Of a stretch of DNA of 64,000 nucleotides, positions 1-64,000 are shown piece by piece (position 1 is the first letter of the stretch; every line of letters begins with the position of its first letter). The stretch comes from Blastococcus sp. CT_GayMR20. GTDB lineage: Bacteria; Actinomycetota; Actinomycetes; Mycobacteriales; Geodermatophilaceae. The position numbers were made by a program, and so were the translations under genes. The notes under the pieces were generated by a model, which was not told the DNA's origin, did no database searches, and worked only from the letters and a program-made list of their open reading frames with translations. The DNA lies in the NCBI RefSeq assembly GCF_004570345.1, contig NZ_SPQM01000006.1:31731-95730 (forward strand), written 5' to 3'.

Positions 1-970
1 CGTCGACGTACCGGCCGCCGGCGGCGACCCCGGGAGGTGCGATCCCGTCGAGCCGCGCGAGGTCGTCGGCGGAGAGCCGGACGTCGGCGGCGGCGACGTT
101 CTCCTCGAGGTAGGTCCGCCGCTTGGTGCCCGGGATGGGGACGACGTCCTCTCCCTGGGCCAGCACCCAGGCCAGCGCCAGCTGACCCGGGGTCGTCCCC
201 TTCTCCTGCGCCATCGCCCGGACGGCCTCGACGAGGCGGAGGTTCACCGCGAAGGCCTCCCCGGTGAACCGCGGATGACCCCGCCGCCAGTCGTCCTCCC
301 CGAAGTCCTCGGGGCCGGTGATGGCGCCGGTCAGGAAGCCCCGGCCCAGCGGGCTGAAGGGGACGATGCCGATGCCGTGCTCGCGCGCGACGCCGAGCAC
401 TTCTGCCTCCAGGTCCCGCGTCCACAGCGACCACTCGCTCTGCAGGGCGGCGATCGGGTGCACGGCCACCGCCCGCCGGATCGATGCGGCGCTGGCCTCC
501 GACAGGCCGAGGTACCGGACCTTGCCCTGCTCGACGAGCTCGGCCAGCGCACCGACCGTGTCCTCGATCGGCACCTTCCGGTCCACGCGGTGCTGGTAGT
601 AGAGGTCGATCACGTCCACCTTCAGCCGTCGCAGGCTGTCCTCCACGCGCGCACGCACGTTCTCCGGGCGGCCGTCGATGCGCTGGCCGCCGTCCTCGGT
701 CCGGCTGATCGCGAACTTCGTGGCGAGCTGGACATCGTCCCGGCGGCCGGCGATCGCCTCCCCGACCAGCTCCTCGTTGTGCCCGTCGCCGTAGACGTCG
801 GAGGTGTCGAGGAACGTGACCCCCAGGTCCAGGGCCCGGTGGATCGTCGCGATCGACTCCTTCCGGTCGGCGGCGCCGTACATCTGGCTCATGCCCATGC
901 AGCCGAGGCCGAGCGAGGAGACGGTCAGGCCGGTCAGGCCGAGCGTGCGGGTGCCGACGGAGGGACTCAT
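1..970 (-). CDS. Aldo/keto reductase, left-arm copy cut at the window start
   Basis: Mirror copy of the complete gene at 31301-32308. The ATG at 970 and the N-terminal 323 codons are present; the last 12 codons fall beyond base 1. An NADPH-dependent oxidoreductase of the TIM-barrel aldo/keto reductase superfamily is predicted. It is divergent from cbs, with about 100 bp between the two start codons. Confidence 0.85.
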
Positions 971-1072
971 GCCCGCATCCTCGTGCGTCGCCACCCGGGC
1001 CCGCCACCGGCCCCTCTGGTGGAATGGTCGAGCTGGGTGCCGACCGCCGGCAGCCGACAAGGAGGCCCTTCG

Positions 1073-2467
1073 TTGGAGTACGCCGAGTCCGTCGTCGACC
1101 TGGTCGGCAACACCCCGCTGGTGCGCCTCACCTCGGTGACCAGCTCCCTGGGCCCCGACGCGCCGCTGGTGCTGGCGAAGCTCGAGTACCTCAACCCGGG
1201 CGGATCGGTGAAGGACCGCATCGCCGTCCGGATGGTCGACGCCGCCGAGGCGAGCGGTGCGCTGAAGCCGGGCGGGACGATCGTGGAGCCGACCAGCGGC
1301 AACACCGGCATCGGGCTCGCCCTCGTCGCCCAGCAGCGCGGCTACAGCTGCATCTTCATCTGTCCCGACAAGGTGGGCCAGGAGAAGATCAACGTGCTGA
1401 AGGCCTACGGCGCCGAGGTCGTCGTCTGCCCGACCGCCGTCGACCCGTCCGATCCGCGGTCGTACTACTCGGTCTCCGACCGGCTCGCCCGCGAGACGCC
1501 GGGCGGCTGGAAGCCCGACCAGTACTCGAACCCGGCGAACCCGCAGTCGCACTACGAGACGACCGGCCCGGAGATCTGGGCGCAGACCGAGGGCCGGATC
1601 ACCACCTTCGTCACGGGCATGGGCACCGGCGGCACGATCAGCGGGATCGGGCGCTACCTCAAGGAGGCGTCCGGCGGTCGCGTGCGCGTCGTCGGCGCCG
1701 ACCCCGAGGGCTCGGTCTACTCCGGGGGCACCGGCCGCCCGTACCTGGTGGAGGGCGTCGGCGAGGATTTCTGGCCGTCCACGTACGACCGCGAGATCGC
1801 CGACGAGATCATCCCCGTGTCCGACGGCGACTCCTTCGCGATGACCCGGCGGCTGGCCCGGGAGGAGGGGCTGCTGGTCGGCGGCTCCTGCGGGATGGCC
1901 GTCGTCGCCGCGGTGAAGGCAGCGAGGAAGCTCACCAGGGACGACGTCATGGTGGTGCTGCTCCCGGACGGCGGCCGCGGCTACCTCAACAAGATCTTCA
2001 GCGACAAGTGGATGGCCGACTACGGCTTCCTCGACTCCGCCTCGGGCACCACGGTCGGCGAGCTCCTGCACACCAAGTCCGGCGAGACCCCGACGCTGGT
2101 GCACACGCATCCGAACGAGACCGTCCGCGACGCGATCAACATCCTCCGCGAGTACGGCGTCAGCCAGCTGCCGGTGGTGCGCGCGGAGCCCCCGGTGACG
2201 GCCGGCGAGGTCGTCGGCTCGGTCGACGAGAAGACCCTGCTCGACTCGCTCTTCGCCGGCCGGGCCAGCCTCGCCGACCGGGTGGAGAAGCACATGTCCC
2301 CGCCGCTGCCGATCATCGGCTCCGGGGAGGAGGTCGGCGCGGCGGTCGCCGCGCTCGGCTCCGCCGACGCGCTCGTGGTGCACGTCGACGGCAAGCCGGC
2401 CGGCGTCGTCACCCGCCAGGACGTGCTCGGCCACCTGGCGGGGCTCGGGCATACGGTCGGCCCATGA
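1073..2467 (+). CDS. cbs: Cystathionine beta-synthase
   Basis: Condenses serine (or O-acetylserine) with homocysteine to form cystathionine, the first step of reverse transsulfuration; cytosolic and PLP-dependent. The PLP lysine is K47 in [10 protein letters not shown], followed by the phosphate-binding TSGNTGI and a glycine-rich GTGGTISG loop. Two CBS domains follow from about residue 330 to the end. The length of 464 residues is the same as I recall for M. tuberculosis Cbs (Rv1077), longer than plain CysK proteins, which lack CBS domains. I chose the TTG at 1073 because AAGGAGG lies 7 nt upstream; longer frames upstream are antisense to the reductase. The stop overlaps the metB start (ATGA), so the two are translationally coupled. 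Confidence 0.93.
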
Positions 2468-3645
2468 GCGGCTTCAACACGCGGGCGATCCACGCCGGGC
2501 AGGAACCGGACCCGGCGACCGGGGCGGTGATCCTGCCCGTCCACCTCACCACCACCTACAAGCAGGACGGCGTGGGCGGCCTGCGCGGCGGCTACGAGTA
2601 CAGCCGCAGCGGCAACCCGACCCGGACGGCGCTGCACGAGGCGCTGGCCGCGCTGGAGGAGGGCACCACGGCGCTGGCCTTCGCCTCCGGCCTCGCCGCT
2701 GAGGACACCCTGCTGCGGACCGCCTGCCGTCCCGGCGACCACGTCGTCCTCGGGGGCGACGCGTACGGCGGGACGTTCCGGCTCATCTCCCGCGTGCTGT
2801 CGGAGTGGGGTCTGGAGTACACGCCCGTCCACCTCGACGACCCCGACGCGGTGCGCGCGGCGATCCGGCCGACCACCCGCGTCGTCTGGTGCGAGACCCC
2901 GAGCAACCCGCTGCTCAACATCACCGACATCGAACTCACCGCGGCGGTCGCGCACGAGGCCGGCGCGCTGCTCGTCGTCGACAACACCTTCGCCTCGCCC
3001 TACCTGCAGCGGCCGCTCACCCTCGGCGCGGACGTCGTCGTCCACTCGACGACCAAGTACCTCGGCGGGCACTCGGACGTCGTCGGTGGCGCACTGATCA
3101 CGCGGGACACCGGCCTCGGCGAGCGCCTGGCCTACAACCACAACGCGATGGGCGCGGTGGCGAGCCCCTTCGACTCGTGGCTGGTGCTGCGCAGCCTCAA
3201 GACGCTGGGCGTCCGGATGGACCGGCACTCGGCCAACGCCGCACGGGTGGCCGAGTACCTGCTCGACCACCCGGCGGTCTCGGGCGTGCTGTACCCGGGG
3301 CTCCCGACCCACCCCGGGCACGACGTCGCCGCGAAGCAGATGGCCGGCTTCGGCGGGATGGTCTCGTTCCGGCTGAGGGACGGCGAGGACGCCGCACTGA
3401 AGGTGTGCGAGCGGGCGCAGCTGTTCACGCTGGCGGAGTCGCTGGGCGGCGTGGAGTCGCTGATCGAGCATCCGGGCCGCATGACGCACGCGAGCGCGGC
3501 CGGTTCGCCGCTGGAGGTGCCGGCCGACCTGGTGCGCCTCTCGGTCGGCATCGAGGACGTCGACGACCTCCTGGCCGACCTGGAGCAGGCCCTGGCTGAG
3601 CGCGGCGCCGTCAGCAGAAGGGCCCCCGTCAGAGCGGAAGCGTGA
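2464..3645 (+). CDS. metB: Cystathionine gamma-synthase / trans-sulfuration enzyme
   Basis: Cys/Met metabolism PLP enzyme of 393 residues. It acts on cystathionine, as a gamma-synthase or gamma-lyase, in methionine-cysteine interconversion. Visible features are the N-terminal NTRAIHAGQ, the YSRSGNPT substrate motif, [16 protein letters not shown] and the PLP lysine K198 in [11 protein letters not shown]. It follows cbs with an ATGA overlap, the same pairing as Rv1077-Rv1079 of M. tuberculosis, so together they make a transsulfuration operon. Synthase and lyase cannot be separated by sequence alone here. The 3' end overlaps the convergent map gene by 17 bp. Confidence 0.9.
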
Positions 3646-4399
3646 GAATCCTGGGGCCGTCCTCGGTGACGGCGACCGTGTGCTCGACGTGGGCGGCCCG
3701 GCTGCCGTCGGCGCTGCGCAGCGTCCAGCCGTCCGCGTCGACCCGGTAGTCGTCGCTCCCGCCGGCCAGGAACCAGGGCTCGATGGCGATGACCAGGCCG
3801 GGCCGCAGCGGGACCCCTCGCCCCGCCCGGCCCTCGTTCGGTACGTGCGGGGCCTCGTGCATCGTCCGGCCGACGCCGTGACCGCCCTGGTCGGTGTTGA
3901 TCCCGCACCCGCCGGCGCGGCCCACGGCGCCGATGGCCGCGGAGACGTCGCCGACCCGGTTGCCCACGACGGCCGCCGCGATACCGGCCTCGAGCGCGCG
4001 TTCCGCGGTGGCCACGAGCGACAGGTCCTCCGGTCGCGGCGTGCCCACCGGGAACGTGATCGCGGCGTCGCCGACCCACCCGTCGAGCGTGGCGCCCGCG
4101 TCGACGCTGAGCAGATCGCCGTCCCCGAGGACGTCCGGCGAGGGGACGCCGTGCAGCGCGACGTCGTTGACCGACAGGCAGACCACGCCCGGGAACGGCG
4201 GCGTGGTGGCCGCCGGGGCATAGCCGAGGAACGGCGAGGTGGCTCCCGCCGCGGCGAGGACATCCCGGGCGACGGCGTCGAGCCGGGTCAGCCGGACGCC
4301 CGGCGCCGCGGCCGCCCGGACGGCGGCCAGCATGTCGGCGACCACCGCACCGGCGGCGCGCATGGCCTCCAGCTCGCCAGGCGTGCGCAGCTCGATCAC
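3629..4399 (-). CDS. map: Methionine aminopeptidase, type I
   Basis: Removes the initiator methionine from nascent proteins; a cytosolic metalloenzyme of 256 residues. The five metal ligands can be placed: two aspartates in DAGATLDGWVGDAA, the histidine in GGHGVGRTMHE, and glutamates in AIEPW and HVEHTVAV. The GTG at 4399 is preceded by AAGGAG at good spacing and gives the usual N-terminus (VIELRTPGELEAMRAAG); an upstream in-frame ATG at 4435 would add 12 atypical residues. Actinobacteria often have more than one Map, so this may be a secondary paralogue. Convergent with metB. Confidence 0.92.
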   Translation of the reverse strand: MIELRTPGELEAMRAAGAVVADMLAAVRAAAAPGVRLTRLDAVARDVLAAAGATSPFLGYAPAATTPPFPGVVCLSVNDVALHGVPSPDVLGDGDLLSVDAGATLDGWVGDAAITFPVGTPRPEDLSLVATAERALEAGIAAAVVGNRVGDVSAAIGAVGRAGGCGINTDQGGHGVGRTMHEAPHVPNEGRAGRGVPLRPGLVIAIEPWFLAGGSDDYRVDADGWTLRSADGSRAAHVEHTVAVTEDGPRILTLPL

Positions 4400-4439
4400 G
4401 GGAACTCCTTCCGGTCTGACCGTCCCGGTCTTCAAGGGA

Positions 4440-4488
4440 CCCCATCCTCCTCACCCCTCGCAAGCTCGGGGCGAGCCTCTGGATGGGC
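4440..4488. repeat. Intergenic palindromic repeat, copy A
   Basis: Core CCTCCTCACCCCTCGCA followed by a TCGGGGCGAG half and CTCTGGA, bounded by cccatcc and ggatggg. The CTCGC/GCGAG arms can form a hairpin. The same core recurs at 6082-6137. It lies between the divergent starts of map and the SMR gene, so it is not simply a terminator. Confidence 0.6.
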
Positions 4489-4586
4489 GGCCGGCTGGGC
4501 GCCCTGCTGCAGGCCGCTGCGGGAATCGAACCCCGGCGGAGGTCGCCTGGCCGTATCTGCCGCCGACGCCGGGCGCTCCTCCCGGC

Positions 4587-4910
4587 ATGGTCTTCCTGGT
4601 CGTCACCGTCGTGGCCGACGTGGCCGGCGTCGTCCTGCTGGGCGCGGCCCGGGGACTGGAGCGGCCGGCCCTCCTGCTCGCCGGGCTGCTGCTGCTCCTG
4701 TTCGGCTTCGTGATGTTCTCGTACGCCACACGGACGGTCCCGGCAGGTCTGGCCAACGCGGTGTGGGCCGGGGCGAGCATCGTGCTGGTGGTCCTCCTCG
4801 GCCGGATCTTCCTGAGCGAGACGATCTCGGCGGCGCAGTACGTCTGCCTGGGCCTGATCCTCGCCGGCACGCTGGGTATCTACCTCCTCGGCCGCGCACC
4901 GGTGTCATGA
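4587..4910 (+). CDS. Small multidrug resistance (SMR) family transporter
   Basis: A 107-residue protein with four hydrophobic segments: about residues 3-20, 28-46, 55-75 and 85-102. The length and layout fit EmrE/SugE/MdtJI-type SMR transporters, which act as dimers in the inner membrane and exchange protons for cations. The essential membrane glutamate of EmrE (E14) aligns with D11 in VVADVAGV, a conservative but unusual replacement. The stop overlaps the start of the decarboxylase gene (ATGA). This suggests that the pair makes and exports an amine, as MdtJI exports spermidine. The start codon has no clear Shine-Dalgarno sequence and is the first ATG giving a complete first helix. Confidence 0.75.
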   Translation: MVFLVVTVVADVAGVVLLGAARGLERPALLLAGLLLLLFGFVMFSYATRTVPAGLANAVWAGASIVLVVLLGRIFLSETISAAQYVCLGLILAGTLGIYLLGRAPVS

Positions 4911-6079
4911 CCAGCGTCACCGAGTCCACGTGGACCGTCCCGACTCCCGCCCAGCTGGGCACCGAACTGGCCGCCATCGACCTGCCGGCACTGGTCGGGC
5001 GGCACGGCACGCCGCTGCTGGTGCTGGACCCGGCGAGGATCGCCGAGCAGTACCGGGCACTGCGCCGGGCGCTGCCGGACGTGCGGCCGTACTACGCGGT
5101 GAAGGCCCTGTCGCACCGGGCGGCGCTGGCCGCGGTCCGCGACGAGGGCGGCTTCTTCGACGTCGCCTCTCCTCGGGAGGTCGCGCTGGTGACGGAGCTG
5201 GGCGTGGCCCCGGACCGGTGCATCTACACCCACCCGGTCAAGAAGCCGGCGGACGTCGCGGCAGCGGTGCGGTCGGGCATCCGGACGTTCGTCTTCGACA
5301 ACGAGGCGGAGCTGGACAAGTTCGCCGGCCTCGAGCACGACGTCGAGCTGCTGCTGAGGCTCCAGTACCGCACGCCGCAGGCGCTCATCGACCTGTCCTA
5401 CAAGTACGGCGCCCGGCCTGACGAAGCCCTCGATCTCCTTCGGACCGCGCAGCAGAAGGGCCTGCGGGTGACCGGCCTGTCGTTCCACCCCGGCAGCCAG
5501 CTGGCGAGCGCCGAGCCGCTGCTCCAGGACATCCAGCACGCGGCGATGCTGATCGACTGCCTGGCCGACGTGGGCGTGGACCTGGACGTCCTCGACATCG
5601 GCGGGGGCCTGCCGGTGCCCTACGACGCGGCCGTGCCGCACCTGGACAGCTTCGTGTCGGCGATCGCGGAGGAGATCCGCCCACTGACCCGACGCGGCAT
5701 CCAGGTGATCTCCGAACCGGGGCGGTTCGTGGCCGCGCCCGCCATGCTGGCCGTGGCCGGCGTCGTGGGGGTCACCCGGCGCGGGGGGATGCCCTGGTAC
5801 TACCTGGACGACGGCCTCTACGGCAGCTTCTCGAACGTGCTGAGCGACCACGTCCACCCCACGGTCTACGCGTACGACGCGGGGCTCGAGGAGCGGGAGA
5901 CCCTCCCCAGCGTCCTGGCCGGCCCGACCTGCGACAGCACCGACGTGATCACCACCAGCGCGATGCTGCCGGCGATGGAGGTCGGCGACCTGGTGGTGGC
6001 GCCGTTCATGGGGGCCTACACCAGCGTGACGGCCTGCGAGTTCAACGGCCTGCCGAAAGCCACCGTGGTCGTCGTCTGA
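4907..6079 (+). CDS. Ornithine/lysine decarboxylase-like PLP enzyme (fold type III)
   Basis: A 390-residue alanine-racemase-fold decarboxylase. The PLP lysine is K66 in YYAVKALSH. FHPGSQ, DIGGGLPVPYD and EPGRFVAAP follow in family order. The dimer-completing cysteine lies in PTCDSTD, and GAYTSVTACEFNG matches the eukaryotic-type ornithine decarboxylase C-terminus. CDSTD rather than CESGD argues against diaminopimelate decarboxylase. The likely product is putrescine or cadaverine; substrate choice cannot be read from sequence. It is translationally coupled to the SMR transporter and convergent with the ABM gene, with a palindromic repeat between. Confidence 0.85.
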   Translation: MTSVTESTWTVPTPAQLGTELAAIDLPALVGRHGTPLLVLDPARIAEQYRALRRALPDVRPYYAVKALSHRAALAAVRDEGGFFDVASPREVALVTELGVAPDRCIYTHPVKKPADVAAAVRSGIRTFVFDNEAELDKFAGLEHDVELLLRLQYRTPQALIDLSYKYGARPDEALDLLRTAQQKGLRVTGLSFHPGSQLASAEPLLQDIQHAAMLIDCLADVGVDLDVLDIGGGLPVPYDAAVPHLDSFVSAIAEEIRPLTRRGIQVISEPGRFVAAPAMLAVAGVVGVTRRGGMPWYYLDDGLYGSFSNVLSDHVHPTVYAYDAGLEERETLPSVLAGPTCDSTDVITTSAMLPAMEVGDLVVAPFMGAYTSVTACEFNGLPKATVVVV

Positions 6080-6081
6080 CA

Positions 6082-6137
6082 GAGGCCCCCCTCCTCCTCA
6101 CCCCTCGCAGTCTCGGGCGAGCCTCTGGAGGCGGCCT
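6082..6137. repeat. Intergenic palindromic repeat, copy B (also a likely convergent terminator)
   Basis: Shares the CCTCCTCACCCCTCGCA core, CGAGCCTCTGGA half and internal CTCGC/GCGAG arms with copy A at 4440. Outer arms (ggcccccctcc and ggaggcggcc) extend the hairpin. It fills the whole gap between two convergent stop codons, where it could terminate both genes. Confidence 0.6.
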
Positions 6138-6446
6138 TCAGCCTGTGGGCCCGACGATGAACAGCGGGCGGAAGTGCTCGACGACGGGGAACGGGTCGTA
6201 GAAGGAGTGCAGCAGGCGCCGCCACTCCTGGTATCCCGGCGAGCCCCGGAAACCCTCCGTGTGGTCCTCGAGACGGTTCCACTCGACGAGCAGGAGGAAC
6301 ACGTTGTCCCGCTCCGTGCACCGCGACAGCAGCAGCCGCCGGAAGCCCGGCGACGAGGAGATGATCGGGGAAGCGGCCCGGAACGCCGCCTCGAACTCGG
6401 CCTCGCGGCCCGGGGTCACCGACAGCTCGGCGTGCTCGAGGATCAC
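6138..6446 (-). CDS. Antibiotic-biosynthesis-monooxygenase (ABM) domain protein
   Basis: A 102-residue ferredoxin-like-fold protein with the pattern of YgiN/ABM proteins: a start strand (ILEHAELSV), GREAEFEAAF helix, SSPGFRRLLLSRC, LLVEWNRLEDH and a C-terminal HFRPLF. Family members are small dimeric oxygenases or stress proteins; no specific substrate can be assigned. The GTG start is chosen because TAACCT sits 7 nt upstream, the spacing of a leaderless transcript. An ATG 57 nt upstream is possible but has no ribosome site. Divergent from the VOC gene. Confidence 0.7.
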   Translation of the reverse strand: MILEHAELSVTPGREAEFEAAFRAASPIISSSPGFRRLLLSRCTERDNVFLLLVEWNRLEDHTEGFRGSPGYQEWRRLLHSFYDPFPVVEHFRPLFIVGPTG

Positions 6447-6521
6447 CCGGCGGAGGTTACGGGGAAGCAGGAGCCGGTCAGCGCGGTTGTCGCCAGGCAG
6501 CATCGAACGAGGAGGAACGCC

Positions 6522-7022
6522 GTGAGCACCACCGAGAGCAGCGACCTGGCCGCCCAGGAGCGCGCCCGCATCCGCGAGGTCCACCTCAAGCCCGCAGGAG
6601 AGCGACCGTCGTCGACGGCCCGCGGCCTGCACCACACCGCCCTGATCAGCAGCGACGTCGAGCGCACGGTGCGCTTCTACCAGGACGTGCTGGGCTTTCC
6701 GCTGACCGAGCTGATCGAGAACCGCGACTATCCGGGCTCCTCCCACTTCTTCTTCGACATCGGCAACGGCAACCTGCTCGCCTTCTTCGACTTCCCCGGC
6801 CTCGACGTCGGCCCGTACGCCGAGGTCCTCGGCGGGCTGCACCACATGGCCATCAGCGTCGACCCCGACCGCTGGGCGAAGCTGGTCGAGCGGCTCACCG
6901 AGGCCGGCGTCGAGCACGAGGTGCACAGCGGCGTCTCGGTCTACTTCCGTGACCCCGACGGCGCCCGCATCGAGCTGATCGCCGACCCGCTCGGCGAGAT
7001 GTACGGCCAGCACGTCCTCTGA
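6522..7022 (+). CDS. VOC-superfamily (glyoxalase/extradiol dioxygenase fold) protein
   Basis: A 166-residue protein with paired beta-alpha-beta-beta-beta modules. First module: LHHTALISSDVERTVRFYQ; second: LHHMAISVD through YFRDPDGARIELIADP. Conserved metal-ligand positions are present (histidines of the HHTA and HHMA strands, glutamate in RIELI). Such proteins include lyases, dioxygenases and thiol-transfer enzymes; the exact reaction is unknown. The GTG start has GAGGAGG about 7 nt upstream. nhaA starts 19 bp after its stop, so the two are likely co-transcribed. Confidence 0.78.
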   Translation: MSTTESSDLAAQERARIREVHLKPAGERPSSTARGLHHTALISSDVERTVRFYQDVLGFPLTELIENRDYPGSSHFFFDIGNGNLLAFFDFPGLDVGPYAEVLGGLHHMAISVDPDRWAKLVERLTEAGVEHEVHSGVSVYFRDPDGARIELIADPLGEMYGQHVL

Positions 7023-7041
7023 CGCAAGCCGCTCCCCCGAC

Positions 7042-8421
7042 GTGACGCAGCCGCCCCGTCCCGGCCCGGCCTCCCGAGTCTCCCTCCCGGCCCTCTCGCC
7101 GTCCTCGAAGCTCTACGTGGGCACCGAGGCCGGCGGCTCCGCCCTGCTCCTCGTGGCCACCCTCACGGCGCTGCTGTGGGCCAACTCCCCGTGGTCCGGC
7201 TCCTACGACGCGTTCTGGTCGACGACCGCCACCATCGGCGTCGGCGACCTGGCGCTGTCCATGGACCTCGAGCACTGGGTCAACGACGCCGCGATGGCGC
7301 TGTTCTTCCTGGTCGTCGGCCTGGAGATCACCCGCGAGGTGTCCACGGGCGAACTGCGCGACCGGCGGAACGTGGCGGCGCCGGCCCTCGGCGCCCTCGG
7401 CGGCCTGCTCGTGCCGGCCGCCGTCTACCTCGCCGTGAACCCCTCGGGCCCGGCCAGCGCCGGCTGGGGCATCGTCATGTCCACGGACACGGCGTTCGTC
7501 CTCGGCATCCTCGCGCTGTTCGGCCCGCGGTGCCCGGACCGGCTGCGGCTCTTCCTGCTCACCCTCGCGATCGTCGACGACATCGGTGCCATCTCCGTCA
7601 TGGCGCTCGTCTACAGCGGGAACCTCGGCCTGACCGCCCTGGCCGTCTCCGGCGTGCTGGTCGCCGTCCTGGTGGGTCTCCGGTGGCTGGGTGTCTGGCG
7701 GCTGGCGCCCTACGTGGTCACCGGCATCGCGCTGTGGCTCGCCGTCCATGCCTCGGGCGTGCACGCCACGCTGGCCGGCGTCCTTGTGGGGCTGCTGCTG
7801 CCGTCGAAGCCGACGGCGCCGGAAGTGCTCGATCGCACCCGCGACTACGGCCGTGCGCTCCGCGAGGCGCCCGACCCGCAGCGGGCCCAGCTGGCCCGCC
7901 TCGCCGTCGCCGCCACCGTTCCGGCCGGCGCCCGGCTGCAGCAGACGCTGCACCGGTGGACCGCCTACGGCGTCGTCCCTGTCTTCGGTCTGGCCAACGC
8001 GGGTGTCCCGCTCGACCTCGAGACCCTGCGGACGGCGGCGACGTCGCCGGTGACCCTGGGCATCGCGGCCGCCCTCGTCGTCGGCAACGCGATCGGCATC
8101 ACCGCCGGTGCCGCGGTCGCGCTGCGCACGGGCTGGGGCACGCTGCCCGGCGGCGTCCGCTGGTCGCACCTGATGGCCGGCGCGACGCTGGCCGGCATCG
8201 GCTTCACGATCTCGCTGTTCATCACCGATCTGGCGTTCACCGACGAGCGGCTGCGCGAGCAGGCGACCATCGGCATCCTCGCCGGCTCAGTGGTGGCAGC
8301 GGTCGCCGGTGTCGTCCTGCTCCGCGTCCTCGGCGAGCGCTTCTCGCTGTGCTCGCCGGAGTCCGAGGGGCCACCGGCGCTGCCGCCGCGGCCCTGGCTC
8401 GAGCCCTCCGTTCCCGCCTGA
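7042..8421 (+). CDS. nhaA: Na+/H+ antiporter NhaA
   Basis: Electrogenic sodium/proton exchanger of the inner membrane, used in sodium and alkaline pH tolerance; 459 residues. It has the family's long series of membrane helices. The transport motif is LAIVDDIGAIS with the aspartate pair D179-D180, and STDTAFVLGIL forms the unwound TM4 region. The last membrane helix ends near VLLRVLGERF, and a polar proline-rich tail follows. That tail overlaps the convergent DsbA-like gene by 135 bp. Some actinobacterial NhaA proteins carry a fused DsbA/thioredoxin domain, so this neighbour is probably not random. Confidence 0.93.
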   Translation: MTQPPRPGPASRVSLPALSPSSKLYVGTEAGGSALLLVATLTALLWANSPWSGSYDAFWSTTATIGVGDLALSMDLEHWVNDAAMALFFLVVGLEITREVSTGELRDRRNVAAPALGALGGLLVPAAVYLAVNPSGPASAGWGIVMSTDTAFVLGILALFGPRCPDRLRLFLLTLAIVDDIGAISVMALVYSGNLGLTALAVSGVLVAVLVGLRWLGVWRLAPYVVTGIALWLAVHASGVHATLAGVLVGLLLPSKPTAPEVLDRTRDYGRALREAPDPQRAQLARLAVAATVPAGARLQQTLHRWTAYGVVPVFGLANAGVPLDLETLRTAATSPVTLGIAAALVVGNAIGITAGAAVALRTGWGTLPGGVRWSHLMAGATLAGIGFTISLFITDLAFTDERLREQATIGILAGSVVAAVAGVVLLRVLGERFSLCSPESEGPPALPPRPWLEPSVPA

Positions 8422-8937
8422 CACGGCGCGGCGCAGGGCGCCGAGCTCCATCCGGCCGGAGAAACGGCGGCCGTCGACGAGGACGGTCGGCGTGCCGGCG
8501 ACCCCGGCGGCCAGGCCGGCCGCGAAGTCGGCCTCGATCTTGTCACCGAACGGCTGCGCGGCCTGGCCGACCACCCGGTCGCCGTCCAGCCCGAGCTCCT
8601 CGGCGTAGGCGCGCAGGGCGGCGTCGTCGAGTCGCTCCTGCCGGACGAACAGGAGGTCGTGCATGGGCCAGAAGCCTCCTTGCGCGCCGGCCGCCTCCGC
8701 CGCGAGGGCGGCGGTCAATGCATACGGATGGCGCTCGGCCAGGGGGAAGTGCCGGAAGACCAGGCGGATCCCGCCGTCGGACTCCTCGACGAGGCGGCGG
8801 AGCACCGGCGCCGCGGCCGCGCAGTACGGGCACTCGTAGTCGCCGTACTCGACGACCGTGACCGGCGCCCCGGGATTCCCGAGCACGTGCTCGCCCGGCA
8901 GCCGCCGGACGGCGCTCTCCTCGGGGGTTGCCGTCAC
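8287..8937 (-). CDS. DsbA/thioredoxin-fold disulfide oxidoreductase-like protein
   Basis: A 216-residue DsbA-family protein with catalytic CPYC at residues 36-39 (EYGDYECPYCAAAAP) and a cis-Pro loop in VAGTPTVLVDG. No signal peptide is visible, so it may be cytosolic or act in a reducing pathway. The GTG start overlaps the stop of the small GNAT gene upstream (GTGA). The recognisable domain ends near ELGALRRAV. The remaining 44 residues (arginine- and glutamine-rich, ending CHH) are read antisense to the nhaA 3' end and look like run-on after loss of the original stop. Confidence 0.8.
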   Translation of the reverse strand: MTATPEESAVRRLPGEHVLGNPGAPVTVVEYGDYECPYCAAAAPVLRRLVEESDGGIRLVFRHFPLAERHPYALTAALAAEAAGAQGGFWPMHDLLFVRQERLDDAALRAYAEELGLDGDRVVGQAAQPFGDKIEADFAAGLAAGVAGTPTVLVDGRRFSGRMELGALRRAVSGGNGGLEPGPRRQRRWPLGLRRAQREALAEDAEQDDTGDRCHH

Positions 8938-9224
8938 CGGCCCGGGGAGGTCACGAGGTCGGCGTACTCGGGGTGCTTCTCGATCCAGCCCCGCACGAAC
9001 GAGCACTTCGGGACGACCGAGCCGCCCTTGGCGCGAACGTCGTCCAGCGCGCCCTGCACGAGCGTGCTGCCGAGGCCGGACCGCCCGCTGTCCTGGTCGA
9101 CCTCGGTGTGGGTGAACACGGTGGTGTCGCCGTTGCGCTGGTAGTCGGCGTGGCCGAGCAGCTGCTCGCCGTCGCGGATCTCGTATCGGTCTGCTTCCGG
9201 GACGTCCCGGACGGTGGGCTCCAT
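8934..9224 (-). CDS. Short GNAT-like N-acetyltransferase (COG2388/YjdJ type)
   Basis: A 96-residue protein resembling the minimal acetyltransferases of COG2388: an N-terminal beta-hairpin (RYEIRDGEQLLGHADY), a central FTHTEVDQDSGRSGLGSTL acetyl-CoA loop and a C-terminal PKCSFVRGWIEKHPEY. Substrate unknown. The ATG at 9224 is the usual start; no strong ribosome site is visible. Its stop overlaps the DsbA-like start, so the two form a small operon. Confidence 0.75.
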   Translation of the reverse strand: MEPTVRDVPEADRYEIRDGEQLLGHADYQRNGDTTVFTHTEVDQDSGRSGLGSTLVQGALDDVRAKGGSVVPKCSFVRGWIEKHPEYADLVTSPGR

Positions 9225-9254
9225 GCCGACGCCAACGGTTGCCCGGCGGCCGCT

Positions 9255-9303
9255 GTTCCGTCCCGTGGACGGAACGGGCCCGGTCACCGAGGTGACCGGG
9301 CCC
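9255..9303 (-). terminator. Tandem hairpins downstream of initiator tRNA
   Basis: Read on the minus strand: a 12-bp stem (GGGCCCGGTCAC with CTCG loop) followed directly by a 9-bp stem (GTTCCGTCC, loop ACG). It lies 7 nt after the tRNA and before the GNAT start. No long T run. Confidence 0.7.
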
Positions 9304-9310
9304 TTCGTCG

Positions 9311-9384
9311 TAGCGGGGACAGGATTCGAACCTGTGACCTCTGGGTTATGAGCCCAGCGAGCTACCGAGCTGCTCCACCCCGCG
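9311..9384 (-). tRNA. tRNA-fMet (CAT), initiator, variant 2
   Basis: The 74-nt cloverleaf begins CGCGGGG and ends CCCCGCTA, with anticodon CAT. Initiator features: unpaired C1/T72 and three G-C pairs in the anticodon stem (GGG/CCC around CTCATAA). CCA is not encoded. The T-stem outer pair is A-T (ACAGG/CCTGT), where the other copy has G-C. A -10 box TAGCCT lies 12 nt upstream. Confidence 0.95.
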
Positions 9385-9396
9385 TCGGCGCAACCC

Positions 9397-9402
9397 AGGC
9401 TA
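9397..9402 (-). promoter_or_regulatory. -10 box for initiator tRNA variant 2
   Basis: TAGCCT on the minus strand, ending 12 nt before the mature tRNA. Fits the actinobacterial TANNNT consensus; no clear -35. Confidence 0.5.
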
Positions 9403-9512
9403 CACGCCGCTCGGCGACCGCCTCCGGGCCCCTCGCGACGGCCCTCGTGACAGCCCCGTCACACAGGTCCCAGCGCCGCGCGCGCCTTCCCTGACCGCCC
9501 CGCGGCGCCGCT

Positions 9513-9518
9513 TACAGT
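9513..9518 (+). promoter_or_regulatory. -10 box, probable leaderless start
   Basis: TACAGT 7 nt before the GTG at 9526, so transcription would begin at or next to the start codon. Confidence 0.5.
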
Positions 9519-9525
9519 CCGCACC

Positions 9526-10008
9526 GTGGCGGGGGGTGCAGCGATGAGCATGTTCGCCGGCCAGCCGCAGCCGGTGGAGATCCTCCACCGCGGCATCTGG
9601 TACTCCGGCGAGCTCATCGGCTGGCGTCACGAGGCGGACGGCCGGGTCGCCGCCCGGGTCCGCTGCCGCGTCGACGGACTGCGGCACTCCGCCTGGGTCG
9701 ACCTGCAGACCCTGCGCCTGCCCGATCCCCAGCACCCGCCCCGCAAGGAGCGGTACCCGGCCGCCCTCCCGAAGGCCGCGGCGGACCCGGAGGACGACGC
9801 GACCCGCCCGCACTCCATGCTGGCCGGGCTCGGCAGCGCACGTCCCACCAAGCCCGTGCACGCCGTCACGCCGCCGCCGGCGCCGGCGGCCGTCGAGCCG
9901 TGGCACGAGCGGCCGCCGGTAGCCCGGCCGCAGTGGGACGAGCCCCGGTCCCGGCCGCGCCGCAACGAGCAGCTGCACCAGCTCGACGCGTACCTCAGCG
10001 TCGTCTGA
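9526..10008 (+). CDS. Conserved actinobacterial protein of unknown function
   Basis: A 160-residue soluble protein. The first 75 residues form a compact strand-rich domain (VEILHRGIWYSGELIGW, RVRCRVDGLRHSAWV) that resembles other actinobacterial small SH3-like modules by eye only. The rest is proline- and arginine-rich and probably disordered, ending LHQLDAYLSVV. No catalytic motif is seen. The GTG at 9526 fits a leaderless transcript; an ATG at 9544 (MSMFAG) is the alternative. It lies between an initiator tRNA and the convergent SNF2 helicase, with 21 bp between the stops. Confidence 0.65.
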   Translation: MAGGAAMSMFAGQPQPVEILHRGIWYSGELIGWRHEADGRVAARVRCRVDGLRHSAWVDLQTLRLPDPQHPPRKERYPAALPKAAADPEDDATRPHSMLAGLGSARPTKPVHAVTPPPAPAAVEPWHERPPVARPQWDEPRSRPRRNEQLHQLDAYLSVV

Positions 10009-10029
10009 CGCGGCCGGCGCCGATCGTCG

Positions 10030-12153
10030 CTACGGCGATGCCGACAAGGCGTCGGTCAGCAACGCGACGAGCGCCTCGTGCTGCACGTCGGTCGAGGACG
10101 CGATCTCCTCGTCCGAGCCGTCGAGAGCCCGGGCGGCGAGCCCCGCCTTGCTGTCGATCAGCTCGGCGATCCGGGCGTCGATCGTCTGCGCCGCGATGAT
10201 GCGCCACGCGGTCACCGGTTCCGCCTGACCGATCCGGTGACTGCGGTCGATGGCCTGGGTCTGCTCAGCGTCGGTCCAGGACAGCTCGGCGAGCACGATG
10301 TTGGACGCGACCTGCAGGTTGAGCCCCACGCCGGCCGCGGTCAGGGAGCAGACCGCGATGGCGACGTCCGGGTCCTTCACGAAGGCGTCGATGTTGCGCT
10401 GCCGCGCGGTCGACGTCTGGTCGCCACGGATCGAGGAGAACCGGATGCCCTGCTTGGCGAAGGTCTCCTCGGCCGCGTCCATGACGTCGATGTGCTTGGC
10501 GAAGAAGACCACCTTGCCCGCACTCCGGGCGAGCTGGGCGGCGTAGTCGGCGGCGAGCGGCGCCTTGGCCTGGCCGATGCGGCGCACCATGCTGAACACG
10601 TTCTCGCCGGTCGTCGAGGTGGCCGCGTCCTTCAGCTCCGCCCGCGCCACCCTGCGTACCAGGGCGTGGTCGATGCCCTCGACGAGGTCGGAGGAGCGGT
10701 TCGCGAGCGCGGTCTCGTACCGCGCCACCATCCGCCGGGCGAGATCCCGCTCGGCGGCCCGGATCGACCGTCCGGTCGGCCCGTCCAGCTCGACGGGCAG
10801 GTCGGCGACGCGGCGGGCGGGGATGTCGGCTGCCACGTCGACCTTGCGGCGGCGGACGACGCCGCGGTCGATGACGCACGCACGCGCGGCCGGGTAGAAC
10901 CCGGGGTCAGCAGGTGTCAGGCCGGACTGCTCGAGCGCCTCCATCAGCTCGCCGATCGGCATGGCCTCGTCGATCCAGCCCAGGAACTGCCAGATCGCCC
11001 GGAAGTCCTCGATGTCGTTGATCAGCGGGGTGCCGGTGAGGGCCATCAGCAGGGGACGCCCGGTGCGGGCACGGATGCGCTCGGAGAGCTCGAGGACGTG
11101 CTGCGAGCGCTGGGACGTCTTGTTCTTGATGAAGTGTGCCTCGTCGACCACCATGCCGCGGAAGCCGAAGTCGCCGATCCACCCCACGTGCCGGTCGAGC
11201 ACCTCGTAGTTGACGACGACGATGTCGGCGAAGCCGTCGATGGTGTTCCCGTCGCCGTGGATCACCGTGGCCGCGCGATGGGGCGTCCACAGTCCCGCCT
11301 CGCGCGCCCAGTTGGTCTTGACGACGTTCGGCACGACCACGAGCAGCGGGTAGGCGTTCGCCGCCTCCGCGGCCAGCAGGGCCTGGGCCGTCTTGCCCAG
11401 GCCCGGCTCGTCGGCGAGCAGGAAGGTCCGATGACCGGAAGCGACGGCAGCCACCAGTTGTGCCTGGTGCGGCATGAGCTCCCGACCGCCGGGCGCGCGC
11501 AGGGACGACGGCGCCGGGAGGGCCATGCAGGCCGAGGCTCCGGCGCCGGCGCGCTCGAACGAACTGAGGAGCGGGCCGAGCAGCTCCCACCCGGCGAGGC
11601 GGCGTGGGCGGACCGTGGTCTGCCGCACCGCATCGAAGTCCGGGGCGAGGAACGGGTTGGCCAGCTGCCGGGAGACCACCGACTGGGGCACGACCCGGCG
11701 CTCGGGAACGGCGGGCGCGGCGACCGGCTCCGCCGGCGTGGGCGCCTCGGGGGTCGGCTCCACGCCGGCGGTGCGCAGCATCTCGCGCGTGAGCGATCGG
11801 GCCGCATCCGAGACGACGGCGTCGTCGGAGAGGAAGGCCAGGAGGCCGGTGTCCCGCACCGCTGTCTTGGCGAGGATGGTGGCCACGCCGTCGAGGCGCC
11901 TGAGTTGCTCCGACCGGCGGGCGTCCCCCATGGCCGCGTCGGCCTTGATCCGGGCATGCTCCTCGCGGACGAGGAGTCCCACGGCCTGGAACTTCGTGCG
12001 GACGGCCGGCGTCACGCGGCCGCGCTCGACGGCGGCCTCCACCTCACGGACGGCGCGGGCGAGCTCCGCGATGACGTCACCGTCCCGGACCCGCCGCTGG
12101 TTCCGCGGGGCACTGCGGCGAGCGCCGTTCTGGCCTCGGCCCCCTCGAGCCAC
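10030..12153 (-). CDS. SNF2-family DEAD/DEAH helicase/ATPase
   Basis: A 707-residue Swi2/Snf2-type ATPase. The N-terminal 200 residues are an uncharacterised helical extension. The RecA-like lobes carry Walker A DEPGLGKTAQ, Walker B DEAH, motif III LTGTPL and motif VI DRSHRIGQ. SNF2 proteins remodel DNA-protein complexes; bacterial members include RapA and phage-defence helicases, but no partner nuclease or methylase lies nearby, so a general nucleic-acid role is assumed. GTG at 12153 is chosen because AGAGGAGGG is centred 5-10 nt upstream; frames running further upstream enter the tRNA region. Confidence 0.88.
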   Translation of the reverse strand: MARGGRGQNGARRSAPRNQRRVRDGDVIAELARAVREVEAAVERGRVTPAVRTKFQAVGLLVREEHARIKADAAMGDARRSEQLRRLDGVATILAKTAVRDTGLLAFLSDDAVVSDAARSLTREMLRTAGVEPTPEAPTPAEPVAAPAVPERRVVPQSVVSRQLANPFLAPDFDAVRQTTVRPRRLAGWELLGPLLSSFERAGAGASACMALPAPSSLRAPGGRELMPHQAQLVAAVASGHRTFLLADEPGLGKTAQALLAAEAANAYPLLVVVPNVVKTNWAREAGLWTPHRAATVIHGDGNTIDGFADIVVVNYEVLDRHVGWIGDFGFRGMVVDEAHFIKNKTSQRSQHVLELSERIRARTGRPLLMALTGTPLINDIEDFRAIWQFLGWIDEAMPIGELMEALEQSGLTPADPGFYPAARACVIDRGVVRRRKVDVAADIPARRVADLPVELDGPTGRSIRAAERDLARRMVARYETALANRSSDLVEGIDHALVRRVARAELKDAATSTTGENVFSMVRRIGQAKAPLAADYAAQLARSAGKVVFFAKHIDVMDAAEETFAKQGIRFSSIRGDQTSTARQRNIDAFVKDPDVAIAVCSLTAAGVGLNLQVASNIVLAELSWTDAEQTQAIDRSHRIGQAEPVTAWRIIAAQTIDARIAELIDSKAGLAARALDGSDEEIASSTDVQHEALVALLTDALSASP

Positions 12154-12274
12154 GGATCCCTCCTCTGGCATGCCCGGCGACCTGCGGCCGGACGCCGCAG
12201 ATCGTCCCGCGTGCCGGCCCCCGGCGATGCGCCGCCCCGAACCGCCTTCCGGTGGCCGTCTGCACACAGATGGA

Positions 12275-12306
12275 AACGGCCCCCACATGGGACTGTGGGG
12301 GCCGTT
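12275..12306 (-). terminator. Hairpin terminator after initiator tRNA variant 1
   Basis: A 13-bp perfect stem (AACGGCCCCCACA with its complement) and 6-nt loop, followed by TTT on the minus strand. It starts 10 nt after the tRNA. Confidence 0.8.
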
Positions 12307-12315
12307 CCGTCGTTG

Positions 12316-12389
12316 TAGCGGGGGCAGGATTCGAACCTGCGACCTCTGGGTTATGAGCCCAGCGAGCTACCGAGCTGCTCCACCCCGCG
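12316..12389 (-). tRNA. tRNA-fMet (CAT), initiator, variant 1
   Basis: The 74-nt initiator tRNA differs from the copy at 9311 at two positions only, both in the T-stem outer pair (GCAGG/CCTGC here). Unpaired C1/T72, GGG/CCC anticodon stem and CAT anticodon identify it as the formyl-methionine initiator. CCA is not encoded. A -10 box TAAGGT lies 12 nt upstream. Confidence 0.95.
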
Positions 12390-12401
12390 TCGGTAGAGCC
12401 C

Positions 12402-12407
12402 ACCTTA
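12402..12407 (-). promoter_or_regulatory. -10 box for initiator tRNA variant 1
   Basis: TAAGGT on the minus strand, ending 12 nt before the mature tRNA. Confidence 0.5.
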
Positions 12408-12458
12408 CACGCCCGGGACGGAGGGAGGGTGCGGGGTTGCCCACACCCTCCCTCCCGC

Positions 12459-15407
12459 TCACCCGCCGGGGGTGGCGCCGGCCGCCCCCTGCGCGGCCTG
12501 GTACGCCTCGACCGCGGTGCCCAGGTTCTCGAGCGCCTGACCCTGCGCACTGAAGTCGCCGGCGCGCTGCGCTGCGGCCAGTTCCTCCAGGGCGGCGTTG
12601 ATGTCGCTCACCGCCTCGTCGAGACCGGGGGCGGCCGGTGTCCCGCCGTCGGCCGGTGGCGTCGTCGGGGTGGTGGGCGTGGTCGGCTCGGCGGGATCGG
12701 TCGGGTCGTCGGTGGCGGCGTTCTCGTCCGTCGCGGACTCCCCCGCTCCCGCGCCGAAGACCTGGTCGAGCGCCTCCTCCAGCGTGTCGGCGTACCCGAT
12801 CCGGTCGCCGAAGTTGACCAGGACCTTCTGCAGCAGCGGGAAGCCGCCCTCGCCGGTGCCGCGCACGTACAGCGGCTCGACGTACAGCAGACCGGCGTCG
12901 CCGATGGGCAGGGTCAGGAGGTTGCCGAACACCGGGTCGGAGTTCTCGCTGTTGAACAGGGTCAGGTCCGGTCGGACCTGGTTGTTGGACTCGAACGAGT
13001 TCTGGACCTGCCCCGGTCCCCGGAACGGGGTGTTGCCCGGCAGCCGCAGCACCTGGATCTCGCCGTAGGTCTCCGGGGCGCTGGAGGCGGAGATGAAGGC
13101 CGAGAGGTTGTCCCGCTGGAAGGCGTTGAGGGCGCTGGTCAGCTGGAAGCTGGCCTCGTCGTCGTTCGGCCGCTGCGCCAGGATGTAGTACGGCGGCTGG
13201 TCCTCCTCGGTGTTCCGCGTCGGGTCGTCGGGGATCTGCCAGCGGTCGTTGGCGTTGTAGAAGTCCACCGGGTCGTCGACGTGGTAGCGGGTGAGGATCT
13301 CCCGCTGCACCTTGAACAGGTCCTCCGGGTACCGCACGTGGCTGTTCAGCTCGTCGGAGATCGCGCTCTTCGGCTGGACGACGCCCGGGAAGGCCTTCAT
13401 GTAGGTCTGCAGCACCGGGTCCTCGGTGTCCCACTCGTACAGCGTCACGGTGCCGTCGTGCGCGTCGACCGTCGCCTTCACCGAGTTGCGGATGTAGTTG
13501 AAGGTCTCGTTCGGCAGCGCCGTGGTACCGGTGCCCGTCAGCGCGTCCGACGCCGCCTCGCCCAGCTCCATCTGCTCGGCGTACGGGTAGGAGTCCGACG
13601 TCGTGTAGCCGTCGAGCATCCAGACGATCCGGCCGTCGATCACCGCCGGGTACGGGTCGCCGTCGACCTCGAGGAAGGGCGCGGCCTTCTCGACCCGCTC
13701 GCGCGGGTCACGCACGTAGAGGACCTTCGATTCCTCGTTGACGGCGTTGGACAGCAGGAAGTTGCGCTCGCGGTAGTAGATGGCGAACGTCAGCTGCCGG
13801 AAGAAGCTGCCGACCGACACCCCGCCCTCGCCGTTGTAGGTGTTGTTGATCTGGCCTTCGTCGTCCGAGCCGCCCTCGGGCTGGTCGAACTCCTGGGGCC
13901 GGGCGCCCTCCGGGGCGCCGACCACCGAGTAGTCCCGCATCAGCTCGCCGTAGTAGATGCGCGGCTCCTCGACCTCGATGTCGCCCCGCACCGGCAGGTC
14001 GCGCGTCGTGAAGTTGGGCTCCCCACCTTCGGTGCCGGCCACGACCTCGTTCGCCGGCGCGGCCACGAACCCGTTGCCGTGCGTGTAGACCGTGTGCCGG
14101 TTGATCCAGGTGCTCTGGTTCTCCGACAGGCCGGCGCTGTTGAGCTCGCGCACGGCGACGACGTAGTCGCGGACCTCGCCGTTGACCGTGTAGCGGTCGA
14201 TGTCCAGCTTCTCCGGGAAGCCGTACACGTTCCGGATCTGCTGGCGGGCGGTGAAGGTGTCGGCCAGGACGTTGGGGTCCAGCAGCCGCGCGTTCGGAAT
14301 CGTCTGCGTGTCGTTGCGCAGCTCGGCCAGGGCCGCAGAGGTGTCGACCTCCTCGCCGGTCGCCTCCTGCGCGTAGTCGACGTACTCGATGTCGGCGAGG
14401 TTGTAGGCGTCGCGCGTCGCGGCGATCGCCCGGTCGATGTAGGGAGCTTCCTTCTCGTTGGCACTGGGCTTGACCACGAACTGCTGCACGATCGCGGGGT
14501 AGGCCACGCCGATGACGAGGCTGGAGATCAGCAGCAGCACCAGCGCGGCGGCCGGCAGCAGGAAGTTGCGCACGAAGATGTTGGCGAAGAAGGCCAGTGC
14601 GCAGACGGCGGCGACGAACACCAGGATCGTCTTCGGCACGAGCAGCGCGTTGACGTCGGTGTAGCTGGCGCCGGTGAAGACCTCACCGCGGTCGGAGTAG
14701 ACGAGCCCGTAGCGGTCCAGCCAGTAGGCGACCGCCTTCAGCGCGACGAAGAGCCCGAGCAGCACCGACAGCTGCACCCGCGCCGCGGCGGTCAGCTTCT
14801 GCCCCGGCGTCTGCAGCCGCAGCCCGCCGAAGACGTAGTGGGTGAGCACCGAGCCGATCAGCGCCAGCAGCACGATCGCGAACCCGAACCCCAGCGCCAG
14901 CCGGTAGAAGGGGTAGTCGAAGACGAAGAACGACACGTCGACGCCGAACTCCGGGTCGGTGCGCCCGAACGGGGTGCTGTTGCGGAAGCCGAGCCACGTC
15001 TGCCAGCTGCCCTGCGCGGTGAACCCGGCGAACAGCCCGAGGACGACGGCGACGGCGGTGAGCACCAGACCGCGGCGCGGCTCGAGCGACTGGCGGTAGC
15101 GCTCCAGGTTCTGCTGCTCCAGCGACATCGGCCGGAACGTGGGCCGGAACCGGTACGCCAGGTAGATCGCCAGCGCGACCAGGCCGCCGGTGGCGACGCC
15201 GGCCACGGCGAACAGCAGCGCACGCGTCTGCAGCTCGGTCCAGAAGACCTTGGTGTAGTCCGTCTCGTCGAACCAGAGGTAGTCCACGTAGACGTTCGTC
15301 AGCGTGCCGATGGCCGTGAACAGCACCAGCAGGACGCCGATGGCGCCGAGGACCAGCTTGGCGCGCCGCGACAGGGTCGGCACCGGCACGGGGGGCCGCA
15401 TGGCCAC
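12459..15407 (-). CDS. UPF0182 family large membrane protein (COG1615)
   Basis: A 982-residue protein with seven hydrophobic helices in the first 290 residues (for example AIGVLLVLFTAIG and AAALVLLLISSLVIG). A very large extracytoplasmic domain of about 600 residues follows. The tail is threonine/proline-rich (about residues 905-940) with a final helical segment. The function of the family is unknown. M. tuberculosis Rv3193c is the equivalent and also lies beside a PDZ/Lon-S16 gene (Rv3194c), so the neighbourhood is conserved. The GTG at 15407 has AAGGAG 7 nt upstream; an ATG two codons later is the alternative. Confidence 0.9.
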   Translation of the reverse strand: MAMRPPVPVPTLSRRAKLVLGAIGVLLVLFTAIGTLTNVYVDYLWFDETDYTKVFWTELQTRALLFAVAGVATGGLVALAIYLAYRFRPTFRPMSLEQQNLERYRQSLEPRRGLVLTAVAVVLGLFAGFTAQGSWQTWLGFRNSTPFGRTDPEFGVDVSFFVFDYPFYRLALGFGFAIVLLALIGSVLTHYVFGGLRLQTPGQKLTAAARVQLSVLLGLFVALKAVAYWLDRYGLVYSDRGEVFTGASYTDVNALLVPKTILVFVAAVCALAFFANIFVRNFLLPAAALVLLLISSLVIGVAYPAIVQQFVVKPSANEKEAPYIDRAIAATRDAYNLADIEYVDYAQEATGEEVDTSAALAELRNDTQTIPNARLLDPNVLADTFTARQQIRNVYGFPEKLDIDRYTVNGEVRDYVVAVRELNSAGLSENQSTWINRHTVYTHGNGFVAAPANEVVAGTEGGEPNFTTRDLPVRGDIEVEEPRIYYGELMRDYSVVGAPEGARPQEFDQPEGGSDDEGQINNTYNGEGGVSVGSFFRQLTFAIYYRERNFLLSNAVNEESKVLYVRDPRERVEKAAPFLEVDGDPYPAVIDGRIVWMLDGYTTSDSYPYAEQMELGEAASDALTGTGTTALPNETFNYIRNSVKATVDAHDGTVTLYEWDTEDPVLQTYMKAFPGVVQPKSAISDELNSHVRYPEDLFKVQREILTRYHVDDPVDFYNANDRWQIPDDPTRNTEEDQPPYYILAQRPNDDEASFQLTSALNAFQRDNLSAFISASSAPETYGEIQVLRLPGNTPFRGPGQVQNSFESNNQVRPDLTLFNSENSDPVFGNLLTLPIGDAGLLYVEPLYVRGTGEGGFPLLQKVLVNFGDRIGYADTLEEALDQVFGAGAGESATDENAATDDPTDPAEPTTPTTPTTPPADGGTPAAPGLDEAVSDINAALEELAAAQRAGDFSAQGQALENLGTAVEAYQAAQGAAGATPGG

Positions 15408-15583
15408 GAGCGCTCTCCTTCGTGTTGCAACATCCGGCCACGGCACCGCCGCAGCCACGTGTGGTCGGACCCGGCGCCCTCAGGCGCGGTCCCCGCTCAT
15501 CCCAGCACAACGCTCAGGGCGCGCCCGGGTTCCCATCGCCCCGACAGGCCGTGCCGACGGGCCTCCCAGGCAGTCCCGGACCC

Positions 15584-16191
15584 TCAGCAGGGCTCCGGCG
15601 TCCGGCCGGCCTCGAAGTCGGCCAGCGCGTCGAGGGCGTCCTCCAGGGTGGCGACCCGCGCCAGGGGGAAATCGGGCTCGGCCACGCCCAGCGCCTCCTC
15701 GCAGTTCCCGGCGGGCACCAGGAAGAGCTCGGCGTCGATCTCGGCGGCCGCGACCATCTTCAGCGTGATCCCGCCGATGGGGCCCACGTTCCCGTCCGCG
15801 TCGATCGTCCCGGTGCCCGCGACGATGGCGCCGCCGGTCAGGTCGTCGTCCCCCACGAGGTCGAGGATGCCGAGCGTCAGCATCAGGCCGGCCGACGGAC
15901 CGCCGACGTCCTCCACCTGGATGTCGACGTCGAAGGGCGCCGAGGGCTGCTCGAGGATCGTGATGCCGAGGAGCGAGCCGTCGCCGTCCTCGGCGGACTT
16001 CGTCGTCACGGTGGCGGAGCCCGGCGCGCCGAGCCGGGTGTAGGAGACGGTCACGTCCGAGCCGCCGGGGATGTCGTCGAGCACTGCGTCGAGGGCGTCG
16101 ACGTCGGGCACGGGACGGCCGTCGATCGCCTCCAGGGCGTCGCCCTCCTCGAGTGCGTCCTCCGACGGCGAGTCCTCGGCGAAGCCCTGCA
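15584..16191 (-). CDS. PDZ/Lon-S16 domain protein, N-terminally truncated at the fold-back junction
   Basis: About 201 C-terminal residues are present. They start in the PDZ domain (QGFAEDSPSEDAL, EEGDALEAIDG, 16080-16191) and continue into an S16 Lon-type protease domain. The catalytic serine is in VGGPSAGLML and the paired lysine in GGITLKMVAAA. The complete family protein (YlbL/Rv3194c type, roughly 340-360 residues) has an N-terminal membrane anchor and a whole PDZ domain. Both are missing here because sequence to the right of 16191 is the mirrored arm. The open frame continues to 16849, but that part is the UPF0182 5' region read backwards. It probably processes or scaffolds envelope proteins. 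Confidence 0.85.
16080..16191. other. Unique 112-bp spacer at the palindrome centre
   Basis: This stretch occurs once. On the minus strand it continues the reading frame of the PDZ/Lon-S16 gene and encodes the second half of the PDZ domain (through EEGDALEAIDG). It therefore belongs to the native gene and the fold-back point is at its right edge. It is flanked by GTCGTCG (16073-16079) and CGACGAC (16192-16198), a 7-bp inverted repeat that forms the inner tips of the two arms. Confidence 0.9.
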
Positions 16192-16687
16192 CGACGACAT
16201 CCCCGGCGGCTCGGACGTGACCGTCTCCTACACCCGGCTCGGCGCGCCGGGCTCCGCCACCGTGACGACGAAGTCCGCCGAGGACGGCGACGGCTCGCTC
16301 CTCGGCATCACGATCCTCGAGCAGCCCTCGGCGCCCTTCGACGTCGACATCCAGGTGGAGGACGTCGGCGGTCCGTCGGCCGGCCTGATGCTGACGCTCG
16401 GCATCCTCGACCTCGTGGGGGACGACGACCTGACCGGCGGCGCCATCGTCGCGGGCACCGGGACGATCGACGCGGACGGGAACGTGGGCCCCATCGGCGG
16501 GATCACGCTGAAGATGGTCGCGGCCGCCGAGATCGACGCCGAGCTCTTCCTGGTGCCCGCCGGGAACTGCGAGGAGGCGCTGGGCGTGGCCGAGCCCGAT
16601 TTCCCCCTGGCGCGGGTCGCCACCCTGGAGGACGCCCTCGACGCGCTGGCCGACTTCGAGGCCGGCCGGACGCCGGAGCCCTGCTGA
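16192..16687 (+). pseudogene. PDZ/Lon-S16 fragment, right-arm copy
   Basis: The mirror of the left fragment but shorter: it lacks the whole PDZ domain and begins at DDIPGGSDVTV. About 164 residues remain, including the serine-lysine dyad of the S16 domain. There is no native start codon; upstream bases are the spacer read in the wrong orientation. In the real genome one intact copy presumably exists. Confidence 0.8.
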
Positions 16688-16863
16688 GGGTCCGGGACTG
16701 CCTGGGAGGCCCGTCGGCACGGCCTGTCGGGGCGATGGGAACCCGGGCGCGCCCTGAGCGTTGTGCTGGGATGAGCGGGGACCGCGCCTGAGGGCGCCGG
16801 GTCCGACCACACGTGGCTGCGGCGGTGCCGTGGCCGGATGTTGCAACACGAAGGAGAGCGCTC

Positions 16864-19812
16864 GTGGCCATGCGGCCCCCCGTGCCGGTGCCGACCCTGT
16901 CGCGGCGCGCCAAGCTGGTCCTCGGCGCCATCGGCGTCCTGCTGGTGCTGTTCACGGCCATCGGCACGCTGACGAACGTCTACGTGGACTACCTCTGGTT
17001 CGACGAGACGGACTACACCAAGGTCTTCTGGACCGAGCTGCAGACGCGTGCGCTGCTGTTCGCCGTGGCCGGCGTCGCCACCGGCGGCCTGGTCGCGCTG
17101 GCGATCTACCTGGCGTACCGGTTCCGGCCCACGTTCCGGCCGATGTCGCTGGAGCAGCAGAACCTGGAGCGCTACCGCCAGTCGCTCGAGCCGCGCCGCG
17201 GTCTGGTGCTCACCGCCGTCGCCGTCGTCCTCGGGCTGTTCGCCGGGTTCACCGCGCAGGGCAGCTGGCAGACGTGGCTCGGCTTCCGCAACAGCACCCC
17301 GTTCGGGCGCACCGACCCGGAGTTCGGCGTCGACGTGTCGTTCTTCGTCTTCGACTACCCCTTCTACCGGCTGGCGCTGGGGTTCGGGTTCGCGATCGTG
17401 CTGCTGGCGCTGATCGGCTCGGTGCTCACCCACTACGTCTTCGGCGGGCTGCGGCTGCAGACGCCGGGGCAGAAGCTGACCGCCGCGGCGCGGGTGCAGC
17501 TGTCGGTGCTGCTCGGGCTCTTCGTCGCGCTGAAGGCGGTCGCCTACTGGCTGGACCGCTACGGGCTCGTCTACTCCGACCGCGGTGAGGTCTTCACCGG
17601 CGCCAGCTACACCGACGTCAACGCGCTGCTCGTGCCGAAGACGATCCTGGTGTTCGTCGCCGCCGTCTGCGCACTGGCCTTCTTCGCCAACATCTTCGTG
17701 CGCAACTTCCTGCTGCCGGCCGCCGCGCTGGTGCTGCTGCTGATCTCCAGCCTCGTCATCGGCGTGGCCTACCCCGCGATCGTGCAGCAGTTCGTGGTCA
17801 AGCCCAGTGCCAACGAGAAGGAAGCTCCCTACATCGACCGGGCGATCGCCGCGACGCGCGACGCCTACAACCTCGCCGACATCGAGTACGTCGACTACGC
17901 GCAGGAGGCGACCGGCGAGGAGGTCGACACCTCTGCGGCCCTGGCCGAGCTGCGCAACGACACGCAGACGATTCCGAACGCGCGGCTGCTGGACCCCAAC
18001 GTCCTGGCCGACACCTTCACCGCCCGCCAGCAGATCCGGAACGTGTACGGCTTCCCGGAGAAGCTGGACATCGACCGCTACACGGTCAACGGCGAGGTCC
18101 GCGACTACGTCGTCGCCGTGCGCGAGCTCAACAGCGCCGGCCTGTCGGAGAACCAGAGCACCTGGATCAACCGGCACACGGTCTACACGCACGGCAACGG
18201 GTTCGTGGCCGCGCCGGCGAACGAGGTCGTGGCCGGCACCGAAGGTGGGGAGCCCAACTTCACGACGCGCGACCTGCCGGTGCGGGGCGACATCGAGGTC
18301 GAGGAGCCGCGCATCTACTACGGCGAGCTGATGCGGGACTACTCGGTGGTCGGCGCCCCGGAGGGCGCCCGGCCCCAGGAGTTCGACCAGCCCGAGGGCG
18401 GCTCGGACGACGAAGGCCAGATCAACAACACCTACAACGGCGAGGGCGGGGTGTCGGTCGGCAGCTTCTTCCGGCAGCTGACGTTCGCCATCTACTACCG
18501 CGAGCGCAACTTCCTGCTGTCCAACGCCGTCAACGAGGAATCGAAGGTCCTCTACGTGCGTGACCCGCGCGAGCGGGTCGAGAAGGCCGCGCCCTTCCTC
18601 GAGGTCGACGGCGACCCGTACCCGGCGGTGATCGACGGCCGGATCGTCTGGATGCTCGACGGCTACACGACGTCGGACTCCTACCCGTACGCCGAGCAGA
18701 TGGAGCTGGGCGAGGCGGCGTCGGACGCGCTGACGGGCACCGGTACCACGGCGCTGCCGAACGAGACCTTCAACTACATCCGCAACTCGGTGAAGGCGAC
18801 GGTCGACGCGCACGACGGCACCGTGACGCTGTACGAGTGGGACACCGAGGACCCGGTGCTGCAGACCTACATGAAGGCCTTCCCGGGCGTCGTCCAGCCG
18901 AAGAGCGCGATCTCCGACGAGCTGAACAGCCACGTGCGGTACCCGGAGGACCTGTTCAAGGTGCAGCGGGAGATCCTCACCCGCTACCACGTCGACGACC
19001 CGGTGGACTTCTACAACGCCAACGACCGCTGGCAGATCCCCGACGACCCGACGCGGAACACCGAGGAGGACCAGCCGCCGTACTACATCCTGGCGCAGCG
19101 GCCGAACGACGACGAGGCCAGCTTCCAGCTGACCAGCGCCCTCAACGCCTTCCAGCGGGACAACCTCTCGGCCTTCATCTCCGCCTCCAGCGCCCCGGAG
19201 ACCTACGGCGAGATCCAGGTGCTGCGGCTGCCGGGCAACACCCCGTTCCGGGGACCGGGGCAGGTCCAGAACTCGTTCGAGTCCAACAACCAGGTCCGAC
19301 CGGACCTGACCCTGTTCAACAGCGAGAACTCCGACCCGGTGTTCGGCAACCTCCTGACCCTGCCCATCGGCGACGCCGGTCTGCTGTACGTCGAGCCGCT
19401 GTACGTGCGCGGCACCGGCGAGGGCGGCTTCCCGCTGCTGCAGAAGGTCCTGGTCAACTTCGGCGACCGGATCGGGTACGCCGACACGCTGGAGGAGGCG
19501 CTCGACCAGGTCTTCGGCGCGGGAGCGGGGGAGTCCGCGACGGACGAGAACGCCGCCACCGACGACCCGACCGATCCCGCCGAGCCGACCACGCCCACCA
19601 CCCCGACGACGCCACCGGCCGACGGCGGGACACCGGCCGCCCCCGGTCTCGACGAGGCGGTGAGCGACATCAACGCCGCCCTGGAGGAACTGGCCGCAGC
19701 GCAGCGCGCCGGCGACTTCAGTGCGCAGGGTCAGGCGCTCGAGAACCTGGGCACCGCGGTCGAGGCGTACCAGGCCGCGCAGGGGGCGGCCGGCGCCACC
19801 CCCGGCGGGTGA
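16864..19812 (+). CDS. UPF0182 family large membrane protein, right-arm copy
   Basis: Identical to 12459-15407: 982 residues, seven N-terminal membrane helices, large external domain, Thr/Pro-rich tail. The GTG start follows AAGGAG at 16851. It is followed by an initiator tRNA 69 bp downstream. Confidence 0.9.
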   Translation: MAMRPPVPVPTLSRRAKLVLGAIGVLLVLFTAIGTLTNVYVDYLWFDETDYTKVFWTELQTRALLFAVAGVATGGLVALAIYLAYRFRPTFRPMSLEQQNLERYRQSLEPRRGLVLTAVAVVLGLFAGFTAQGSWQTWLGFRNSTPFGRTDPEFGVDVSFFVFDYPFYRLALGFGFAIVLLALIGSVLTHYVFGGLRLQTPGQKLTAAARVQLSVLLGLFVALKAVAYWLDRYGLVYSDRGEVFTGASYTDVNALLVPKTILVFVAAVCALAFFANIFVRNFLLPAAALVLLLISSLVIGVAYPAIVQQFVVKPSANEKEAPYIDRAIAATRDAYNLADIEYVDYAQEATGEEVDTSAALAELRNDTQTIPNARLLDPNVLADTFTARQQIRNVYGFPEKLDIDRYTVNGEVRDYVVAVRELNSAGLSENQSTWINRHTVYTHGNGFVAAPANEVVAGTEGGEPNFTTRDLPVRGDIEVEEPRIYYGELMRDYSVVGAPEGARPQEFDQPEGGSDDEGQINNTYNGEGGVSVGSFFRQLTFAIYYRERNFLLSNAVNEESKVLYVRDPRERVEKAAPFLEVDGDPYPAVIDGRIVWMLDGYTTSDSYPYAEQMELGEAASDALTGTGTTALPNETFNYIRNSVKATVDAHDGTVTLYEWDTEDPVLQTYMKAFPGVVQPKSAISDELNSHVRYPEDLFKVQREILTRYHVDDPVDFYNANDRWQIPDDPTRNTEEDQPPYYILAQRPNDDEASFQLTSALNAFQRDNLSAFISASSAPETYGEIQVLRLPGNTPFRGPGQVQNSFESNNQVRPDLTLFNSENSDPVFGNLLTLPIGDAGLLYVEPLYVRGTGEGGFPLLQKVLVNFGDRIGYADTLEEALDQVFGAGAGESATDENAATDDPTDPAEPTTPTTPTTPPADGGTPAAPGLDEAVSDINAALEELAAAQRAGDFSAQGQALENLGTAVEAYQAAQGAAGATPGG

Positions 19813-19863
19813 GCGGGAGGGAGGGTGTGGGCAACCCCGCACCCTCCCTCCGTCCCGGGCGTG

Positions 19864-19869
19864 TAAGGT
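19864..19869 (+). promoter_or_regulatory. -10 box for initiator tRNA variant 1, right copy
   Basis: TAAGGT, 12 nt before the tRNA. Confidence 0.5.
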
Positions 19870-19881
19870 GGGCTCTACCGA

Positions 19882-19955
19882 CGCGGGGTGGAGCAGCTCG
19901 GTAGCTCGCTGGGCTCATAACCCAGAGGTCGCAGGTTCGAATCCTGCCCCCGCTA
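19882..19955 (+). tRNA. tRNA-fMet (CAT), initiator, variant 1, right copy
   Basis: Mirror of 12316-12389, with T-stem GCAGG/CCTGC. C1/T72 mismatch, GGG/CCC anticodon stem, no encoded CCA. Confidence 0.95.
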
Positions 19956-19964
19956 CAACGACGG

Positions 19965-19996
19965 AACGGCCCCCACAGTCCCATGTGGGGGCCGTT
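19965..19996 (+). terminator. Hairpin terminator after initiator tRNA variant 1, right copy
   Basis: 13-bp stem, loop GTCCCA, then TTT. Mirror of 12275-12306. Confidence 0.8.
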
Positions 19997-20117
19997 TCCA
20001 TCTGTGTGCAGACGGCCACCGGAAGGCGGTTCGGGGCGGCGCATCGCCGGGGGCCGGCACGCGGGACGATCTGCGGCGTCCGGCCGCAGGTCGCCGGGCA
20101 TGCCAGAGGAGGGATCC

Positions 20118-22241
20118 GTGGCTCGAGGGGGCCGAGGCCAGAACGGCGCTCGCCGCAGTGCCCCGCGGAACCAGCGGCGGGTCCGGGACGGTGACGTCAT
20201 CGCGGAGCTCGCCCGCGCCGTCCGTGAGGTGGAGGCCGCCGTCGAGCGCGGCCGCGTGACGCCGGCCGTCCGCACGAAGTTCCAGGCCGTGGGACTCCTC
20301 GTCCGCGAGGAGCATGCCCGGATCAAGGCCGACGCGGCCATGGGGGACGCCCGCCGGTCGGAGCAACTCAGGCGCCTCGACGGCGTGGCCACCATCCTCG
20401 CCAAGACAGCGGTGCGGGACACCGGCCTCCTGGCCTTCCTCTCCGACGACGCCGTCGTCTCGGATGCGGCCCGATCGCTCACGCGCGAGATGCTGCGCAC
20501 CGCCGGCGTGGAGCCGACCCCCGAGGCGCCCACGCCGGCGGAGCCGGTCGCCGCGCCCGCCGTTCCCGAGCGCCGGGTCGTGCCCCAGTCGGTGGTCTCC
20601 CGGCAGCTGGCCAACCCGTTCCTCGCCCCGGACTTCGATGCGGTGCGGCAGACCACGGTCCGCCCACGCCGCCTCGCCGGGTGGGAGCTGCTCGGCCCGC
20701 TCCTCAGTTCGTTCGAGCGCGCCGGCGCCGGAGCCTCGGCCTGCATGGCCCTCCCGGCGCCGTCGTCCCTGCGCGCGCCCGGCGGTCGGGAGCTCATGCC
20801 GCACCAGGCACAACTGGTGGCTGCCGTCGCTTCCGGTCATCGGACCTTCCTGCTCGCCGACGAGCCGGGCCTGGGCAAGACGGCCCAGGCCCTGCTGGCC
20901 GCGGAGGCGGCGAACGCCTACCCGCTGCTCGTGGTCGTGCCGAACGTCGTCAAGACCAACTGGGCGCGCGAGGCGGGACTGTGGACGCCCCATCGCGCGG
21001 CCACGGTGATCCACGGCGACGGGAACACCATCGACGGCTTCGCCGACATCGTCGTCGTCAACTACGAGGTGCTCGACCGGCACGTGGGGTGGATCGGCGA
21101 CTTCGGCTTCCGCGGCATGGTGGTCGACGAGGCACACTTCATCAAGAACAAGACGTCCCAGCGCTCGCAGCACGTCCTCGAGCTCTCCGAGCGCATCCGT
21201 GCCCGCACCGGGCGTCCCCTGCTGATGGCCCTCACCGGCACCCCGCTGATCAACGACATCGAGGACTTCCGGGCGATCTGGCAGTTCCTGGGCTGGATCG
21301 ACGAGGCCATGCCGATCGGCGAGCTGATGGAGGCGCTCGAGCAGTCCGGCCTGACACCTGCTGACCCCGGGTTCTACCCGGCCGCGCGTGCGTGCGTCAT
21401 CGACCGCGGCGTCGTCCGCCGCCGCAAGGTCGACGTGGCAGCCGACATCCCCGCCCGCCGCGTCGCCGACCTGCCCGTCGAGCTGGACGGGCCGACCGGA
21501 CGGTCGATCCGGGCCGCCGAGCGGGATCTCGCCCGGCGGATGGTGGCGCGGTACGAGACCGCGCTCGCGAACCGCTCCTCCGACCTCGTCGAGGGCATCG
21601 ACCACGCCCTGGTACGCAGGGTGGCGCGGGCGGAGCTGAAGGACGCGGCCACCTCGACGACCGGCGAGAACGTGTTCAGCATGGTGCGCCGCATCGGCCA
21701 GGCCAAGGCGCCGCTCGCCGCCGACTACGCCGCCCAGCTCGCCCGGAGTGCGGGCAAGGTGGTCTTCTTCGCCAAGCACATCGACGTCATGGACGCGGCC
21801 GAGGAGACCTTCGCCAAGCAGGGCATCCGGTTCTCCTCGATCCGTGGCGACCAGACGTCGACCGCGCGGCAGCGCAACATCGACGCCTTCGTGAAGGACC
21901 CGGACGTCGCCATCGCGGTCTGCTCCCTGACCGCGGCCGGCGTGGGGCTCAACCTGCAGGTCGCGTCCAACATCGTGCTCGCCGAGCTGTCCTGGACCGA
22001 CGCTGAGCAGACCCAGGCCATCGACCGCAGTCACCGGATCGGTCAGGCGGAACCGGTGACCGCGTGGCGCATCATCGCGGCGCAGACGATCGACGCCCGG
22101 ATCGCCGAGCTGATCGACAGCAAGGCGGGGCTCGCCGCCCGGGCTCTCGACGGCTCGGACGAGGAGATCGCGTCCTCGACCGACGTGCAGCACGAGGCGC
22201 TCGTCGCGTTGCTGACCGACGCCTTGTCGGCATCGCCGTAG
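20118..22241 (+). CDS. SNF2-family helicase/ATPase, right-arm copy
   Basis: Identical to 10030-12153 (707 residues): Walker A DEPGLGKTAQ, DEAH box, DRSHRIGQ motif VI. The GTG is preceded by AGAGGAGGG at 20105-20113. Confidence 0.88.
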   Translation: MARGGRGQNGARRSAPRNQRRVRDGDVIAELARAVREVEAAVERGRVTPAVRTKFQAVGLLVREEHARIKADAAMGDARRSEQLRRLDGVATILAKTAVRDTGLLAFLSDDAVVSDAARSLTREMLRTAGVEPTPEAPTPAEPVAAPAVPERRVVPQSVVSRQLANPFLAPDFDAVRQTTVRPRRLAGWELLGPLLSSFERAGAGASACMALPAPSSLRAPGGRELMPHQAQLVAAVASGHRTFLLADEPGLGKTAQALLAAEAANAYPLLVVVPNVVKTNWAREAGLWTPHRAATVIHGDGNTIDGFADIVVVNYEVLDRHVGWIGDFGFRGMVVDEAHFIKNKTSQRSQHVLELSERIRARTGRPLLMALTGTPLINDIEDFRAIWQFLGWIDEAMPIGELMEALEQSGLTPADPGFYPAARACVIDRGVVRRRKVDVAADIPARRVADLPVELDGPTGRSIRAAERDLARRMVARYETALANRSSDLVEGIDHALVRRVARAELKDAATSTTGENVFSMVRRIGQAKAPLAADYAAQLARSAGKVVFFAKHIDVMDAAEETFAKQGIRFSSIRGDQTSTARQRNIDAFVKDPDVAIAVCSLTAAGVGLNLQVASNIVLAELSWTDAEQTQAIDRSHRIGQAEPVTAWRIIAAQTIDARIAELIDSKAGLAARALDGSDEEIASSTDVQHEALVALLTDALSASP

Positions 22242-22262
22242 CGACGATCGGCGCCGGCCGCG

Positions 22263-22745
22263 TCAGACGACGCTGAGGTACGCGTCGAGCTGGTGCAGCT
22301 GCTCGTTGCGGCGCGGCCGGGACCGGGGCTCGTCCCACTGCGGCCGGGCTACCGGCGGCCGCTCGTGCCACGGCTCGACGGCCGCCGGCGCCGGCGGCGG
22401 CGTGACGGCGTGCACGGGCTTGGTGGGACGTGCGCTGCCGAGCCCGGCCAGCATGGAGTGCGGGCGGGTCGCGTCGTCCTCCGGGTCCGCCGCGGCCTTC
22501 GGGAGGGCGGCCGGGTACCGCTCCTTGCGGGGCGGGTGCTGGGGATCGGGCAGGCGCAGGGTCTGCAGGTCGACCCAGGCGGAGTGCCGCAGTCCGTCGA
22601 CGCGGCAGCGGACCCGGGCGGCGACCCGGCCGTCCGCCTCGTGACGCCAGCCGATGAGCTCGCCGGAGTACCAGATGCCGCGGTGGAGGATCTCCACCGG
22701 CTGCGGCTGGCCGGCGAACATGCTCATCGCTGCACCCCCCGCCAC
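22263..22745 (-). CDS. Conserved protein of unknown function, right-arm copy
   Basis: Identical to 9526-10008: 160 residues, N-terminal strand-rich domain and disordered Pro/Arg-rich tail. A -10-like TACAGT lies 7 nt before the GTG. Confidence 0.65.
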   Translation of the reverse strand: MAGGAAMSMFAGQPQPVEILHRGIWYSGELIGWRHEADGRVAARVRCRVDGLRHSAWVDLQTLRLPDPQHPPRKERYPAALPKAAADPEDDATRPHSMLAGLGSARPTKPVHAVTPPPAPAAVEPWHERPPVARPQWDEPRSRPRRNEQLHQLDAYLSVV

Positions 22746-22868
22746 GGTGCGGACTGTAAGCGGCGCCGCGGGGCGGTCAGGGAAGGCGCGCGCGGCGCTG
22801 GGACCTGTGTGACGGGGCTGTCACGAGGGCCGTCGCGAGGGGCCCGGAGGCGGTCGCCGAGCGGCGTG

Positions 22869-22874
22869 TAGCCT
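22869..22874 (+). promoter_or_regulatory. -10 box for initiator tRNA variant 2, right copy
   Basis: TAGCCT, 12 nt before the tRNA. Confidence 0.5.
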
Positions 22875-22886
22875 GGGTTGCGCCGA

Positions 22887-22960
22887 CGCGGGGTGGAGCA
22901 GCTCGGTAGCTCGCTGGGCTCATAACCCAGAGGTCACAGGTTCGAATCCTGTCCCCGCTA
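22887..22960 (+). tRNA. tRNA-fMet (CAT), initiator, variant 2, right copy
   Basis: Mirror of 9311-9384, with T-stem ACAGG/CCTGT. All initiator hallmarks present, no CCA. Confidence 0.95.
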
Positions 22961-22967
22961 CGACGAA

Positions 22968-23016
22968 GGGCCCGGTCACCTCGGTGACCGGGCCCGTTCC
23001 GTCCACGGGACGGAAC
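22968..23016 (+). terminator. Tandem hairpins after initiator tRNA variant 2, right copy
   Basis: 12-bp stem with CTCG loop (22968-22995), then a 9-bp stem with ACG loop (22996-23016). Confidence 0.7.
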
Positions 23017-23046
23017 AGCGGCCGCCGGGCAACCGTTGGCGTCGGC

Positions 23047-23337
23047 ATGGAGCCCACCGTCCGGGACGTCCCGGAAGCAGACCGATACGAGATCCGCGAC
23101 GGCGAGCAGCTGCTCGGCCACGCCGACTACCAGCGCAACGGCGACACCACCGTGTTCACCCACACCGAGGTCGACCAGGACAGCGGGCGGTCCGGCCTCG
23201 GCAGCACGCTCGTGCAGGGCGCGCTGGACGACGTTCGCGCCAAGGGCGGCTCGGTCGTCCCGAAGTGCTCGTTCGTGCGGGGCTGGATCGAGAAGCACCC
23301 CGAGTACGCCGACCTCGTGACCTCCCCGGGCCGGTGA
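23047..23337 (+). CDS. Short GNAT-like N-acetyltransferase, right-arm copy
   Basis: Identical to 8934-9224 (96 residues). The stop overlaps the DsbA-like start as GTGA. Confidence 0.75.
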   Translation: MEPTVRDVPEADRYEIRDGEQLLGHADYQRNGDTTVFTHTEVDQDSGRSGLGSTLVQGALDDVRAKGGSVVPKCSFVRGWIEKHPEYADLVTSPGR

Positions 23338-23984
23338 CGGCAACCCCCGAGGAGAGCGCCGTCCGGCGGCTGCCGGGCGAGCACGTGCTCGGGAATCCCG
23401 GGGCGCCGGTCACGGTCGTCGAGTACGGCGACTACGAGTGCCCGTACTGCGCGGCCGCGGCGCCGGTGCTCCGCCGCCTCGTCGAGGAGTCCGACGGCGG
23501 GATCCGCCTGGTCTTCCGGCACTTCCCCCTGGCCGAGCGCCATCCGTATGCATTGACCGCCGCCCTCGCGGCGGAGGCGGCCGGCGCGCAAGGAGGCTTC
23601 TGGCCCATGCACGACCTCCTGTTCGTCCGGCAGGAGCGACTCGACGACGCCGCCCTGCGCGCCTACGCCGAGGAGCTCGGGCTGGACGGCGACCGGGTGG
23701 TCGGCCAGGCCGCGCAGCCGTTCGGTGACAAGATCGAGGCCGACTTCGCGGCCGGCCTGGCCGCCGGGGTCGCCGGCACGCCGACCGTCCTCGTCGACGG
23801 CCGCCGTTTCTCCGGCCGGATGGAGCTCGGCGCCCTGCGCCGCGCCGTGTCAGGCGGGAACGGAGGGCTCGAGCCAGGGCCGCGGCGGCAGCGCCGGTGG
23901 CCCCTCGGACTCCGGCGAGCACAGCGAGAAGCGCTCGCCGAGGACGCGGAGCAGGACGACACCGGCGACCGCTGCCACCACTGA
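23334..23984 (+). CDS. DsbA/thioredoxin-fold protein, right-arm copy
   Basis: Identical to 8287-8937: CPYC active site, cis-Pro loop, and a 44-residue run-on tail antisense to nhaA. Confidence 0.8.
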   Translation: MTATPEESAVRRLPGEHVLGNPGAPVTVVEYGDYECPYCAAAAPVLRRLVEESDGGIRLVFRHFPLAERHPYALTAALAAEAAGAQGGFWPMHDLLFVRQERLDDAALRAYAEELGLDGDRVVGQAAQPFGDKIEADFAAGLAAGVAGTPTVLVDGRRFSGRMELGALRRAVSGGNGGLEPGPRRQRRWPLGLRRAQREALAEDAEQDDTGDRCHH

Positions 23985-25229
23985 GCCGGCGAGGATGCCG
24001 ATGGTCGCCTGCTCGCGCAGCCGCTCGTCGGTGAACGCCAGATCGGTGATGAACAGCGAGATCGTGAAGCCGATGCCGGCCAGCGTCGCGCCGGCCATCA
24101 GGTGCGACCAGCGGACGCCGCCGGGCAGCGTGCCCCAGCCCGTGCGCAGCGCGACCGCGGCACCGGCGGTGATGCCGATCGCGTTGCCGACGACGAGGGC
24201 GGCCGCGATGCCCAGGGTCACCGGCGACGTCGCCGCCGTCCGCAGGGTCTCGAGGTCGAGCGGGACACCCGCGTTGGCCAGACCGAAGACAGGGACGACG
24301 CCGTAGGCGGTCCACCGGTGCAGCGTCTGCTGCAGCCGGGCGCCGGCCGGAACGGTGGCGGCGACGGCGAGGCGGGCCAGCTGGGCCCGCTGCGGGTCGG
24401 GCGCCTCGCGGAGCGCACGGCCGTAGTCGCGGGTGCGATCGAGCACTTCCGGCGCCGTCGGCTTCGACGGCAGCAGCAGCCCCACAAGGACGCCGGCCAG
24501 CGTGGCGTGCACGCCCGAGGCATGGACGGCGAGCCACAGCGCGATGCCGGTGACCACGTAGGGCGCCAGCCGCCAGACACCCAGCCACCGGAGACCCACC
24601 AGGACGGCGACCAGCACGCCGGAGACGGCCAGGGCGGTCAGGCCGAGGTTCCCGCTGTAGACGAGCGCCATGACGGAGATGGCACCGATGTCGTCGACGA
24701 TCGCGAGGGTGAGCAGGAAGAGCCGCAGCCGGTCCGGGCACCGCGGGCCGAACAGCGCGAGGATGCCGAGGACGAACGCCGTGTCCGTGGACATGACGAT
24801 GCCCCAGCCGGCGCTGGCCGGGCCCGAGGGGTTCACGGCGAGGTAGACGGCGGCCGGCACGAGCAGGCCGCCGAGGGCGCCGAGGGCCGGCGCCGCCACG
24901 TTCCGCCGGTCGCGCAGTTCGCCCGTGGACACCTCGCGGGTGATCTCCAGGCCGACGACCAGGAAGAACAGCGCCATCGCGGCGTCGTTGACCCAGTGCT
25001 CGAGGTCCATGGACAGCGCCAGGTCGCCGACGCCGATGGTGGCGGTCGTCGACCAGAACGCGTCGTAGGAGCCGGACCACGGGGAGTTGGCCCACAGCAG
25101 CGCCGTGAGGGTGGCCACGAGGAGCAGGGCGGAGCCGCCGGCCTCGGTGCCCACGTAGAGCTTCGAGGACGGCGAGAGGGCCGGGAGGGAGACTCGGGAG
25201 GCCGGGCCGGGACGGGGCGGCTGCGTCAC
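23850..25229 (-). CDS. nhaA: Na+/H+ antiporter NhaA, right-arm copy
   Basis: Identical to 7042-8421 (459 residues, DD pair at 179-180). Convergent overlap of 135 bp with the DsbA-like gene. Confidence 0.93.
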   Translation of the reverse strand: MTQPPRPGPASRVSLPALSPSSKLYVGTEAGGSALLLVATLTALLWANSPWSGSYDAFWSTTATIGVGDLALSMDLEHWVNDAAMALFFLVVGLEITREVSTGELRDRRNVAAPALGALGGLLVPAAVYLAVNPSGPASAGWGIVMSTDTAFVLGILALFGPRCPDRLRLFLLTLAIVDDIGAISVMALVYSGNLGLTALAVSGVLVAVLVGLRWLGVWRLAPYVVTGIALWLAVHASGVHATLAGVLVGLLLPSKPTAPEVLDRTRDYGRALREAPDPQRAQLARLAVAATVPAGARLQQTLHRWTAYGVVPVFGLANAGVPLDLETLRTAATSPVTLGIAAALVVGNAIGITAGAAVALRTGWGTLPGGVRWSHLMAGATLAGIGFTISLFITDLAFTDERLREQATIGILAGSVVAAVAGVVLLRVLGERFSLCSPESEGPPALPPRPWLEPSVPA

Positions 25230-25248
25230 GTCGGGGGAGCGGCTTGCG

Positions 25249-25749
25249 TCAGAGGACGTGCTGGCCGTACATCTCGCCGAGCGGGTCGGCGATCAGCTCG
25301 ATGCGGGCGCCGTCGGGGTCACGGAAGTAGACCGAGACGCCGCTGTGCACCTCGTGCTCGACGCCGGCCTCGGTGAGCCGCTCGACCAGCTTCGCCCAGC
25401 GGTCGGGGTCGACGCTGATGGCCATGTGGTGCAGCCCGCCGAGGACCTCGGCGTACGGGCCGACGTCGAGGCCGGGGAAGTCGAAGAAGGCGAGCAGGTT
25501 GCCGTTGCCGATGTCGAAGAAGAAGTGGGAGGAGCCCGGATAGTCGCGGTTCTCGATCAGCTCGGTCAGCGGAAAGCCCAGCACGTCCTGGTAGAAGCGC
25601 ACCGTGCGCTCGACGTCGCTGCTGATCAGGGCGGTGTGGTGCAGGCCGCGGGCCGTCGACGACGGTCGCTCTCCTGCGGGCTTGAGGTGGACCTCGCGGA
25701 TGCGGGCGCGCTCCTGGGCGGCCAGGTCGCTGCTCTCGGTGGTGCTCAC
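25249..25749 (-). CDS. VOC-superfamily protein, right-arm copy
   Basis: Identical to 6522-7022 (166 residues). The GTG start has GAGGAGG upstream; nhaA follows 19 bp after the stop. Confidence 0.78.
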   Translation of the reverse strand: MSTTESSDLAAQERARIREVHLKPAGERPSSTARGLHHTALISSDVERTVRFYQDVLGFPLTELIENRDYPGSSHFFFDIGNGNLLAFFDFPGLDVGPYAEVLGGLHHMAISVDPDRWAKLVERLTEAGVEHEVHSGVSVYFRDPDGARIELIADPLGEMYGQHVL

Positions 25750-25811
25750 GGCGTTCCTCCTCGTTCGATGCTGCCTGGCGACAACCGCGCTGACCGGCTC
25801 CTGCTTCCCCG

Positions 25812-25817
25812 TAACCT
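25812..25817 (+). promoter_or_regulatory. -10 box of the ABM gene, probable leaderless start
   Basis: TAACCT, 7 nt before the GTG at 25825. The left-arm mirror is 6454-6459. Confidence 0.5.
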
Positions 25818-25824
25818 CCGCCGG

Positions 25825-26133
25825 GTGATCCTCGAGCACGCCGAGCTGTCGGTGACCCCGGGCCGCGAGGCCGAGTTCGAGGCGGCGTTCCGGGCCGCTT
25901 CCCCGATCATCTCCTCGTCGCCGGGCTTCCGGCGGCTGCTGCTGTCGCGGTGCACGGAGCGGGACAACGTGTTCCTCCTGCTCGTCGAGTGGAACCGTCT
26001 CGAGGACCACACGGAGGGTTTCCGGGGCTCGCCGGGATACCAGGAGTGGCGGCGCCTGCTGCACTCCTTCTACGACCCGTTCCCCGTCGTCGAGCACTTC
26101 CGCCCGCTGTTCATCGTCGGGCCCACAGGCTGA
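25825..26133 (+). CDS. ABM-domain protein, right-arm copy
   Basis: Identical to 6138-6446 (102 residues); leaderless-type GTG start. Confidence 0.7.
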   Translation: MILEHAELSVTPGREAEFEAAFRAASPIISSSPGFRRLLLSRCTERDNVFLLLVEWNRLEDHTEGFRGSPGYQEWRRLLHSFYDPFPVVEHFRPLFIVGPTG

Positions 26134-26189
26134 AGGCCGCCTCCAGAGGCTCGCCCGAGACTGCGAGGGGTGAGGAGGAGGGGGGCCTC
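26134..26189. repeat. Intergenic palindromic repeat, copy B, right arm
   Basis: Mirror of 6082-6137; lies between convergent ABM and decarboxylase stops. Confidence 0.6.
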
Positions 26190-26191
26190 TG

Positions 26192-27364
26192 TCAGACGAC
26201 GACCACGGTGGCTTTCGGCAGGCCGTTGAACTCGCAGGCCGTCACGCTGGTGTAGGCCCCCATGAACGGCGCCACCACCAGGTCGCCGACCTCCATCGCC
26301 GGCAGCATCGCGCTGGTGGTGATCACGTCGGTGCTGTCGCAGGTCGGGCCGGCCAGGACGCTGGGGAGGGTCTCCCGCTCCTCGAGCCCCGCGTCGTACG
26401 CGTAGACCGTGGGGTGGACGTGGTCGCTCAGCACGTTCGAGAAGCTGCCGTAGAGGCCGTCGTCCAGGTAGTACCAGGGCATCCCCCCGCGCCGGGTGAC
26501 CCCCACGACGCCGGCCACGGCCAGCATGGCGGGCGCGGCCACGAACCGCCCCGGTTCGGAGATCACCTGGATGCCGCGTCGGGTCAGTGGGCGGATCTCC
26601 TCCGCGATCGCCGACACGAAGCTGTCCAGGTGCGGCACGGCCGCGTCGTAGGGCACCGGCAGGCCCCCGCCGATGTCGAGGACGTCCAGGTCCACGCCCA
26701 CGTCGGCCAGGCAGTCGATCAGCATCGCCGCGTGCTGGATGTCCTGGAGCAGCGGCTCGGCGCTCGCCAGCTGGCTGCCGGGGTGGAACGACAGGCCGGT
26801 CACCCGCAGGCCCTTCTGCTGCGCGGTCCGAAGGAGATCGAGGGCTTCGTCAGGCCGGGCGCCGTACTTGTAGGACAGGTCGATGAGCGCCTGCGGCGTG
26901 CGGTACTGGAGCCTCAGCAGCAGCTCGACGTCGTGCTCGAGGCCGGCGAACTTGTCCAGCTCCGCCTCGTTGTCGAAGACGAACGTCCGGATGCCCGACC
27001 GCACCGCTGCCGCGACGTCCGCCGGCTTCTTGACCGGGTGGGTGTAGATGCACCGGTCCGGGGCCACGCCCAGCTCCGTCACCAGCGCGACCTCCCGAGG
27101 AGAGGCGACGTCGAAGAAGCCGCCCTCGTCGCGGACCGCGGCCAGCGCCGCCCGGTGCGACAGGGCCTTCACCGCGTAGTACGGCCGCACGTCCGGCAGC
27201 GCCCGGCGCAGTGCCCGGTACTGCTCGGCGATCCTCGCCGGGTCCAGCACCAGCAGCGGCGTGCCGTGCCGCCCGACCAGTGCCGGCAGGTCGATGGCGG
27301 CCAGTTCGGTGCCCAGCTGGGCGGGAGTCGGGACGGTCCACGTGGACTCGGTGACGCTGGTCAT
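26192..27364 (-). CDS. Ornithine/lysine decarboxylase-like enzyme, right-arm copy
   Basis: Identical to 4907-6079 (390 residues): PLP lysine K66, PTCDSTD, EPGR. The start overlaps the SMR stop. Confidence 0.85.
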   Translation of the reverse strand: MTSVTESTWTVPTPAQLGTELAAIDLPALVGRHGTPLLVLDPARIAEQYRALRRALPDVRPYYAVKALSHRAALAAVRDEGGFFDVASPREVALVTELGVAPDRCIYTHPVKKPADVAAAVRSGIRTFVFDNEAELDKFAGLEHDVELLLRLQYRTPQALIDLSYKYGARPDEALDLLRTAQQKGLRVTGLSFHPGSQLASAEPLLQDIQHAAMLIDCLADVGVDLDVLDIGGGLPVPYDAAVPHLDSFVSAIAEEIRPLTRRGIQVISEPGRFVAAPAMLAVAGVVGVTRRGGMPWYYLDDGLYGSFSNVLSDHVHPTVYAYDAGLEERETLPSVLAGPTCDSTDVITTSAMLPAMEVGDLVVAPFMGAYTSVTACEFNGLPKATVVVV

Positions 27365-27684
27365 GACACCGGTGCGCGGCCGAGGAGGTAGATACCCAGC
27401 GTGCCGGCGAGGATCAGGCCCAGGCAGACGTACTGCGCCGCCGAGATCGTCTCGCTCAGGAAGATCCGGCCGAGGAGGACCACCAGCACGATGCTCGCCC
27501 CGGCCCACACCGCGTTGGCCAGACCTGCCGGGACCGTCCGTGTGGCGTACGAGAACATCACGAAGCCGAACAGGAGCAGCAGCAGCCCGGCGAGCAGGAG
27601 GGCCGGCCGCTCCAGTCCCCGGGCCGCGCCCAGCAGGACGACGCCGGCCACGTCGGCCACGACGGTGACGACCAGGAAGACCAT
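27361..27684 (-). CDS. SMR-family transporter, right-arm copy
   Basis: Identical to 4587-4910 (107 residues, four helices, D11 in place of the EmrE glutamate). Confidence 0.75.
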   Translation of the reverse strand: MVFLVVTVVADVAGVVLLGAARGLERPALLLAGLLLLLFGFVMFSYATRTVPAGLANAVWAGASIVLVVLLGRIFLSETISAAQYVCLGLILAGTLGIYLLGRAPVS

Positions 27685-27782
27685 GCCGGGAGGAGCGCCC
27701 GGCGTCGGCGGCAGATACGGCCAGGCGACCTCCGCCGGGGTTCGATTCCCGCAGCGGCCTGCAGCAGGGCGCCCAGCCGGCC

Positions 27783-27831
27783 GCCCATCCAGAGGCTCGC
27801 CCCGAGCTTGCGAGGGGTGAGGAGGATGGGG
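27783..27831. repeat. Intergenic palindromic repeat, copy A, right arm
   Basis: Mirror of 4440-4488; between divergent SMR and map starts. Confidence 0.6.
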
Positions 27832-27871
27832 TCCCTTGAAGACCGGGACGGTCAGACCGGAAGGAGTTCCC

Positions 27872-28642
27872 GTGATCGAGCTGCGCACGCCTGGCGAGCT
27901 GGAGGCCATGCGCGCCGCCGGTGCGGTGGTCGCCGACATGCTGGCCGCCGTCCGGGCGGCCGCGGCGCCGGGCGTCCGGCTGACCCGGCTCGACGCCGTC
28001 GCCCGGGATGTCCTCGCCGCGGCGGGAGCCACCTCGCCGTTCCTCGGCTATGCCCCGGCGGCCACCACGCCGCCGTTCCCGGGCGTGGTCTGCCTGTCGG
28101 TCAACGACGTCGCGCTGCACGGCGTCCCCTCGCCGGACGTCCTCGGGGACGGCGATCTGCTCAGCGTCGACGCGGGCGCCACGCTCGACGGGTGGGTCGG
28201 CGACGCCGCGATCACGTTCCCGGTGGGCACGCCGCGACCGGAGGACCTGTCGCTCGTGGCCACCGCGGAACGCGCGCTCGAGGCCGGTATCGCGGCGGCC
28301 GTCGTGGGCAACCGGGTCGGCGACGTCTCCGCGGCCATCGGCGCCGTGGGCCGCGCCGGCGGGTGCGGGATCAACACCGACCAGGGCGGTCACGGCGTCG
28401 GCCGGACGATGCACGAGGCCCCGCACGTACCGAACGAGGGCCGGGCGGGGCGAGGGGTCCCGCTGCGGCCCGGCCTGGTCATCGCCATCGAGCCCTGGTT
28501 CCTGGCCGGCGGGAGCGACGACTACCGGGTCGACGCGGACGGCTGGACGCTGCGCAGCGCCGACGGCAGCCGGGCCGCCCACGTCGAGCACACGGTCGCC
28601 GTCACCGAGGACGGCCCCAGGATTCTCACGCTTCCGCTCTGA
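27872..28642 (+). CDS. map: Methionine aminopeptidase, type I, right-arm copy
   Basis: Identical to 3629-4399 (256 residues). AAGGAG at 27861-27866 precedes the GTG start. Confidence 0.92.
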   Translation: MIELRTPGELEAMRAAGAVVADMLAAVRAAAAPGVRLTRLDAVARDVLAAAGATSPFLGYAPAATTPPFPGVVCLSVNDVALHGVPSPDVLGDGDLLSVDAGATLDGWVGDAAITFPVGTPRPEDLSLVATAERALEAGIAAAVVGNRVGDVSAAIGAVGRAGGCGINTDQGGHGVGRTMHEAPHVPNEGRAGRGVPLRPGLVIAIEPWFLAGGSDDYRVDADGWTLRSADGSRAAHVEHTVAVTEDGPRILTLPL

Positions 28643-29807
28643 CGGGGGCCCTTCTGCTGACGGCGCCGCGCTCAGCCAGGGCCTGCTCCAGGTCGGCCAG
28701 GAGGTCGTCGACGTCCTCGATGCCGACCGAGAGGCGCACCAGGTCGGCCGGCACCTCCAGCGGCGAACCGGCCGCGCTCGCGTGCGTCATGCGGCCCGGA
28801 TGCTCGATCAGCGACTCCACGCCGCCCAGCGACTCCGCCAGCGTGAACAGCTGCGCCCGCTCGCACACCTTCAGTGCGGCGTCCTCGCCGTCCCTCAGCC
28901 GGAACGAGACCATCCCGCCGAAGCCGGCCATCTGCTTCGCGGCGACGTCGTGCCCGGGGTGGGTCGGGAGCCCCGGGTACAGCACGCCCGAGACCGCCGG
29001 GTGGTCGAGCAGGTACTCGGCCACCCGTGCGGCGTTGGCCGAGTGCCGGTCCATCCGGACGCCCAGCGTCTTGAGGCTGCGCAGCACCAGCCACGAGTCG
29101 AAGGGGCTCGCCACCGCGCCCATCGCGTTGTGGTTGTAGGCCAGGCGCTCGCCGAGGCCGGTGTCCCGCGTGATCAGTGCGCCACCGACGACGTCCGAGT
29201 GCCCGCCGAGGTACTTGGTCGTCGAGTGGACGACGACGTCCGCGCCGAGGGTGAGCGGCCGCTGCAGGTAGGGCGAGGCGAAGGTGTTGTCGACGACGAG
29301 CAGCGCGCCGGCCTCGTGCGCGACCGCCGCGGTGAGTTCGATGTCGGTGATGTTGAGCAGCGGGTTGCTCGGGGTCTCGCACCAGACGACGCGGGTGGTC
29401 GGCCGGATCGCCGCGCGCACCGCGTCGGGGTCGTCGAGGTGGACGGGCGTGTACTCCAGACCCCACTCCGACAGCACGCGGGAGATGAGCCGGAACGTCC
29501 CGCCGTACGCGTCGCCCCCGAGGACGACGTGGTCGCCGGGACGGCAGGCGGTCCGCAGCAGGGTGTCCTCAGCGGCGAGGCCGGAGGCGAAGGCCAGCGC
29601 CGTGGTGCCCTCCTCCAGCGCGGCCAGCGCCTCGTGCAGCGCCGTCCGGGTCGGGTTGCCGCTGCGGCTGTACTCGTAGCCGCCGCGCAGGCCGCCCACG
29701 CCGTCCTGCTTGTAGGTGGTGGTGAGGTGGACGGGCAGGATCACCGCCCCGGTCGCCGGGTCCGGTTCCTGCCCGGCGTGGATCGCCCGCGTGTTGAAGC
29801 CGCTCAT
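28626..29807 (-). CDS. metB: Cystathionine gamma-synthase, right-arm copy
   Basis: Identical to 2464-3645 (393 residues, PLP lysine K198). ATGA overlap with cbs. Confidence 0.9.
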
Positions 29808-31198
29808 GGGCCGACCGTATGCCCGAGCCCCGCCAGGTGGCCGAGCACGTCCTGGCGGGTGACGACGCCGGCCGGCTTGCCGTCGACGTGCACCACGAGC
29901 GCGTCGGCGGAGCCGAGCGCGGCGACCGCCGCGCCGACCTCCTCCCCGGAGCCGATGATCGGCAGCGGCGGGGACATGTGCTTCTCCACCCGGTCGGCGA
30001 GGCTGGCCCGGCCGGCGAAGAGCGAGTCGAGCAGGGTCTTCTCGTCGACCGAGCCGACGACCTCGCCGGCCGTCACCGGGGGCTCCGCGCGCACCACCGG
30101 CAGCTGGCTGACGCCGTACTCGCGGAGGATGTTGATCGCGTCGCGGACGGTCTCGTTCGGATGCGTGTGCACCAGCGTCGGGGTCTCGCCGGACTTGGTG
30201 TGCAGGAGCTCGCCGACCGTGGTGCCCGAGGCGGAGTCGAGGAAGCCGTAGTCGGCCATCCACTTGTCGCTGAAGATCTTGTTGAGGTAGCCGCGGCCGC
30301 CGTCCGGGAGCAGCACCACCATGACGTCGTCCCTGGTGAGCTTCCTCGCTGCCTTCACCGCGGCGACGACGGCCATCCCGCAGGAGCCGCCGACCAGCAG
30401 CCCCTCCTCCCGGGCCAGCCGCCGGGTCATCGCGAAGGAGTCGCCGTCGGACACGGGGATGATCTCGTCGGCGATCTCGCGGTCGTACGTGGACGGCCAG
30501 AAATCCTCGCCGACGCCCTCCACCAGGTACGGGCGGCCGGTGCCCCCGGAGTAGACCGAGCCCTCGGGGTCGGCGCCGACGACGCGCACGCGACCGCCGG
30601 ACGCCTCCTTGAGGTAGCGCCCGATCCCGCTGATCGTGCCGCCGGTGCCCATGCCCGTGACGAAGGTGGTGATCCGGCCCTCGGTCTGCGCCCAGATCTC
30701 CGGGCCGGTCGTCTCGTAGTGCGACTGCGGGTTCGCCGGGTTCGAGTACTGGTCGGGCTTCCAGCCGCCCGGCGTCTCGCGGGCGAGCCGGTCGGAGACC
30801 GAGTAGTACGACCGCGGATCGGACGGGTCGACGGCGGTCGGGCAGACGACGACCTCGGCGCCGTAGGCCTTCAGCACGTTGATCTTCTCCTGGCCCACCT
30901 TGTCGGGACAGATGAAGATGCAGCTGTAGCCGCGCTGCTGGGCGACGAGGGCGAGCCCGATGCCGGTGTTGCCGCTGGTCGGCTCCACGATCGTCCCGCC
31001 CGGCTTCAGCGCACCGCTCGCCTCGGCGGCGTCGACCATCCGGACGGCGATGCGGTCCTTCACCGATCCGCCCGGGTTGAGGTACTCGAGCTTCGCCAGC
31101 ACCAGCGGCGCGTCGGGGCCCAGGGAGCTGGTCACCGAGGTGAGGCGCACCAGCGGGGTGTTGCCGACCAGGTCGACGACGGACTCGGCGTACTCCAA
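29804..31198 (-). CDS. cbs: Cystathionine beta-synthase, right-arm copy
   Basis: Identical to 1073-2467 (464 residues, K47, two CBS domains). TTG start with AAGGAGG 7 nt upstream. Confidence 0.93.
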
Positions 31199-31300
31199 CG
31201 AAGGGCCTCCTTGTCGGCTGCCGGCGGTCGGCACCCAGCTCGACCATTCCACCAGAGGGGCCGGTGGCGGGCCCGGGTGGCGACGCACGAGGATGCGGGC

Positions 31301-32308
31301 ATGAGTCCCTCCGTCGGCACCCGCACGCTCGGCCTGACCGGCCTGACCGTCTCCTCGCTCGGCCTCGGCTGCATGGGCATGAGCCAGATGTACGGCGCCG
31401 CCGACCGGAAGGAGTCGATCGCGACGATCCACCGGGCCCTGGACCTGGGGGTCACGTTCCTCGACACCTCCGACGTCTACGGCGACGGGCACAACGAGGA
31501 GCTGGTCGGGGAGGCGATCGCCGGCCGCCGGGACGATGTCCAGCTCGCCACGAAGTTCGCGATCAGCCGGACCGAGGACGGCGGCCAGCGCATCGACGGC
31601 CGCCCGGAGAACGTGCGTGCGCGCGTGGAGGACAGCCTGCGACGGCTGAAGGTGGACGTGATCGACCTCTACTACCAGCACCGCGTGGACCGGAAGGTGC
31701 CGATCGAGGACACGGTCGGTGCGCTGGCCGAGCTCGTCGAGCAGGGCAAGGTCCGGTACCTCGGCCTGTCGGAGGCCAGCGCCGCATCGATCCGGCGGGC
31801 GGTGGCCGTGCACCCGATCGCCGCCCTGCAGAGCGAGTGGTCGCTGTGGACGCGGGACCTGGAGGCAGAAGTGCTCGGCGTCGCGCGCGAGCACGGCATC
31901 GGCATCGTCCCCTTCAGCCCGCTGGGCCGGGGCTTCCTGACCGGCGCCATCACCGGCCCCGAGGACTTCGGGGAGGACGACTGGCGGCGGGGTCATCCGC
32001 GGTTCACCGGGGAGGCCTTCGCGGTGAACCTCCGCCTCGTCGAGGCCGTCCGGGCGATGGCGCAGGAGAAGGGGACGACCCCGGGTCAGCTGGCGCTGGC
32101 CTGGGTGCTGGCCCAGGGAGAGGACGTCGTCCCCATCCCGGGCACCAAGCGGCGGACCTACCTCGAGGAGAACGTCGCCGCCGCCGACGTCCGGCTCTCC
32201 GCCGACGACCTCGCGCGGCTCGACGGGATCGCACCTCCCGGGGTCGCCGCCGGCGGCCGGTACGTCGACGCCGCCTACTCCTACGGCGACAGCCCGGAGC
32301 GGGCGTGA
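31301..32308 (+). CDS. Aldo/keto reductase, complete copy
   Basis: A 335-residue TIM-barrel oxidoreductase using NADPH. The catalytic tetrad is visible: D and Y in [16 protein letters not shown] in LATKFAI, H in YYQHRVD. The substrate loop and C-terminal [14 protein letters not shown] fit AKR13/IolS-like reductases of aldehydes or ketones. The ATG follows a GAGGA-containing leader; the gene is divergent from cbs. The palindrome limit visible in this window falls at 32270, 38 bp before the stop. The stop overlaps the start of the XdhC-like gene (GTGA), so the reductase, XdhC-like and kinase genes probably form one operon. Confidence 0.92.
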
Positions 32309-32784
32309 CCGCCGACCGGCTGCTGGTGGCGGTCTTCGCCTGGCCGGTGGCCGACGTACTGGTGCGCTGGGGTGCGGAGCTCGGCTTCCGCACCGTGGTC
32401 GTCGAGCCGGACGGCGAGCGCGTTCCCGCGGGCACGCCGGACCTCGTCGTGCGGAGCTTCGCCGAGCTGGACCGGGAGCTCGCCGCGGGCACGGCGGACG
32501 TCGTGGTGACCGACCACCACCGCGACGAGCTGGGGGAACTGCTCCGCGACGCGCTCGCCCGGCCCGCCCGCTGGATCGGCGTCATGGGCAACCCCCGGCA
32601 CGAGGGCCCGCACGTCGCCGCGCTGACCGCGCTCGGAGTGCCCGAGGCGGACATCGCCCGGGTGCACCGCCCGATCGGCCTCGACATCGGCTCGAAGGCC
32701 CCGGCGGAGATCGCGGTCTCGACGCTCGCCGGGCTGCTGGCCGACCGCAACGGCCGCGCCGGCGGCTTCGCGCATCCCGGCTGA
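32305..32784 (+). CDS. XdhC-like Rossmann domain protein
   Basis: A 159-residue protein corresponding only to the C-terminal Rossmann domain of XdhC/CoxF family proteins, which insert or sulfurate the molybdenum cofactor of xanthine-dehydrogenase-type enzymes. The family signature [13 protein letters not shown] and the [11 protein letters not shown] region are clear. The N-terminal XdhC module is absent and no molybdenum hydroxylase is nearby. The GTG start overlaps the reductase stop; the kinase gene starts 6 bp after this stop. The actual role in this operon is unknown. Confidence 0.78.
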
Positions 32785-32790
32785 CGCCCG

Positions 32791-34173
32791 ATGCCCGACG
32801 ACGTCCTGCTCGGCGCCGACCTGGGCACGAGCGGCCTGAAGCTGGTCGCGCTCGACGCGGCGGGGGAGGTCGTCGGCGAGGCCGAGTCCGCGTACGAGGT
32901 CGCGCGACCGGCGCCGGGGTGGGCCGAGACCGACGTCGGCACCTGGCGGCGCGCGTTCGACGAGGCGCTCGCCGGGCTGGACCTCTCCGGCGCCCCGGTG
33001 CGGGCGCTCGGGATCGCCGGGCAGATGCACGGCGCCGTCCTGGTGGACGACGCCGAGACCGCGCTGCGGCCGGCACTGCTGTGGCCCGACCGGCGCGCGA
33101 CCGGCGAGCTGGCACGCTGGCGGGCCCTGCCGTCCGCCGACCGGGCCGCCCTGGCGAACCCGCTCGCGCCGGGGATGACCGGCCCGATGCTGGCCTGGCT
33201 GGCGATGAACGAGCCGGCTGTCGTCGACCGGGCCGCGGCTGCTCTGCTGCCCAAGGACGCGCTCCGCGCAACGCTCGTCCCCGGCGCGGTCACCGACCGC
33301 AGCGACGCCTCGGCCACCCTGCTCTGGGACGTCGTGGCCGACGACTGGTCGGCCGCAGCGGTCGCGGCGGGCGGCATCGACCGCGCGCTCCTCCCGGACG
33401 TCCGGTCATCCGCCGACGTCGTCGGGACCGCGGCGCTGCCGGTCGGCGAGGTGCCGGTGGTGGTCGGCGGCGCGGACACCCCGCTGGCCCTGTTCGCGGC
33501 CGGGACGAAAGGGGCCCTGCAGGTCAACCTCGGGACCGGCGTCCAGGTGCTCCGGCCCGGATGGCGGCCGCGACCGGTCGACGACCCGGTGGTGCACGGC
33601 TACGCCGACGCCGACGGCGGCTGGTACGCGATGGCCGCGCTGCAGAACGGCGGCTCCGCGTGGGAGTGGGTCTGCGGCGTCCTCGGCCTGAGCTGGAACG
33701 AGCTGTTCGACGCAGCCGCCTCGGCGCCCGCCGGGGCCGGGGGAGCGGTGTTCCGCCCCTTCCTCACCGGCGAGCGCGGCGGCGTCGCCGGCCCGGACGA
33801 CCGGGGCGGCTGGGCCGGGCTCGAACCGGGCACCACGCGCGCGGACCTCGCCCGGGCGGCGGTCGAGGGGATCGGATTCGCCGTCGCCGCGGCGGTCGGG
33901 CTGCTCGACGTCCCGTCGGGAGCCGTGCCCGTCGTCCTCACCGGTGGCGGCGCCCGGGCCGCCGTCGTCCAGCAGGTGCTCGCCGACGTCCTGCAGTGGC
34001 CGGTCCGTCACCTGCGGCTGCGCAGCGCCTCGGCGGTCGGCGCTGCGATGCTGGCCGGCCGGGGCGCCGGGCTCGACGTCGTCCCCCGGCGGGACCACGG
34101 CCCGATGGTGGAGCCGCGCCCGGCGCCGGAGCTGGCACGCGCGGCGGAGCGGTGGCGCGGGACGACCTCGTGA
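32791..34173 (+). CDS. xylB: FGGY-family carbohydrate kinase (xylulokinase-like)
   Basis: Phosphorylates a pentulose such as D-xylulose with ATP; 460 residues. N-terminal ADLGTSGLKLVALD is the first phosphate loop. GQMHGAVLVD and LLWPDRRA match the xylulokinase sugar site. NLGTGVQV, NGGSAWEW and LTGGGARA form the second ATP-binding lobe. No sugar isomerase or transporter is adjacent, so the sugar is inferred from family resemblance. Likely co-transcribed with the XdhC-like gene. Confidence 0.82.
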   Translation: MPDDVLLGADLGTSGLKLVALDAAGEVVGEAESAYEVARPAPGWAETDVGTWRRAFDEALAGLDLSGAPVRALGIAGQMHGAVLVDDAETALRPALLWPDRRATGELARWRALPSADRAALANPLAPGMTGPMLAWLAMNEPAVVDRAAAALLPKDALRATLVPGAVTDRSDASATLLWDVVADDWSAAAVAAGGIDRALLPDVRSSADVVGTAALPVGEVPVVVGGADTPLALFAAGTKGALQVNLGTGVQVLRPGWRPRPVDDPVVHGYADADGGWYAMAALQNGGSAWEWVCGVLGLSWNELFDAAASAPAGAGGAVFRPFLTGERGGVAGPDDRGGWAGLEPGTTRADLARAAVEGIGFAVAAAVGLLDVPSGAVPVVLTGGGARAAVVQQVLADVLQWPVRHLRLRSASAVGAAMLAGRGAGLDVVPRRDHGPMVEPRPAPELARAAERWRGTTS

Positions 34174-34182
34174 CCGTGCAGG

Positions 34183-34986
34183 TCAGTCGGGGTCGGGCAG
34201 CCGGATGTGGCGCAGTGCCGCCTCGTGCAGCGCGCCGTTGGTCGCCAGTGCGTGCCCGCCGGCCGGTCCCGGGGCGCCGGTCAGGTCGGTGAAGGTGCCG
34301 CCGGCCTCCCGCACGATGACGTCGAGGGCAGCGAGGTCCCAGATCGACACCTCCGGCTCGCAGGCGATGTCGACGGCGCCCTCGGCCAGCAGGACGTAGC
34401 TCCAGAAGTCGCCGTAGGCGCGGGTGCGCCAGACGGAGCGGGTGAGGTCGAGGAAGCCGTCGAGGCGTCCCCGGTCCGCCCAGCCCGAGAGGCTCGAGTA
34501 CGACAGGCTCGCGTCCGCCAGGTCGGTCACCTGCGACACCTGGCAGCGGGTCGCGGACTCCAGGCGGCGCCCCGTCCAGGCGCCGACGTCCTTGGCCGCC
34601 CACCAGCGCCGGTTGAGCGCGGGGGCCGAGACCAGGCCGACCACCGGCTCCTCGCCGTCGAAGAGGGCGATGAGGGTCGCCCAGACCGGCACGCCGCGGA
34701 CGAAGTTCTTCGTGCCGTCGATCGGGTCGAGCACCCAGCGGCGCGGGCCGTGACCGGTGGTGCCGAACTCCTCGCCCATCACCGCGTCGCGGGTGCGAGC
34801 CCGGCTGAGGGTGATGCGCAGCATCTCCTCGACGGCCCGGTCGGCGTCGGTCACCGGCGTCAGGTCGGGCTTGGTGTCGACCTTCAGGTCCTGCGCCTTG
34901 AAGCGGTCCAGGCTGATCGAGTCGGCCTGATCGGCCAGCACGTGTGCCAGCCTCATGTCCTCCGAAAACCCGCGCCCCGACGTCAT
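34183..34986 (-). CDS. hisN: Histidinol-phosphatase (inositol monophosphatase family)
   Basis: Hydrolyses histidinol phosphate in histidine synthesis; 267 residues. Metal-binding motifs in order: GEEFG, DPIDGTKNFVRG and WDLAALDVIV. It resembles mycobacterial HisN (Rv3137) over the whole length, including TKPDLTPVTDADRAVE and RAYGDFWSYVL. An alternative ATG at 34956 exists, but TAGGTT lies 8 nt before the ATG at 34986, fitting a leaderless transcript. Convergent with the kinase gene. Confidence 0.9.
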   Translation of the reverse strand: MTSGRGFSEDMRLAHVLADQADSISLDRFKAQDLKVDTKPDLTPVTDADRAVEEMLRITLSRARTRDAVMGEEFGTTGHGPRRWVLDPIDGTKNFVRGVPVWATLIALFDGEEPVVGLVSAPALNRRWWAAKDVGAWTGRRLESATRCQVSQVTDLADASLSYSSLSGWADRGRLDGFLDLTRSVWRTRAYGDFWSYVLLAEGAVDIACEPEVSIWDLAALDVIVREAGGTFTDLTGAPGPAGGHALATNGALHEAALRHIRLPDPD

Positions 34987-34994
34987 GGGCACCG

Positions 34995-35000
34995 AACCTA
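34995..35000 (-). promoter_or_regulatory. -10 box of hisN
   Basis: TAGGTT on the minus strand, 8 nt before the ATG. Confidence 0.5.
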
Positions 35001-35008
35001 GCCGGGGA

Positions 35009-35191
35009 TCAGTCGAAGACCGCTGAACTGACCCCACTCGGGCCTTCGTACTCGCGGTCCTCGATCTTCCTGAGGGCCTCCACGACCTCCTTGTCACCCC
35101 CTTGCTGCTCCGCGTGGCGGACGATGTCGTCCTTGCTCGCCGGATAGTCCATGCCGGACAGAGCCTTCTGGATGTCGATGGGACTGACCAT
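35009..35191 (-). CDS. DUF2795 family small protein
   Basis: A 60-residue soluble protein matching the DUF2795 pattern: an N-terminal IDIQKALSGMDYPASKDDIV, then AEQQGGDKEVVEALRKIEDREYEGPSGV. These are common small actinobacterial proteins with no known biochemical role. A G-rich ribosome site (gggggc) immediately precedes the ATG. The stop is 22 bp from the hisN start. Confidence 0.8.
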   Translation of the reverse strand: MVSPIDIQKALSGMDYPASKDDIVRHAEQQGGDKEVVEALRKIEDREYEGPSGVSSAVFD

Positions 35192-35230
35192 GCCCCCGGA
35201 GTACCCGTCCGGGATCCGGGGATGCGCCGA

Positions 35231-35236
35231 TACCGT
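35231..35236 (+). promoter_or_regulatory. -10 box of the DUF2087 gene
   Basis: TACCGT, 6 nt before the GTG at 35243. Confidence 0.45.
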
Positions 35237-35242
35237 CGGAGC

Positions 35243-35779
35243 GTGGACGCCGCGACGATCGCCGGACTGCTGGCCGATCCCACGCGTCTGAAGGTCGTGG
35301 CGGCCCTCGCGCTGGGCGCCGGGACGACCGAGGAGGTGGCCGCGGCGTCGGGCCTCCCGCTCAAGGACGTCGCCCTCGCCGCCCGCCGGCTGGCCCGCGC
35401 CGGGCTCGTGCACCGCGACGGCCACACCCTCCTGCTGCACGCCGACCGGTTCGGCGTGGCCGCCCGGGCCGCCGCCGAGGCGGCACCGCCCCCGGAGCCG
35501 CTGTCCGACGACCCGGCCGAGGACGCGGTGCTGTCGGCGTTCGTCCGCGACGGACGGCTGGTCTCGATCCCGGCGCAGCACAGCAAGCGGCTCCTGGTGC
35601 TGCACCACCTGGTGCGTGTCTTCGAGCCCGGCGTGCGGTACCCGGAGCGGGAGGTCAACGCGCTGCTGGCCGTCTGGCACCCGGACGTCGCCGCGCTGCG
35701 CCGCTACCTCGTCGACGAGGGGCTGCTGACCCGCGAGGCCGGCGTCTACTGGCGCATCGGCGGTCCGGTGGATCTCTGA
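35243..35779 (+). CDS. HTH (ArsR-like) plus DUF2087 protein
   Basis: A 178-residue protein. Residues 1-70 form a winged-helix fold (ADPTRLKVVAALALGAGTTEEVA, then DVALAARRLARAGLVHRDG), as in ArsR regulators. Residues 95-170 form a DUF2087 domain (LVSIPAQHSKRLLVLHHLV, YPEREVNALL, RRYLVDEGLLTRE). It is probably a DNA-binding regulator; no metal-binding cysteines are present. GTG 35243 is preferred because of the -10 box; an ATG at 35222 would add seven residues. Confidence 0.78.
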   Translation: MDAATIAGLLADPTRLKVVAALALGAGTTEEVAAASGLPLKDVALAARRLARAGLVHRDGHTLLLHADRFGVAARAAAEAAPPPEPLSDDPAEDAVLSAFVRDGRLVSIPAQHSKRLLVLHHLVRVFEPGVRYPEREVNALLAVWHPDVAALRRYLVDEGLLTREAGVYWRIGGPVDL

Positions 35780-35899
35780 TCCGCGCCGTCTTGCGCACGG
35801 TGGTCGTTCTGCGGGCCGGGATGACCGCCGCGATGCGGATGGCGGTCGTTCCGAGTAACTCGCTCGTGCGCGCGGCCGGGGCGCGCCAGACTTCCCCGC

Positions 35900-36670
35900 G
35901 TGCTAGTTCCGAGCGCCGACTCGTTCGCTGCCCTGGCGCGCTCCTCGCCGTGGCGGTGGTCGACGCTGCGGTTCACCCTCCGCCGCGGCGTGGACGGCGG
36001 CGGCCCGGATCACGTCCGGGCCTGGCTGCGCCGTCCGGACCAGCTCCGGGTGGAGACCCTCGAGGGCGATCTGCTCCAGATCGTCCGTGAGCCTCCGCTG
36101 CAGGTCGGCGTCCTGACTCCGGACGGCGGCTACCCGAGAGGGCTGCCGTGGCCGGTCGAGGCCGAGCCACCGGTGCTGCGCCAGGACGGGCTGGTCGACG
36201 TCCGCCCGGCGGTGGTGTCCGCCGACGCCCCGATGTACCAGGACTACCGGTGGGTGGCGATGCTCGACCCGGTCGAGCTCGCCGATGGCCAGGACCGCGA
36301 GACCGGTGAGGAGTGGGAGGCGGTGACGGTCGACGCCGTCACCGAGGTGGAGCACGCCGGCCGGCCGGCCTGGGAAGCCGTGGTGCGCCCGACTCCCTAC
36401 TACGAGCCGCGGTGCGGGTGCTGCCCGCTGCTGAGGACCCGCGCGATCGACCTGCTGGAGTTCGCGGACCACCCCCACTACGTGCTGAGGGCCTACCCCG
36501 ACGCCTACCGGGTGCGGCTGGACGTGGGCACGGGCGTCTGCGTGTCCACCGAGGAGATCGGCGGGCTGACGCCCGGCCGGGGCCATGAGCTGCGGATCGA
36601 GGCGGTCGACGGACCGATGGACGACGCGCTGTTCGCCCAGCCGCGCCGCGGGCTGTTCCGCCGCCGCTAG
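35900..36670 (+). CDS. Unrecognised actinobacterial protein
   Basis: A 256-residue soluble protein with no family I can name. The middle contains many beta-strand-like stretches (LRVETLEGDLLQIV, QVGVLTPDGG, WEAVVRPTPYYEP) and a cysteine cluster RCGCCPLL near residue 175. The C-terminal third (YRVRLDVGTGVCVSTEEIGG) looks like the end of a lipoprotein-carrier or DUF-type beta sheet, but no signal peptide is present. A weak -10-like CAGACT lies 7 nt before the GTG. Confidence 0.65.
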   Translation: MLVPSADSFAALARSSPWRWSTLRFTLRRGVDGGGPDHVRAWLRRPDQLRVETLEGDLLQIVREPPLQVGVLTPDGGYPRGLPWPVEAEPPVLRQDGLVDVRPAVVSADAPMYQDYRWVAMLDPVELADGQDRETGEEWEAVTVDAVTEVEHAGRPAWEAVVRPTPYYEPRCGCCPLLRTRAIDLLEFADHPHYVLRAYPDAYRVRLDVGTGVCVSTEEIGGLTPGRGHELRIEAVDGPMDDALFAQPRRGLFRRR

Positions 36671-36676
36671 TTCCTC

Positions 36677-37696
36677 TCAGTACCCGGGGCCGAGCTGACC
36701 GACCGCGCCGAGGAGCACCCGGAGCGCCGCCAGTTGCTCCAGCCGGGCCGGCGGGCCGGCCGCCGCCCAGGCGTCGAGGGCGCACTCGGGGTCGTCGGCG
36801 GTGTGCCCGCACAGCGGCGGGCAGTCGACGGCGGCTTCGGCGATCTCCTCGAACGCCTCGAGGACGTCGTCGGCGGTGACGTGCGCGAGGCCGAACGACC
36901 GGATGCCGGGGGTGTCGATGACGGTGCCGCCGCCGGGGAGATCGAAGAGCACGGCCGAGGACGACGTGTGCCGGCCCTTGCCGATCTTGCTCACGTCGCC
37001 CACCGCCCGGAACGCGTCGGGGACCAGCCGGTTGACCAGGGTCGACTTGCCGACACCGGACTGGCCGACGAAGACGCTCATCCTGTCGACGAGCCGGTCG
37101 AGGAGCGGGTCCAGCGGCGTTTCCCGGGAGATGTGCACGGCATCCAGGCCCAGCCCGGCGTACCGGTCCAACAGGGGCTGGGGGCTGCCGAGGTCGGTCT
37201 TCGTCATGCAGAGCAGCGGTTCGAGGCCACCGGCGTAGGCCGCGACCAGGCAGCGGTCGAGGAAGCCGTACGCCGGCTCGGGGTCGGTCACCGCGGTGAC
37301 GATGACCAGCTGGTCGGCATTGGCCACGACCACGCGCTCGGTGGGGTCGGTGTCGTCGGCGGTGCGCCGCAGCGACGTCGTCCGTTCCTCGATGGAGACG
37401 ATCCGCGCCAGGCTGTCGGTGCGGCCGCTCGTGTCACCGACCAGCCGCACCCGGTCGCCGACGACGACCCCGTGCTTGCCGAGTTCCCGGGCGCGCATCG
37501 CCGTGACGTCGACCGCGTCGACGCCGGGACCCTCGACCCGCACGGTCATGCGACCGCGGTCGACGGCGACGACCAGCCCGGGGACGGCGTCCTTGTGCGC
37601 CGGCCGGGTGCGCGTGCGCGGGCGGGAACCGCGACGGCCGGGCCGTACCCGGATGTCGTCCTCGTCCGAGCGGCTGTCGTGCCGCCGGCCGCTCAG
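36677..37696 (-). CDS. rsgA: Ribosome small-subunit-dependent GTPase A
   Basis: A circularly permuted GTPase that checks late 30S subunit assembly; 339 residues. After an OB-fold domain, the motifs appear in permuted order: TKTD (G4), GQSGVGKST (G1), DTPGIRSFG (G3). A zinc knuckle follows (CPPLCGHTADDPEC). No ATG, GTG or TTG exists between the aroA end and the conserved N-terminus. The likely start is CTG at 37696, overlapping the aroA stop (CTGA) with GGGAG 7 nt upstream. Translational coupling to aroA is inferred. Confidence 0.87.
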   Translation of the reverse strand: MSGRRHDSRSDEDDIRVRPGRRGSRPRTRTRPAHKDAVPGLVVAVDRGRMTVRVEGPGVDAVDVTAMRARELGKHGVVVGDRVRLVGDTSGRTDSLARIVSIEERTTSLRRTADDTDPTERVVVANADQLVIVTAVTDPEPAYGFLDRCLVAAYAGGLEPLLCMTKTDLGSPQPLLDRYAGLGLDAVHISRETPLDPLLDRLVDRMSVFVGQSGVGKSTLVNRLVPDAFRAVGDVSKIGKGRHTSSSAVLFDLPGGGTVIDTPGIRSFGLAHVTADDVLEAFEEIAEAAVDCPPLCGHTADDPECALDAWAAAGPPARLEQLAALRVLLGAVGQLGPGY

Positions 37697-38973
37697 TGCG
37701 GGACTCCCACGGGGTCGCCGAGCAGGCCGTTCCAGCGATCGACGAAGTCGGGCAGCGTCTTGGTGACGGCGCCGGGGTCCCCGGCCTGCACCCCCTCGAT
37801 CGCCAGCCCGAGGACGGCGGCCGCGTGCACCATGCGGTGGTCGGCGTAGGAGTCCAGCAGGGCGGGCCGGCGCGGTCCGGGCTCGATGACCAGGCCGTCG
37901 GGCAGCTGCTCGACCCGCGCGCCGACAGCAGTCAGCACCTCGTCGAGTGCCTGTAGCCGGTCGGTCTCGTGGCCGCGCAGGTGGCCGATGCCGGTCAGCC
38001 GCGACGCCCCGTCGGCCAGCGCGCACAGCGCGGCGAGGACCGGCGTCAGCTCGCCCACCTCGCCCAGGTCGGCGACGAGCGGCCGGATCGTGCCGGTGCC
38101 GGTGACCTGCAGCCCCACGGGGGTGCGCTCGACCTCGGCACCCATGCGGGCCAGCAGCCGGTCCAGCTGGGCGCCGGGCTGGGTCGTGACCGCCGGCCAG
38201 TCCCGCACGGTCACCCGCCCGCCCGTCGCCAGCGCCGCAGCGAGGAAGGGGGCGGCGTTGGAGAGGTCGGGCTCGACGACGACGTCGCGGGCGGCGACGG
38301 GCCCGGGCGCAACCCGCCAGCCGCGATCGGTCGGAGTGACGTCGACGCCGTGCTCGCGCAGCGTCGTCACGGTCATCTCCACGTGCGGCATCGACGGGAC
38401 GCCGCCGGCGAGGGACAGATCGATGCCCTCGTCGAAGCGGGCCGCGGCGAGCAGCAGGCCGGAGACGATCTGGGAGGACTCGCTGGCGTCCACGTCCACG
38501 GCCCCGCCGCGCACCCGGCCCGATCCGTGCACGGTGAACGGGGCGCGGCCGCGGCCGCCGTCGTCCACGGACACGCCCAGGGCGCGGAGGGCGGCGAGCA
38601 GCCCGGCGTTCGGGCGGTCGCGCAGCCTCGGGTCGCCGTCCACGGTGACGGCCCCGTGGGCCAGGGCAGCGACCGGCGGGAGGAAGCGCAGCACGGTGCC
38701 GGCCAGGCCGGCGTCGACCTGCGCCGGTCCGCGCAGGGACGACGGGGTCACGACCTGGTCGTCGCCGTCGTCCTCTATCCGGACGCCGAGGGCGCGGAGG
38801 CCGGCGGCCATCAGGTCGGTGTCGCGGGCGCGCAGCGGCCGGACCAGCCGGCTCGGCCCGTCCGCGATCGCCGCGAGGATCAGGGCCCGGGCGGTGATCG
38901 ACTTGGAGCCGGGCAGGGCGACCACGGCGTCGACCGGGGTCGAGCGGTGCGGCGTCGTCCAGACCGGATTCAC
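37693..38973 (-). CDS. aroA: 3-phosphoshikimate 1-carboxyvinyltransferase (EPSP synthase)
   Basis: Adds enolpyruvate from PEP to shikimate-3-phosphate in the shikimate pathway; 426 residues. PEP and substrate residues lie in VALPGSKSITARALI, with DRPNAGLLAAL, a VDASESSQIVSG segment and the C-terminal DSYADHRMV. The GTG start has CAGAAT 6 nt upstream, consistent with a leaderless message. It leads an operon with rsgA. Confidence 0.93.
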   Translation of the reverse strand: MNPVWTTPHRSTPVDAVVALPGSKSITARALILAAIADGPSRLVRPLRARDTDLMAAGLRALGVRIEDDGDDQVVTPSSLRGPAQVDAGLAGTVLRFLPPVAALAHGAVTVDGDPRLRDRPNAGLLAALRALGVSVDDGGRGRAPFTVHGSGRVRGGAVDVDASESSQIVSGLLLAAARFDEGIDLSLAGGVPSMPHVEMTVTTLREHGVDVTPTDRGWRVAPGPVAARDVVVEPDLSNAAPFLAAALATGGRVTVRDWPAVTTQPGAQLDRLLARMGAEVERTPVGLQVTGTGTIRPLVADLGEVGELTPVLAALCALADGASRLTGIGHLRGHETDRLQALDEVLTAVGARVEQLPDGLVIEPGPRRPALLDSYADHRMVHAAAVLGLAIEGVQAGDPGAVTKTLPDFVDRWNGLLGDPVGVPH

Positions 38974-38979
38974 AGCGCC

Positions 38980-38985
38980 ATTCTG
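38980..38985 (-). promoter_or_regulatory. -10 box of aroA
   Basis: CAGAAT on the minus strand, 6 nt before the GTG. Confidence 0.4.
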
Positions 38986-38995
38986 CCTGGGGTTC

Positions 38996-40453
38996 TCAAC
39001 CGGCCTGCGGCTTGTCCGCCTTCTTGGCCGGCAGCACGCGCGTGAGCTTGCGGTTGGCGAACTCGTACATGCCGAGCTCCGACAGCTCCCGGCCGTAACC
39101 CGAGCGCTTCACGCCACCGAAGGGCAGCTCGGCCGACGACCCGGTCGGCTGGTTGACGAACACCATGCCGGCCTCGATCCGGTCGGCGACCGACCGGGCC
39201 TGGTCGAGGTCGCCGGAGAAGACGGCGGCGCCGAGGCCGTACGTGGTGTTGTTCGCCAGCTCGACGGCCTCGTCCTCGTTCGACACCTTGTAGACGACGG
39301 CGGCCGGGCCGAAGAGCTCCTCCGAGTAGGCCCGCATCTCCGGGGTGACGTCGGTGAGGATCGTCGGCTCGACGAAGGCGCCCGGCAGGTCGGGCCGGCC
39401 GCCGCCGATGACGACGGTCGCGCCCTTGTCGATCGCGTCCTGGATCTGCGCGTGCAGGTCCTTGGCCGCCCGCTCGCTCGACAGCGGCGCGAGCGTCGTC
39501 GACGGGTCGCTCGGGTCGCCGGGGGAGAAGGTGGAGAACGCCTGCTTCAGGCCCTCGACGAACGGCTCGTAGATGTCCTCGGGGACGATCAGCCGCTTGG
39601 CTGCGATGCAGGCCTGGCCACTGTTCTGCATCCGCCCCGTCGTCGCGGCCCTGACCGTGCGGCCGAGGTCCTCGGTGTCGAGCACGATGAACGGGTCGCT
39701 GCCGCCGAGCTCCAGGACCGACTTCTTGAGGTGCTTGCCGGCCAGCGAGGCGACGGCGCTGCCGGCCCGCTCGCTGCCGGTGAGGGTGACGCCGCGCACC
39801 AGCGGGTGCGCGATGACCTGCTCGACGTCGGGGATGGCGAGGAAGACGTTCGTGTAGACGCCCTCGGGGACGCCGGCGTCGAGGAAGCACTTCTCGATCG
39901 CCAGGGCCGTCTGCGGGTTCAGCTCGGCGTGCTTGAGCAGGATCGCGTTGCCGAGGACGAGGTTCGGCCCGGCGACCCGGACCACCTGGTACAGCGGGTA
40001 GTTCCACGGCTCGATGGCCAGGATCACGCCGAGCGGCTCGTTCTCGACGACGGCCTCGCCCTTCATCACCTCGATCTGGCGGGGCTCGAGGAAACGGGGG
40101 CCGTTCTTCGCGTAGTAGTCGAGGATGCTGGCGGCCAGCTGTACCTCGCCGCCGGCCTCCTGGATGCGCTTGCCCATCTCGCGGGTCACGAGGGCGGCGA
40201 ACTCGTCCGCGCGCTCGAGCATCAGCTCGCCGGCACGCCCGACGATCTGCGCCCGCTCCTCGACCGGGCGCCGCCGCCACTCGAGGAAGGCGGCGTGGGC
40301 CTTCGCGACGACGCCGTCGATGGCGCCGGCCTCCAGGAAGGGGAATTCCTTCTCGACCTCCCCGGTGTAGGGGTTGACAGTCGCGTATGGGCGGGCCCCG
40401 GAGTCGCTGGCGGTCTTCGGCTGCTCGGTCGGTGCGTTCTGCGTGGCGGTCAC
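38996..40453 (-). CDS. NAD(P)+-dependent aldehyde dehydrogenase, succinate-semialdehyde type
   Basis: Oxidises succinate semialdehyde or a similar aldehyde to the acid; 485 residues, cytosolic. It contains EPWNYPLYQ, the general-base glutamate in [11 protein letters not shown] and the catalytic cysteine in [25 protein letters not shown] closes the oligomerisation arm. Family resemblance to GabD-type enzymes is strong, but substrate is not proven. GTG at 40453 is preceded by GAGGA 8 nt upstream; the region before it has no homology. A GABA shunt would help bypass 2-oxoglutarate dehydrogenase in a Kgd-bearing actinobacterium. Confidence 0.85.
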
Positions 40454-40589
40454 GTCCGTGATCCTCGTCTCTCGACAACTCCGTCCGTCAACGGCCCTAC
40501 CCGAGCCGGTGCCCACCACGCGCGACGGCGCGGTGTCAGCAGGCCCACCTAGAGTTCGTCCCGACATCGGAAATCCGGGAGGAACCTCC

Positions 40590-41336
40590 ATGTGCGGTCG
40601 CTACGCCGCCAGCCGCCGGGCCGAGGACCTGGTCCTCGAGTTCGAGGCCGTGCGGGCGGAGGGACAGGCGCCACTGCCGGCCGACTACAACGTCGCTCCG
40701 ACGAAGGACGTGCACGTCGTCCGCTGGAAGAAGGAGCGCGACGCCGAGGGCGCACCCACCGGCGCCGGGCACCGCGAGCTCCGCGCCGTCCGGTGGGGTC
40801 TGGTCCCCTCCTGGGCCAAGGACGTCTCCGTCGGCAACCGGATGCTCAACGCCCGCGTCGAGTCGCTCACCGAGAAGCCGGCCTTCAAGAAGGCCGCCGC
40901 CTCCCGCCGGTGCCTGGTGCCGGCCGACGGCTGGTACGAGTGGGCCAAGCGGCTGGACTCCCCCGGCAAGCAGCCGTACTACGTCACCCCGCAGGACGGG
41001 TCGCTGCTCGCCTTCGCCGGCCTGTGGGAGGTCTGGGGCCGCGGCGAGGACCGGCTCTACACCTGCACGATCGTGACGTCGCCGGCCGTCGGGGCGCTGA
41101 CGGAGATCCACGAGCGGATGCCGCTGGTGCTGCCCCCCGACCGGTGGACGGCGTGGCTCGACCCGGCCCGTGAGGACGTCGAGGAGCTGGCTCAGCCGAC
41201 GCCGCCCGAGCTGGTCGAGGCGCTGGAGCTGCGCCCGGTCAGCACGGCGGTGAACAACGTGGCCAACAACGGGCCGGAGCTGGTCTCCCGGTCGGAGGCG
41301 GTCAGCGCTCCCGCGGACCAGCCCGCGCTCTTCTGA
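40590..41336 (+). CDS. SOS response-associated peptidase (SRAP, HMCES/YedK family)
   Basis: A 248-residue SRAP protein that forms a covalent thiazolidine crosslink with abasic sites in single-stranded DNA. The catalytic cysteine is residue 2 (MCGRYAAS) and becomes N-terminal after Met removal. The conserved glutamate is in DGWYEW and the histidine in EIHERMP. An excellent GGGAGGAA ribosome site precedes the ATG. No LexA box was recognised in the 136-bp divergent promoter. The next gene starts 2 bp after the stop. Confidence 0.92.
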
Positions 41337-41338
41337 CG

Positions 41339-42841
41339 GTGGAGTCAGGCCCCCACCCGCTGCCGACCTGGGTCGCGGCGACCGTCACCTTCCTCTGCTC
41401 CGGCGCGGTGCTCGTGCTCGAGATCGTCGGACTGCGGCTCATCGCGCCGTACGTCGGCGTCACGCTGCAGACCAGCACCGCGATCATCGGCTTCGCGCTC
41501 GCCGCCATCGCGCTCGGCGCGTGGACCGGGGGCGCCACCGCCGACCGCACCGACCCGCGCCGCCTGCTCGCGCCGCTGATGGTGGCCGGTGGCGCGCTCG
41601 TCGTCGCCGTCCTGCCGCTGGTGCGGTTCACCGGCTCGCTGCTCAGCGGAGCCGACGCCGGGGGAGTGCTGCTGCTGGCGGCGGTCGCGGTCGTCGTCCC
41701 GGCCGCCCTGCTGTCTGCGGTGCCGCCGATGGTGGTGAAGCTGCAGCTGGCCACTCTGTCGGAGACGGGGGCCGTCGTCGGCCGGTTGTCGGGCATCGGC
41801 ACCCTGGGCGGCATCGCCGCGACGTTCGTGACCGGCTTCCTGCTGATCGCGATCCTGCCGAGCAGCGTCATCCTCGTCGGCACCGGCGGGCTCACCGTGG
41901 TGGCCGGCATCGCCGTCGGCGTCCTGCTGCGCCGCAGGACGGCGGGCGGTGCGGGCCGCGTACCACCCGGGCTCCTCGTGCTGGCCGTGGCCGGCGCCGG
42001 ACTGGCCGCCGTGGCGCCGACCCCGTGCGAGCAAGAGACCGCCTACCACTGCGCCCGCGTGGTCGCCGACCCCGAGCGCGGGTCCGGACGGGTGCTGCTG
42101 CTCGACACCCTGCGGCACTCCTACGTCGACCTGGCCGACCCGACGCACCTGGAGTTCGAGTACGTCCGGGCGATCGCCGCCGTCACCGACGTCGTCGCCC
42201 CCGCCGGGGAGCCGCTGTCGGCGCTGCACGTCGGCGGCGGCGGGCTCACCCTGCCGCGCTACCTCGCCGAGGTCCGGCCGGGGACCGAGAGCCTGGTGAT
42301 CGAGGTCGACCCCGGGGTCGTCGCCATCGACCGGGAGCAGCTCGAGTTGGAGACCTCCGACCGGCTGCGGGTCCGGGTGGCCGACGGCCGCGTCGGCCTG
42401 GCCGACGAGCCGCCGGGAGGTCGCGATCTGGTCGTCGGCGACGCCTTCGGTGGCCTGTCGGTGCCGTGGCAGCTCACCACCCGGGAGGCGCTCGAGCTCG
42501 TCGACGACGCCCTGGCCGACGACGGCGTCTACGCCGTCAACCTCATCGACCACCCGCCGCTGGGCTTCGTGCGCGCCGAGCTGGCGACGATGCGCGCCGT
42601 CTTCCCGCACGTCGCGCTGCTGGCGCGGATCCCGGTGCTCGCGGGCGAGGACGGCGGCAACCTGGTCGCCGTCGCATCCCGGCAGCCGCTGCCGACCGAG
42701 GCGATCGCCGAGGCGCTGACCGACCGCGACCTCGTCTGGCGGGTCGCCGAGGGCGACGCCCTGGCCGACTTCGTGGGCGACGCCGACGTGCTCACCGACG
42801 ACCACGCGCCGGTCGACCAGCTGCTCACGCCGTACGGCTGA
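41339..42841 (+). CDS. Fused membrane/spermidine-synthase-like protein
   Basis: A 500-residue protein. The first 220 residues form six or seven membrane helices (for example LLLAAVAVVVPAALLSAVP). The C-terminal 270 residues adopt the SAM/aminopropyltransferase fold, with LHVGGGGLTLPRYL, VIEVDPGVVAIDREQ and DLVVGDAFGGLSVP. Such fusions are widespread in actinobacteria and the actual product is unproven. The start GTG sits 2 bp after the SRAP stop, so it is in the SRAP operon. Confidence 0.82.
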   Translation: MESGPHPLPTWVAATVTFLCSGAVLVLEIVGLRLIAPYVGVTLQTSTAIIGFALAAIALGAWTGGATADRTDPRRLLAPLMVAGGALVVAVLPLVRFTGSLLSGADAGGVLLLAAVAVVVPAALLSAVPPMVVKLQLATLSETGAVVGRLSGIGTLGGIAATFVTGFLLIAILPSSVILVGTGGLTVVAGIAVGVLLRRRTAGGAGRVPPGLLVLAVAGAGLAAVAPTPCEQETAYHCARVVADPERGSGRVLLLDTLRHSYVDLADPTHLEFEYVRAIAAVTDVVAPAGEPLSALHVGGGGLTLPRYLAEVRPGTESLVIEVDPGVVAIDREQLELETSDRLRVRVADGRVGLADEPPGGRDLVVGDAFGGLSVPWQLTTREALELVDDALADDGVYAVNLIDHPPLGFVRAELATMRAVFPHVALLARIPVLAGEDGGNLVAVASRQPLPTEAIAEALTDRDLVWRVAEGDALADFVGDADVLTDDHAPVDQLLTPYG

Positions 42842-43137
42842 GACCGCTCTGCGAAGGTCGTCGGGCCTCCACTCAGGTAGCGATCCCTCGACTTCGATCG
42901 CGCGAGCATGTGGCGCCGAGGGCGGCTCGTGGGACACCCGCCCCTTCGCGCAGTCTCGGCCATCCGACGCCTGCGGTGGTCAGCCCTGGACGAGGCCGAC
43001 GATCACCCGGCGGCGGTTCTGCGGGAGCATCCCGGCCACGCGCTGGACGGCCGGCCGCTGCCGGCCGATTGATCTCTTGCAGGAACGACAACTCACGACA
43101 CGCTAATTTGGGGCAGCCCAAAGCAGAGGAGAGCCCC
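42842..43137. other. Intergenic region, 296 bp
   Basis: No coding potential or RNA was recognised. It is locally less GC-rich near its right end, with TAATTT at 43104-43109 about 28 bp before the next GTG as a possible -10 box. Confidence 0.4.
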
Positions 43138-43719
43138 GTGGGCAAGGTGGTCATGTACAGCTCGGTGTCGGTGGACGGCTTCGTCGCGGACGAGGATGAC
43201 CAGCCCGGACCGCTGTTCGACTGGTTGTCCAGCGGTGACGTGCCGTTGGACGAGAGCGGCGAGTTGAAGGTGTCGCAGGCGTCCTACGACTACACCCGGC
43301 CGTACTGGGACCAGATCGGGGCGACGATCGTCGGCCGCCACGTCTTCGACATGACGGACGGCTGGGACGGGAAACCTCCGGGCGGGATCGACCACGTGGT
43401 CGTCGTGACGCACCGACCGAAGCCCCAGGGTTGGGACCCCGAGGCGCCGTTCCACTTCGTCGACGGCGTCGAGGCAGCCGTGGCCAGGGCGCAGGAGCTC
43501 GCGGGTGACCGCATGGTGGAGGTCGCTGCTGGCGACGTCGGTGGCCAGGTCCTTGCCGCGGGCCTGGTCGACGAGGTCCGCATGGACGTCGTACCCGTCG
43601 TGTTCGGGTCCGGCAAGCGCTACTTCGGGTCGGTCCGCGCGCAGCACCTTCTGGAGGATCCTGACGTGGTGATTCAGGGCAACCGGGTGCTTCACCTGCG
43701 CTGTCGGGTGCGCCGTTGA
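43138..43719 (+). CDS. Dihydrofolate-reductase-fold protein (RibD C-terminal family)
   Basis: A 193-residue protein of the RibD-C/DHFR superfamily: KVVMYSSVSVDGFVADED at the N-terminus, ATIVGRHVFDMTDGW, VVVTHRP and a C-terminal VDEVRMDVVPVVFGSGKRYF. Such stand-alone proteins bind NADPH and reduce unknown substrates. The GTG has GAGGAGAG 4-11 nt upstream. Confidence 0.85.
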   Translation: MGKVVMYSSVSVDGFVADEDDQPGPLFDWLSSGDVPLDESGELKVSQASYDYTRPYWDQIGATIVGRHVFDMTDGWDGKPPGGIDHVVVVTHRPKPQGWDPEAPFHFVDGVEAAVARAQELAGDRMVEVAAGDVGGQVLAAGLVDEVRMDVVPVVFGSGKRYFGSVRAQHLLEDPDVVIQGNRVLHLRCRVRR

Positions 43720-43915
43720 CGGATCTGAGCGGGGAGGCGAAGAAGTCCACTGCGCCCGGTGACACGAGGTCGGGCCTCCGGCTGCGTGTGCGCCTCGCTG
43801 TTCCGGTCGGGCAGCCGACGCCGGTCGTCCTGGCCGCGGTCTCGGCTGAAGTTGCACCGGAGAACCGGAGCTGCACCTGAGAAGACGCCGTGATTGCCCT
43901 GCGAGGATGACCTTT

Positions 43916-44542
43916 GTGGACACATTCGCGGAGATTGCCGACGAGCGTCGCGGTCTGGCTGCGCTGCTGTCGGGACTGACGGGGGAGCAGCAGGCGACGC
44001 AGAGCCTCTGCAGGGAATGGAGCGTCCACGACGTGGTTGCGCACCTGGTCGTGCCGCTGGAAGTAGGCATCCCGAAGTTCGTGTTGGCCATGGTGGCGTG
44101 CCGCGGGAACTTCGACCGAGCGAACGTTCGGCTGACCCGCGAGCAGGCACGTCGGCCGTTCGGCGAGCTCACCGAGGTGCTGCGTCGAAAAGCCGACTCG
44201 CGGTTCACCCCGCCCGGTGCAGGTCCCGAGGCGCCCCTCACGGACCTGCTGGTACACGGCCTGGACATCCGCTGGCCCTTGGGGCTGCCCCGCGACATCC
44301 CCCAGGAGCGCCTGCACACGTCGCTGACCTACCTGACCGCCGCGCCCGCCGGTGGCGTCGTGCCCAAGGGAACGCTGGACGGTCTGCGATGGGAAGCCAG
44401 TGACATCGACTGGTCTCACGGCAGCGGTCCTACCGTGCGGGGCGACGCCGAGGCGCTCCTGCTGGCAATCACCGGCCGCACCGTCGCACTCCGCCACCTC
44501 AGCGGGGACGGCCTATCGACGTTGCGTGGCCGACTGGCCTGA
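43916..44542 (+). CDS. Maleylpyruvate-isomerase/DinB-fold family protein
   Basis: A 208-residue four-helix protein of the mycothiol-dependent maleylpyruvate isomerase family. REWSVHDVVAHLV carries the metal-binding histidine, with DLLVHGLDIRWPLG and a C-terminal MDMPI sub-domain ending LRHLSGDGLSTL. Many paralogues exist and most have no known substrate. GTG 43916 has GAGGA 8 nt upstream; an in-frame ATG at 43907 is the alternative. Confidence 0.75.
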   Translation: MDTFAEIADERRGLAALLSGLTGEQQATQSLCREWSVHDVVAHLVVPLEVGIPKFVLAMVACRGNFDRANVRLTREQARRPFGELTEVLRRKADSRFTPPGAGPEAPLTDLLVHGLDIRWPLGLPRDIPQERLHTSLTYLTAAPAGGVVPKGTLDGLRWEASDIDWSHGSGPTVRGDAEALLLAITGRTVALRHLSGDGLSTLRGRLA

Positions 44543-44680
44543 CCCTGTCCCGTCCCGAACATCCCCGGCGGCCCACGTGGGCCGTCACGAGACAGTCGGG
44601 CCGGCTCGCAGTCAGGGCGGTCGCCAGGACGCAGGAGCATGGGCGCTGAGGTCCAGTCCCCGATTCCCGAACGCCTGACC

Positions 44681-45154
44681 TCACCGGCCGATCGGTGCGG
44701 TGCGGGCCCTCGTCAGGCCCACCAGGTCCGCGGGTGGCAGCTCCACCTGGAGGCCGCGGCGGCCGGCGCTCACCATCACCGTGGCGAAGCCGAGTGCCGA
44801 CTCGTCGACGACCGTGGCCAGCGCCTTCTTCTGGCCGAGCGGGCTGATGCCGCCGAGCACGTAGCCCGTCGTCCGTTCGGCGTCGGCGGGCTCGGCCATC
44901 ACCGCCTTCCGGCCGCCGACCGCCGCGGCCAGGGCTTTGAGGTCCAGCGTGCCGCTCACCGGGACGACCGCGACGGTGAGGACGCCGTCGACGCGGGCCA
45001 CCAGGGTCTTGAACACCTGGCGGGGATCGGCGCCGAGCGCGGCCACCGCCGCCTCGCCGTGCCCCTGGTCGGCGGGGTGCTCCGGGTCGTAGGGGTGCAG
45101 GGTGTGGGCCACCCGGGCCCGTTCGAGAACCCGCACCGCGGGGGTCGCCGCCAC
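44681..45154 (-). CDS. ybaK: Cys-tRNA(Pro)/Cys-tRNA(Cys) deacylase YbaK
   Basis: A 157-residue trans-editing protein that clears mischarged tRNA. Family landmarks are QVFKTLVARVDG with the catalytic lysine, the ISPLGQKKALATVVDESA glycine/lysine loop and a C-terminal GRRGLQVELPPADLV. GTG 45154 lies 8 nt after TACGCT on the minus strand. The gene is divergent from sigR. Confidence 0.88.
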   Translation of the reverse strand: MAATPAVRVLERARVAHTLHPYDPEHPADQGHGEAAVAALGADPRQVFKTLVARVDGVLTVAVVPVSGTLDLKALAAAVGGRKAVMAEPADAERTTGYVLGGISPLGQKKALATVVDESALGFATVMVSAGRRGLQVELPPADLVGLTRARTAPIGR

Positions 45155-45162
45155 GGCGCCGC

Positions 45163-45168
45163 AGCGTA
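45163..45168 (-). promoter_or_regulatory. -10 box of ybaK
   Basis: TACGCT on the minus strand, 8 nt before the GTG. Confidence 0.45.
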
Positions 45169-45198
45169 GCGGCGGTTCCGACCCGGCTCGCCGGTACC

Positions 45199-45226
45199 GG
45201 GAATGCCCGCCCTCCCGCCCGCCGTT
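45199..45226 (+). promoter_or_regulatory. SigR-type promoter upstream of sigR
   Basis: GGGAAT (45199-45204), 19-nt spacer, GTT (45224-45226). This matches the SigR/SigH consensus GGGAAT-N18/19-GTT. It lies 138 bp before the sigR start, which implies positive autoregulation as in Streptomyces and mycobacteria. Confidence 0.7.
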
Positions 45227-45311
45227 GGACCGGCCGTGAGCAGCACCGTCTCCAGCGCCCGCCCGCGGGCCGCGCACCGGCGCCCCCCGGGCCGCCCCGA
45301 TGCCGCGCGGC

Positions 45312-45317
45312 TAGGAT
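45312..45317 (+). promoter_or_regulatory. Possible housekeeping -10 for sigR
   Basis: TAGGAT, 47 nt before the GTG. It could provide basal expression alongside the SigR-type promoter. Confidence 0.4.
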
Positions 45318-45364
45318 CGATCGATGCGGCGCCCCGCATCCGGGGGCCCCAGAGAGGACGGTCG

Positions 45365-46051
45365 GTGCCTGAGCAGACCGCAGATCAGACCCCCGAGGAC
45401 ACGGCTCCGGTCGAGACGCCCGAAGCGCGGGCGGACGGCAGCCGAGCCGGGGAGGCGGAGACCCGCGCCGAGCGGGACGCCCGTTTCGAGCGCGACGCGC
45501 TGCCCTTCCTCGACCAGCTCTACCCGGCGGCGTTGCGGATGACCCGCAACCCGGCCGACGCCGAGGACCTCGTGCAGGAGACCTTCGTGAAGGCCTACTC
45601 GGCCTTCCACCAGTTCGCCGAGGGCACGAACCTCAAGGCGTGGCTGTACCGGATCCTGACCAACACCTACATCAACAGCTACCGCAAGAAGCAGCGGCAG
45701 CCGCAGCAGTACCCCACCGAGCAGGTGCAGGACTGGCAGCTGTACGCGGCGGAGGAGCACACCTCGAGCGGGCTGCGCTCCGCCGAGATCGAGGCGCTGG
45801 ACCACCTGCCCGACTCCGACATCAAGGAGGCCCTCCAGCAGTTGCCGGAGGACTTCCGTCTGGCGGTGTACCTCGCGGACGTCGAGGGCTTCGCCTACAA
45901 GGAGATCGCCGAGATCATGGGCACGCCCATCGGCACGGTGATGTCCCGTCTGCACCGTGGTCGACGGGGACTGCAGAAGCTGTTGGCCGATTACGCCCGC
46001 GAGCGCGGCTTCGTCCGCGCCGGAGCCGGTGAGGGGGCGAGCCAGTCATGA
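45365..46051 (+). CDS. sigR: ECF sigma factor SigR/SigH (thiol-oxidative stress)
   Basis: A 228-residue ECF12-group sigma factor. Region 2 spans [19 protein letters not shown] with [16 protein letters not shown]. Region 4 is [16 protein letters not shown] followed by [21 protein letters not shown] charged N-terminal extension of about 40 residues precedes it. GTG start with GAGAGGA upstream. It overlaps rsrA by ATGA, so sigma and anti-sigma are made together. The autoregulatory promoter upstream supports the assignment. Confidence 0.93.
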
Positions 46052-46392
46052 CCGACGACGTCCATGGCGCAGGCGAGCCGATCGAGATCCATTCGTGCGA
46101 CGACGTCCTGTCGCACGTCTTCGAGTTCCTGGACCACGAGACCGGCGACGAGCGGCGCGCGCTCATCGCCGAGCATCTCGAGGACTGCTCCTCGTGCCTC
46201 CGGGAGTTCGGCATCGAGGCGGAGTTCAAGGCGCTGGTGCGCCGGCGCTGCGGGGGAGACGCACCCCCGGCCGGCCTGCGCGAGCGCATCAAGGTGCAGC
46301 TGACCAACGTGTCCTTCGAGGAGGACGGCACGCAGGTCAGCGTCCAGCGCGTCACCGCCGAGAGCGCCGGGGACCACCCCGCCCCCGCCTGA
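46048..46392 (+). CDS. rsrA: Zinc redox anti-sigma factor RsrA/RshA
   Basis: A 114-residue ZAS-family anti-sigma factor. The zinc and redox ligands are C17 and H43-x3-C47-x2-C50 ([10 protein letters not shown]), the pattern of S. coelicolor RsrA. Disulfide stress ejects zinc and releases SigR. An additional cysteine is at position 68. The ATGA overlap with sigR keeps a fixed ratio. It is followed by a strong terminator. Confidence 0.93.
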
Positions 46393-46406
46393 TACGCACT
46401 AACGAA

Positions 46407-46441
46407 AGCGCCCCTCTCCGCAATCTGCGGCGAGGGGCGCT
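46407..46441. terminator. Bidirectional terminator between rsrA and bL37
   Basis: A 10-bp stem (AGCGCCCCTC with GAGGGGCGCT), one mismatch, an inner 5-bp stem and ATC loop. AAAG precedes and GTCTTTC follows, so it can stop transcripts from both convergent genes. Confidence 0.8.
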
Positions 46442-46458
46442 GTCTTTCGGGTCCTCTT

Positions 46459-46533
46459 TCAGGCGTTGGGCCGCTTGCCGTGATTGGCCTTGCTTCCCTT
46501 GCGGGAGCGACGCTTGCGTCCACGCTTGGACAT
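46459..46533 (-). CDS. Ribosomal protein bL37 (24 residues)
   Basis: Encodes a 24-residue, very basic peptide starting MSKRGRKRRSRKGSK and ending NHGKRPNA. This matches the tiny actinobacterial 50S protein bL37 known from M. smegmatis ribosomes. GAGGAGG lies 6 nt before the ATG. It sits convergent to rsrA and is often missed because of its length. Confidence 0.92.
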   Translation of the reverse strand: MSKRGRKRRSRKGSKANHGKRPNA

Positions 46534-46717
46534 CGCTGCCCTCCTCTCGCGGTGCTGGTGGGCCGGTCGACCCCTGTCCTCGCGGACCGGGACAGGGCGC
46601 ACGTAGGGTGCGCGGCGTCGCCGGAGCCGCCAAGCTGGCTCGGTAAGCCTCTCACGAGGCGGGCCGGCTCACTGCACAGCGGTGGTTCCGGACGGGGGGT
46701 CGCAGGAGGGGGCGGGC

Positions 46718-47761
46718 GTGGCACAGCTGGGGATCGAGAGCGTGCTCGTGGCCGGCCGCGGACCGGCCGCGTGCGCGGTGATGTCCGCGTGCGCGCGGCT
46801 GGGTGTGAAGTCGGTCGCGGTGCACTCCGAGGCGGAGCGCTCGGCCTTGCACGTGCGGCTGGCCGATGACGCCGTGCTGCTCGGGCCGGCGCCGGCCAGC
46901 GAGTCCTATCTCGCCGTGGACCGCATCGTCGAGGCTGCCCGCCGCAGCGGGGTCAGCGCCGTCCTGCCGGTGCCGCCGGCGCTGGCCGGGAACGCCCGCC
47001 TGGCCGCCGCCGTCCTGGCGGCGGGGCTGACCTGGGTCGGTCCGGACGCCGACGTGCTGGAGCGGCTGGGGGGCGACGGCGTGGAGCCGGCCAGCGAGCG
47101 GGGTCTGCTGGCGTGGGTGACCGCCGACGGTCTCCGGTTCCCGACCTTCGTCTCGCGCGACCGGGCCGCCGGCATCGCACGGGTGTCCTGGACACCCGGG
47201 GACGGTGACCCGGCGGAGCTCCCCCGCAGCGCGAAGCGGCTGGTGGACGTCGGCTGGCGAGGCCTGGTCACCGTCGGCGTCTCCCCGGACGGCGAGCTCG
47301 CCGAGGTGGCCGCCGGCTTCTCTCTCGACATGGCCGTCCTGGAGCGGGCCCACGGCGTGGACGCGGTCGAGCTGGCGCTGCGCAGCGCCGGGGGACCCGC
47401 TGCGGTGGCGGCCGCACCTGCCGGACCGGCCGCACGCGCCGCGGTCGCCGTCCAGCTGCGGTCGACGCTGCCGCCGGGAACCGCGGGCCGGGTCACCGGG
47501 CGGCTGCCCGTCGGCCGCTCCGGAGGCCCGGGTGCCGAGGTCGTCTCGGTGCGCGGGTACGAACCGGGGGACCGGCTGGACGGCTGGTACGACGCCCTGC
47601 TGGCGACGGTCAGCGCCGCCGGTCCCGACATCGCGTCTGCCGCGCGGGCGGCGTCCGACGTGCTCTCCGCGCTGCCCGACACCGGGGTGCCGCACGACGG
47701 CGCCGACGTGTGTGCCGTCCTCGGCCGGCTGGCTGCCGGAAGAGCGGTCCCGACCGCCTGA
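46718..47761 (+). CDS. Degenerate biotin-carboxylase-like protein
   Basis: A 347-residue protein. Residues 1-110 clearly match the pre-ATP-grasp domain of biotin carboxylase: LVAGRGPAACAV, SVAVHSEAERSALHVRLADD, LGPAPASESYL and GLTWVGPDADVLERLG. The rest covers the ATP-grasp region but has lost the recognisable catalytic lysines, the EHPVTE-like motif and the arginine loop, and is shorter than a real carboxylase. It is probably a non-catalytic partner. The GTG has AGGAGGG upstream. It is followed by a small biotin-carrier gene 52 bp downstream and lies near sigR-rsrA. Confidence 0.75.
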   Translation: MAQLGIESVLVAGRGPAACAVMSACARLGVKSVAVHSEAERSALHVRLADDAVLLGPAPASESYLAVDRIVEAARRSGVSAVLPVPPALAGNARLAAAVLAAGLTWVGPDADVLERLGGDGVEPASERGLLAWVTADGLRFPTFVSRDRAAGIARVSWTPGDGDPAELPRSAKRLVDVGWRGLVTVGVSPDGELAEVAAGFSLDMAVLERAHGVDAVELALRSAGGPAAVAAAPAGPAARAAVAVQLRSTLPPGTAGRVTGRLPVGRSGGPGAEVVSVRGYEPGDRLDGWYDALLATVSAAGPDIASAARAASDVLSALPDTGVPHDGADVCAVLGRLAAGRAVPTA

Positions 47762-47813
47762 CCCCGTGCTTGGATGATCATGTCCGGAGACGGCAGGTCG
47801 GTGAGGAGGCCCG

Positions 47814-48038
47814 GTGGCGGTCGAGGAGATCCACGCGGAGATGGTGTCCAGCGTGTGGAAGGTCCTCGTCGAGCCGGGCACCGAGGTCGCGGCCGGCGAC
47901 ACGCTGGTCATCCTCGAGTCGATGAAGATGGAGATCCCCGTCCTCACCGAACGCGCCGGCACCGTGCAGGAGCTGCACGTGGTGGAGGGCGAGGTGCTCC
48001 AGGAGGGCGACCTCATCGCCACCGTCGCCGGTGGCTGA
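47814..48038 (+). CDS. Small biotin/lipoyl carrier protein
   Basis: A 74-residue single biotinyl domain with the biotinylation motif ESMKMEIPV. It matches mycobacterial TB7.3 (Rv3221c), also encoded beside sigH and its anti-sigma gene. The GTG start has GAGGAGG 4-8 nt upstream. Its carboxylase partner is unknown; the pseudo-carboxylase just upstream is a candidate. Confidence 0.88.
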   Translation: MAVEEIHAEMVSSVWKVLVEPGTEVAAGDTLVILESMKMEIPVLTERAGTVQELHVVEGEVLQEGDLIATVAGG

Positions 48039-48051
48039 GGTCGCCCCTCCG

Positions 48052-48705
48052 TCAGAGCACCTCGTAGGAGACCTCGCCGCTCTCGTCCACGGTCGCGGTC
48101 ACCTCGATGCTGTCCGAGGCGTCCCCGGCGTTGACCACGGTGCAGGGGATGGGCGTCCCGACGCCGTCCACGAGGACGGAGTGCCCGTCGGCGTCGCACG
48201 TGCTCTCGACCTCCACGCCGGAGACCTCGCCCAGCTGCTCGTCCAGCGACGCCTCGACCGTGGCGATGTCGACGAAGGTGTTGTCGCCGTCGATCTCGAC
48301 GTTGCCCCGGTCGTCGGTCTGCGTGACGGTGAAGGTGATCGGCTGGTCCTCCAGCGACGCCGAGCAGGCGAACGAGCCCCCAGCGTCGGCCTCGATGTCG
48401 GCCGGGCAGGAGACGTCGGTCGGCGCGACGCCGGCCTGGTCCTGCGTCAGCTGGGCGATCTGGCGCTCGGCCTCGGCGGTGTCCAGGGTCTTGCTGCCGA
48501 ACAGCAGGAGCGCGCCGACGACGAGCCCGCCGAGCACCACGACGGCGGCGACGACGGCGCCGACGATCACGCCGGTGCGCCTGCGCCGGGGCGGCGCAGA
48601 TGGCTGGCCGGAGCCGGCAGCCGCGGGGCCGTAGGGGGCGTACGACGGGGCGTACGGCGGCGTCGGCTGGCCGGAGGGCGGGGTCGGGTACGTCTGCTGG
48701 GTCAT
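48052..48705 (-). CDS. DUF4333 membrane-anchored protein
   Basis: A 217-residue protein. A cytoplasmic Pro/Gln/Tyr-rich tail (residues 1-50) is followed by one membrane helix (VIVGAVVAAVVVLGGLVVG). The external region contains DUF4333 with paired cysteines (VSCPADIEADAGGSFACS and the later VESTCDADG, IPCTVVNAG). Function unknown. ATG with GAGGAG upstream. Convergent with the biotin-carrier gene. Confidence 0.83.
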   Translation of the reverse strand: MTQQTYPTPPSGQPTPPYAPSYAPYGPAAAGSGQPSAPPRRRRTGVIVGAVVAAVVVLGGLVVGALLLFGSKTLDTAEAERQIAQLTQDQAGVAPTDVSCPADIEADAGGSFACSASLEDQPITFTVTQTDDRGNVEIDGDNTFVDIATVEASLDEQLGEVSGVEVESTCDADGHSVLVDGVGTPIPCTVVNAGDASDSIEVTATVDESGEVSYEVL

Positions 48706-48819
48706 GGCGATTCTCCTCGTCGGGTGGGCCTGGGAGGACCATGACCCGGGGCGCTTTCGGTGGACTTGGCACGCACTAGAGGCCCACTTGAACCGCCCGG
48801 ATACCGGCACCGGGCGGGC

Positions 48820-49578
48820 TCAGACCTCAGGCATCGGTGCGTCGAGGAAGGTGCGGACGACGTCCAGGACGAGCTCGGTCCGCGCGAGGCCGTTGAAGTG
48901 GGTGGTGCCGGCGAACACCGCCAGCTGCGAGGCCGGCACCCCGGTGAAGTCGCCGTTCACGTCACCGCCGCGCAGCTGCAGGAAGCGGACGGCGTGGTCG
49001 AGCGTGATCGCGTCGCAGTCGCCCAGCGTGATCAACGTCGGGGCGGGAATGCCCTGGATGTCCGCGTCCGACCGGCCGGCGAACCCCTCGTCGCACGTCC
49101 CCAGCTTGTCGAGCAGGACCTGCAGCCGGTCGGGGTGCGGCGACTTGGCCCGGTATGCCGGCTCCATCGGCGTACCGGCGATCATCTCGACAGTCAGCTC
49201 CGGCACAGCGGTCTTGTTCTCGGGGCGGTCGCCGTCCGGGTGGAACGAGGCCGACGACACGATCAGCTTCCGGACCAGCTCCGGCTGCCCGATGGCCAGG
49301 TGCAGGGCCGTCGCCCCGCCGACGCTGAACCCGAAGACGTCTGCCCGAGCGACGTCCAGGTGCCCCAGCAGGCCGACGACATCGGACGCCAGATCCGCAC
49401 TGCGCAGCGGCCGGTCGACGTCGTTGGTCCGCCGGTGCCCCTGGAGGTCGGCGGCGATCACCTGGCGGTCGGCGGTCAGCCCGGGCAGGACCTGGCCGAA
49501 CTGCTGATCGATGTCGAAGAGCCCGCCGTGCAGCAGGAGCAGGGGCGTCCCGCCGGAGCCGTGCACCTCGTGGTACAT
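48820..49578 (-). CDS. Alpha/beta-fold hydrolase
   Basis: A 252-residue protein. The nucleophile elbow is GFSVGGATAL and the oxyanion region HGGLFDIDQQ. The acid may be in the DCDAITLD segment and the histidine in TTHFNGL. Substrate unknown. ATG at 49578 is used; a TTG two codons upstream is equally possible. The next gene upstream (GNAT) ends 26 bp before this start. Confidence 0.82.
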   Translation of the reverse strand: MYHEVHGSGGTPLLLLHGGLFDIDQQFGQVLPGLTADRQVIAADLQGHRRTNDVDRPLRSADLASDVVGLLGHLDVARADVFGFSVGGATALHLAIGQPELVRKLIVSSASFHPDGDRPENKTAVPELTVEMIAGTPMEPAYRAKSPHPDRLQVLLDKLGTCDEGFAGRSDADIQGIPAPTLITLGDCDAITLDHAVRFLQLRGGDVNGDFTGVPASQLAVFAGTTHFNGLARTELVLDVVRTFLDAPMPEV

Positions 49579-49603
49579 CTTCAACGCCGTCCGGCGTCCC
49601 CTC

Positions 49604-50101
49604 CTACAGCTCGCGCGCGTAGACGAGCAGGTCGATGGCGGGCTCGGGCGACCAGTCCCGCTCGGGCAGCCGCGTGAAGCCCATCCGCCGGTAGAGCCGC
49701 TGGGCAGCGGTCATCCGCGGGTCGGTCGAGAGCACCATCCGGCGCTTGCCGGCGGCGCGCGCCCGCTCGAGACAGGTGCGGACCAGCAGCTCGCCGACGC
49801 CACGCCCCTGCGCCGACGGGTCGACCACCAGCATCCGGAACGCCGACTCGTCCTCGGAGGCGGTCACGTTGCCGAAGTCGCCGTCCAGGACCAGCGCGAC
49901 GCTGCCCACGATGCGACCGGAGTCCCGGACCACGAGCAGCTCCGAGCGGTCGGCGCGGCCGGCGACGTCGGCCAGCTCGACGCCGTACCCGGGGGAGGCG
50001 AGACCGCCGTCCACGTAGACCCGCACCGTCAGCTCGGCGATCGCGTCGTAGTCCTCCGGTCGGGCCGGCTCGACGGACGGGGAGGCGAGGGGCTCGGCCA
50101 C
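49604..50101 (-). CDS. GNAT-family N-acetyltransferase
   Basis: A 165-residue protein with the acetyl-CoA motif VVDPSAQGRGVGELLVRTC and a C-terminal AAQRLYRRMGFTRLPERDW. Substrate unknown. GTG at 50101 lies 6 nt after TACGCT on the minus strand. It is divergent from pdtaS and probably co-transcribed with the hydrolase. Confidence 0.83.
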   Translation of the reverse strand: MAEPLASPSVEPARPEDYDAIAELTVRVYVDGGLASPGYGVELADVAGRADRSELLVVRDSGRIVGSVALVLDGDFGNVTASEDESAFRMLVVDPSAQGRGVGELLVRTCLERARAAGKRRMVLSTDPRMTAAQRLYRRMGFTRLPERDWSPEPAIDLLVYAREL

Positions 50102-50107
50102 GCGGAG

Positions 50108-50113
50108 AGCGTA
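50108..50113 (-). promoter_or_regulatory. -10 box of the GNAT gene
   Basis: TACGCT on the minus strand, 6 nt before the GTG. Confidence 0.45.
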
Positions 50114-50127
50114 TGCGGCGGCCGCCT

Positions 50128-50133
50128 TAGGCT
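50128..50133 (+). promoter_or_regulatory. -10 box of pdtaS
   Basis: TAGGCT, 10 nt before the ATG. Confidence 0.4.
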
Positions 50134-50143
50134 CGGAACCATC

Positions 50144-51622
50144 ATGAGCAGCCTCTCGGACCGCCTCACCCGCGGCTCGGCGTCCAGCCCGTCCCAGGTC
50201 GAGCACGCCCGCCGCCTGGTCGCCGACTGGCAGCTGCTCGCCGATCTCGCCTTCGCCGACCTGACGCTGTGGGTGCCGCTCCCGACGGGGAGCTGGTGGT
50301 GCGTCGCGCAGGTCCGGCCCCTGACCGCGCCGACCAGCCGTCCGGAGGACCTGGTGGGCACCGAGGTCGACGGGGTCGTGGCCGAGCCGTTCGTGGTCGC
50401 GCACAGCGAGGGCCGGCCGGTGACCGAGGGCGAACCCGACTGGTCGGGCGTAGCCCCGCGGCGGCGCGAGGTGATCCCCGTGCGCCACGACGGCGTCCCG
50501 GTGGCCGTCCTGGCCAAGGACACCAACCTGGCCGTCACCCGGTCGCCGTCCACCCTGGAGCTGACCTACCTGGACATCGCCGCCGACCTCTGCCTGATGG
50601 TCTCGTCGGGCAGCTTCCCGCCCCAGAAGCTGCAGGACGCGGAGGTCAGTCCCCGCGTGGGTGACGGCCTGGTCCGCCTGAACAGCCACGGCCGCGCGAC
50701 CTACGCCAGCCCCAACGCGCTGTCGGCCTACCGGCGGATCGGCGTGGCCGGCGACGTCGTCGGCGCCGACCTCGCGGAGCTGACCCGGGGCGCCTCGGCC
50801 GACCGCGTGGCCGGGGAGGCCGTGGCGGCCGGCATCGCCGCAGCTGTCGCCGGCCGGTTCCCCGATCCGATGGACGTCGAGGGCGCCACCGCCACGATGC
50901 TGCTGCGCGCGCTGCCGCTGCGGCCTCCCGGCTCCGAGCCCGGCGCGCTGGTGCTGGTCCGCGACGTGACCGACGTCCGGCTGCGGGACCGCGCGCTGCT
51001 CACCAAGGACGCCACCATCCGCGAGATCCACCACCGCGTGAAGAACAACCTGCAGACGGTCGCGGCGCTGCTCCGCCTGCAGGCCCGCCGGATGACCGAA
51101 CCGGCCGCCCGAGCGGCGCTGGAGGAGTCGGTGCGCCGGGTGGCGTCCATCGCCGTGGTCCACGAGACGCTCGCCGGCAGTCGGGAGGACGTCGTGGTCG
51201 TGGACGACGTCCTGGACCAGGTCTTGCCCATGCTGGGGGACCTGACGTCCGTCGGGCCGGCCGCGCACACGCGGCGCACCGGCTCCTTCGGCGAGCTCCC
51301 GGCCGCCGCGGCGACGCCGCTGGTGCTGGCGATCACCGAGCTGCTGCACAACGCCGCCGAGCACGCCTTCGAGGGGGTCCCGGGTTCGATCGAGCTGATC
51401 GCGGAGCGGACCGGCGACGACCTCGTCGTCCGGGTGCGGGACAACGGCCGCGGGCTGCCCGAGGGCTTCGACCCGGCCGGCAGCGACGGGCTGGGCCTGC
51501 AGATCGTGCGCACCCTCGTCACCAGCGAGCTCGGCGGCACCCTCGCGATGGGCACTCCTACCGACCAGCCGGGCACGGAGGCGGTGCTGAGGCTCCCCGG
51601 GGTCGGCCTGCCGCGGAGGTGA
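50144..51622 (+). CDS. pdtaS: Sensor histidine kinase PdtaS
   Basis: A 492-residue cytosolic histidine kinase. The N-terminal GAF domain (to about 150) and PAS-like domain (about 170-285) precede a HisKA_2 dimer region with phospho-accepting histidine (IREIHHRVKNNLQT). The HATPase domain has LLHNAAEHAFEG and RDNGRGLPEGF. It matches Rv3220c, which signals to the antitermination regulator PdtaR. PdtaR is not in this window. Convergent with whiB1 as in M. tuberculosis. Confidence 0.92.
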   Translation: MSSLSDRLTRGSASSPSQVEHARRLVADWQLLADLAFADLTLWVPLPTGSWWCVAQVRPLTAPTSRPEDLVGTEVDGVVAEPFVVAHSEGRPVTEGEPDWSGVAPRRREVIPVRHDGVPVAVLAKDTNLAVTRSPSTLELTYLDIAADLCLMVSSGSFPPQKLQDAEVSPRVGDGLVRLNSHGRATYASPNALSAYRRIGVAGDVVGADLAELTRGASADRVAGEAVAAGIAAAVAGRFPDPMDVEGATATMLLRALPLRPPGSEPGALVLVRDVTDVRLRDRALLTKDATIREIHHRVKNNLQTVAALLRLQARRMTEPAARAALEESVRRVASIAVVHETLAGSREDVVVVDDVLDQVLPMLGDLTSVGPAAHTRRTGSFGELPAAAATPLVLAITELLHNAAEHAFEGVPGSIELIAERTGDDLVVRVRDNGRGLPEGFDPAGSDGLGLQIVRTLVTSELGGTLAMGTPTDQPGTEAVLRLPGVGLPRR

Positions 51623-51626
51623 GCAG

Positions 51627-51675
51627 TGTGCGCTGATGGGCAGTTCCAGCGGCCAGAACTGCCCATCCGCGCACA
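51627..51675. repeat. Long near-perfect palindrome downstream of pdtaS
   Basis: Arms TGTGCGC and GATGGGCAGTTC separated by one mismatch base from their complements, loop CAGCGGCCA. The inner 12-bp stem is perfect. It starts 5 nt after the pdtaS stop and has no T run. It looks like a mobile palindromic intergenic repeat (REP-like). Confidence 0.65.
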
Positions 51676-51692
51676 TCGTCGCCACACACAGC

Positions 51693-51726
51693 CGAGGCCG
51701 GCCCGGGGGATCCCGGACCGGCCTCG
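51693..51726. terminator. Hairpin between pdtaS and whiB1
   Basis: A 9-bp outer stem (CGAGGCCGG/CCGGCCTCG) with an inner 5-bp stem around GGAT. Likely bidirectional terminator for the convergent genes. Confidence 0.65.
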
Positions 51727-51756
51727 TGGCGGTTCGTCGTGCGGTCGTGCTCCGGA

Positions 51757-52008
51757 TCAGGCGGTGCGCACCCGGGTACGAGCCTGACGGCGCTTCAGCG
51801 CACGCCGCTCGTCCTCGGAGAGCCCACCCCAGACCCCGGAGTCCTGGCCCGAGCGCAGTGCCCAGTCCAGGCACGACGACACGACCGGGCAGCGCTGGCA
51901 CACGGCCTTGGCCTGCTCGATCTGGACGATCGCCGGGCCGGTCGTCCCGATCGGGAAGAACAGCTCGGGGTCCTCGTCCCGGCAGAGCGCGCGGTGGCGC
52001 CAGTCCAT
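51757..52008 (-). CDS. whiB1: WhiB1-type iron-sulfur regulator
   Basis: An 83-residue WhiB protein. The four cluster cysteines are C9, C37, C40 and C46 (QAKAVCQRCPVVSSC), then GVWGGLSEDERRALKRRQAR. WhiB1 binds a nitric-oxide-sensitive 4Fe-4S cluster and partners SigA; it is essential in mycobacteria. The ATG follows GAGGAG. Gene order kinase-whiB1-pdtaS matches Rv3218-Rv3220c. Confidence 0.94.
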   Translation of the reverse strand: MDWRHRALCRDEDPELFFPIGTTGPAIVQIEQAKAVCQRCPVVSSCLDWALRSGQDSGVWGGLSEDERRALKRRQARTRVRTA

Positions 52009-52335
52009 GGCTTCGTACTCCTCGGTGTCGTTTACGGTTGCTATCTCAGTCGCCGGCCTCGGACCGCAGTGCAGGGCCGACACCGGTTGCCCAGCGCTTT
52101 GGCTCAGCGACTTCGAGCGTTGTCCTCACCGGCGAAGTTTTGTTACCGGCAAGTTGCGTTCACGTGCGATGTTTTCACGACGAGGACGCCTGTCAAGCAG
52201 ATCGAGGCCGTCGTTCGACCCCTCGTGAGCAAGCTCACCACGGGCGTGCTAGGCCCGCCACTCGACGGAACCACACACCGGTGCGGGACGTTGACAACCG
52301 TACTGCGACGTGCGTGAGAGCCCCAGCGGGATTTC
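52009..52335 (-). promoter_or_regulatory. whiB1 upstream region, 327 bp without a gene
   Basis: Non-coding stretch between the whiB1 start and the kinase stop, unusually AT-rich around 52130-52200. It holds a CRP-like palindrome and probably the whiB1 promoter. I could not fix the -10 and -35 boxes. Confidence 0.5.
52225..52238. promoter_or_regulatory. CRP-like palindrome upstream of whiB1
   Basis: GTGAGC-AA-GCTCAC, a perfect 6-bp inverted repeat matching the GTGA-N6-TCAC core of CRP/FNR sites. It lies about 217 bp upstream of the whiB1 start. M. tuberculosis whiB1 is known to be controlled by CRP (Rv3676). Confidence 0.45.
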
Positions 52336-53361
52336 TCAGGCGACGACGCGCAGAGCGGCGGGAACGTGCGTCAGCCGCAGTCCTGTCGCGGTGCCGAGAT
52401 GGTCGCCGTCCACCTGCCAGCCCTGCGGACGGGAGGCGGTGAGCGACAGCTCCTCCAGGTCGTGCCACCGGTGCACGCCGCGCCCGCGGGCGTCGGGTTC
52501 CCGCGCCAGGGTCTGGCGGAGCGTGTGCAGCATCCGGAGCGGACCCATGCGGCCCATCGCGAAGACGTCGAGGCCGCTGTCGAACGAGGCCTCGGGGGAC
52601 GGGTTGACCGGTCGCGCGCCGAGATAGGTCCACGGGCTGACGTTGGAGACCAGGCAGAGGAACAGCCCCTCCAGCGGCGGCTGACCCGGCAGCTGGAGCG
52701 TCATGGCCGGCCGCCGGCGTTCCCGCCCCACCAGGAAGGCGCTGGTCGCCTCCCGGACGTAGAGGGCGCCGGTGGAACGGCGGCCCCGCGCCCGCTGCGC
52801 CTCGACGCGCGCGATGACCTCGGCGTCGAAGCCCAGGCCGGCGGCGAAGACGAACCAGCGCGGCGGCGTCCAGTCGTCGTCGTGCCGGGCGGCGTCGGCG
52901 TCGGCGTCGGCGGCTGCCGTCGCCGGGTCGCCGCCCTCGACCGGTGCGGCGCTGCAGCCCGAGGCGCTCGCGGTGCCGAGGGAGACCAGGCGGGTCCGGC
53001 CGGCGCGCAGCGAGTCCAGGATCTCCGCGGTCGCCTCGATCGGGTCGCGGGAGCGGCCGATCGCGCGGGAGAAGACGTTCGTCGACCCGCCCGGCACGAC
53101 GGCGAGCATGGGCAGGTGCGGGGCGGGGCCCTTGTCGAGGATCCCGTTCACGACCTCGTTCACGGTGCCGTCGCCGCCGACGGACACCAGCAGGTCGATG
53201 CCCTCGGCCGCCGCCTGGGCGGCGAGCTCCCGCGCGTGGCCGCGGTGGTTGGTCTGGACGACGTCGAGCTTGAGCTCGCTGGCGAGAGCGCCGACGAGCA
53301 CGTTCCGCATCTTCTCCGTCGTGGTGGTGGCCGCAGGGTTGACCACCACGAGCGCGCGCAT
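52336..53361 (-). CDS. Diacylglycerol kinase family lipid kinase
   Basis: A 341-residue lipid kinase. VNPAATTTTEKM begins the nucleotide fold. The catalytic SVGGDGTVNEVVNG and PGGSTNVFSRAIG loops follow. Residues 150-175 form an alanine/aspartate-rich insert (ADADADAARHDDD), probably a flexible loop. It phosphorylates diacylglycerol or a related lipid at the membrane face. Matches Rv3218 beside whiB1. Confidence 0.87.
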   Translation of the reverse strand: MRALVVVNPAATTTTEKMRNVLVGALASELKLDVVQTNHRGHARELAAQAAAEGIDLLVSVGGDGTVNEVVNGILDKGPAPHLPMLAVVPGGSTNVFSRAIGRSRDPIEATAEILDSLRAGRTRLVSLGTASASGCSAAPVEGGDPATAAADADADAARHDDDWTPPRWFVFAAGLGFDAEVIARVEAQRARGRRSTGALYVREATSAFLVGRERRRPAMTLQLPGQPPLEGLFLCLVSNVSPWTYLGARPVNPSPEASFDSGLDVFAMGRMGPLRMLHTLRQTLAREPDARGRGVHRWHDLEELSLTASRPQGWQVDGDHLGTATGLRLTHVPAALRVVA

Positions 53362-53368
53362 GGACGCC

Positions 53369-53374
53369 AGGCTA
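53369..53374 (-). promoter_or_regulatory. -10 box of the lipid kinase gene
   Basis: TAGCCT on the minus strand, 7 nt before the ATG. Confidence 0.5.
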
Positions 53375-53432
53375 ACCAGCCGCGACGCTTTTCCCCGGGA
53401 GGAAGGGCGCAGGAGCAGCGTCCGTGCCCGCG

Positions 53433-53438
53433 TAATCT
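53433..53438 (+). promoter_or_regulatory. -10 box of the membrane-protein gene at 53446
   Basis: TAATCT, 7 nt before the GTG. Confidence 0.5.
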
Positions 53439-53445
53439 CGCCGTC

Positions 53446-53928
53446 GTGACGGAGCAGAGCGGTGCAGCGCCGCAGCCGCCCCGCAGGGCGCTGGACCGGT
53501 TGCTCGGTGCCGCGGCCGAGCCGCCGGCACCCCGGCCCGAGCGGTCGCGCCCCGAGGCGCCGCGCGCCCTGAAGTGGGCGGCCGCGGTCGTCGGCCTGGA
53601 GGCGGCGCTCATCGCGATCGGCGCGCTGGTGCTGCTCTGGCTGACCGTGACCAGCTCGGCGGACAGTGTCTCCCGCGCGCTCGCGGAGGTGGTGATCGTC
53701 GCCGGCGGTGCCGCGGCCCTCGCGGTGGCCGCGACCGGGCTGTGGCGCGTGGCGAGCTGGGCTCGCGGCCCGGTCGTCGTCCTCCAGCTGCTCCTGGCCG
53801 CGCTGGCCTACACGACCGCGTTCGAGGCGGAGCAGCCCGCGATCGGGTTGCCCGTCCTCCTCCTGGTGGCCGCCGAGCTCTACCTGCTCGCCACGCCCGA
53901 AGCTCGCCTGGCCTACCTGGAGCGTTAG
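53446..53928 (+). CDS. Four-helix integral membrane protein, unknown
   Basis: A 160-residue protein. A Pro/Arg-rich cytosolic N-terminus (about 40 residues) precedes four hydrophobic helices: AAAVVGLEAALIAIG, VVIVAGGAAALAVAAT, VVVLQLLLAALAYTT and VLLLVAAELYLLA. No family motif seen. Leaderless-type GTG start. It overlaps the convergent HAD gene by 4 bp. Confidence 0.7.
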   Translation: MTEQSGAAPQPPRRALDRLLGAAAEPPAPRPERSRPEAPRALKWAAAVVGLEAALIAIGALVLLWLTVTSSADSVSRALAEVVIVAGGAAALAVAATGLWRVASWARGPVVVLQLLLAALAYTTAFEAEQPAIGLPVLLLVAAELYLLATPEARLAYLER

Positions 53929-54707
53929 ACCAGATCGATGACGTCTGCGATCGAGTCGAGGATCCGGCTCGGGCGGAACGGGAACCGGCTGACGTCGGCC
54001 GCGGCCGTGGAACCCGACAGCACCAGCACGGTCTCCAGGCCGGCCTCGATGCCGGCCACCACGTCGGTGTCCATGCGGTCGCCCACCATGATCGTGGACT
54101 CCGAGTGCGCCTCGATGCGGTTCATGGCGCTGCGGAACATCATCGGGTTCGGCTTGCCGACGAAGTAGGGCTCCGCGCCGGTCGCCCGGGTGATCATCGC
54201 CGCGACCGAGCCGGTCGCCGGCAGCGGACCCTCCGGCGACGGGCCGGTGACGTCCGGGTTCGTGGCGATGAATCGGGCGCCGCGCCCGATCAGCCGGATC
54301 GCCCGGGTGATGGCCTCGAACGAGTACGTGCGGGTCTCCCCGAGGACGACGTAGTCGGGGTCGGTGTCGGTGAGCGTGTAGCCGACCTCGTGGAGCGCGG
54401 TGGTCATCCCCGCCTCACCGATGACGTAGGCGGAACCGGCCGGCAGCTGCGTGGCCAGGAAGTCCGCCGTCGCCAGCGCCGACGTCCAGATCGACTCCTC
54501 GGGCACCTGCAGGCCGGCCCGGACCAGCCGGGCGGAGAGGTCGCGCGGCGTGAAGATCGAGTTGTTGGTCAGCACCAGGAACCGGCGCTGCTTCTCGACC
54601 AGCCGCTCCAGGAACTCCGCGGCGCCGGGCAGCGCCTTCTCCTCGTGGACGAGGACGCCGTCCATGTCGGTCAGCCAGCACTCGGGCGGCGTGCGCTCGG
54701 TGGTCAT
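53925..54707 (-). CDS. HAD-IIA family hydrolase (NagD-like)
   Basis: A 260-residue phosphatase. Motif I is LTDMDGVLVHE, motif II LTNNS, motif III a lysine in FVGKPNPMMF and motif IV MVGDRMDTDVVAG. The family removes phosphate from small sugars or nucleotides; the substrate is unknown. GGAGG precedes the ATG, which overlaps the GNAT stop (ATGA). Final gene of a four-gene chain starting at psd. Confidence 0.87.
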   Translation of the reverse strand: MTTERTPPECWLTDMDGVLVHEEKALPGAAEFLERLVEKQRRFLVLTNNSIFTPRDLSARLVRAGLQVPEESIWTSALATADFLATQLPAGSAYVIGEAGMTTALHEVGYTLTDTDPDYVVLGETRTYSFEAITRAIRLIGRGARFIATNPDVTGPSPEGPLPATGSVAAMITRATGAEPYFVGKPNPMMFRSAMNRIEAHSESTIMVGDRMDTDVVAGIEAGLETVLVLSGSTAAADVSRFPFRPSRILDSIADVIDLV

Positions 54708-55204
54708 GGGGTCCTCCGGTCGTCGGCGAACGTGCTGAGGGCCTCGTCGGTGAGGCGGAAGACGGTCCAGTCGTCCATCGGGACGGCGCCGGCCGCCTTG
54801 TAGAAGTCGATCGAGGGCGCGTTCCAGTCCAGGACCGACCACTCGAGGCGGGAGTACCCCCGCTCGACGCAGACGGCGGCGAGGGTGCGCAGCAGCTCCC
54901 TGCCCAGACCGGTGCCGCGGTGGCCGGGTGACACGTAGAGGTCCTCGAGGTAGATGCCGTGGGTGCCGCGCCAGGTGGAGAAGTTGAGGAACCACAGCGC
55001 GATCCCCACGACCTCGCCGGGGTGCACCCCGTCGTCAGCTGTTGCCACGTGCCCGAACAGGGCGGGGGAGTCGCCGAACAGCACGGCGGTCAGCTGCTCC
55101 TCGGTGAGCCGCACCTCGTGCAGCGCCCGCTCGTAGTCGGCGAGCTCGCGGACGAGCCCCACGACGGCCGGGACGTCGTCCGGACGGACCGGTCGCACCG
55201 TCAT
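54704..55204 (-). CDS. GNAT acetyltransferase of the spermidine/diamine type
   Basis: A 166-residue protein with strong resemblance to diamine/spermidine or thialysine acetyltransferases: RELADYERALHEVRLTEEQL at the N-terminus, IYLEDLYVSPGHRGTGLGRE for acetyl-CoA, and LEWSVLDWNAPSIDFYKAAG. Acetylation of a polyamine is inferred. ATGA overlaps on both sides place it between pssA and the HAD gene. Confidence 0.85.
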   Translation of the reverse strand: MTVRPVRPDDVPAVVGLVRELADYERALHEVRLTEEQLTAVLFGDSPALFGHVATADDGVHPGEVVGIALWFLNFSTWRGTHGIYLEDLYVSPGHRGTGLGRELLRTLAAVCVERGYSRLEWSVLDWNAPSIDFYKAAGAVPMDDWTVFRLTDEALSTFADDRRTP

Positions 55205-56001
55205 GAGAGCACCTCCTTGAGCCGGTCCGGCAGCAGCCGGCCCAGCGGCGACACGATCGGGACCAGCACCGGCGCCAGCAGGTAGCCGTAGGCCAGGGCG
55301 ATGCCGGTCCACACCGGATCGATCACGAGGCCGATGACGATCACGAGGGCGGCCGCGATCAACCCGTACGGCCGGCTGCTCTTGGGACTGACCAGCGACC
55401 GGAACGACCGGAAGCGGATGTTGGTGACCATCAGCAGCGCCGGGACGACGACGACCAGCAGCACCCACAGGCGGTCGCGGCCCTGCATCTGGTCGCCGAA
55501 CGCGAACACCGACGCGATGACCACGCCGGCCGCCCCCGGACTGGGCATGCCGATGAAGTACCGCTTGTCGGCCGTGGGATCGATGGTGGTGTTGAAGCGG
55601 GCCAGCCGGATCGCGGCGCAGGCGACCCAGATGAAGCAGGCCACCCAGCCGAGCGGGTCCCACTCGTCGCGGCCCTGCGAGAACACCGTGAAAGCCAGCA
55701 GCGCCGGCGCGAGACCGAAGGAGACCAGGTCGGCCAGCGAGTCGAACTGCAGGCCGAACGGGGTGACGGCGCCGACCAGGCGCGCGACCGCGCCGTCGGT
55801 GATGTCGAAGACCACCGACAGGCCGATCAGGACGGCGGCGAGATCGTGGTCACCCCGGATCGACACCAGGATCGCGAAGAACCCGCAGAACATGTTGCCG
55901 AGCGTGAACAGGCTGGGCAGCGTCGCCAGAGCGCGGCGCCGGGTGCCGCGGACGGAACCGCGGACGAACTCGACGGTCGCCCCGCGCCGGGTGGGTGGCA
56001 C
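55201..56001 (-). CDS. pssA: CDP-diacylglycerol-serine O-phosphatidyltransferase
   Basis: Makes phosphatidylserine in the membrane; 266 residues with about eight helices. The CDP-alcohol phosphotransferase motif is present: DGAVARLVGAVTPFG followed by QFDSLADLVS. GAGGAGG precedes the GTG. Eleven bp follow the psd stop. Together they make phosphatidylethanolamine. Confidence 0.92.
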   Translation of the reverse strand: MPPTRRGATVEFVRGSVRGTRRRALATLPSLFTLGNMFCGFFAILVSIRGDHDLAAVLIGLSVVFDITDGAVARLVGAVTPFGLQFDSLADLVSFGLAPALLAFTVFSQGRDEWDPLGWVACFIWVACAAIRLARFNTTIDPTADKRYFIGMPSPGAAGVVIASVFAFGDQMQGRDRLWVLLVVVVPALLMVTNIRFRSFRSLVSPKSSRPYGLIAAALVIVIGLVIDPVWTGIALAYGYLLAPVLVPIVSPLGRLLPDRLKEVLS

Positions 56002-56012
56002 GCGCGACCTCC

Positions 56013-56657
56013 TCAGCCGGCCGCGGGCCAGCGGGCGATGACGGTCTCGCCACCGCGCACGCGCTGCCCCTCGGTCACGGTGATCGTGCACTCCGGCGGC
56101 ACGAAGACGTCCATCCGGGAGCCGAACTTCATGAGGCCCATCCGCTCGCCGGTCGCCAGGCGCCGGCCCGGCCCGGTGCGGGTCACGATCCGCCGGGCCA
56201 GGACGCCGACGATCTGCCGGAAGACCACGGTGCGGTCGCCCTCGCGCAGCCACAGCTCGCTGCGCTCGTTCCGGTGCGCCGACTCCTTGCGGTAGGCGGC
56301 CAGGAAGCTGCCCTTGCGGTAGGAGCTCTCCACGACCTCGCCGCGGTAGGGCGACCGGTTGACGTGCACGTCGACGACGGAGAGGAAGACGCTGACCTGC
56401 TGCCAGTCGCCCTCGGGCGCCACGTCGGGCTGCGGTTCGCCGGCGACCATGACGACGCCGTCGGCCGGGGAGAGCACCTCGTCGGGGTCGGGCGGCACGG
56501 CGTCACAGCGGCGGTCGGGGTCACGGAAGAACAGGGCCATGTAGGCGGAGAGCCCGAGAAAGGGCCACGCGGCCCACCGTCGTCCGGCCGCGAGAGCGAG
56601 AGCCGCAGGGGCCAGGGGTCCGGTGATGAAAGGCCACCCGGCCCGGTCGATGCGCAT
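56013..56657 (-). CDS. psd: Phosphatidylserine decarboxylase
   Basis: A 214-residue archaeal/actinobacterial short-type Psd. It self-cleaves between the G and S of KFGSRMDVFVP to form the pyruvoyl cofactor. SVVDVHVNRSPYRG is the conserved proenzyme region, and one or two helices anchor the N-terminus. TAACGT lies 9 nt before the ATG, fitting a leaderless message; a TTG at 56666 is an alternative. Confidence 0.92.
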   Translation of the reverse strand: MRIDRAGWPFITGPLAPAALALAAGRRWAAWPFLGLSAYMALFFRDPDRRCDAVPPDPDEVLSPADGVVMVAGEPQPDVAPEGDWQQVSVFLSVVDVHVNRSPYRGEVVESSYRKGSFLAAYRKESAHRNERSELWLREGDRTVVFRQIVGVLARRIVTRTGPGRRLATGERMGLMKFGSRMDVFVPPECTITVTEGQRVRGGETVIARWPAAG

Positions 56658-56666
56658 GGTGGCCAA

Positions 56667-56672
56667 ACGTTA
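56667..56672 (-). promoter_or_regulatory. -10 box of psd
   Basis: TAACGT on the minus strand, 9 nt before the ATG. Confidence 0.45.
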
Positions 56673-56706
56673 CCGGCCGGGTCCCGGGCGGCTCCGGACG
56701 TCCGGC

Positions 56707-57936
56707 TCAGACGGGCGCGGAGGCGCGGTCGGGGTCGGCGCCCTGCTCGCTGTTGCGCCCTCGCGGGGGCCCGCCGTACCAGTCGAGGCAGACCATCGTG
56801 GCGTCGTCCTGCAGGTCGCCGCCGGTGGCCCGGAGGATGGCCGACCCGAGCTCCTGCACGACCTCCCGGGGGTGCAGGTCGGCGCTGGCGGCCAGCGTGG
56901 CGGCGACGTCGAGGTTGACGGCGTTGCGCTCCTGCATGCCGTCGGTGAGCAGCACGATCCGGTCACCGGGCTCCAGCGGGAACTCCTGGACGTCGAAGCC
57001 CTTGCCGGGGACGACCCCGAACGGCGGTTCGATGCCCAGCTCGACCTCCTCGACCTTCCCGTCGCGCAGCCGCAGCGGGAACGGGTGACCGGCGTTGACG
57101 ATCGTTGCGGTGCCGGTGTGCAGGTCGACCCGCATGAGCTGGCCGGTGACGAACTGCCCGGCAGGCGCGTTCTCGGCGAGGGAGTCGTTGGCGTACATCG
57201 CCTGCTTGCCGAGGTCGAGGCCCTTGCGGCGCCCGTTGCGCAGGCTGCCGACCAACAGCGTCGCCAGCAGGGCCGCCGACACCTGGTGACCGACCGCGTC
57301 GGTGATCGACACCTGGAGGGAGTCGCGGTCCAGGGTGTAGTCGAAGGTGTCCCCGCCCACCGAGCTCGCCGGCTCCAACCAGCCGGCGAGGGTGAACTGT
57401 CCCGCCTCGCACGTGTAGGAGGCCGGCAGCAGCCGGCGCTGGATCTCGGCCGCCAGCGCGAAGGGCGTCGAGCGCTGGCCCCACTCGAAGACGTCGGTGT
57501 GCCGGCGGGCGGCGATGACGACGTAGGCCAGGGCGTGCGCCGCGCTCCCGATGTCGGAGATCTCCTGGGGGGAGGGGTGGCGCGGCAGCGTCAGCTCGAG
57601 CAGCCCGATCGCGTCCCCGCGGTCGGTGACCGGGACCAGCATCCGGGCGAAGCCGTCGTCGAGCGGCCGCACGTCGGCCCCCTGGGTGCGCAGCACGCGC
57701 TCGTACAGCGTGCCGGGCAGGGGCAGGGTCTCCGCCTGCTCGATGCCGTGGCTCCGGGCGCCCTCCACCCGGTCCGTCGACGTCAGCCGGACGACGGCCC
57801 GTCCGGTGAAGTCGGTGATGAGGAGGCTGACCTCCCGGGCGTCGACCATCTCGCCGAGCGAGGCGGCGACTGCCTCGACGGAGTCGATGGGGGCCGCGGC
57901 CTCGACCTTCTCCAGGAGCGCGCCGACGTCGATCAT
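56707..57936 (-). CDS. GAF plus SpoIIE-type PP2C phosphatase
   Basis: A 409-residue regulatory phosphatase (RsbU/RsbP type). Residues 15-165 form a GAF domain. The PPM/SpoIIE domain has AAEIQRRLLPASY, VGGDTFDYTLD with metal aspartates, ITDAVGHQVSAALLA and LLTDGMQERN. It probably dephosphorylates an anti-anti-sigma factor; no such factor lies nearby. GGAGG precedes the ATG. Confidence 0.85.
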   Translation of the reverse strand: MIDVGALLEKVEAAAPIDSVEAVAASLGEMVDAREVSLLITDFTGRAVVRLTSTDRVEGARSHGIEQAETLPLPGTLYERVLRTQGADVRPLDDGFARMLVPVTDRGDAIGLLELTLPRHPSPQEISDIGSAAHALAYVVIAARRHTDVFEWGQRSTPFALAAEIQRRLLPASYTCEAGQFTLAGWLEPASSVGGDTFDYTLDRDSLQVSITDAVGHQVSAALLATLLVGSLRNGRRKGLDLGKQAMYANDSLAENAPAGQFVTGQLMRVDLHTGTATIVNAGHPFPLRLRDGKVEEVELGIEPPFGVVPGKGFDVQEFPLEPGDRIVLLTDGMQERNAVNLDVAATLAASADLHPREVVQELGSAILRATGGDLQDDATMVCLDWYGGPPRGRNSEQGADPDRASAPV

Positions 57937-58018
57937 GTAACCCTCCGAGCCGCGCATGCGGCGAACCCTAGGCGCAGCGGAAGGATCGACGCGGTCGTCG
58001 CGCCCGCAGAGAAGACGA

Positions 58019-58056
58019 CGCTGCCGGACCGCCCGTGTATGGGTGGCCCGGCAGCG
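58019..58056 (-). terminator. sodN terminator
   Basis: A 9-bp stem (CGCTGCCGG/CCGGCAGCG), one mismatch, a 6-bp inner stem and a GTGTAT loop. On the minus strand it is followed by a TC-rich run, 20 bp after the sodN stop. Confidence 0.75.
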
Positions 58057-58076
58057 ACGGGGAGAAACGTGAGAAA

Positions 58077-58481
58077 TCAGGCAGCGGCCTTGGTCTCCCA
58101 GAAGATCTTGTCGATCTCGGCGATGTAGTCGAGGAGCTTCTGGCCCTCGGCCGGGTCCATGCTGCCCTTGCCGCCGGCGGCGCCGGCCTGCTTGGTGGCC
58201 TTGTTGAACAGCTCGTGCAGCTGGGGGTACTTCTCGAAGTGCGGCGGCTTGAAGTAGTCGGTCCACAGCACCCACAGGTGGTGCTTGACCAGGTCCGAGC
58301 GCTGCTCCTTGATCAGGACCGCGCGCTGACGGAAGACCGGGTCCTCGTTGCCCTGGTACTTCTCCTGGATGGCCTTGACGGACTCCGCCTCGATGCGGGC
58401 CTGGGCCGGGTCGTACACGCCGCAGGGGAGGTCGCAGTGAGCGGTGGCCTCCACGGCGGAGAACATGCGGGTGAAACGCAT
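58077..58481 (-). CDS. sodN: Nickel superoxide dismutase
   Basis: Dismutates superoxide; 134 residues. Cleavage before H15 gives the nickel hook HCDLPCGVYDP with ligands His1, Cys2 and Cys6. The remaining helical bundle (KHHLWVLWTDYFKPPHFEKYP) is typical. The 14-residue leader is removed by the peptidase encoded divergently. A terminator follows. Confidence 0.96.
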   Translation of the reverse strand: MRFTRMFSAVEATAHCDLPCGVYDPAQARIEAESVKAIQEKYQGNEDPVFRQRAVLIKEQRSDLVKHHLWVLWTDYFKPPHFEKYPQLHELFNKATKQAGAAGGKGSMDPAEGQKLLDYIAEIDKIFWETKAAA

Positions 58482-58532
58482 GGACGTGCCTCCGGATGTC
58501 GTGGGGTTGGGTCGTCTGCGACCCTACTCGCG

Positions 58533-58898
58533 GTGATCGACAGCGACAGCGCGGGAGAAGCCGTTCCCGGACCCGGCAGCGCCTGGACCATGGCGCGGAT
58601 CACCGGCCCGTCGATGTCCCCGACCGTCCGCCACGGCGACCGGCTGCTGGTGCGCCGTGTCCGGTCGGCAGCGGCCGTCCGGCCGGGGGACGTCGTCCTC
58701 GCTCGGTTCCCCGCTCGCCCCGACCTGCTGGTCGTGAAGCGGGTCCTCCGGCCGGTGCCGGGCGGCCACTGGGTCGAGGGGGACAACTCCTTCGCCACCG
58801 AGGACAGCCGGTCCTTCGGCGCCGCAGTGGTCGTCGGACGCGTCGTCTGCCGGCTCTGGCCCCGCCCGGGCAGGCTGCCGCAGGGGCCACCCCATTAG
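58533..58898 (+). CDS. sodX: Nickel-SOD maturation protease (S26 family)
   Basis: A 121-residue signal-peptidase-like serine protease. The catalytic serine is in TGPSMSPTVRHGD and the lysine in LLVVKRVLRP; GDNSFATEDSRSFG closes the fold. It lacks a transmembrane anchor, as expected for SodX, which trims pro-SodN. GTG 58533 is used; ATG 58591 would be a shorter alternative. Divergent from sodN with 51 bp between start codons. Confidence 0.88.
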   Translation: MIDSDSAGEAVPGPGSAWTMARITGPSMSPTVRHGDRLLVRRVRSAAAVRPGDVVLARFPARPDLLVVKRVLRPVPGGHWVEGDNSFATEDSRSFGAAVVVGRVVCRLWPRPGRLPQGPPH

Positions 58899-58901
58899 GC
58901 T
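58896..58901 (+). promoter_or_regulatory. -10 box of the malic enzyme gene
   Basis: TAGGCT, 9 nt before the ATG at 58911; overlaps the sodX stop. Confidence 0.4.
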
Positions 58902-58910
58902 CCCGTGTCC

Positions 58911-60107
58911 ATGAGCGGCAGTCCGGGTTCAGGGCACGACCAGCAGCCCGATCGCTTCGCCGACGATCCCGCGTTCGCGGTGCACGAGGGCGGCAAGCTG
59001 TCGGTCACGCCGACCCGCTCGATCGACTCGATCGCCGACCTCGCGCTGACCTACACCCCGGGCGTCGCCCGCGTCTCCAGCGCCATCGCCGCCGAGCCCG
59101 AGCTGGCCCACCGCTTCACCTGGGCGCCCCGCGTCGTCGCCGTCGTCTCCGACGGCACGGCCGTGCTGGGTCTGGGCAACATCGGCCCGGTCGCCTCCCT
59201 GCCGGTCATGGAGGGCAAGGCCTGCCTGTTCAAGGAGTTCGGCGGACTCGACGCCGTCCCCATCGTGCTGAGCAGCACCGACGTCGACACGATCGTCGAG
59301 ACCGTCGCCGCGATCGCGCCGTCCTTCGGCGGGATCAACCTGGAGGACATCAGCGCTCCGCGCTGCTTCGAGATCGAGGCCCGGCTGCGCGAGCGGTTGT
59401 CCATCCCCGTCATGCACGACGACCAGCACGGGACGGCGATCGTCGTCCTGGCGGCGCTGCGCAACGCGGCGAAGGTCGTCGGCCGCGAGCTCGGCGACCT
59501 CCGGGTGGTGGTCGCCGGAGCGGGTGCGGCGGGCGTCGCCTGCACGAAGATCCTGCTCGGGGCCGGCATCGGCGACATCTCGGTGGCGGACTCGCAGGGC
59601 GTGCTGCACGCCGGCCGGGAGGGCCTGACGCCGATCAAGCAGTGGCTCGTCGAGAACACCAACCGGTCGGGGTACGCCGGCACCATGATCGGTGCTCTCG
59701 CAGGCGCCGATGTCTATCTGGGGCTGTCGGGCGGTTCGGTCCCCGAGTCGGCGATCGCGTCGATGGCCCCGAACTGCATCGTCTTCTCCCTCGCCAACCC
59801 CACGCCCGAGGTGGATCCGGAGATGGCGGCCCGCTACGCCGCCGTCGTCGCCACCGGCCGCAGCGACCTCGCGAACCAGATCAACAACGTCCTCGCCTTC
59901 CCCGGGATCTTCCGCGGCGCCATCGACGCCGGCGCCACCGCGATCACCGAGGAGATGAAGCTCGCCGCCGCGTCGGCGATCGCCGGCGTCGTCGGGGACG
60001 AGGTGCGGGCGGACTACGTCGTGCCCAGCCCCATGGACGACCGCGTGGCCCGGGCCGTCGCCGACGCCGTCGCCACGTGCGCGCGGGAGCAGGGCATCGC
60101 GCGCTGA
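58911..60107 (+). CDS. NAD(P)-dependent malic enzyme
   Basis: Oxidatively decarboxylates malate to pyruvate; 398 residues, the short bacterial form without the phosphotransacetylase domain. [10 protein letters not shown], the lysine in [22 protein letters not shown], the HDDQHGTA metal site, and the NAD-binding [14 protein letters not shown] are all present. ATG 58911 is used; a GTG two codons upstream is possible. Confidence 0.92.
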
Positions 60108-60127
60108 CCTCGGCGGCGGTCGGTGCA

Positions 60128-61315
60128 CTAATCGCCCTTCACGTTGACCAGCTGGCGCAGGGTGTGCCGCACCTCCACGAGATCCTTCGCGTCCTCCATG
60201 ACGACGTCCACGGGCTTGTAGGCAGCAGGGATCTCGTCCAGGAAGGCGTCGCTGTGCCGCCACTCGATGCCCTGCATCGACTCCTCGAGCTGGGCGCGGG
60301 TGAAGGTCCGCCGCGCCTGGTTCCGCGAGTACGCCCGCCCGGCGCCGTGGGGCGAGGAGTTCAGCGACAGCGGGTTGCCCAGGCCGGCGACGACGTAGCT
60401 CGCCGTCCCCATGGAACCCGGGATCAGGCCCGGCTGCCCCTTCCTCGCCTCGATCGCGCCCTTGCGCGACACCCAGAGGTCGACGCCGTCGTGGGTCTCC
60501 CGCTGGGTGAAGTTGTGGTGGCAGTTCGTGACCTCGAGGCGAGGGGTCTCGTCCGCGCGCATGTGGACGGCGAGGCAGCCGGCCACCCGGTCCATCATCT
60601 CCTCGCGGTTGAGCAGGGCGAAGTGCTGCGCCCACCGCAGCTCGGCGATGTACCGGTCGAACTCCGGCGTCCCCTCCTCGAGCCAGGCGAGGTCACGGTC
60701 GGGCAGGTCCAGCCGCTCGCGCTCGGCCCGCTTGCGGGCGATCGCGATGTGCCGCATGGCGATCTTGTTGCCCACGCCCCGGCTGCCGGAGTGCAGGAAC
60801 AGCCAGACCCTGTCCTGCTCGTCGGCGGTGACCTCGATGAAGTGGTTCCCCGAGCCGAGGCTGCCCAGCTGGAGCTGCCAGTTCGGGGTCGCCCCGGTGA
60901 CCGCGGGCAGCACGTGGTCGCCCAGCTCGGCGGCGAGCTCCTCCAGCTCCGCGGCCCGGCGCTTCGCCGACTCGGTCAGCCTCTTGTTGTACTTGCCGGC
61001 CGACAACGGGACGGCGCGCTCGATGTCGCCCCGCAGCGGCGCGAGCGAGCCCCGGGCGCGGACCTCCTCGACCGTCCACGGGGTGCGGACGGCGATCATG
61101 CCGCAGCCGATGTCGACGCCGACAGCTGCCGGGATGATCGCGCGTCTGGTCGGCAGCACCGAGCCGACCGTCGCCCCCTTGCCCAGGTGCGCGTCGGGCA
61201 TGAGGGCGACGTGGGGTGCGATGATCGCCAGGGAGGCGGTGTTCTCGGCCTGCCGCCGGGTGACGTCGTCGAGGATGCTGGCCCAGTTCAGCAGTTTGTC
61301 GGAGAGGCGTTCCAC
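60128..61315 (-). CDS. rtcB: RNA-splicing ligase RtcB
   Basis: GTP-dependent 3'-phosphate/5'-hydroxyl RNA ligase; 395 residues. Metal-site motifs: DIGCGM, GSLGSGNHFIE, HSGSRGVGNK and CHHNFTQRE. The guanylylated histidine is in SPHGAGRAYSR. GTG 61315 has CAGAAT 6 nt upstream. No archease gene is adjacent. Confidence 0.93.
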   Translation of the reverse strand: MERLSDKLLNWASILDDVTRRQAENTASLAIIAPHVALMPDAHLGKGATVGSVLPTRRAIIPAAVGVDIGCGMIAVRTPWTVEEVRARGSLAPLRGDIERAVPLSAGKYNKRLTESAKRRAAELEELAAELGDHVLPAVTGATPNWQLQLGSLGSGNHFIEVTADEQDRVWLFLHSGSRGVGNKIAMRHIAIARKRAERERLDLPDRDLAWLEEGTPEFDRYIAELRWAQHFALLNREEMMDRVAGCLAVHMRADETPRLEVTNCHHNFTQRETHDGVDLWVSRKGAIEARKGQPGLIPGSMGTASYVVAGLGNPLSLNSSPHGAGRAYSRNQARRTFTRAQLEESMQGIEWRHSDAFLDEIPAAYKPVDVVMEDAKDLVEVRHTLRQLVNVKGD

Positions 61316-61321
61316 CGCCCG

Positions 61322-61327
61322 ATTCTG
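61322..61327 (-). promoter_or_regulatory. -10 box of rtcB
   Basis: CAGAAT on the minus strand, 6 nt before the GTG. Confidence 0.4.
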
Positions 61328-61356
61328 CGGGCCGTGCGACGCGCTGGCGACCGGAT

Positions 61357-62070
61357 TCAGCCGAGGCTGAGGATCCGGTCGACCAGGGGGTCGAGGGCCG
61401 TGCGGGCCTCGGTGTTGAGGTAGACGAAGACCGCGATCGCCACGATGAAGGCGGGCACCAGCACCGCCTTCTCCAGCACCGTGCCGGTCCGCATGGGCGA
61501 GAACTTCAATCGGGTGCGCCGGACCAGCCACAGCACCGGCAACGGGATGCCTGCGTTGGTAAGGGCGTCGCCGGCGATGTGGGTGAGCACGCCCAGAGCC
61601 ACGGCCCACGGCAGCCATGCCGGTTGCGGGCTGTGCTCGAGGAGCCACCAGGCCCCTGCCCACGACAGCGCGACGTTGCCGATGATCGTCGTCTCCGTGT
61701 TGCCAGGGATGACGAAGTGCAGTGCGTGGAGCGCCAGGCCGATCGCCAGGGCCATCAGCAGCAGGCTCGCCCAGTAGGTGTCCGCGGCGAGCATCGCCAG
61801 GCCGCCGAACGCCAGCGGGGCGAGCACCGCGTCGTGAGTGCCCCATCGGTGTCCGCCGGTGACCTTGCCGACCAGCCCGGACGGGACGTCGGTGACCGGA
61901 CCCCACATGTCCGAGACGGTGGAGCCCCGGTGGTCGAGGTCGGGGAGCATCGCGAACCCGCCGGCGGCCGCGACCCAGGCGACCTGCGCGACGGTGCCCT
62001 GGATGGGTGCCCACGGCAGCGTCGCCGCGCCCGCGGCGAGGCCGGAGAGGGCATGCGAGTGACCGAGCAC
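61357..62070 (-). CDS. DUF457 (YdjM-like) membrane metal-dependent hydrolase
   Basis: A 237-residue protein with about five or six helices and conserved histidine/aspartate motifs LGHSHALSGL, MLPDLDHRGST, GGHRWGTHD and LTHIAGDALT. These match the LexA-regulated YdjM/DUF457 family, predicted phospholipase-like membrane hydrolases. The GTG at 62070 is the start of homology. No LexA box found. Confidence 0.85.
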   Translation of the reverse strand: MLGHSHALSGLAAGAATLPWAPIQGTVAQVAWVAAAGGFAMLPDLDHRGSTVSDMWGPVTDVPSGLVGKVTGGHRWGTHDAVLAPLAFGGLAMLAADTYWASLLLMALAIGLALHALHFVIPGNTETTIIGNVALSWAGAWWLLEHSPQPAWLPWAVALGVLTHIAGDALTNAGIPLPVLWLVRRTRLKFSPMRTGTVLEKAVLVPAFIVAIAVFVYLNTEARTALDPLVDRILSLG

Positions 62071-62242
62071 GGTCAGAGGGTGACGTCCCTGCGGCGCCAA
62101 GCCCGGTAGGCGCGCCCGGGAGCCGCCCTGCGAGGGCGGAGCGCAGCGACGGGCCCGGAAGGTCCTCACCGCGACCCGCGGCAGGGCTCAGCTCAGCCGG
62201 GGGACGGCACCTGGCCGCGGTGCGATCCGGAGGATCGCAGTG

Positions 62243-62422
62243 TCATTCGTCCGGGTCGGCGCCGCCGCGGGCGAGCCAGGTGGCCAGCCGCTCGACGGGC
62301 ACCTCGAAGTCGGGGAACTGGTCCACGAACGCCTGCATCTGGTCGGCCAGCCAGGCGAGGGTCACCTGCTCCTCGCCCCTCCGGTCGGCCAGCTCCTCCA
62401 GCCCGCGATCGGTGAAGTACAC
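62243..62422 (-). CDS. DUF6104-type small protein coupled to kgd
   Basis: Encodes 59 residues beginning VYFTDRGLEELADRRGEEQ and ending GGADPDE. It resembles small actinobacterial DUF6104 proteins encoded next to kgd/sucA. The GTG starts 1 bp after the kgd stop, so translation is probably coupled. No function is known; a role with the 2-oxoglutarate complex is only suggested by context. Confidence 0.82.
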   Translation of the reverse strand: MYFTDRGLEELADRRGEEQVTLAWLADQMQAFVDQFPDFEVPVERLATWLARGGADPDE

Positions 62423-62423
62423 G

Positions 62424-64000
62424 TCAGTCCGCGAAGGCCTCTGCGACGAGCTGGCGCTGCTCGACGTCGTGCACCTTCGCCGAACCCACGGCCGGGCTGG
62501 CCGAGGCCCGCCGGCTGACCCGGCGGAACGTCCGGCCCTCCGGCAGGTGCTCGGGCAGGTTGACGGCCATGAACTGCCAGGCGCCCATGTTCATGGGCTC
62601 CTCCTGGACCCAGACCACGTCGGTCGCGTTCGGGTACCGCTCCAGCTCCGCCCGGATCTGCTCGGCCGGCAGCGGGTACAGCTGCTCGACCCGCACGACG
62701 GCGACGTCCGCGGTGCCGTCGGACTCCCGCTGCGCCATCAGGTCGTAGGCGACCTTGCCGCTGCAGAGCAGCACCCGCCGCAACGCGGCGTCGTCCAGGG
62801 GCTCGCCGCCGACACCGCTGTCGGGCAGGACCGGACGGAAGCCCTGCTCCGTGAAGTCCTCGACCGCGCTGACGGCGGCCTTGGCCCGCAGCAGCGACTT
62901 CGGCGTGAACACCACCAGCGGGCGGTGCACGTCCGACAGCGCCTGACGGCGGAGGAGGTGGAAGTAGTTGCCCGGCGTCGTGCAGTTGGCGACGGTCATG
63001 TTGTTCTCCGCCGACAGCTGCAGGAACCGCTCGATCCGGCCGCTGGAGTGGTCCGGGCCCTGGCCCTCGAGGCCGTGCGGCAGCAGCATCACCACGCCGG
63101 AGCGCTGGCCCCACTTGGCCTCGCCGGAGCTGATGAACTCGTCGATGACCATCTGGGCGCCGTCGACGAAGTCACCGAACTGCGCCTCCCAGAGGACGAG
63201 CGCCTTCTGGTTGGCGACCGAGTAGCCGTACTCGAAGCCCAGCGCGGCGTACTCCGACAGCAGGGAGTCGTAGACGAAGAACTTGGCCTGGTCCTCGGTG
63301 AGATTGGCCAGCGGCGTGTACTCCGCACCGGTCTCCCGGTCGATGAGCACCGAGTGGCGCTGCACGAACGTGCCGCGGCGGGAGTCCTGCCCGGCGAGCC
63401 GGACCGGCACCCCCTCCATGAGCAGCGACCCGAACGCGAGCAGCTCGCCCATCGCCCAGTCGATGCCGCCCTCGCTGGCCATCGCCGCGCGCCGCTCCAG
63501 CATCTTCTGCAGCTTCGGGTGCGGGGTGAAGTCCGGCGGGAAGGAGACGTGCGCGTCGCCGATGGTCTTGAGGACCTCCGGCGTGATCGCCGTCTTCACC
63601 TGCGACTCCTGCGCCGTGCGCGGGTCCATCACGGGCTCGGGCTTGGACGTCTCCTGCGCGTCGTGCGTCTCGGCGAAGGCCCGCTCGAGCTGACCGCGGT
63701 AGTCCTTGAGGGCCTCCTCGGCCTCGGCCAGCGTGATGTCCCCGCGGCCCACGAGCGCCTCGGTGTACAGCTTCCGGACCGAGCGCTTGCGGTCGATGAT
63801 GTCGTACATCAGCGGCTGGGTCATCGACGGGTCGTCGCCCTCGTTGTGCCCGCGGCGGCGGTAGCAGACCAGATCCACGACGACGTCCTTCTTGAACGCC
63901 TGGCGGTACTCGACCGCGAGCCGCGCCACGCGGACGCAGGCCTCGGGGTCGTCGCCGTTCACGTGGAAGACCGGCGCCCCGATCATGCGGGCGACGTCGG
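62424..64000 (-). CDS. kgd: Multifunctional 2-oxoglutarate metabolism enzyme Kgd, C-terminal part
   Basis: About 525 C-terminal residues of the actinobacterial E1/E2-type alpha-ketoglutarate dehydrogenase/decarboxylase, usually about 1230 residues. The N-terminal part lies beyond the window. Visible are the thiamine-binding end [71 protein letters not shown] and [17 protein letters not shown]. It converts 2-oxoglutarate in the TCA cycle. Confidence 0.95.

Follow-up and report, generated by a model that had tools for sequence, protein, structure and literature searches.

The window, i.e., the whole stretch of 64,000 bases that was analysed, begins with a large inverted repeat followed by single-copy DNA. 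The left arm (positions 1–16079, plus strand) is the exact reverse complement of the right arm (16192–32270, plus strand), with 0 mismatches among 16,079 bases in a direct comparison of the two, placing the 95% upper bound of divergence between the arms at about 1.9e-4 per base (3/16,079). The arms are separated by a spacer of 112 bases (16080–16191), and a single-copy flank (32271–64000, plus strand) follows. Chance is ruled out as an explanation of the mirror-image match. Repeated 25-mers outside the palindrome form 116 pairs in the 64,000-base window, all 116 of them in tRNA genes or no more than 60 bases away. Base 1 mirrors base 32270, so the mirrored stretch reaches the first base of the window; because the left arm stops exactly there, its length is a lower limit set by the edge of the window (or contig). 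A preliminary description of this DNA, which had reported a near-perfect palindrome with a 112-base spacer, no drift and an outer limit left open at base 1, was borne out on each of these points.

The arms carry a set of recognizable genes. The first complete gene past the spacer, at 16813–19812 on the plus strand, encodes a UPF0182 protein (PF03699, E 1.4e-290), and its mirror copy lies at 12459–15458. This protein matches counterparts in Blastococcus, Geodermatophilus, Modestobacter and others, with top identities of 83–84% among the matches listed, reaching 84% in Blastococcus. Each arm further contains two tRNA-Met(CAT) genes (9310–9384 and 12315–12389 on the left, 19882–19956 and 22887–22961 on the right), whose anticodon stems contain three G:C pairs and which show a C1:T72 mismatch. 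We take these marks to identify initiator tRNAs; the pair of initiator tRNA genes per arm described earlier is thus confirmed as a pair of tRNA-Met(CAT) genes, their initiator identity resting on these marks. The names cbs, metB, map and nhaA, previously given to other mirrored genes, fit the Pfam matches found in the arms (PALP and CBS, Cys_Met_Meta_PP, Peptidase_M24 and Na_H_antiport_1, respectively). At its outer end, the left arm is cut by the window edge within an open frame, which is presumably aldo/keto-reductase-like.

The spacer is part of a gene. Read on the minus strand from 16191 downward, the spacer and left arm encode QGFAEDSPSEDALEEGDALEAIDGRP... to EPC-stop, which corresponds to the C-terminal portion of a PDZ/Lon-like protease of the YlbL type (PDZ_2 and Lon_C matches), the gene for which stands upstream of the UPF0182 gene. 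A 40-base pattern from the spacer had 0 exact matches among viral contigs. The whole open frame (15584–16849, minus strand) is chimeric, consisting of an antisense leader and about the last 60% of YlbL (PDZ_2, Lon_C); the YlbL part spans about 201 residues, compared with 340 in the protein P0001. The three YlbL proteins fetched, the best of 764 matches and taken from 120 listed, are full-length (340, 343 and 367 residues) and 95, 92 and 87% identical. For the first 139–166 residues of these three close proteins, i.e., the YlbL start, nothing in the window matched significantly (best E 0.89).

Where normal gene order ends was located by alignment to the 80 UPF0182 loci kept of 167 confirmed. 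When the left copy was read in gene direction, 76 of the 80 loci matched its initial 700 bases, and the alignment began no more than 17 bases from the join of spacer and right arm in 59 of the 76, at base 149 in one and at bases 253–351 in 16. The stretch 16000–16900, which crosses this join, was matched in gene orientation by 77 of the 80 loci, but none of these alignments starts before 16156; 11 start at most 36 bases ahead of the join and 66 beyond it. Because the join-spanning alignments break while the spacer aligns together with the left arm, the spacer is native sequence and 16191|16192 is a single abnormal join. By comparison with relatives, only this join is abnormal; it lies inside YlbL and would be the template-switch point.

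The remainder of the window follows native gene order. Two relatives, Geodermatophilaceae bacterium URHB0062 and Blastococcus litoris, are collinear with the right arm and flank from 16205 or 16174 to 64000 (about 48 kb), matching in pieces of 75–90% identity separated by gaps. The right arm is, as far as can be told, the native copy, and the left arm is most likely a spurious second one. The left copy matches these two genomes only up to 16198, whereas the right copy matches from 16205 or 16174 on. Position 32270 is spanned by one unbroken matching piece in each genome, and alignment to the two revealed no breakpoint there. Sequence upstream of YlbL in the two relatives had no match in the window at E≤1e-20, and a laxer search (E≤1e-5) with 19,509 and 19,663 bases of it, reaching to the join, returned only matches of 37–61 bases. 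On these comparisons, the putative fold-back replaces the missing YlbL start. A DNA search with 16192–20192 found matches in 111 of the 112 genomes of the family around B. litoris, the best long match being 84%; the two arms are identical, whereas the DNA of the best relatives is about 16% or more divergent. That the spacer is native coding sequence running on from the left arm, and that the relatives are unbroken across 32270, are observations that go beyond the preliminary description.

The center of the palindrome bears directly on one of the possible origins. Covalently closed hairpin ends of linear replicons yield mirrored sequence when read through, and a mirrored sequence is what the window contains. 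Almost no unpaired loop is expected at such an end, however, nor should it fall within a conserved gene, and the center here is 112 bases of one-directional coding sequence inside the conserved YlbL gene, with relatives running on past it. A hairpin telomere was rejected on this basis and is hardly credible as the source of the mirrored arms.

How did the mirrored copy arise? The palindrome is very probably an amplification or assembly artefact rather than a real duplication in the bacterium, a verdict drawn from the anatomy of the junction, from synteny and from published statistics on chimeras. It is probably a fold-back (inverted) chimera that was made in vitro and retained by the assembler. 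The preliminary description had named a fold-back chimera of assembly or amplification as the first explanation, and the evidence supports that choice and narrows it to the single bad join in YlbL, with a putative microhomology of 4–7 bases and a 112-base loop. The most likely source would be multiple displacement amplification (MDA) with phi29, applied to a single cell or a low-input sample.

A chimera of this kind would be expected to leave a short overlap at the join. The native YlbL sequence past 16191 was read from relatives: the first 400 bases of the left copy were aligned to the 80 loci, of which 59 aligned from base 20 or earlier, the other 21, with no match or a later start, being dropped. 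One of the 59 (L036) ends at a contig end there. Compared with the fold-back sequence, CGACGACATCC..., the native bases share seven in 24 of the 59, six in one, four in 15 and zero to two in 19, i.e., at least four at the exact position in 40 of 59 relatives. With a shift of up to 3 bases allowed, which corrects small gaps but also raises chance matches, seven are shared in 29 of 59, six in two, four in 25 and one or two in three, i.e., at least four in 56. A random join in this sequence shares at least seven bases with a probability of 0.0016 and at least four with a probability of 0.033 (200,000 draws). The 59 relatives are not independent, as the overlap falls within a Val-Val-Val that is conserved; at the place where the chimeric frame has DVVVQGFA, the three closest proteins have KVVVQGFA. 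Seven bases is the likeliest value of the overlap, judged from relatives rather than measured. The putative microhomology is CGACGAC (16192–16198, plus strand), which would be both native continuation and fold-back overlap, and the putative 3'-end annealing site is GTCGTCG (16073–16079, plus strand), the reverse complement of 16192–16198. With four to seven bases shared in 40 of 59 relatives, the 3' end probably annealed to the reverse complement 112 bases upstream.

Such sites abound in this sequence: a 7-base site with its reverse complement 80–280 bases upstream occurs at 2,532 of 47,803 positions. Folded as single-stranded DNA, 16073–16198 reaches −38.6 kcal/mol, compared with −32.95 on average for shuffled sequences (sd 2.74; z −2.06), and 5 of 200 shuffles fold as well. 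This folding lends weak support to self-priming, because the stretch was picked with its paired ends included.

The chimera may have formed as follows. A strand would have been copied through UPF0182 into YlbL, halting after CTGCA-CGACGAC. The freed 3' end would then have paired by about seven bases with GTCGTCG 112 bases upstream, on its own or a displaced strand, with the spacer as the loop of the fold-back, and extension would have copied the arm back to give an exact reverse complement. The assembler would have followed this chimeric path in place of the true YlbL start, with the mirrored part running to base 1 of the window or beyond. The true locus would be a single copy, 16192–64000. 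Ahead of it, the genome would carry the 112 bases, natively oriented, and the YlbL start that is absent from the window.

Chimeras with such anatomy have been described for amplified DNA. According to one study, 406 of 475 chimeras from MDA of a single E. coli cell were inverted, 337 of these within 10 kb, and over 70% of the junctions had 2–21 complementary bases (PMC1855051). Hairpin self-priming is excluded there as a major route to MDA chimeras (PMC1855051), so a displaced strand would be the likelier template here. Among 36.7 million human MDA chimeras, the overlap was reported to peak at 7 nt, shifting to 12–13 nt after correction for site abundance, and the distance at 80–280 nt (PMC5372508). 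The palindrome resembles these inverted chimeras in having opposite-strand segments of which the second is the reverse complement of nearby sequence (PMC1855051; PMC5372508) and in its 112-base distance, which falls within the 80–280 peak (PMC5372508); if the overlap estimated from relatives holds, it would resemble them in a short overlap at its join as well (PMC1855051; PMC5372508). It differs from the published examples in that amplification is something that we infer and in that the overlap length is drawn from relatives. Amplification has also been associated with palindromic reads, which are given as 43.6 and 47.8% in two amplified Arabidopsis sets, compared with 0.5% in an unamplified control (PMC6218980), and, for amplified tardigrades, as 25.6–38.5% of matched mitochondrial reads (PMC13265396).

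Whole contigs with mirrored content have been encountered as well. In cyanobacterial single-cell genomes, mirrored contigs were discarded as likely assembly artefacts (PMC12755884), and 81 palindromic contigs in Mycobacterium bovis drafts were ascribed to likely assembly error and removed (PMC9455707). The window shares with these an exact mirror of many genes in one contig with no divergence; as they are described, the published contigs are mirrored half on half, whereas in the window the mirrored part gives way to about 32 kb of single-copy flank (PMC12755884; PMC9455707). The M. bovis contigs (PMC9455707) are a precedent for an artefact arising without amplification, either from a fold-back or missed-adapter long read or from an assembler retracing its own reverse-complement path, and the arm stopping at the window edge fits such an origin too. 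This alternative is nonetheless unlikely, since the central 112 bases are native sequence rather than adapter and the probable microhomology at the switch point suggests priming instead of a strand turned at a blunt end. A missed sequencing adapter as the sole cause is disfavoured by the native center.

The alternative to an artefact is a real inverted duplication, arising in the cell when a fork breaks or stalls and synthesis folds back from a short inverted repeat. One survey searched 1,368 complete circular genomes for inverted repeats whose arms measure 8 kb or more, share at least 98% identity and lie less than 10 kb from each other (PMC5345009). Only five genomes had such repeats (PMC5345009), so natural cases exist but are rare. 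The three longer-armed cases, with arms of 23–37.6 kb, are all from Lactobacillus delbrueckii ssp. bulgaricus and lie at the terminus, and two more L. bulgaricus strains were inferred from depth (PMC5345009). The same source also points to large repeats both in Streptomyces chromosomes that had been circularised and in an engineered sbcCD RecA background of E. coli (PMC5345009). Its authors propose that the L. bulgaricus repeats originated when synthesis folded back on a short inverted repeat (PMC5345009); this in-cell mechanism would be expected to produce the same center as seen here. The window resembles the L. bulgaricus repeats in its long arms (PMC5345009). Those repeats, as described, lie at the terminus of complete circular chromosomes, include a putative dif and contain fragmented pseudogenes and deletions; none of this was seen here, where 16,079 bases are unchanged (PMC5345009).

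Position relative to the terminus was examined in 7 of the 112 family genomes, picked for having the locus on a long first contig. Exactly one dif-like site was found in each of the seven (at most 3 mismatches; 0 control matches). In six of them dnaA is no more than 1.6 kb from the start of the record, and in the seventh (G035) it is at 3.23 Mb. The distance between locus and site, obtained by subtraction, is about 1.54 Mb in G015, 1.38 in G017, 1.07 in G027, 1.61 in G050, 1.29 in G063, 2.01 in G089 and 1.3 in G035, the last calculated across the start of the record with a rounded genome size. The 64,000-base window contains no dif-like site at up to 3 mismatches. If the organism of the window shares the gene order of its relatives, this is not a terminus locus, and a terminus repeat like that of L. 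bulgaricus was rejected on position relative to dif.

The remaining two cases of the survey, in Streptococcus suis D9 and Magnetospirillum magneticum AMB-1, are off-terminus natural inverted repeats of 8.7 and 9.4 kb, which indicates that such a location is not impossible (PMC5345009). A real duplication would exceed both of these, the off-terminus repeats found among the 1,368 genomes, in arm length (PMC5345009). No second junction is visible. Taken with the rarity and terminal position of the longer natural repeats, these data make in-cell fold-back synthesis improbable as the origin, and a recent duplication of at least 16 kb in an off-terminus Geodermatophilaceae chromosome, with a truncated YlbL at the join, equally so. 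Fold-back priming inside a living cell would give an identical junction.

The palindrome is most likely not a real feature of the genome. Its relevance is to quality control: the left 16 kb should be masked or discarded, together with any gene counts derived from it; the counts affected are two extra tRNA-Met genes, cbs, metB, map, nhaA, UPF0182 and the chimeric YlbL frame.

Each palindrome arm carries two tRNA-Met(CAT) genes (19882-19956 and 22887-22961 in the right arm, with mirror copies at 12315-12389 and 9310-9384 in the left), which are nearly identical (2 differences in 75 bases) and spaced approximately 3 kb apart. In a DNA search of family genomes, the tRNA stretch matched some relatives twice, at sites a few kilobases apart, so the pair looks native. 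Between both tRNA genes lies an SNF2/DEAD-type helicase gene (window 10030-12288, minus strand; mirrored in the right arm). No long DNA match to the helicase stretch was found when the window was compared with the two collinear relatives, Geodermatophilaceae bacterium URHB0062 and Blastococcus litoris, and the gap separating the flanking matches was 4.4 and 9.0 kb in these relatives, as against about 2.4 kb in the window. The helicase stretch may be a variable region separating the tRNA genes.

Short window stretches of 37-61 bases, at 4437-4473 and 6071-6117 (mirrored at 27798-27834 and 26154-26200) and at 62185-62245, were observed to share 83-95% identity with the two relatives' DNA upstream of the protease gene YlbL, and are perhaps small dispersed repeats.

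Two family genomes, G035 and G091, each contain a further long match, to the UPF0182 gene only, without the YlbL flank (contig C1:2600854-2603913, 85% identity, and contig C3:235582-238509, 82% identity, respectively), perhaps reflecting a paralogue or a mixed assembly.
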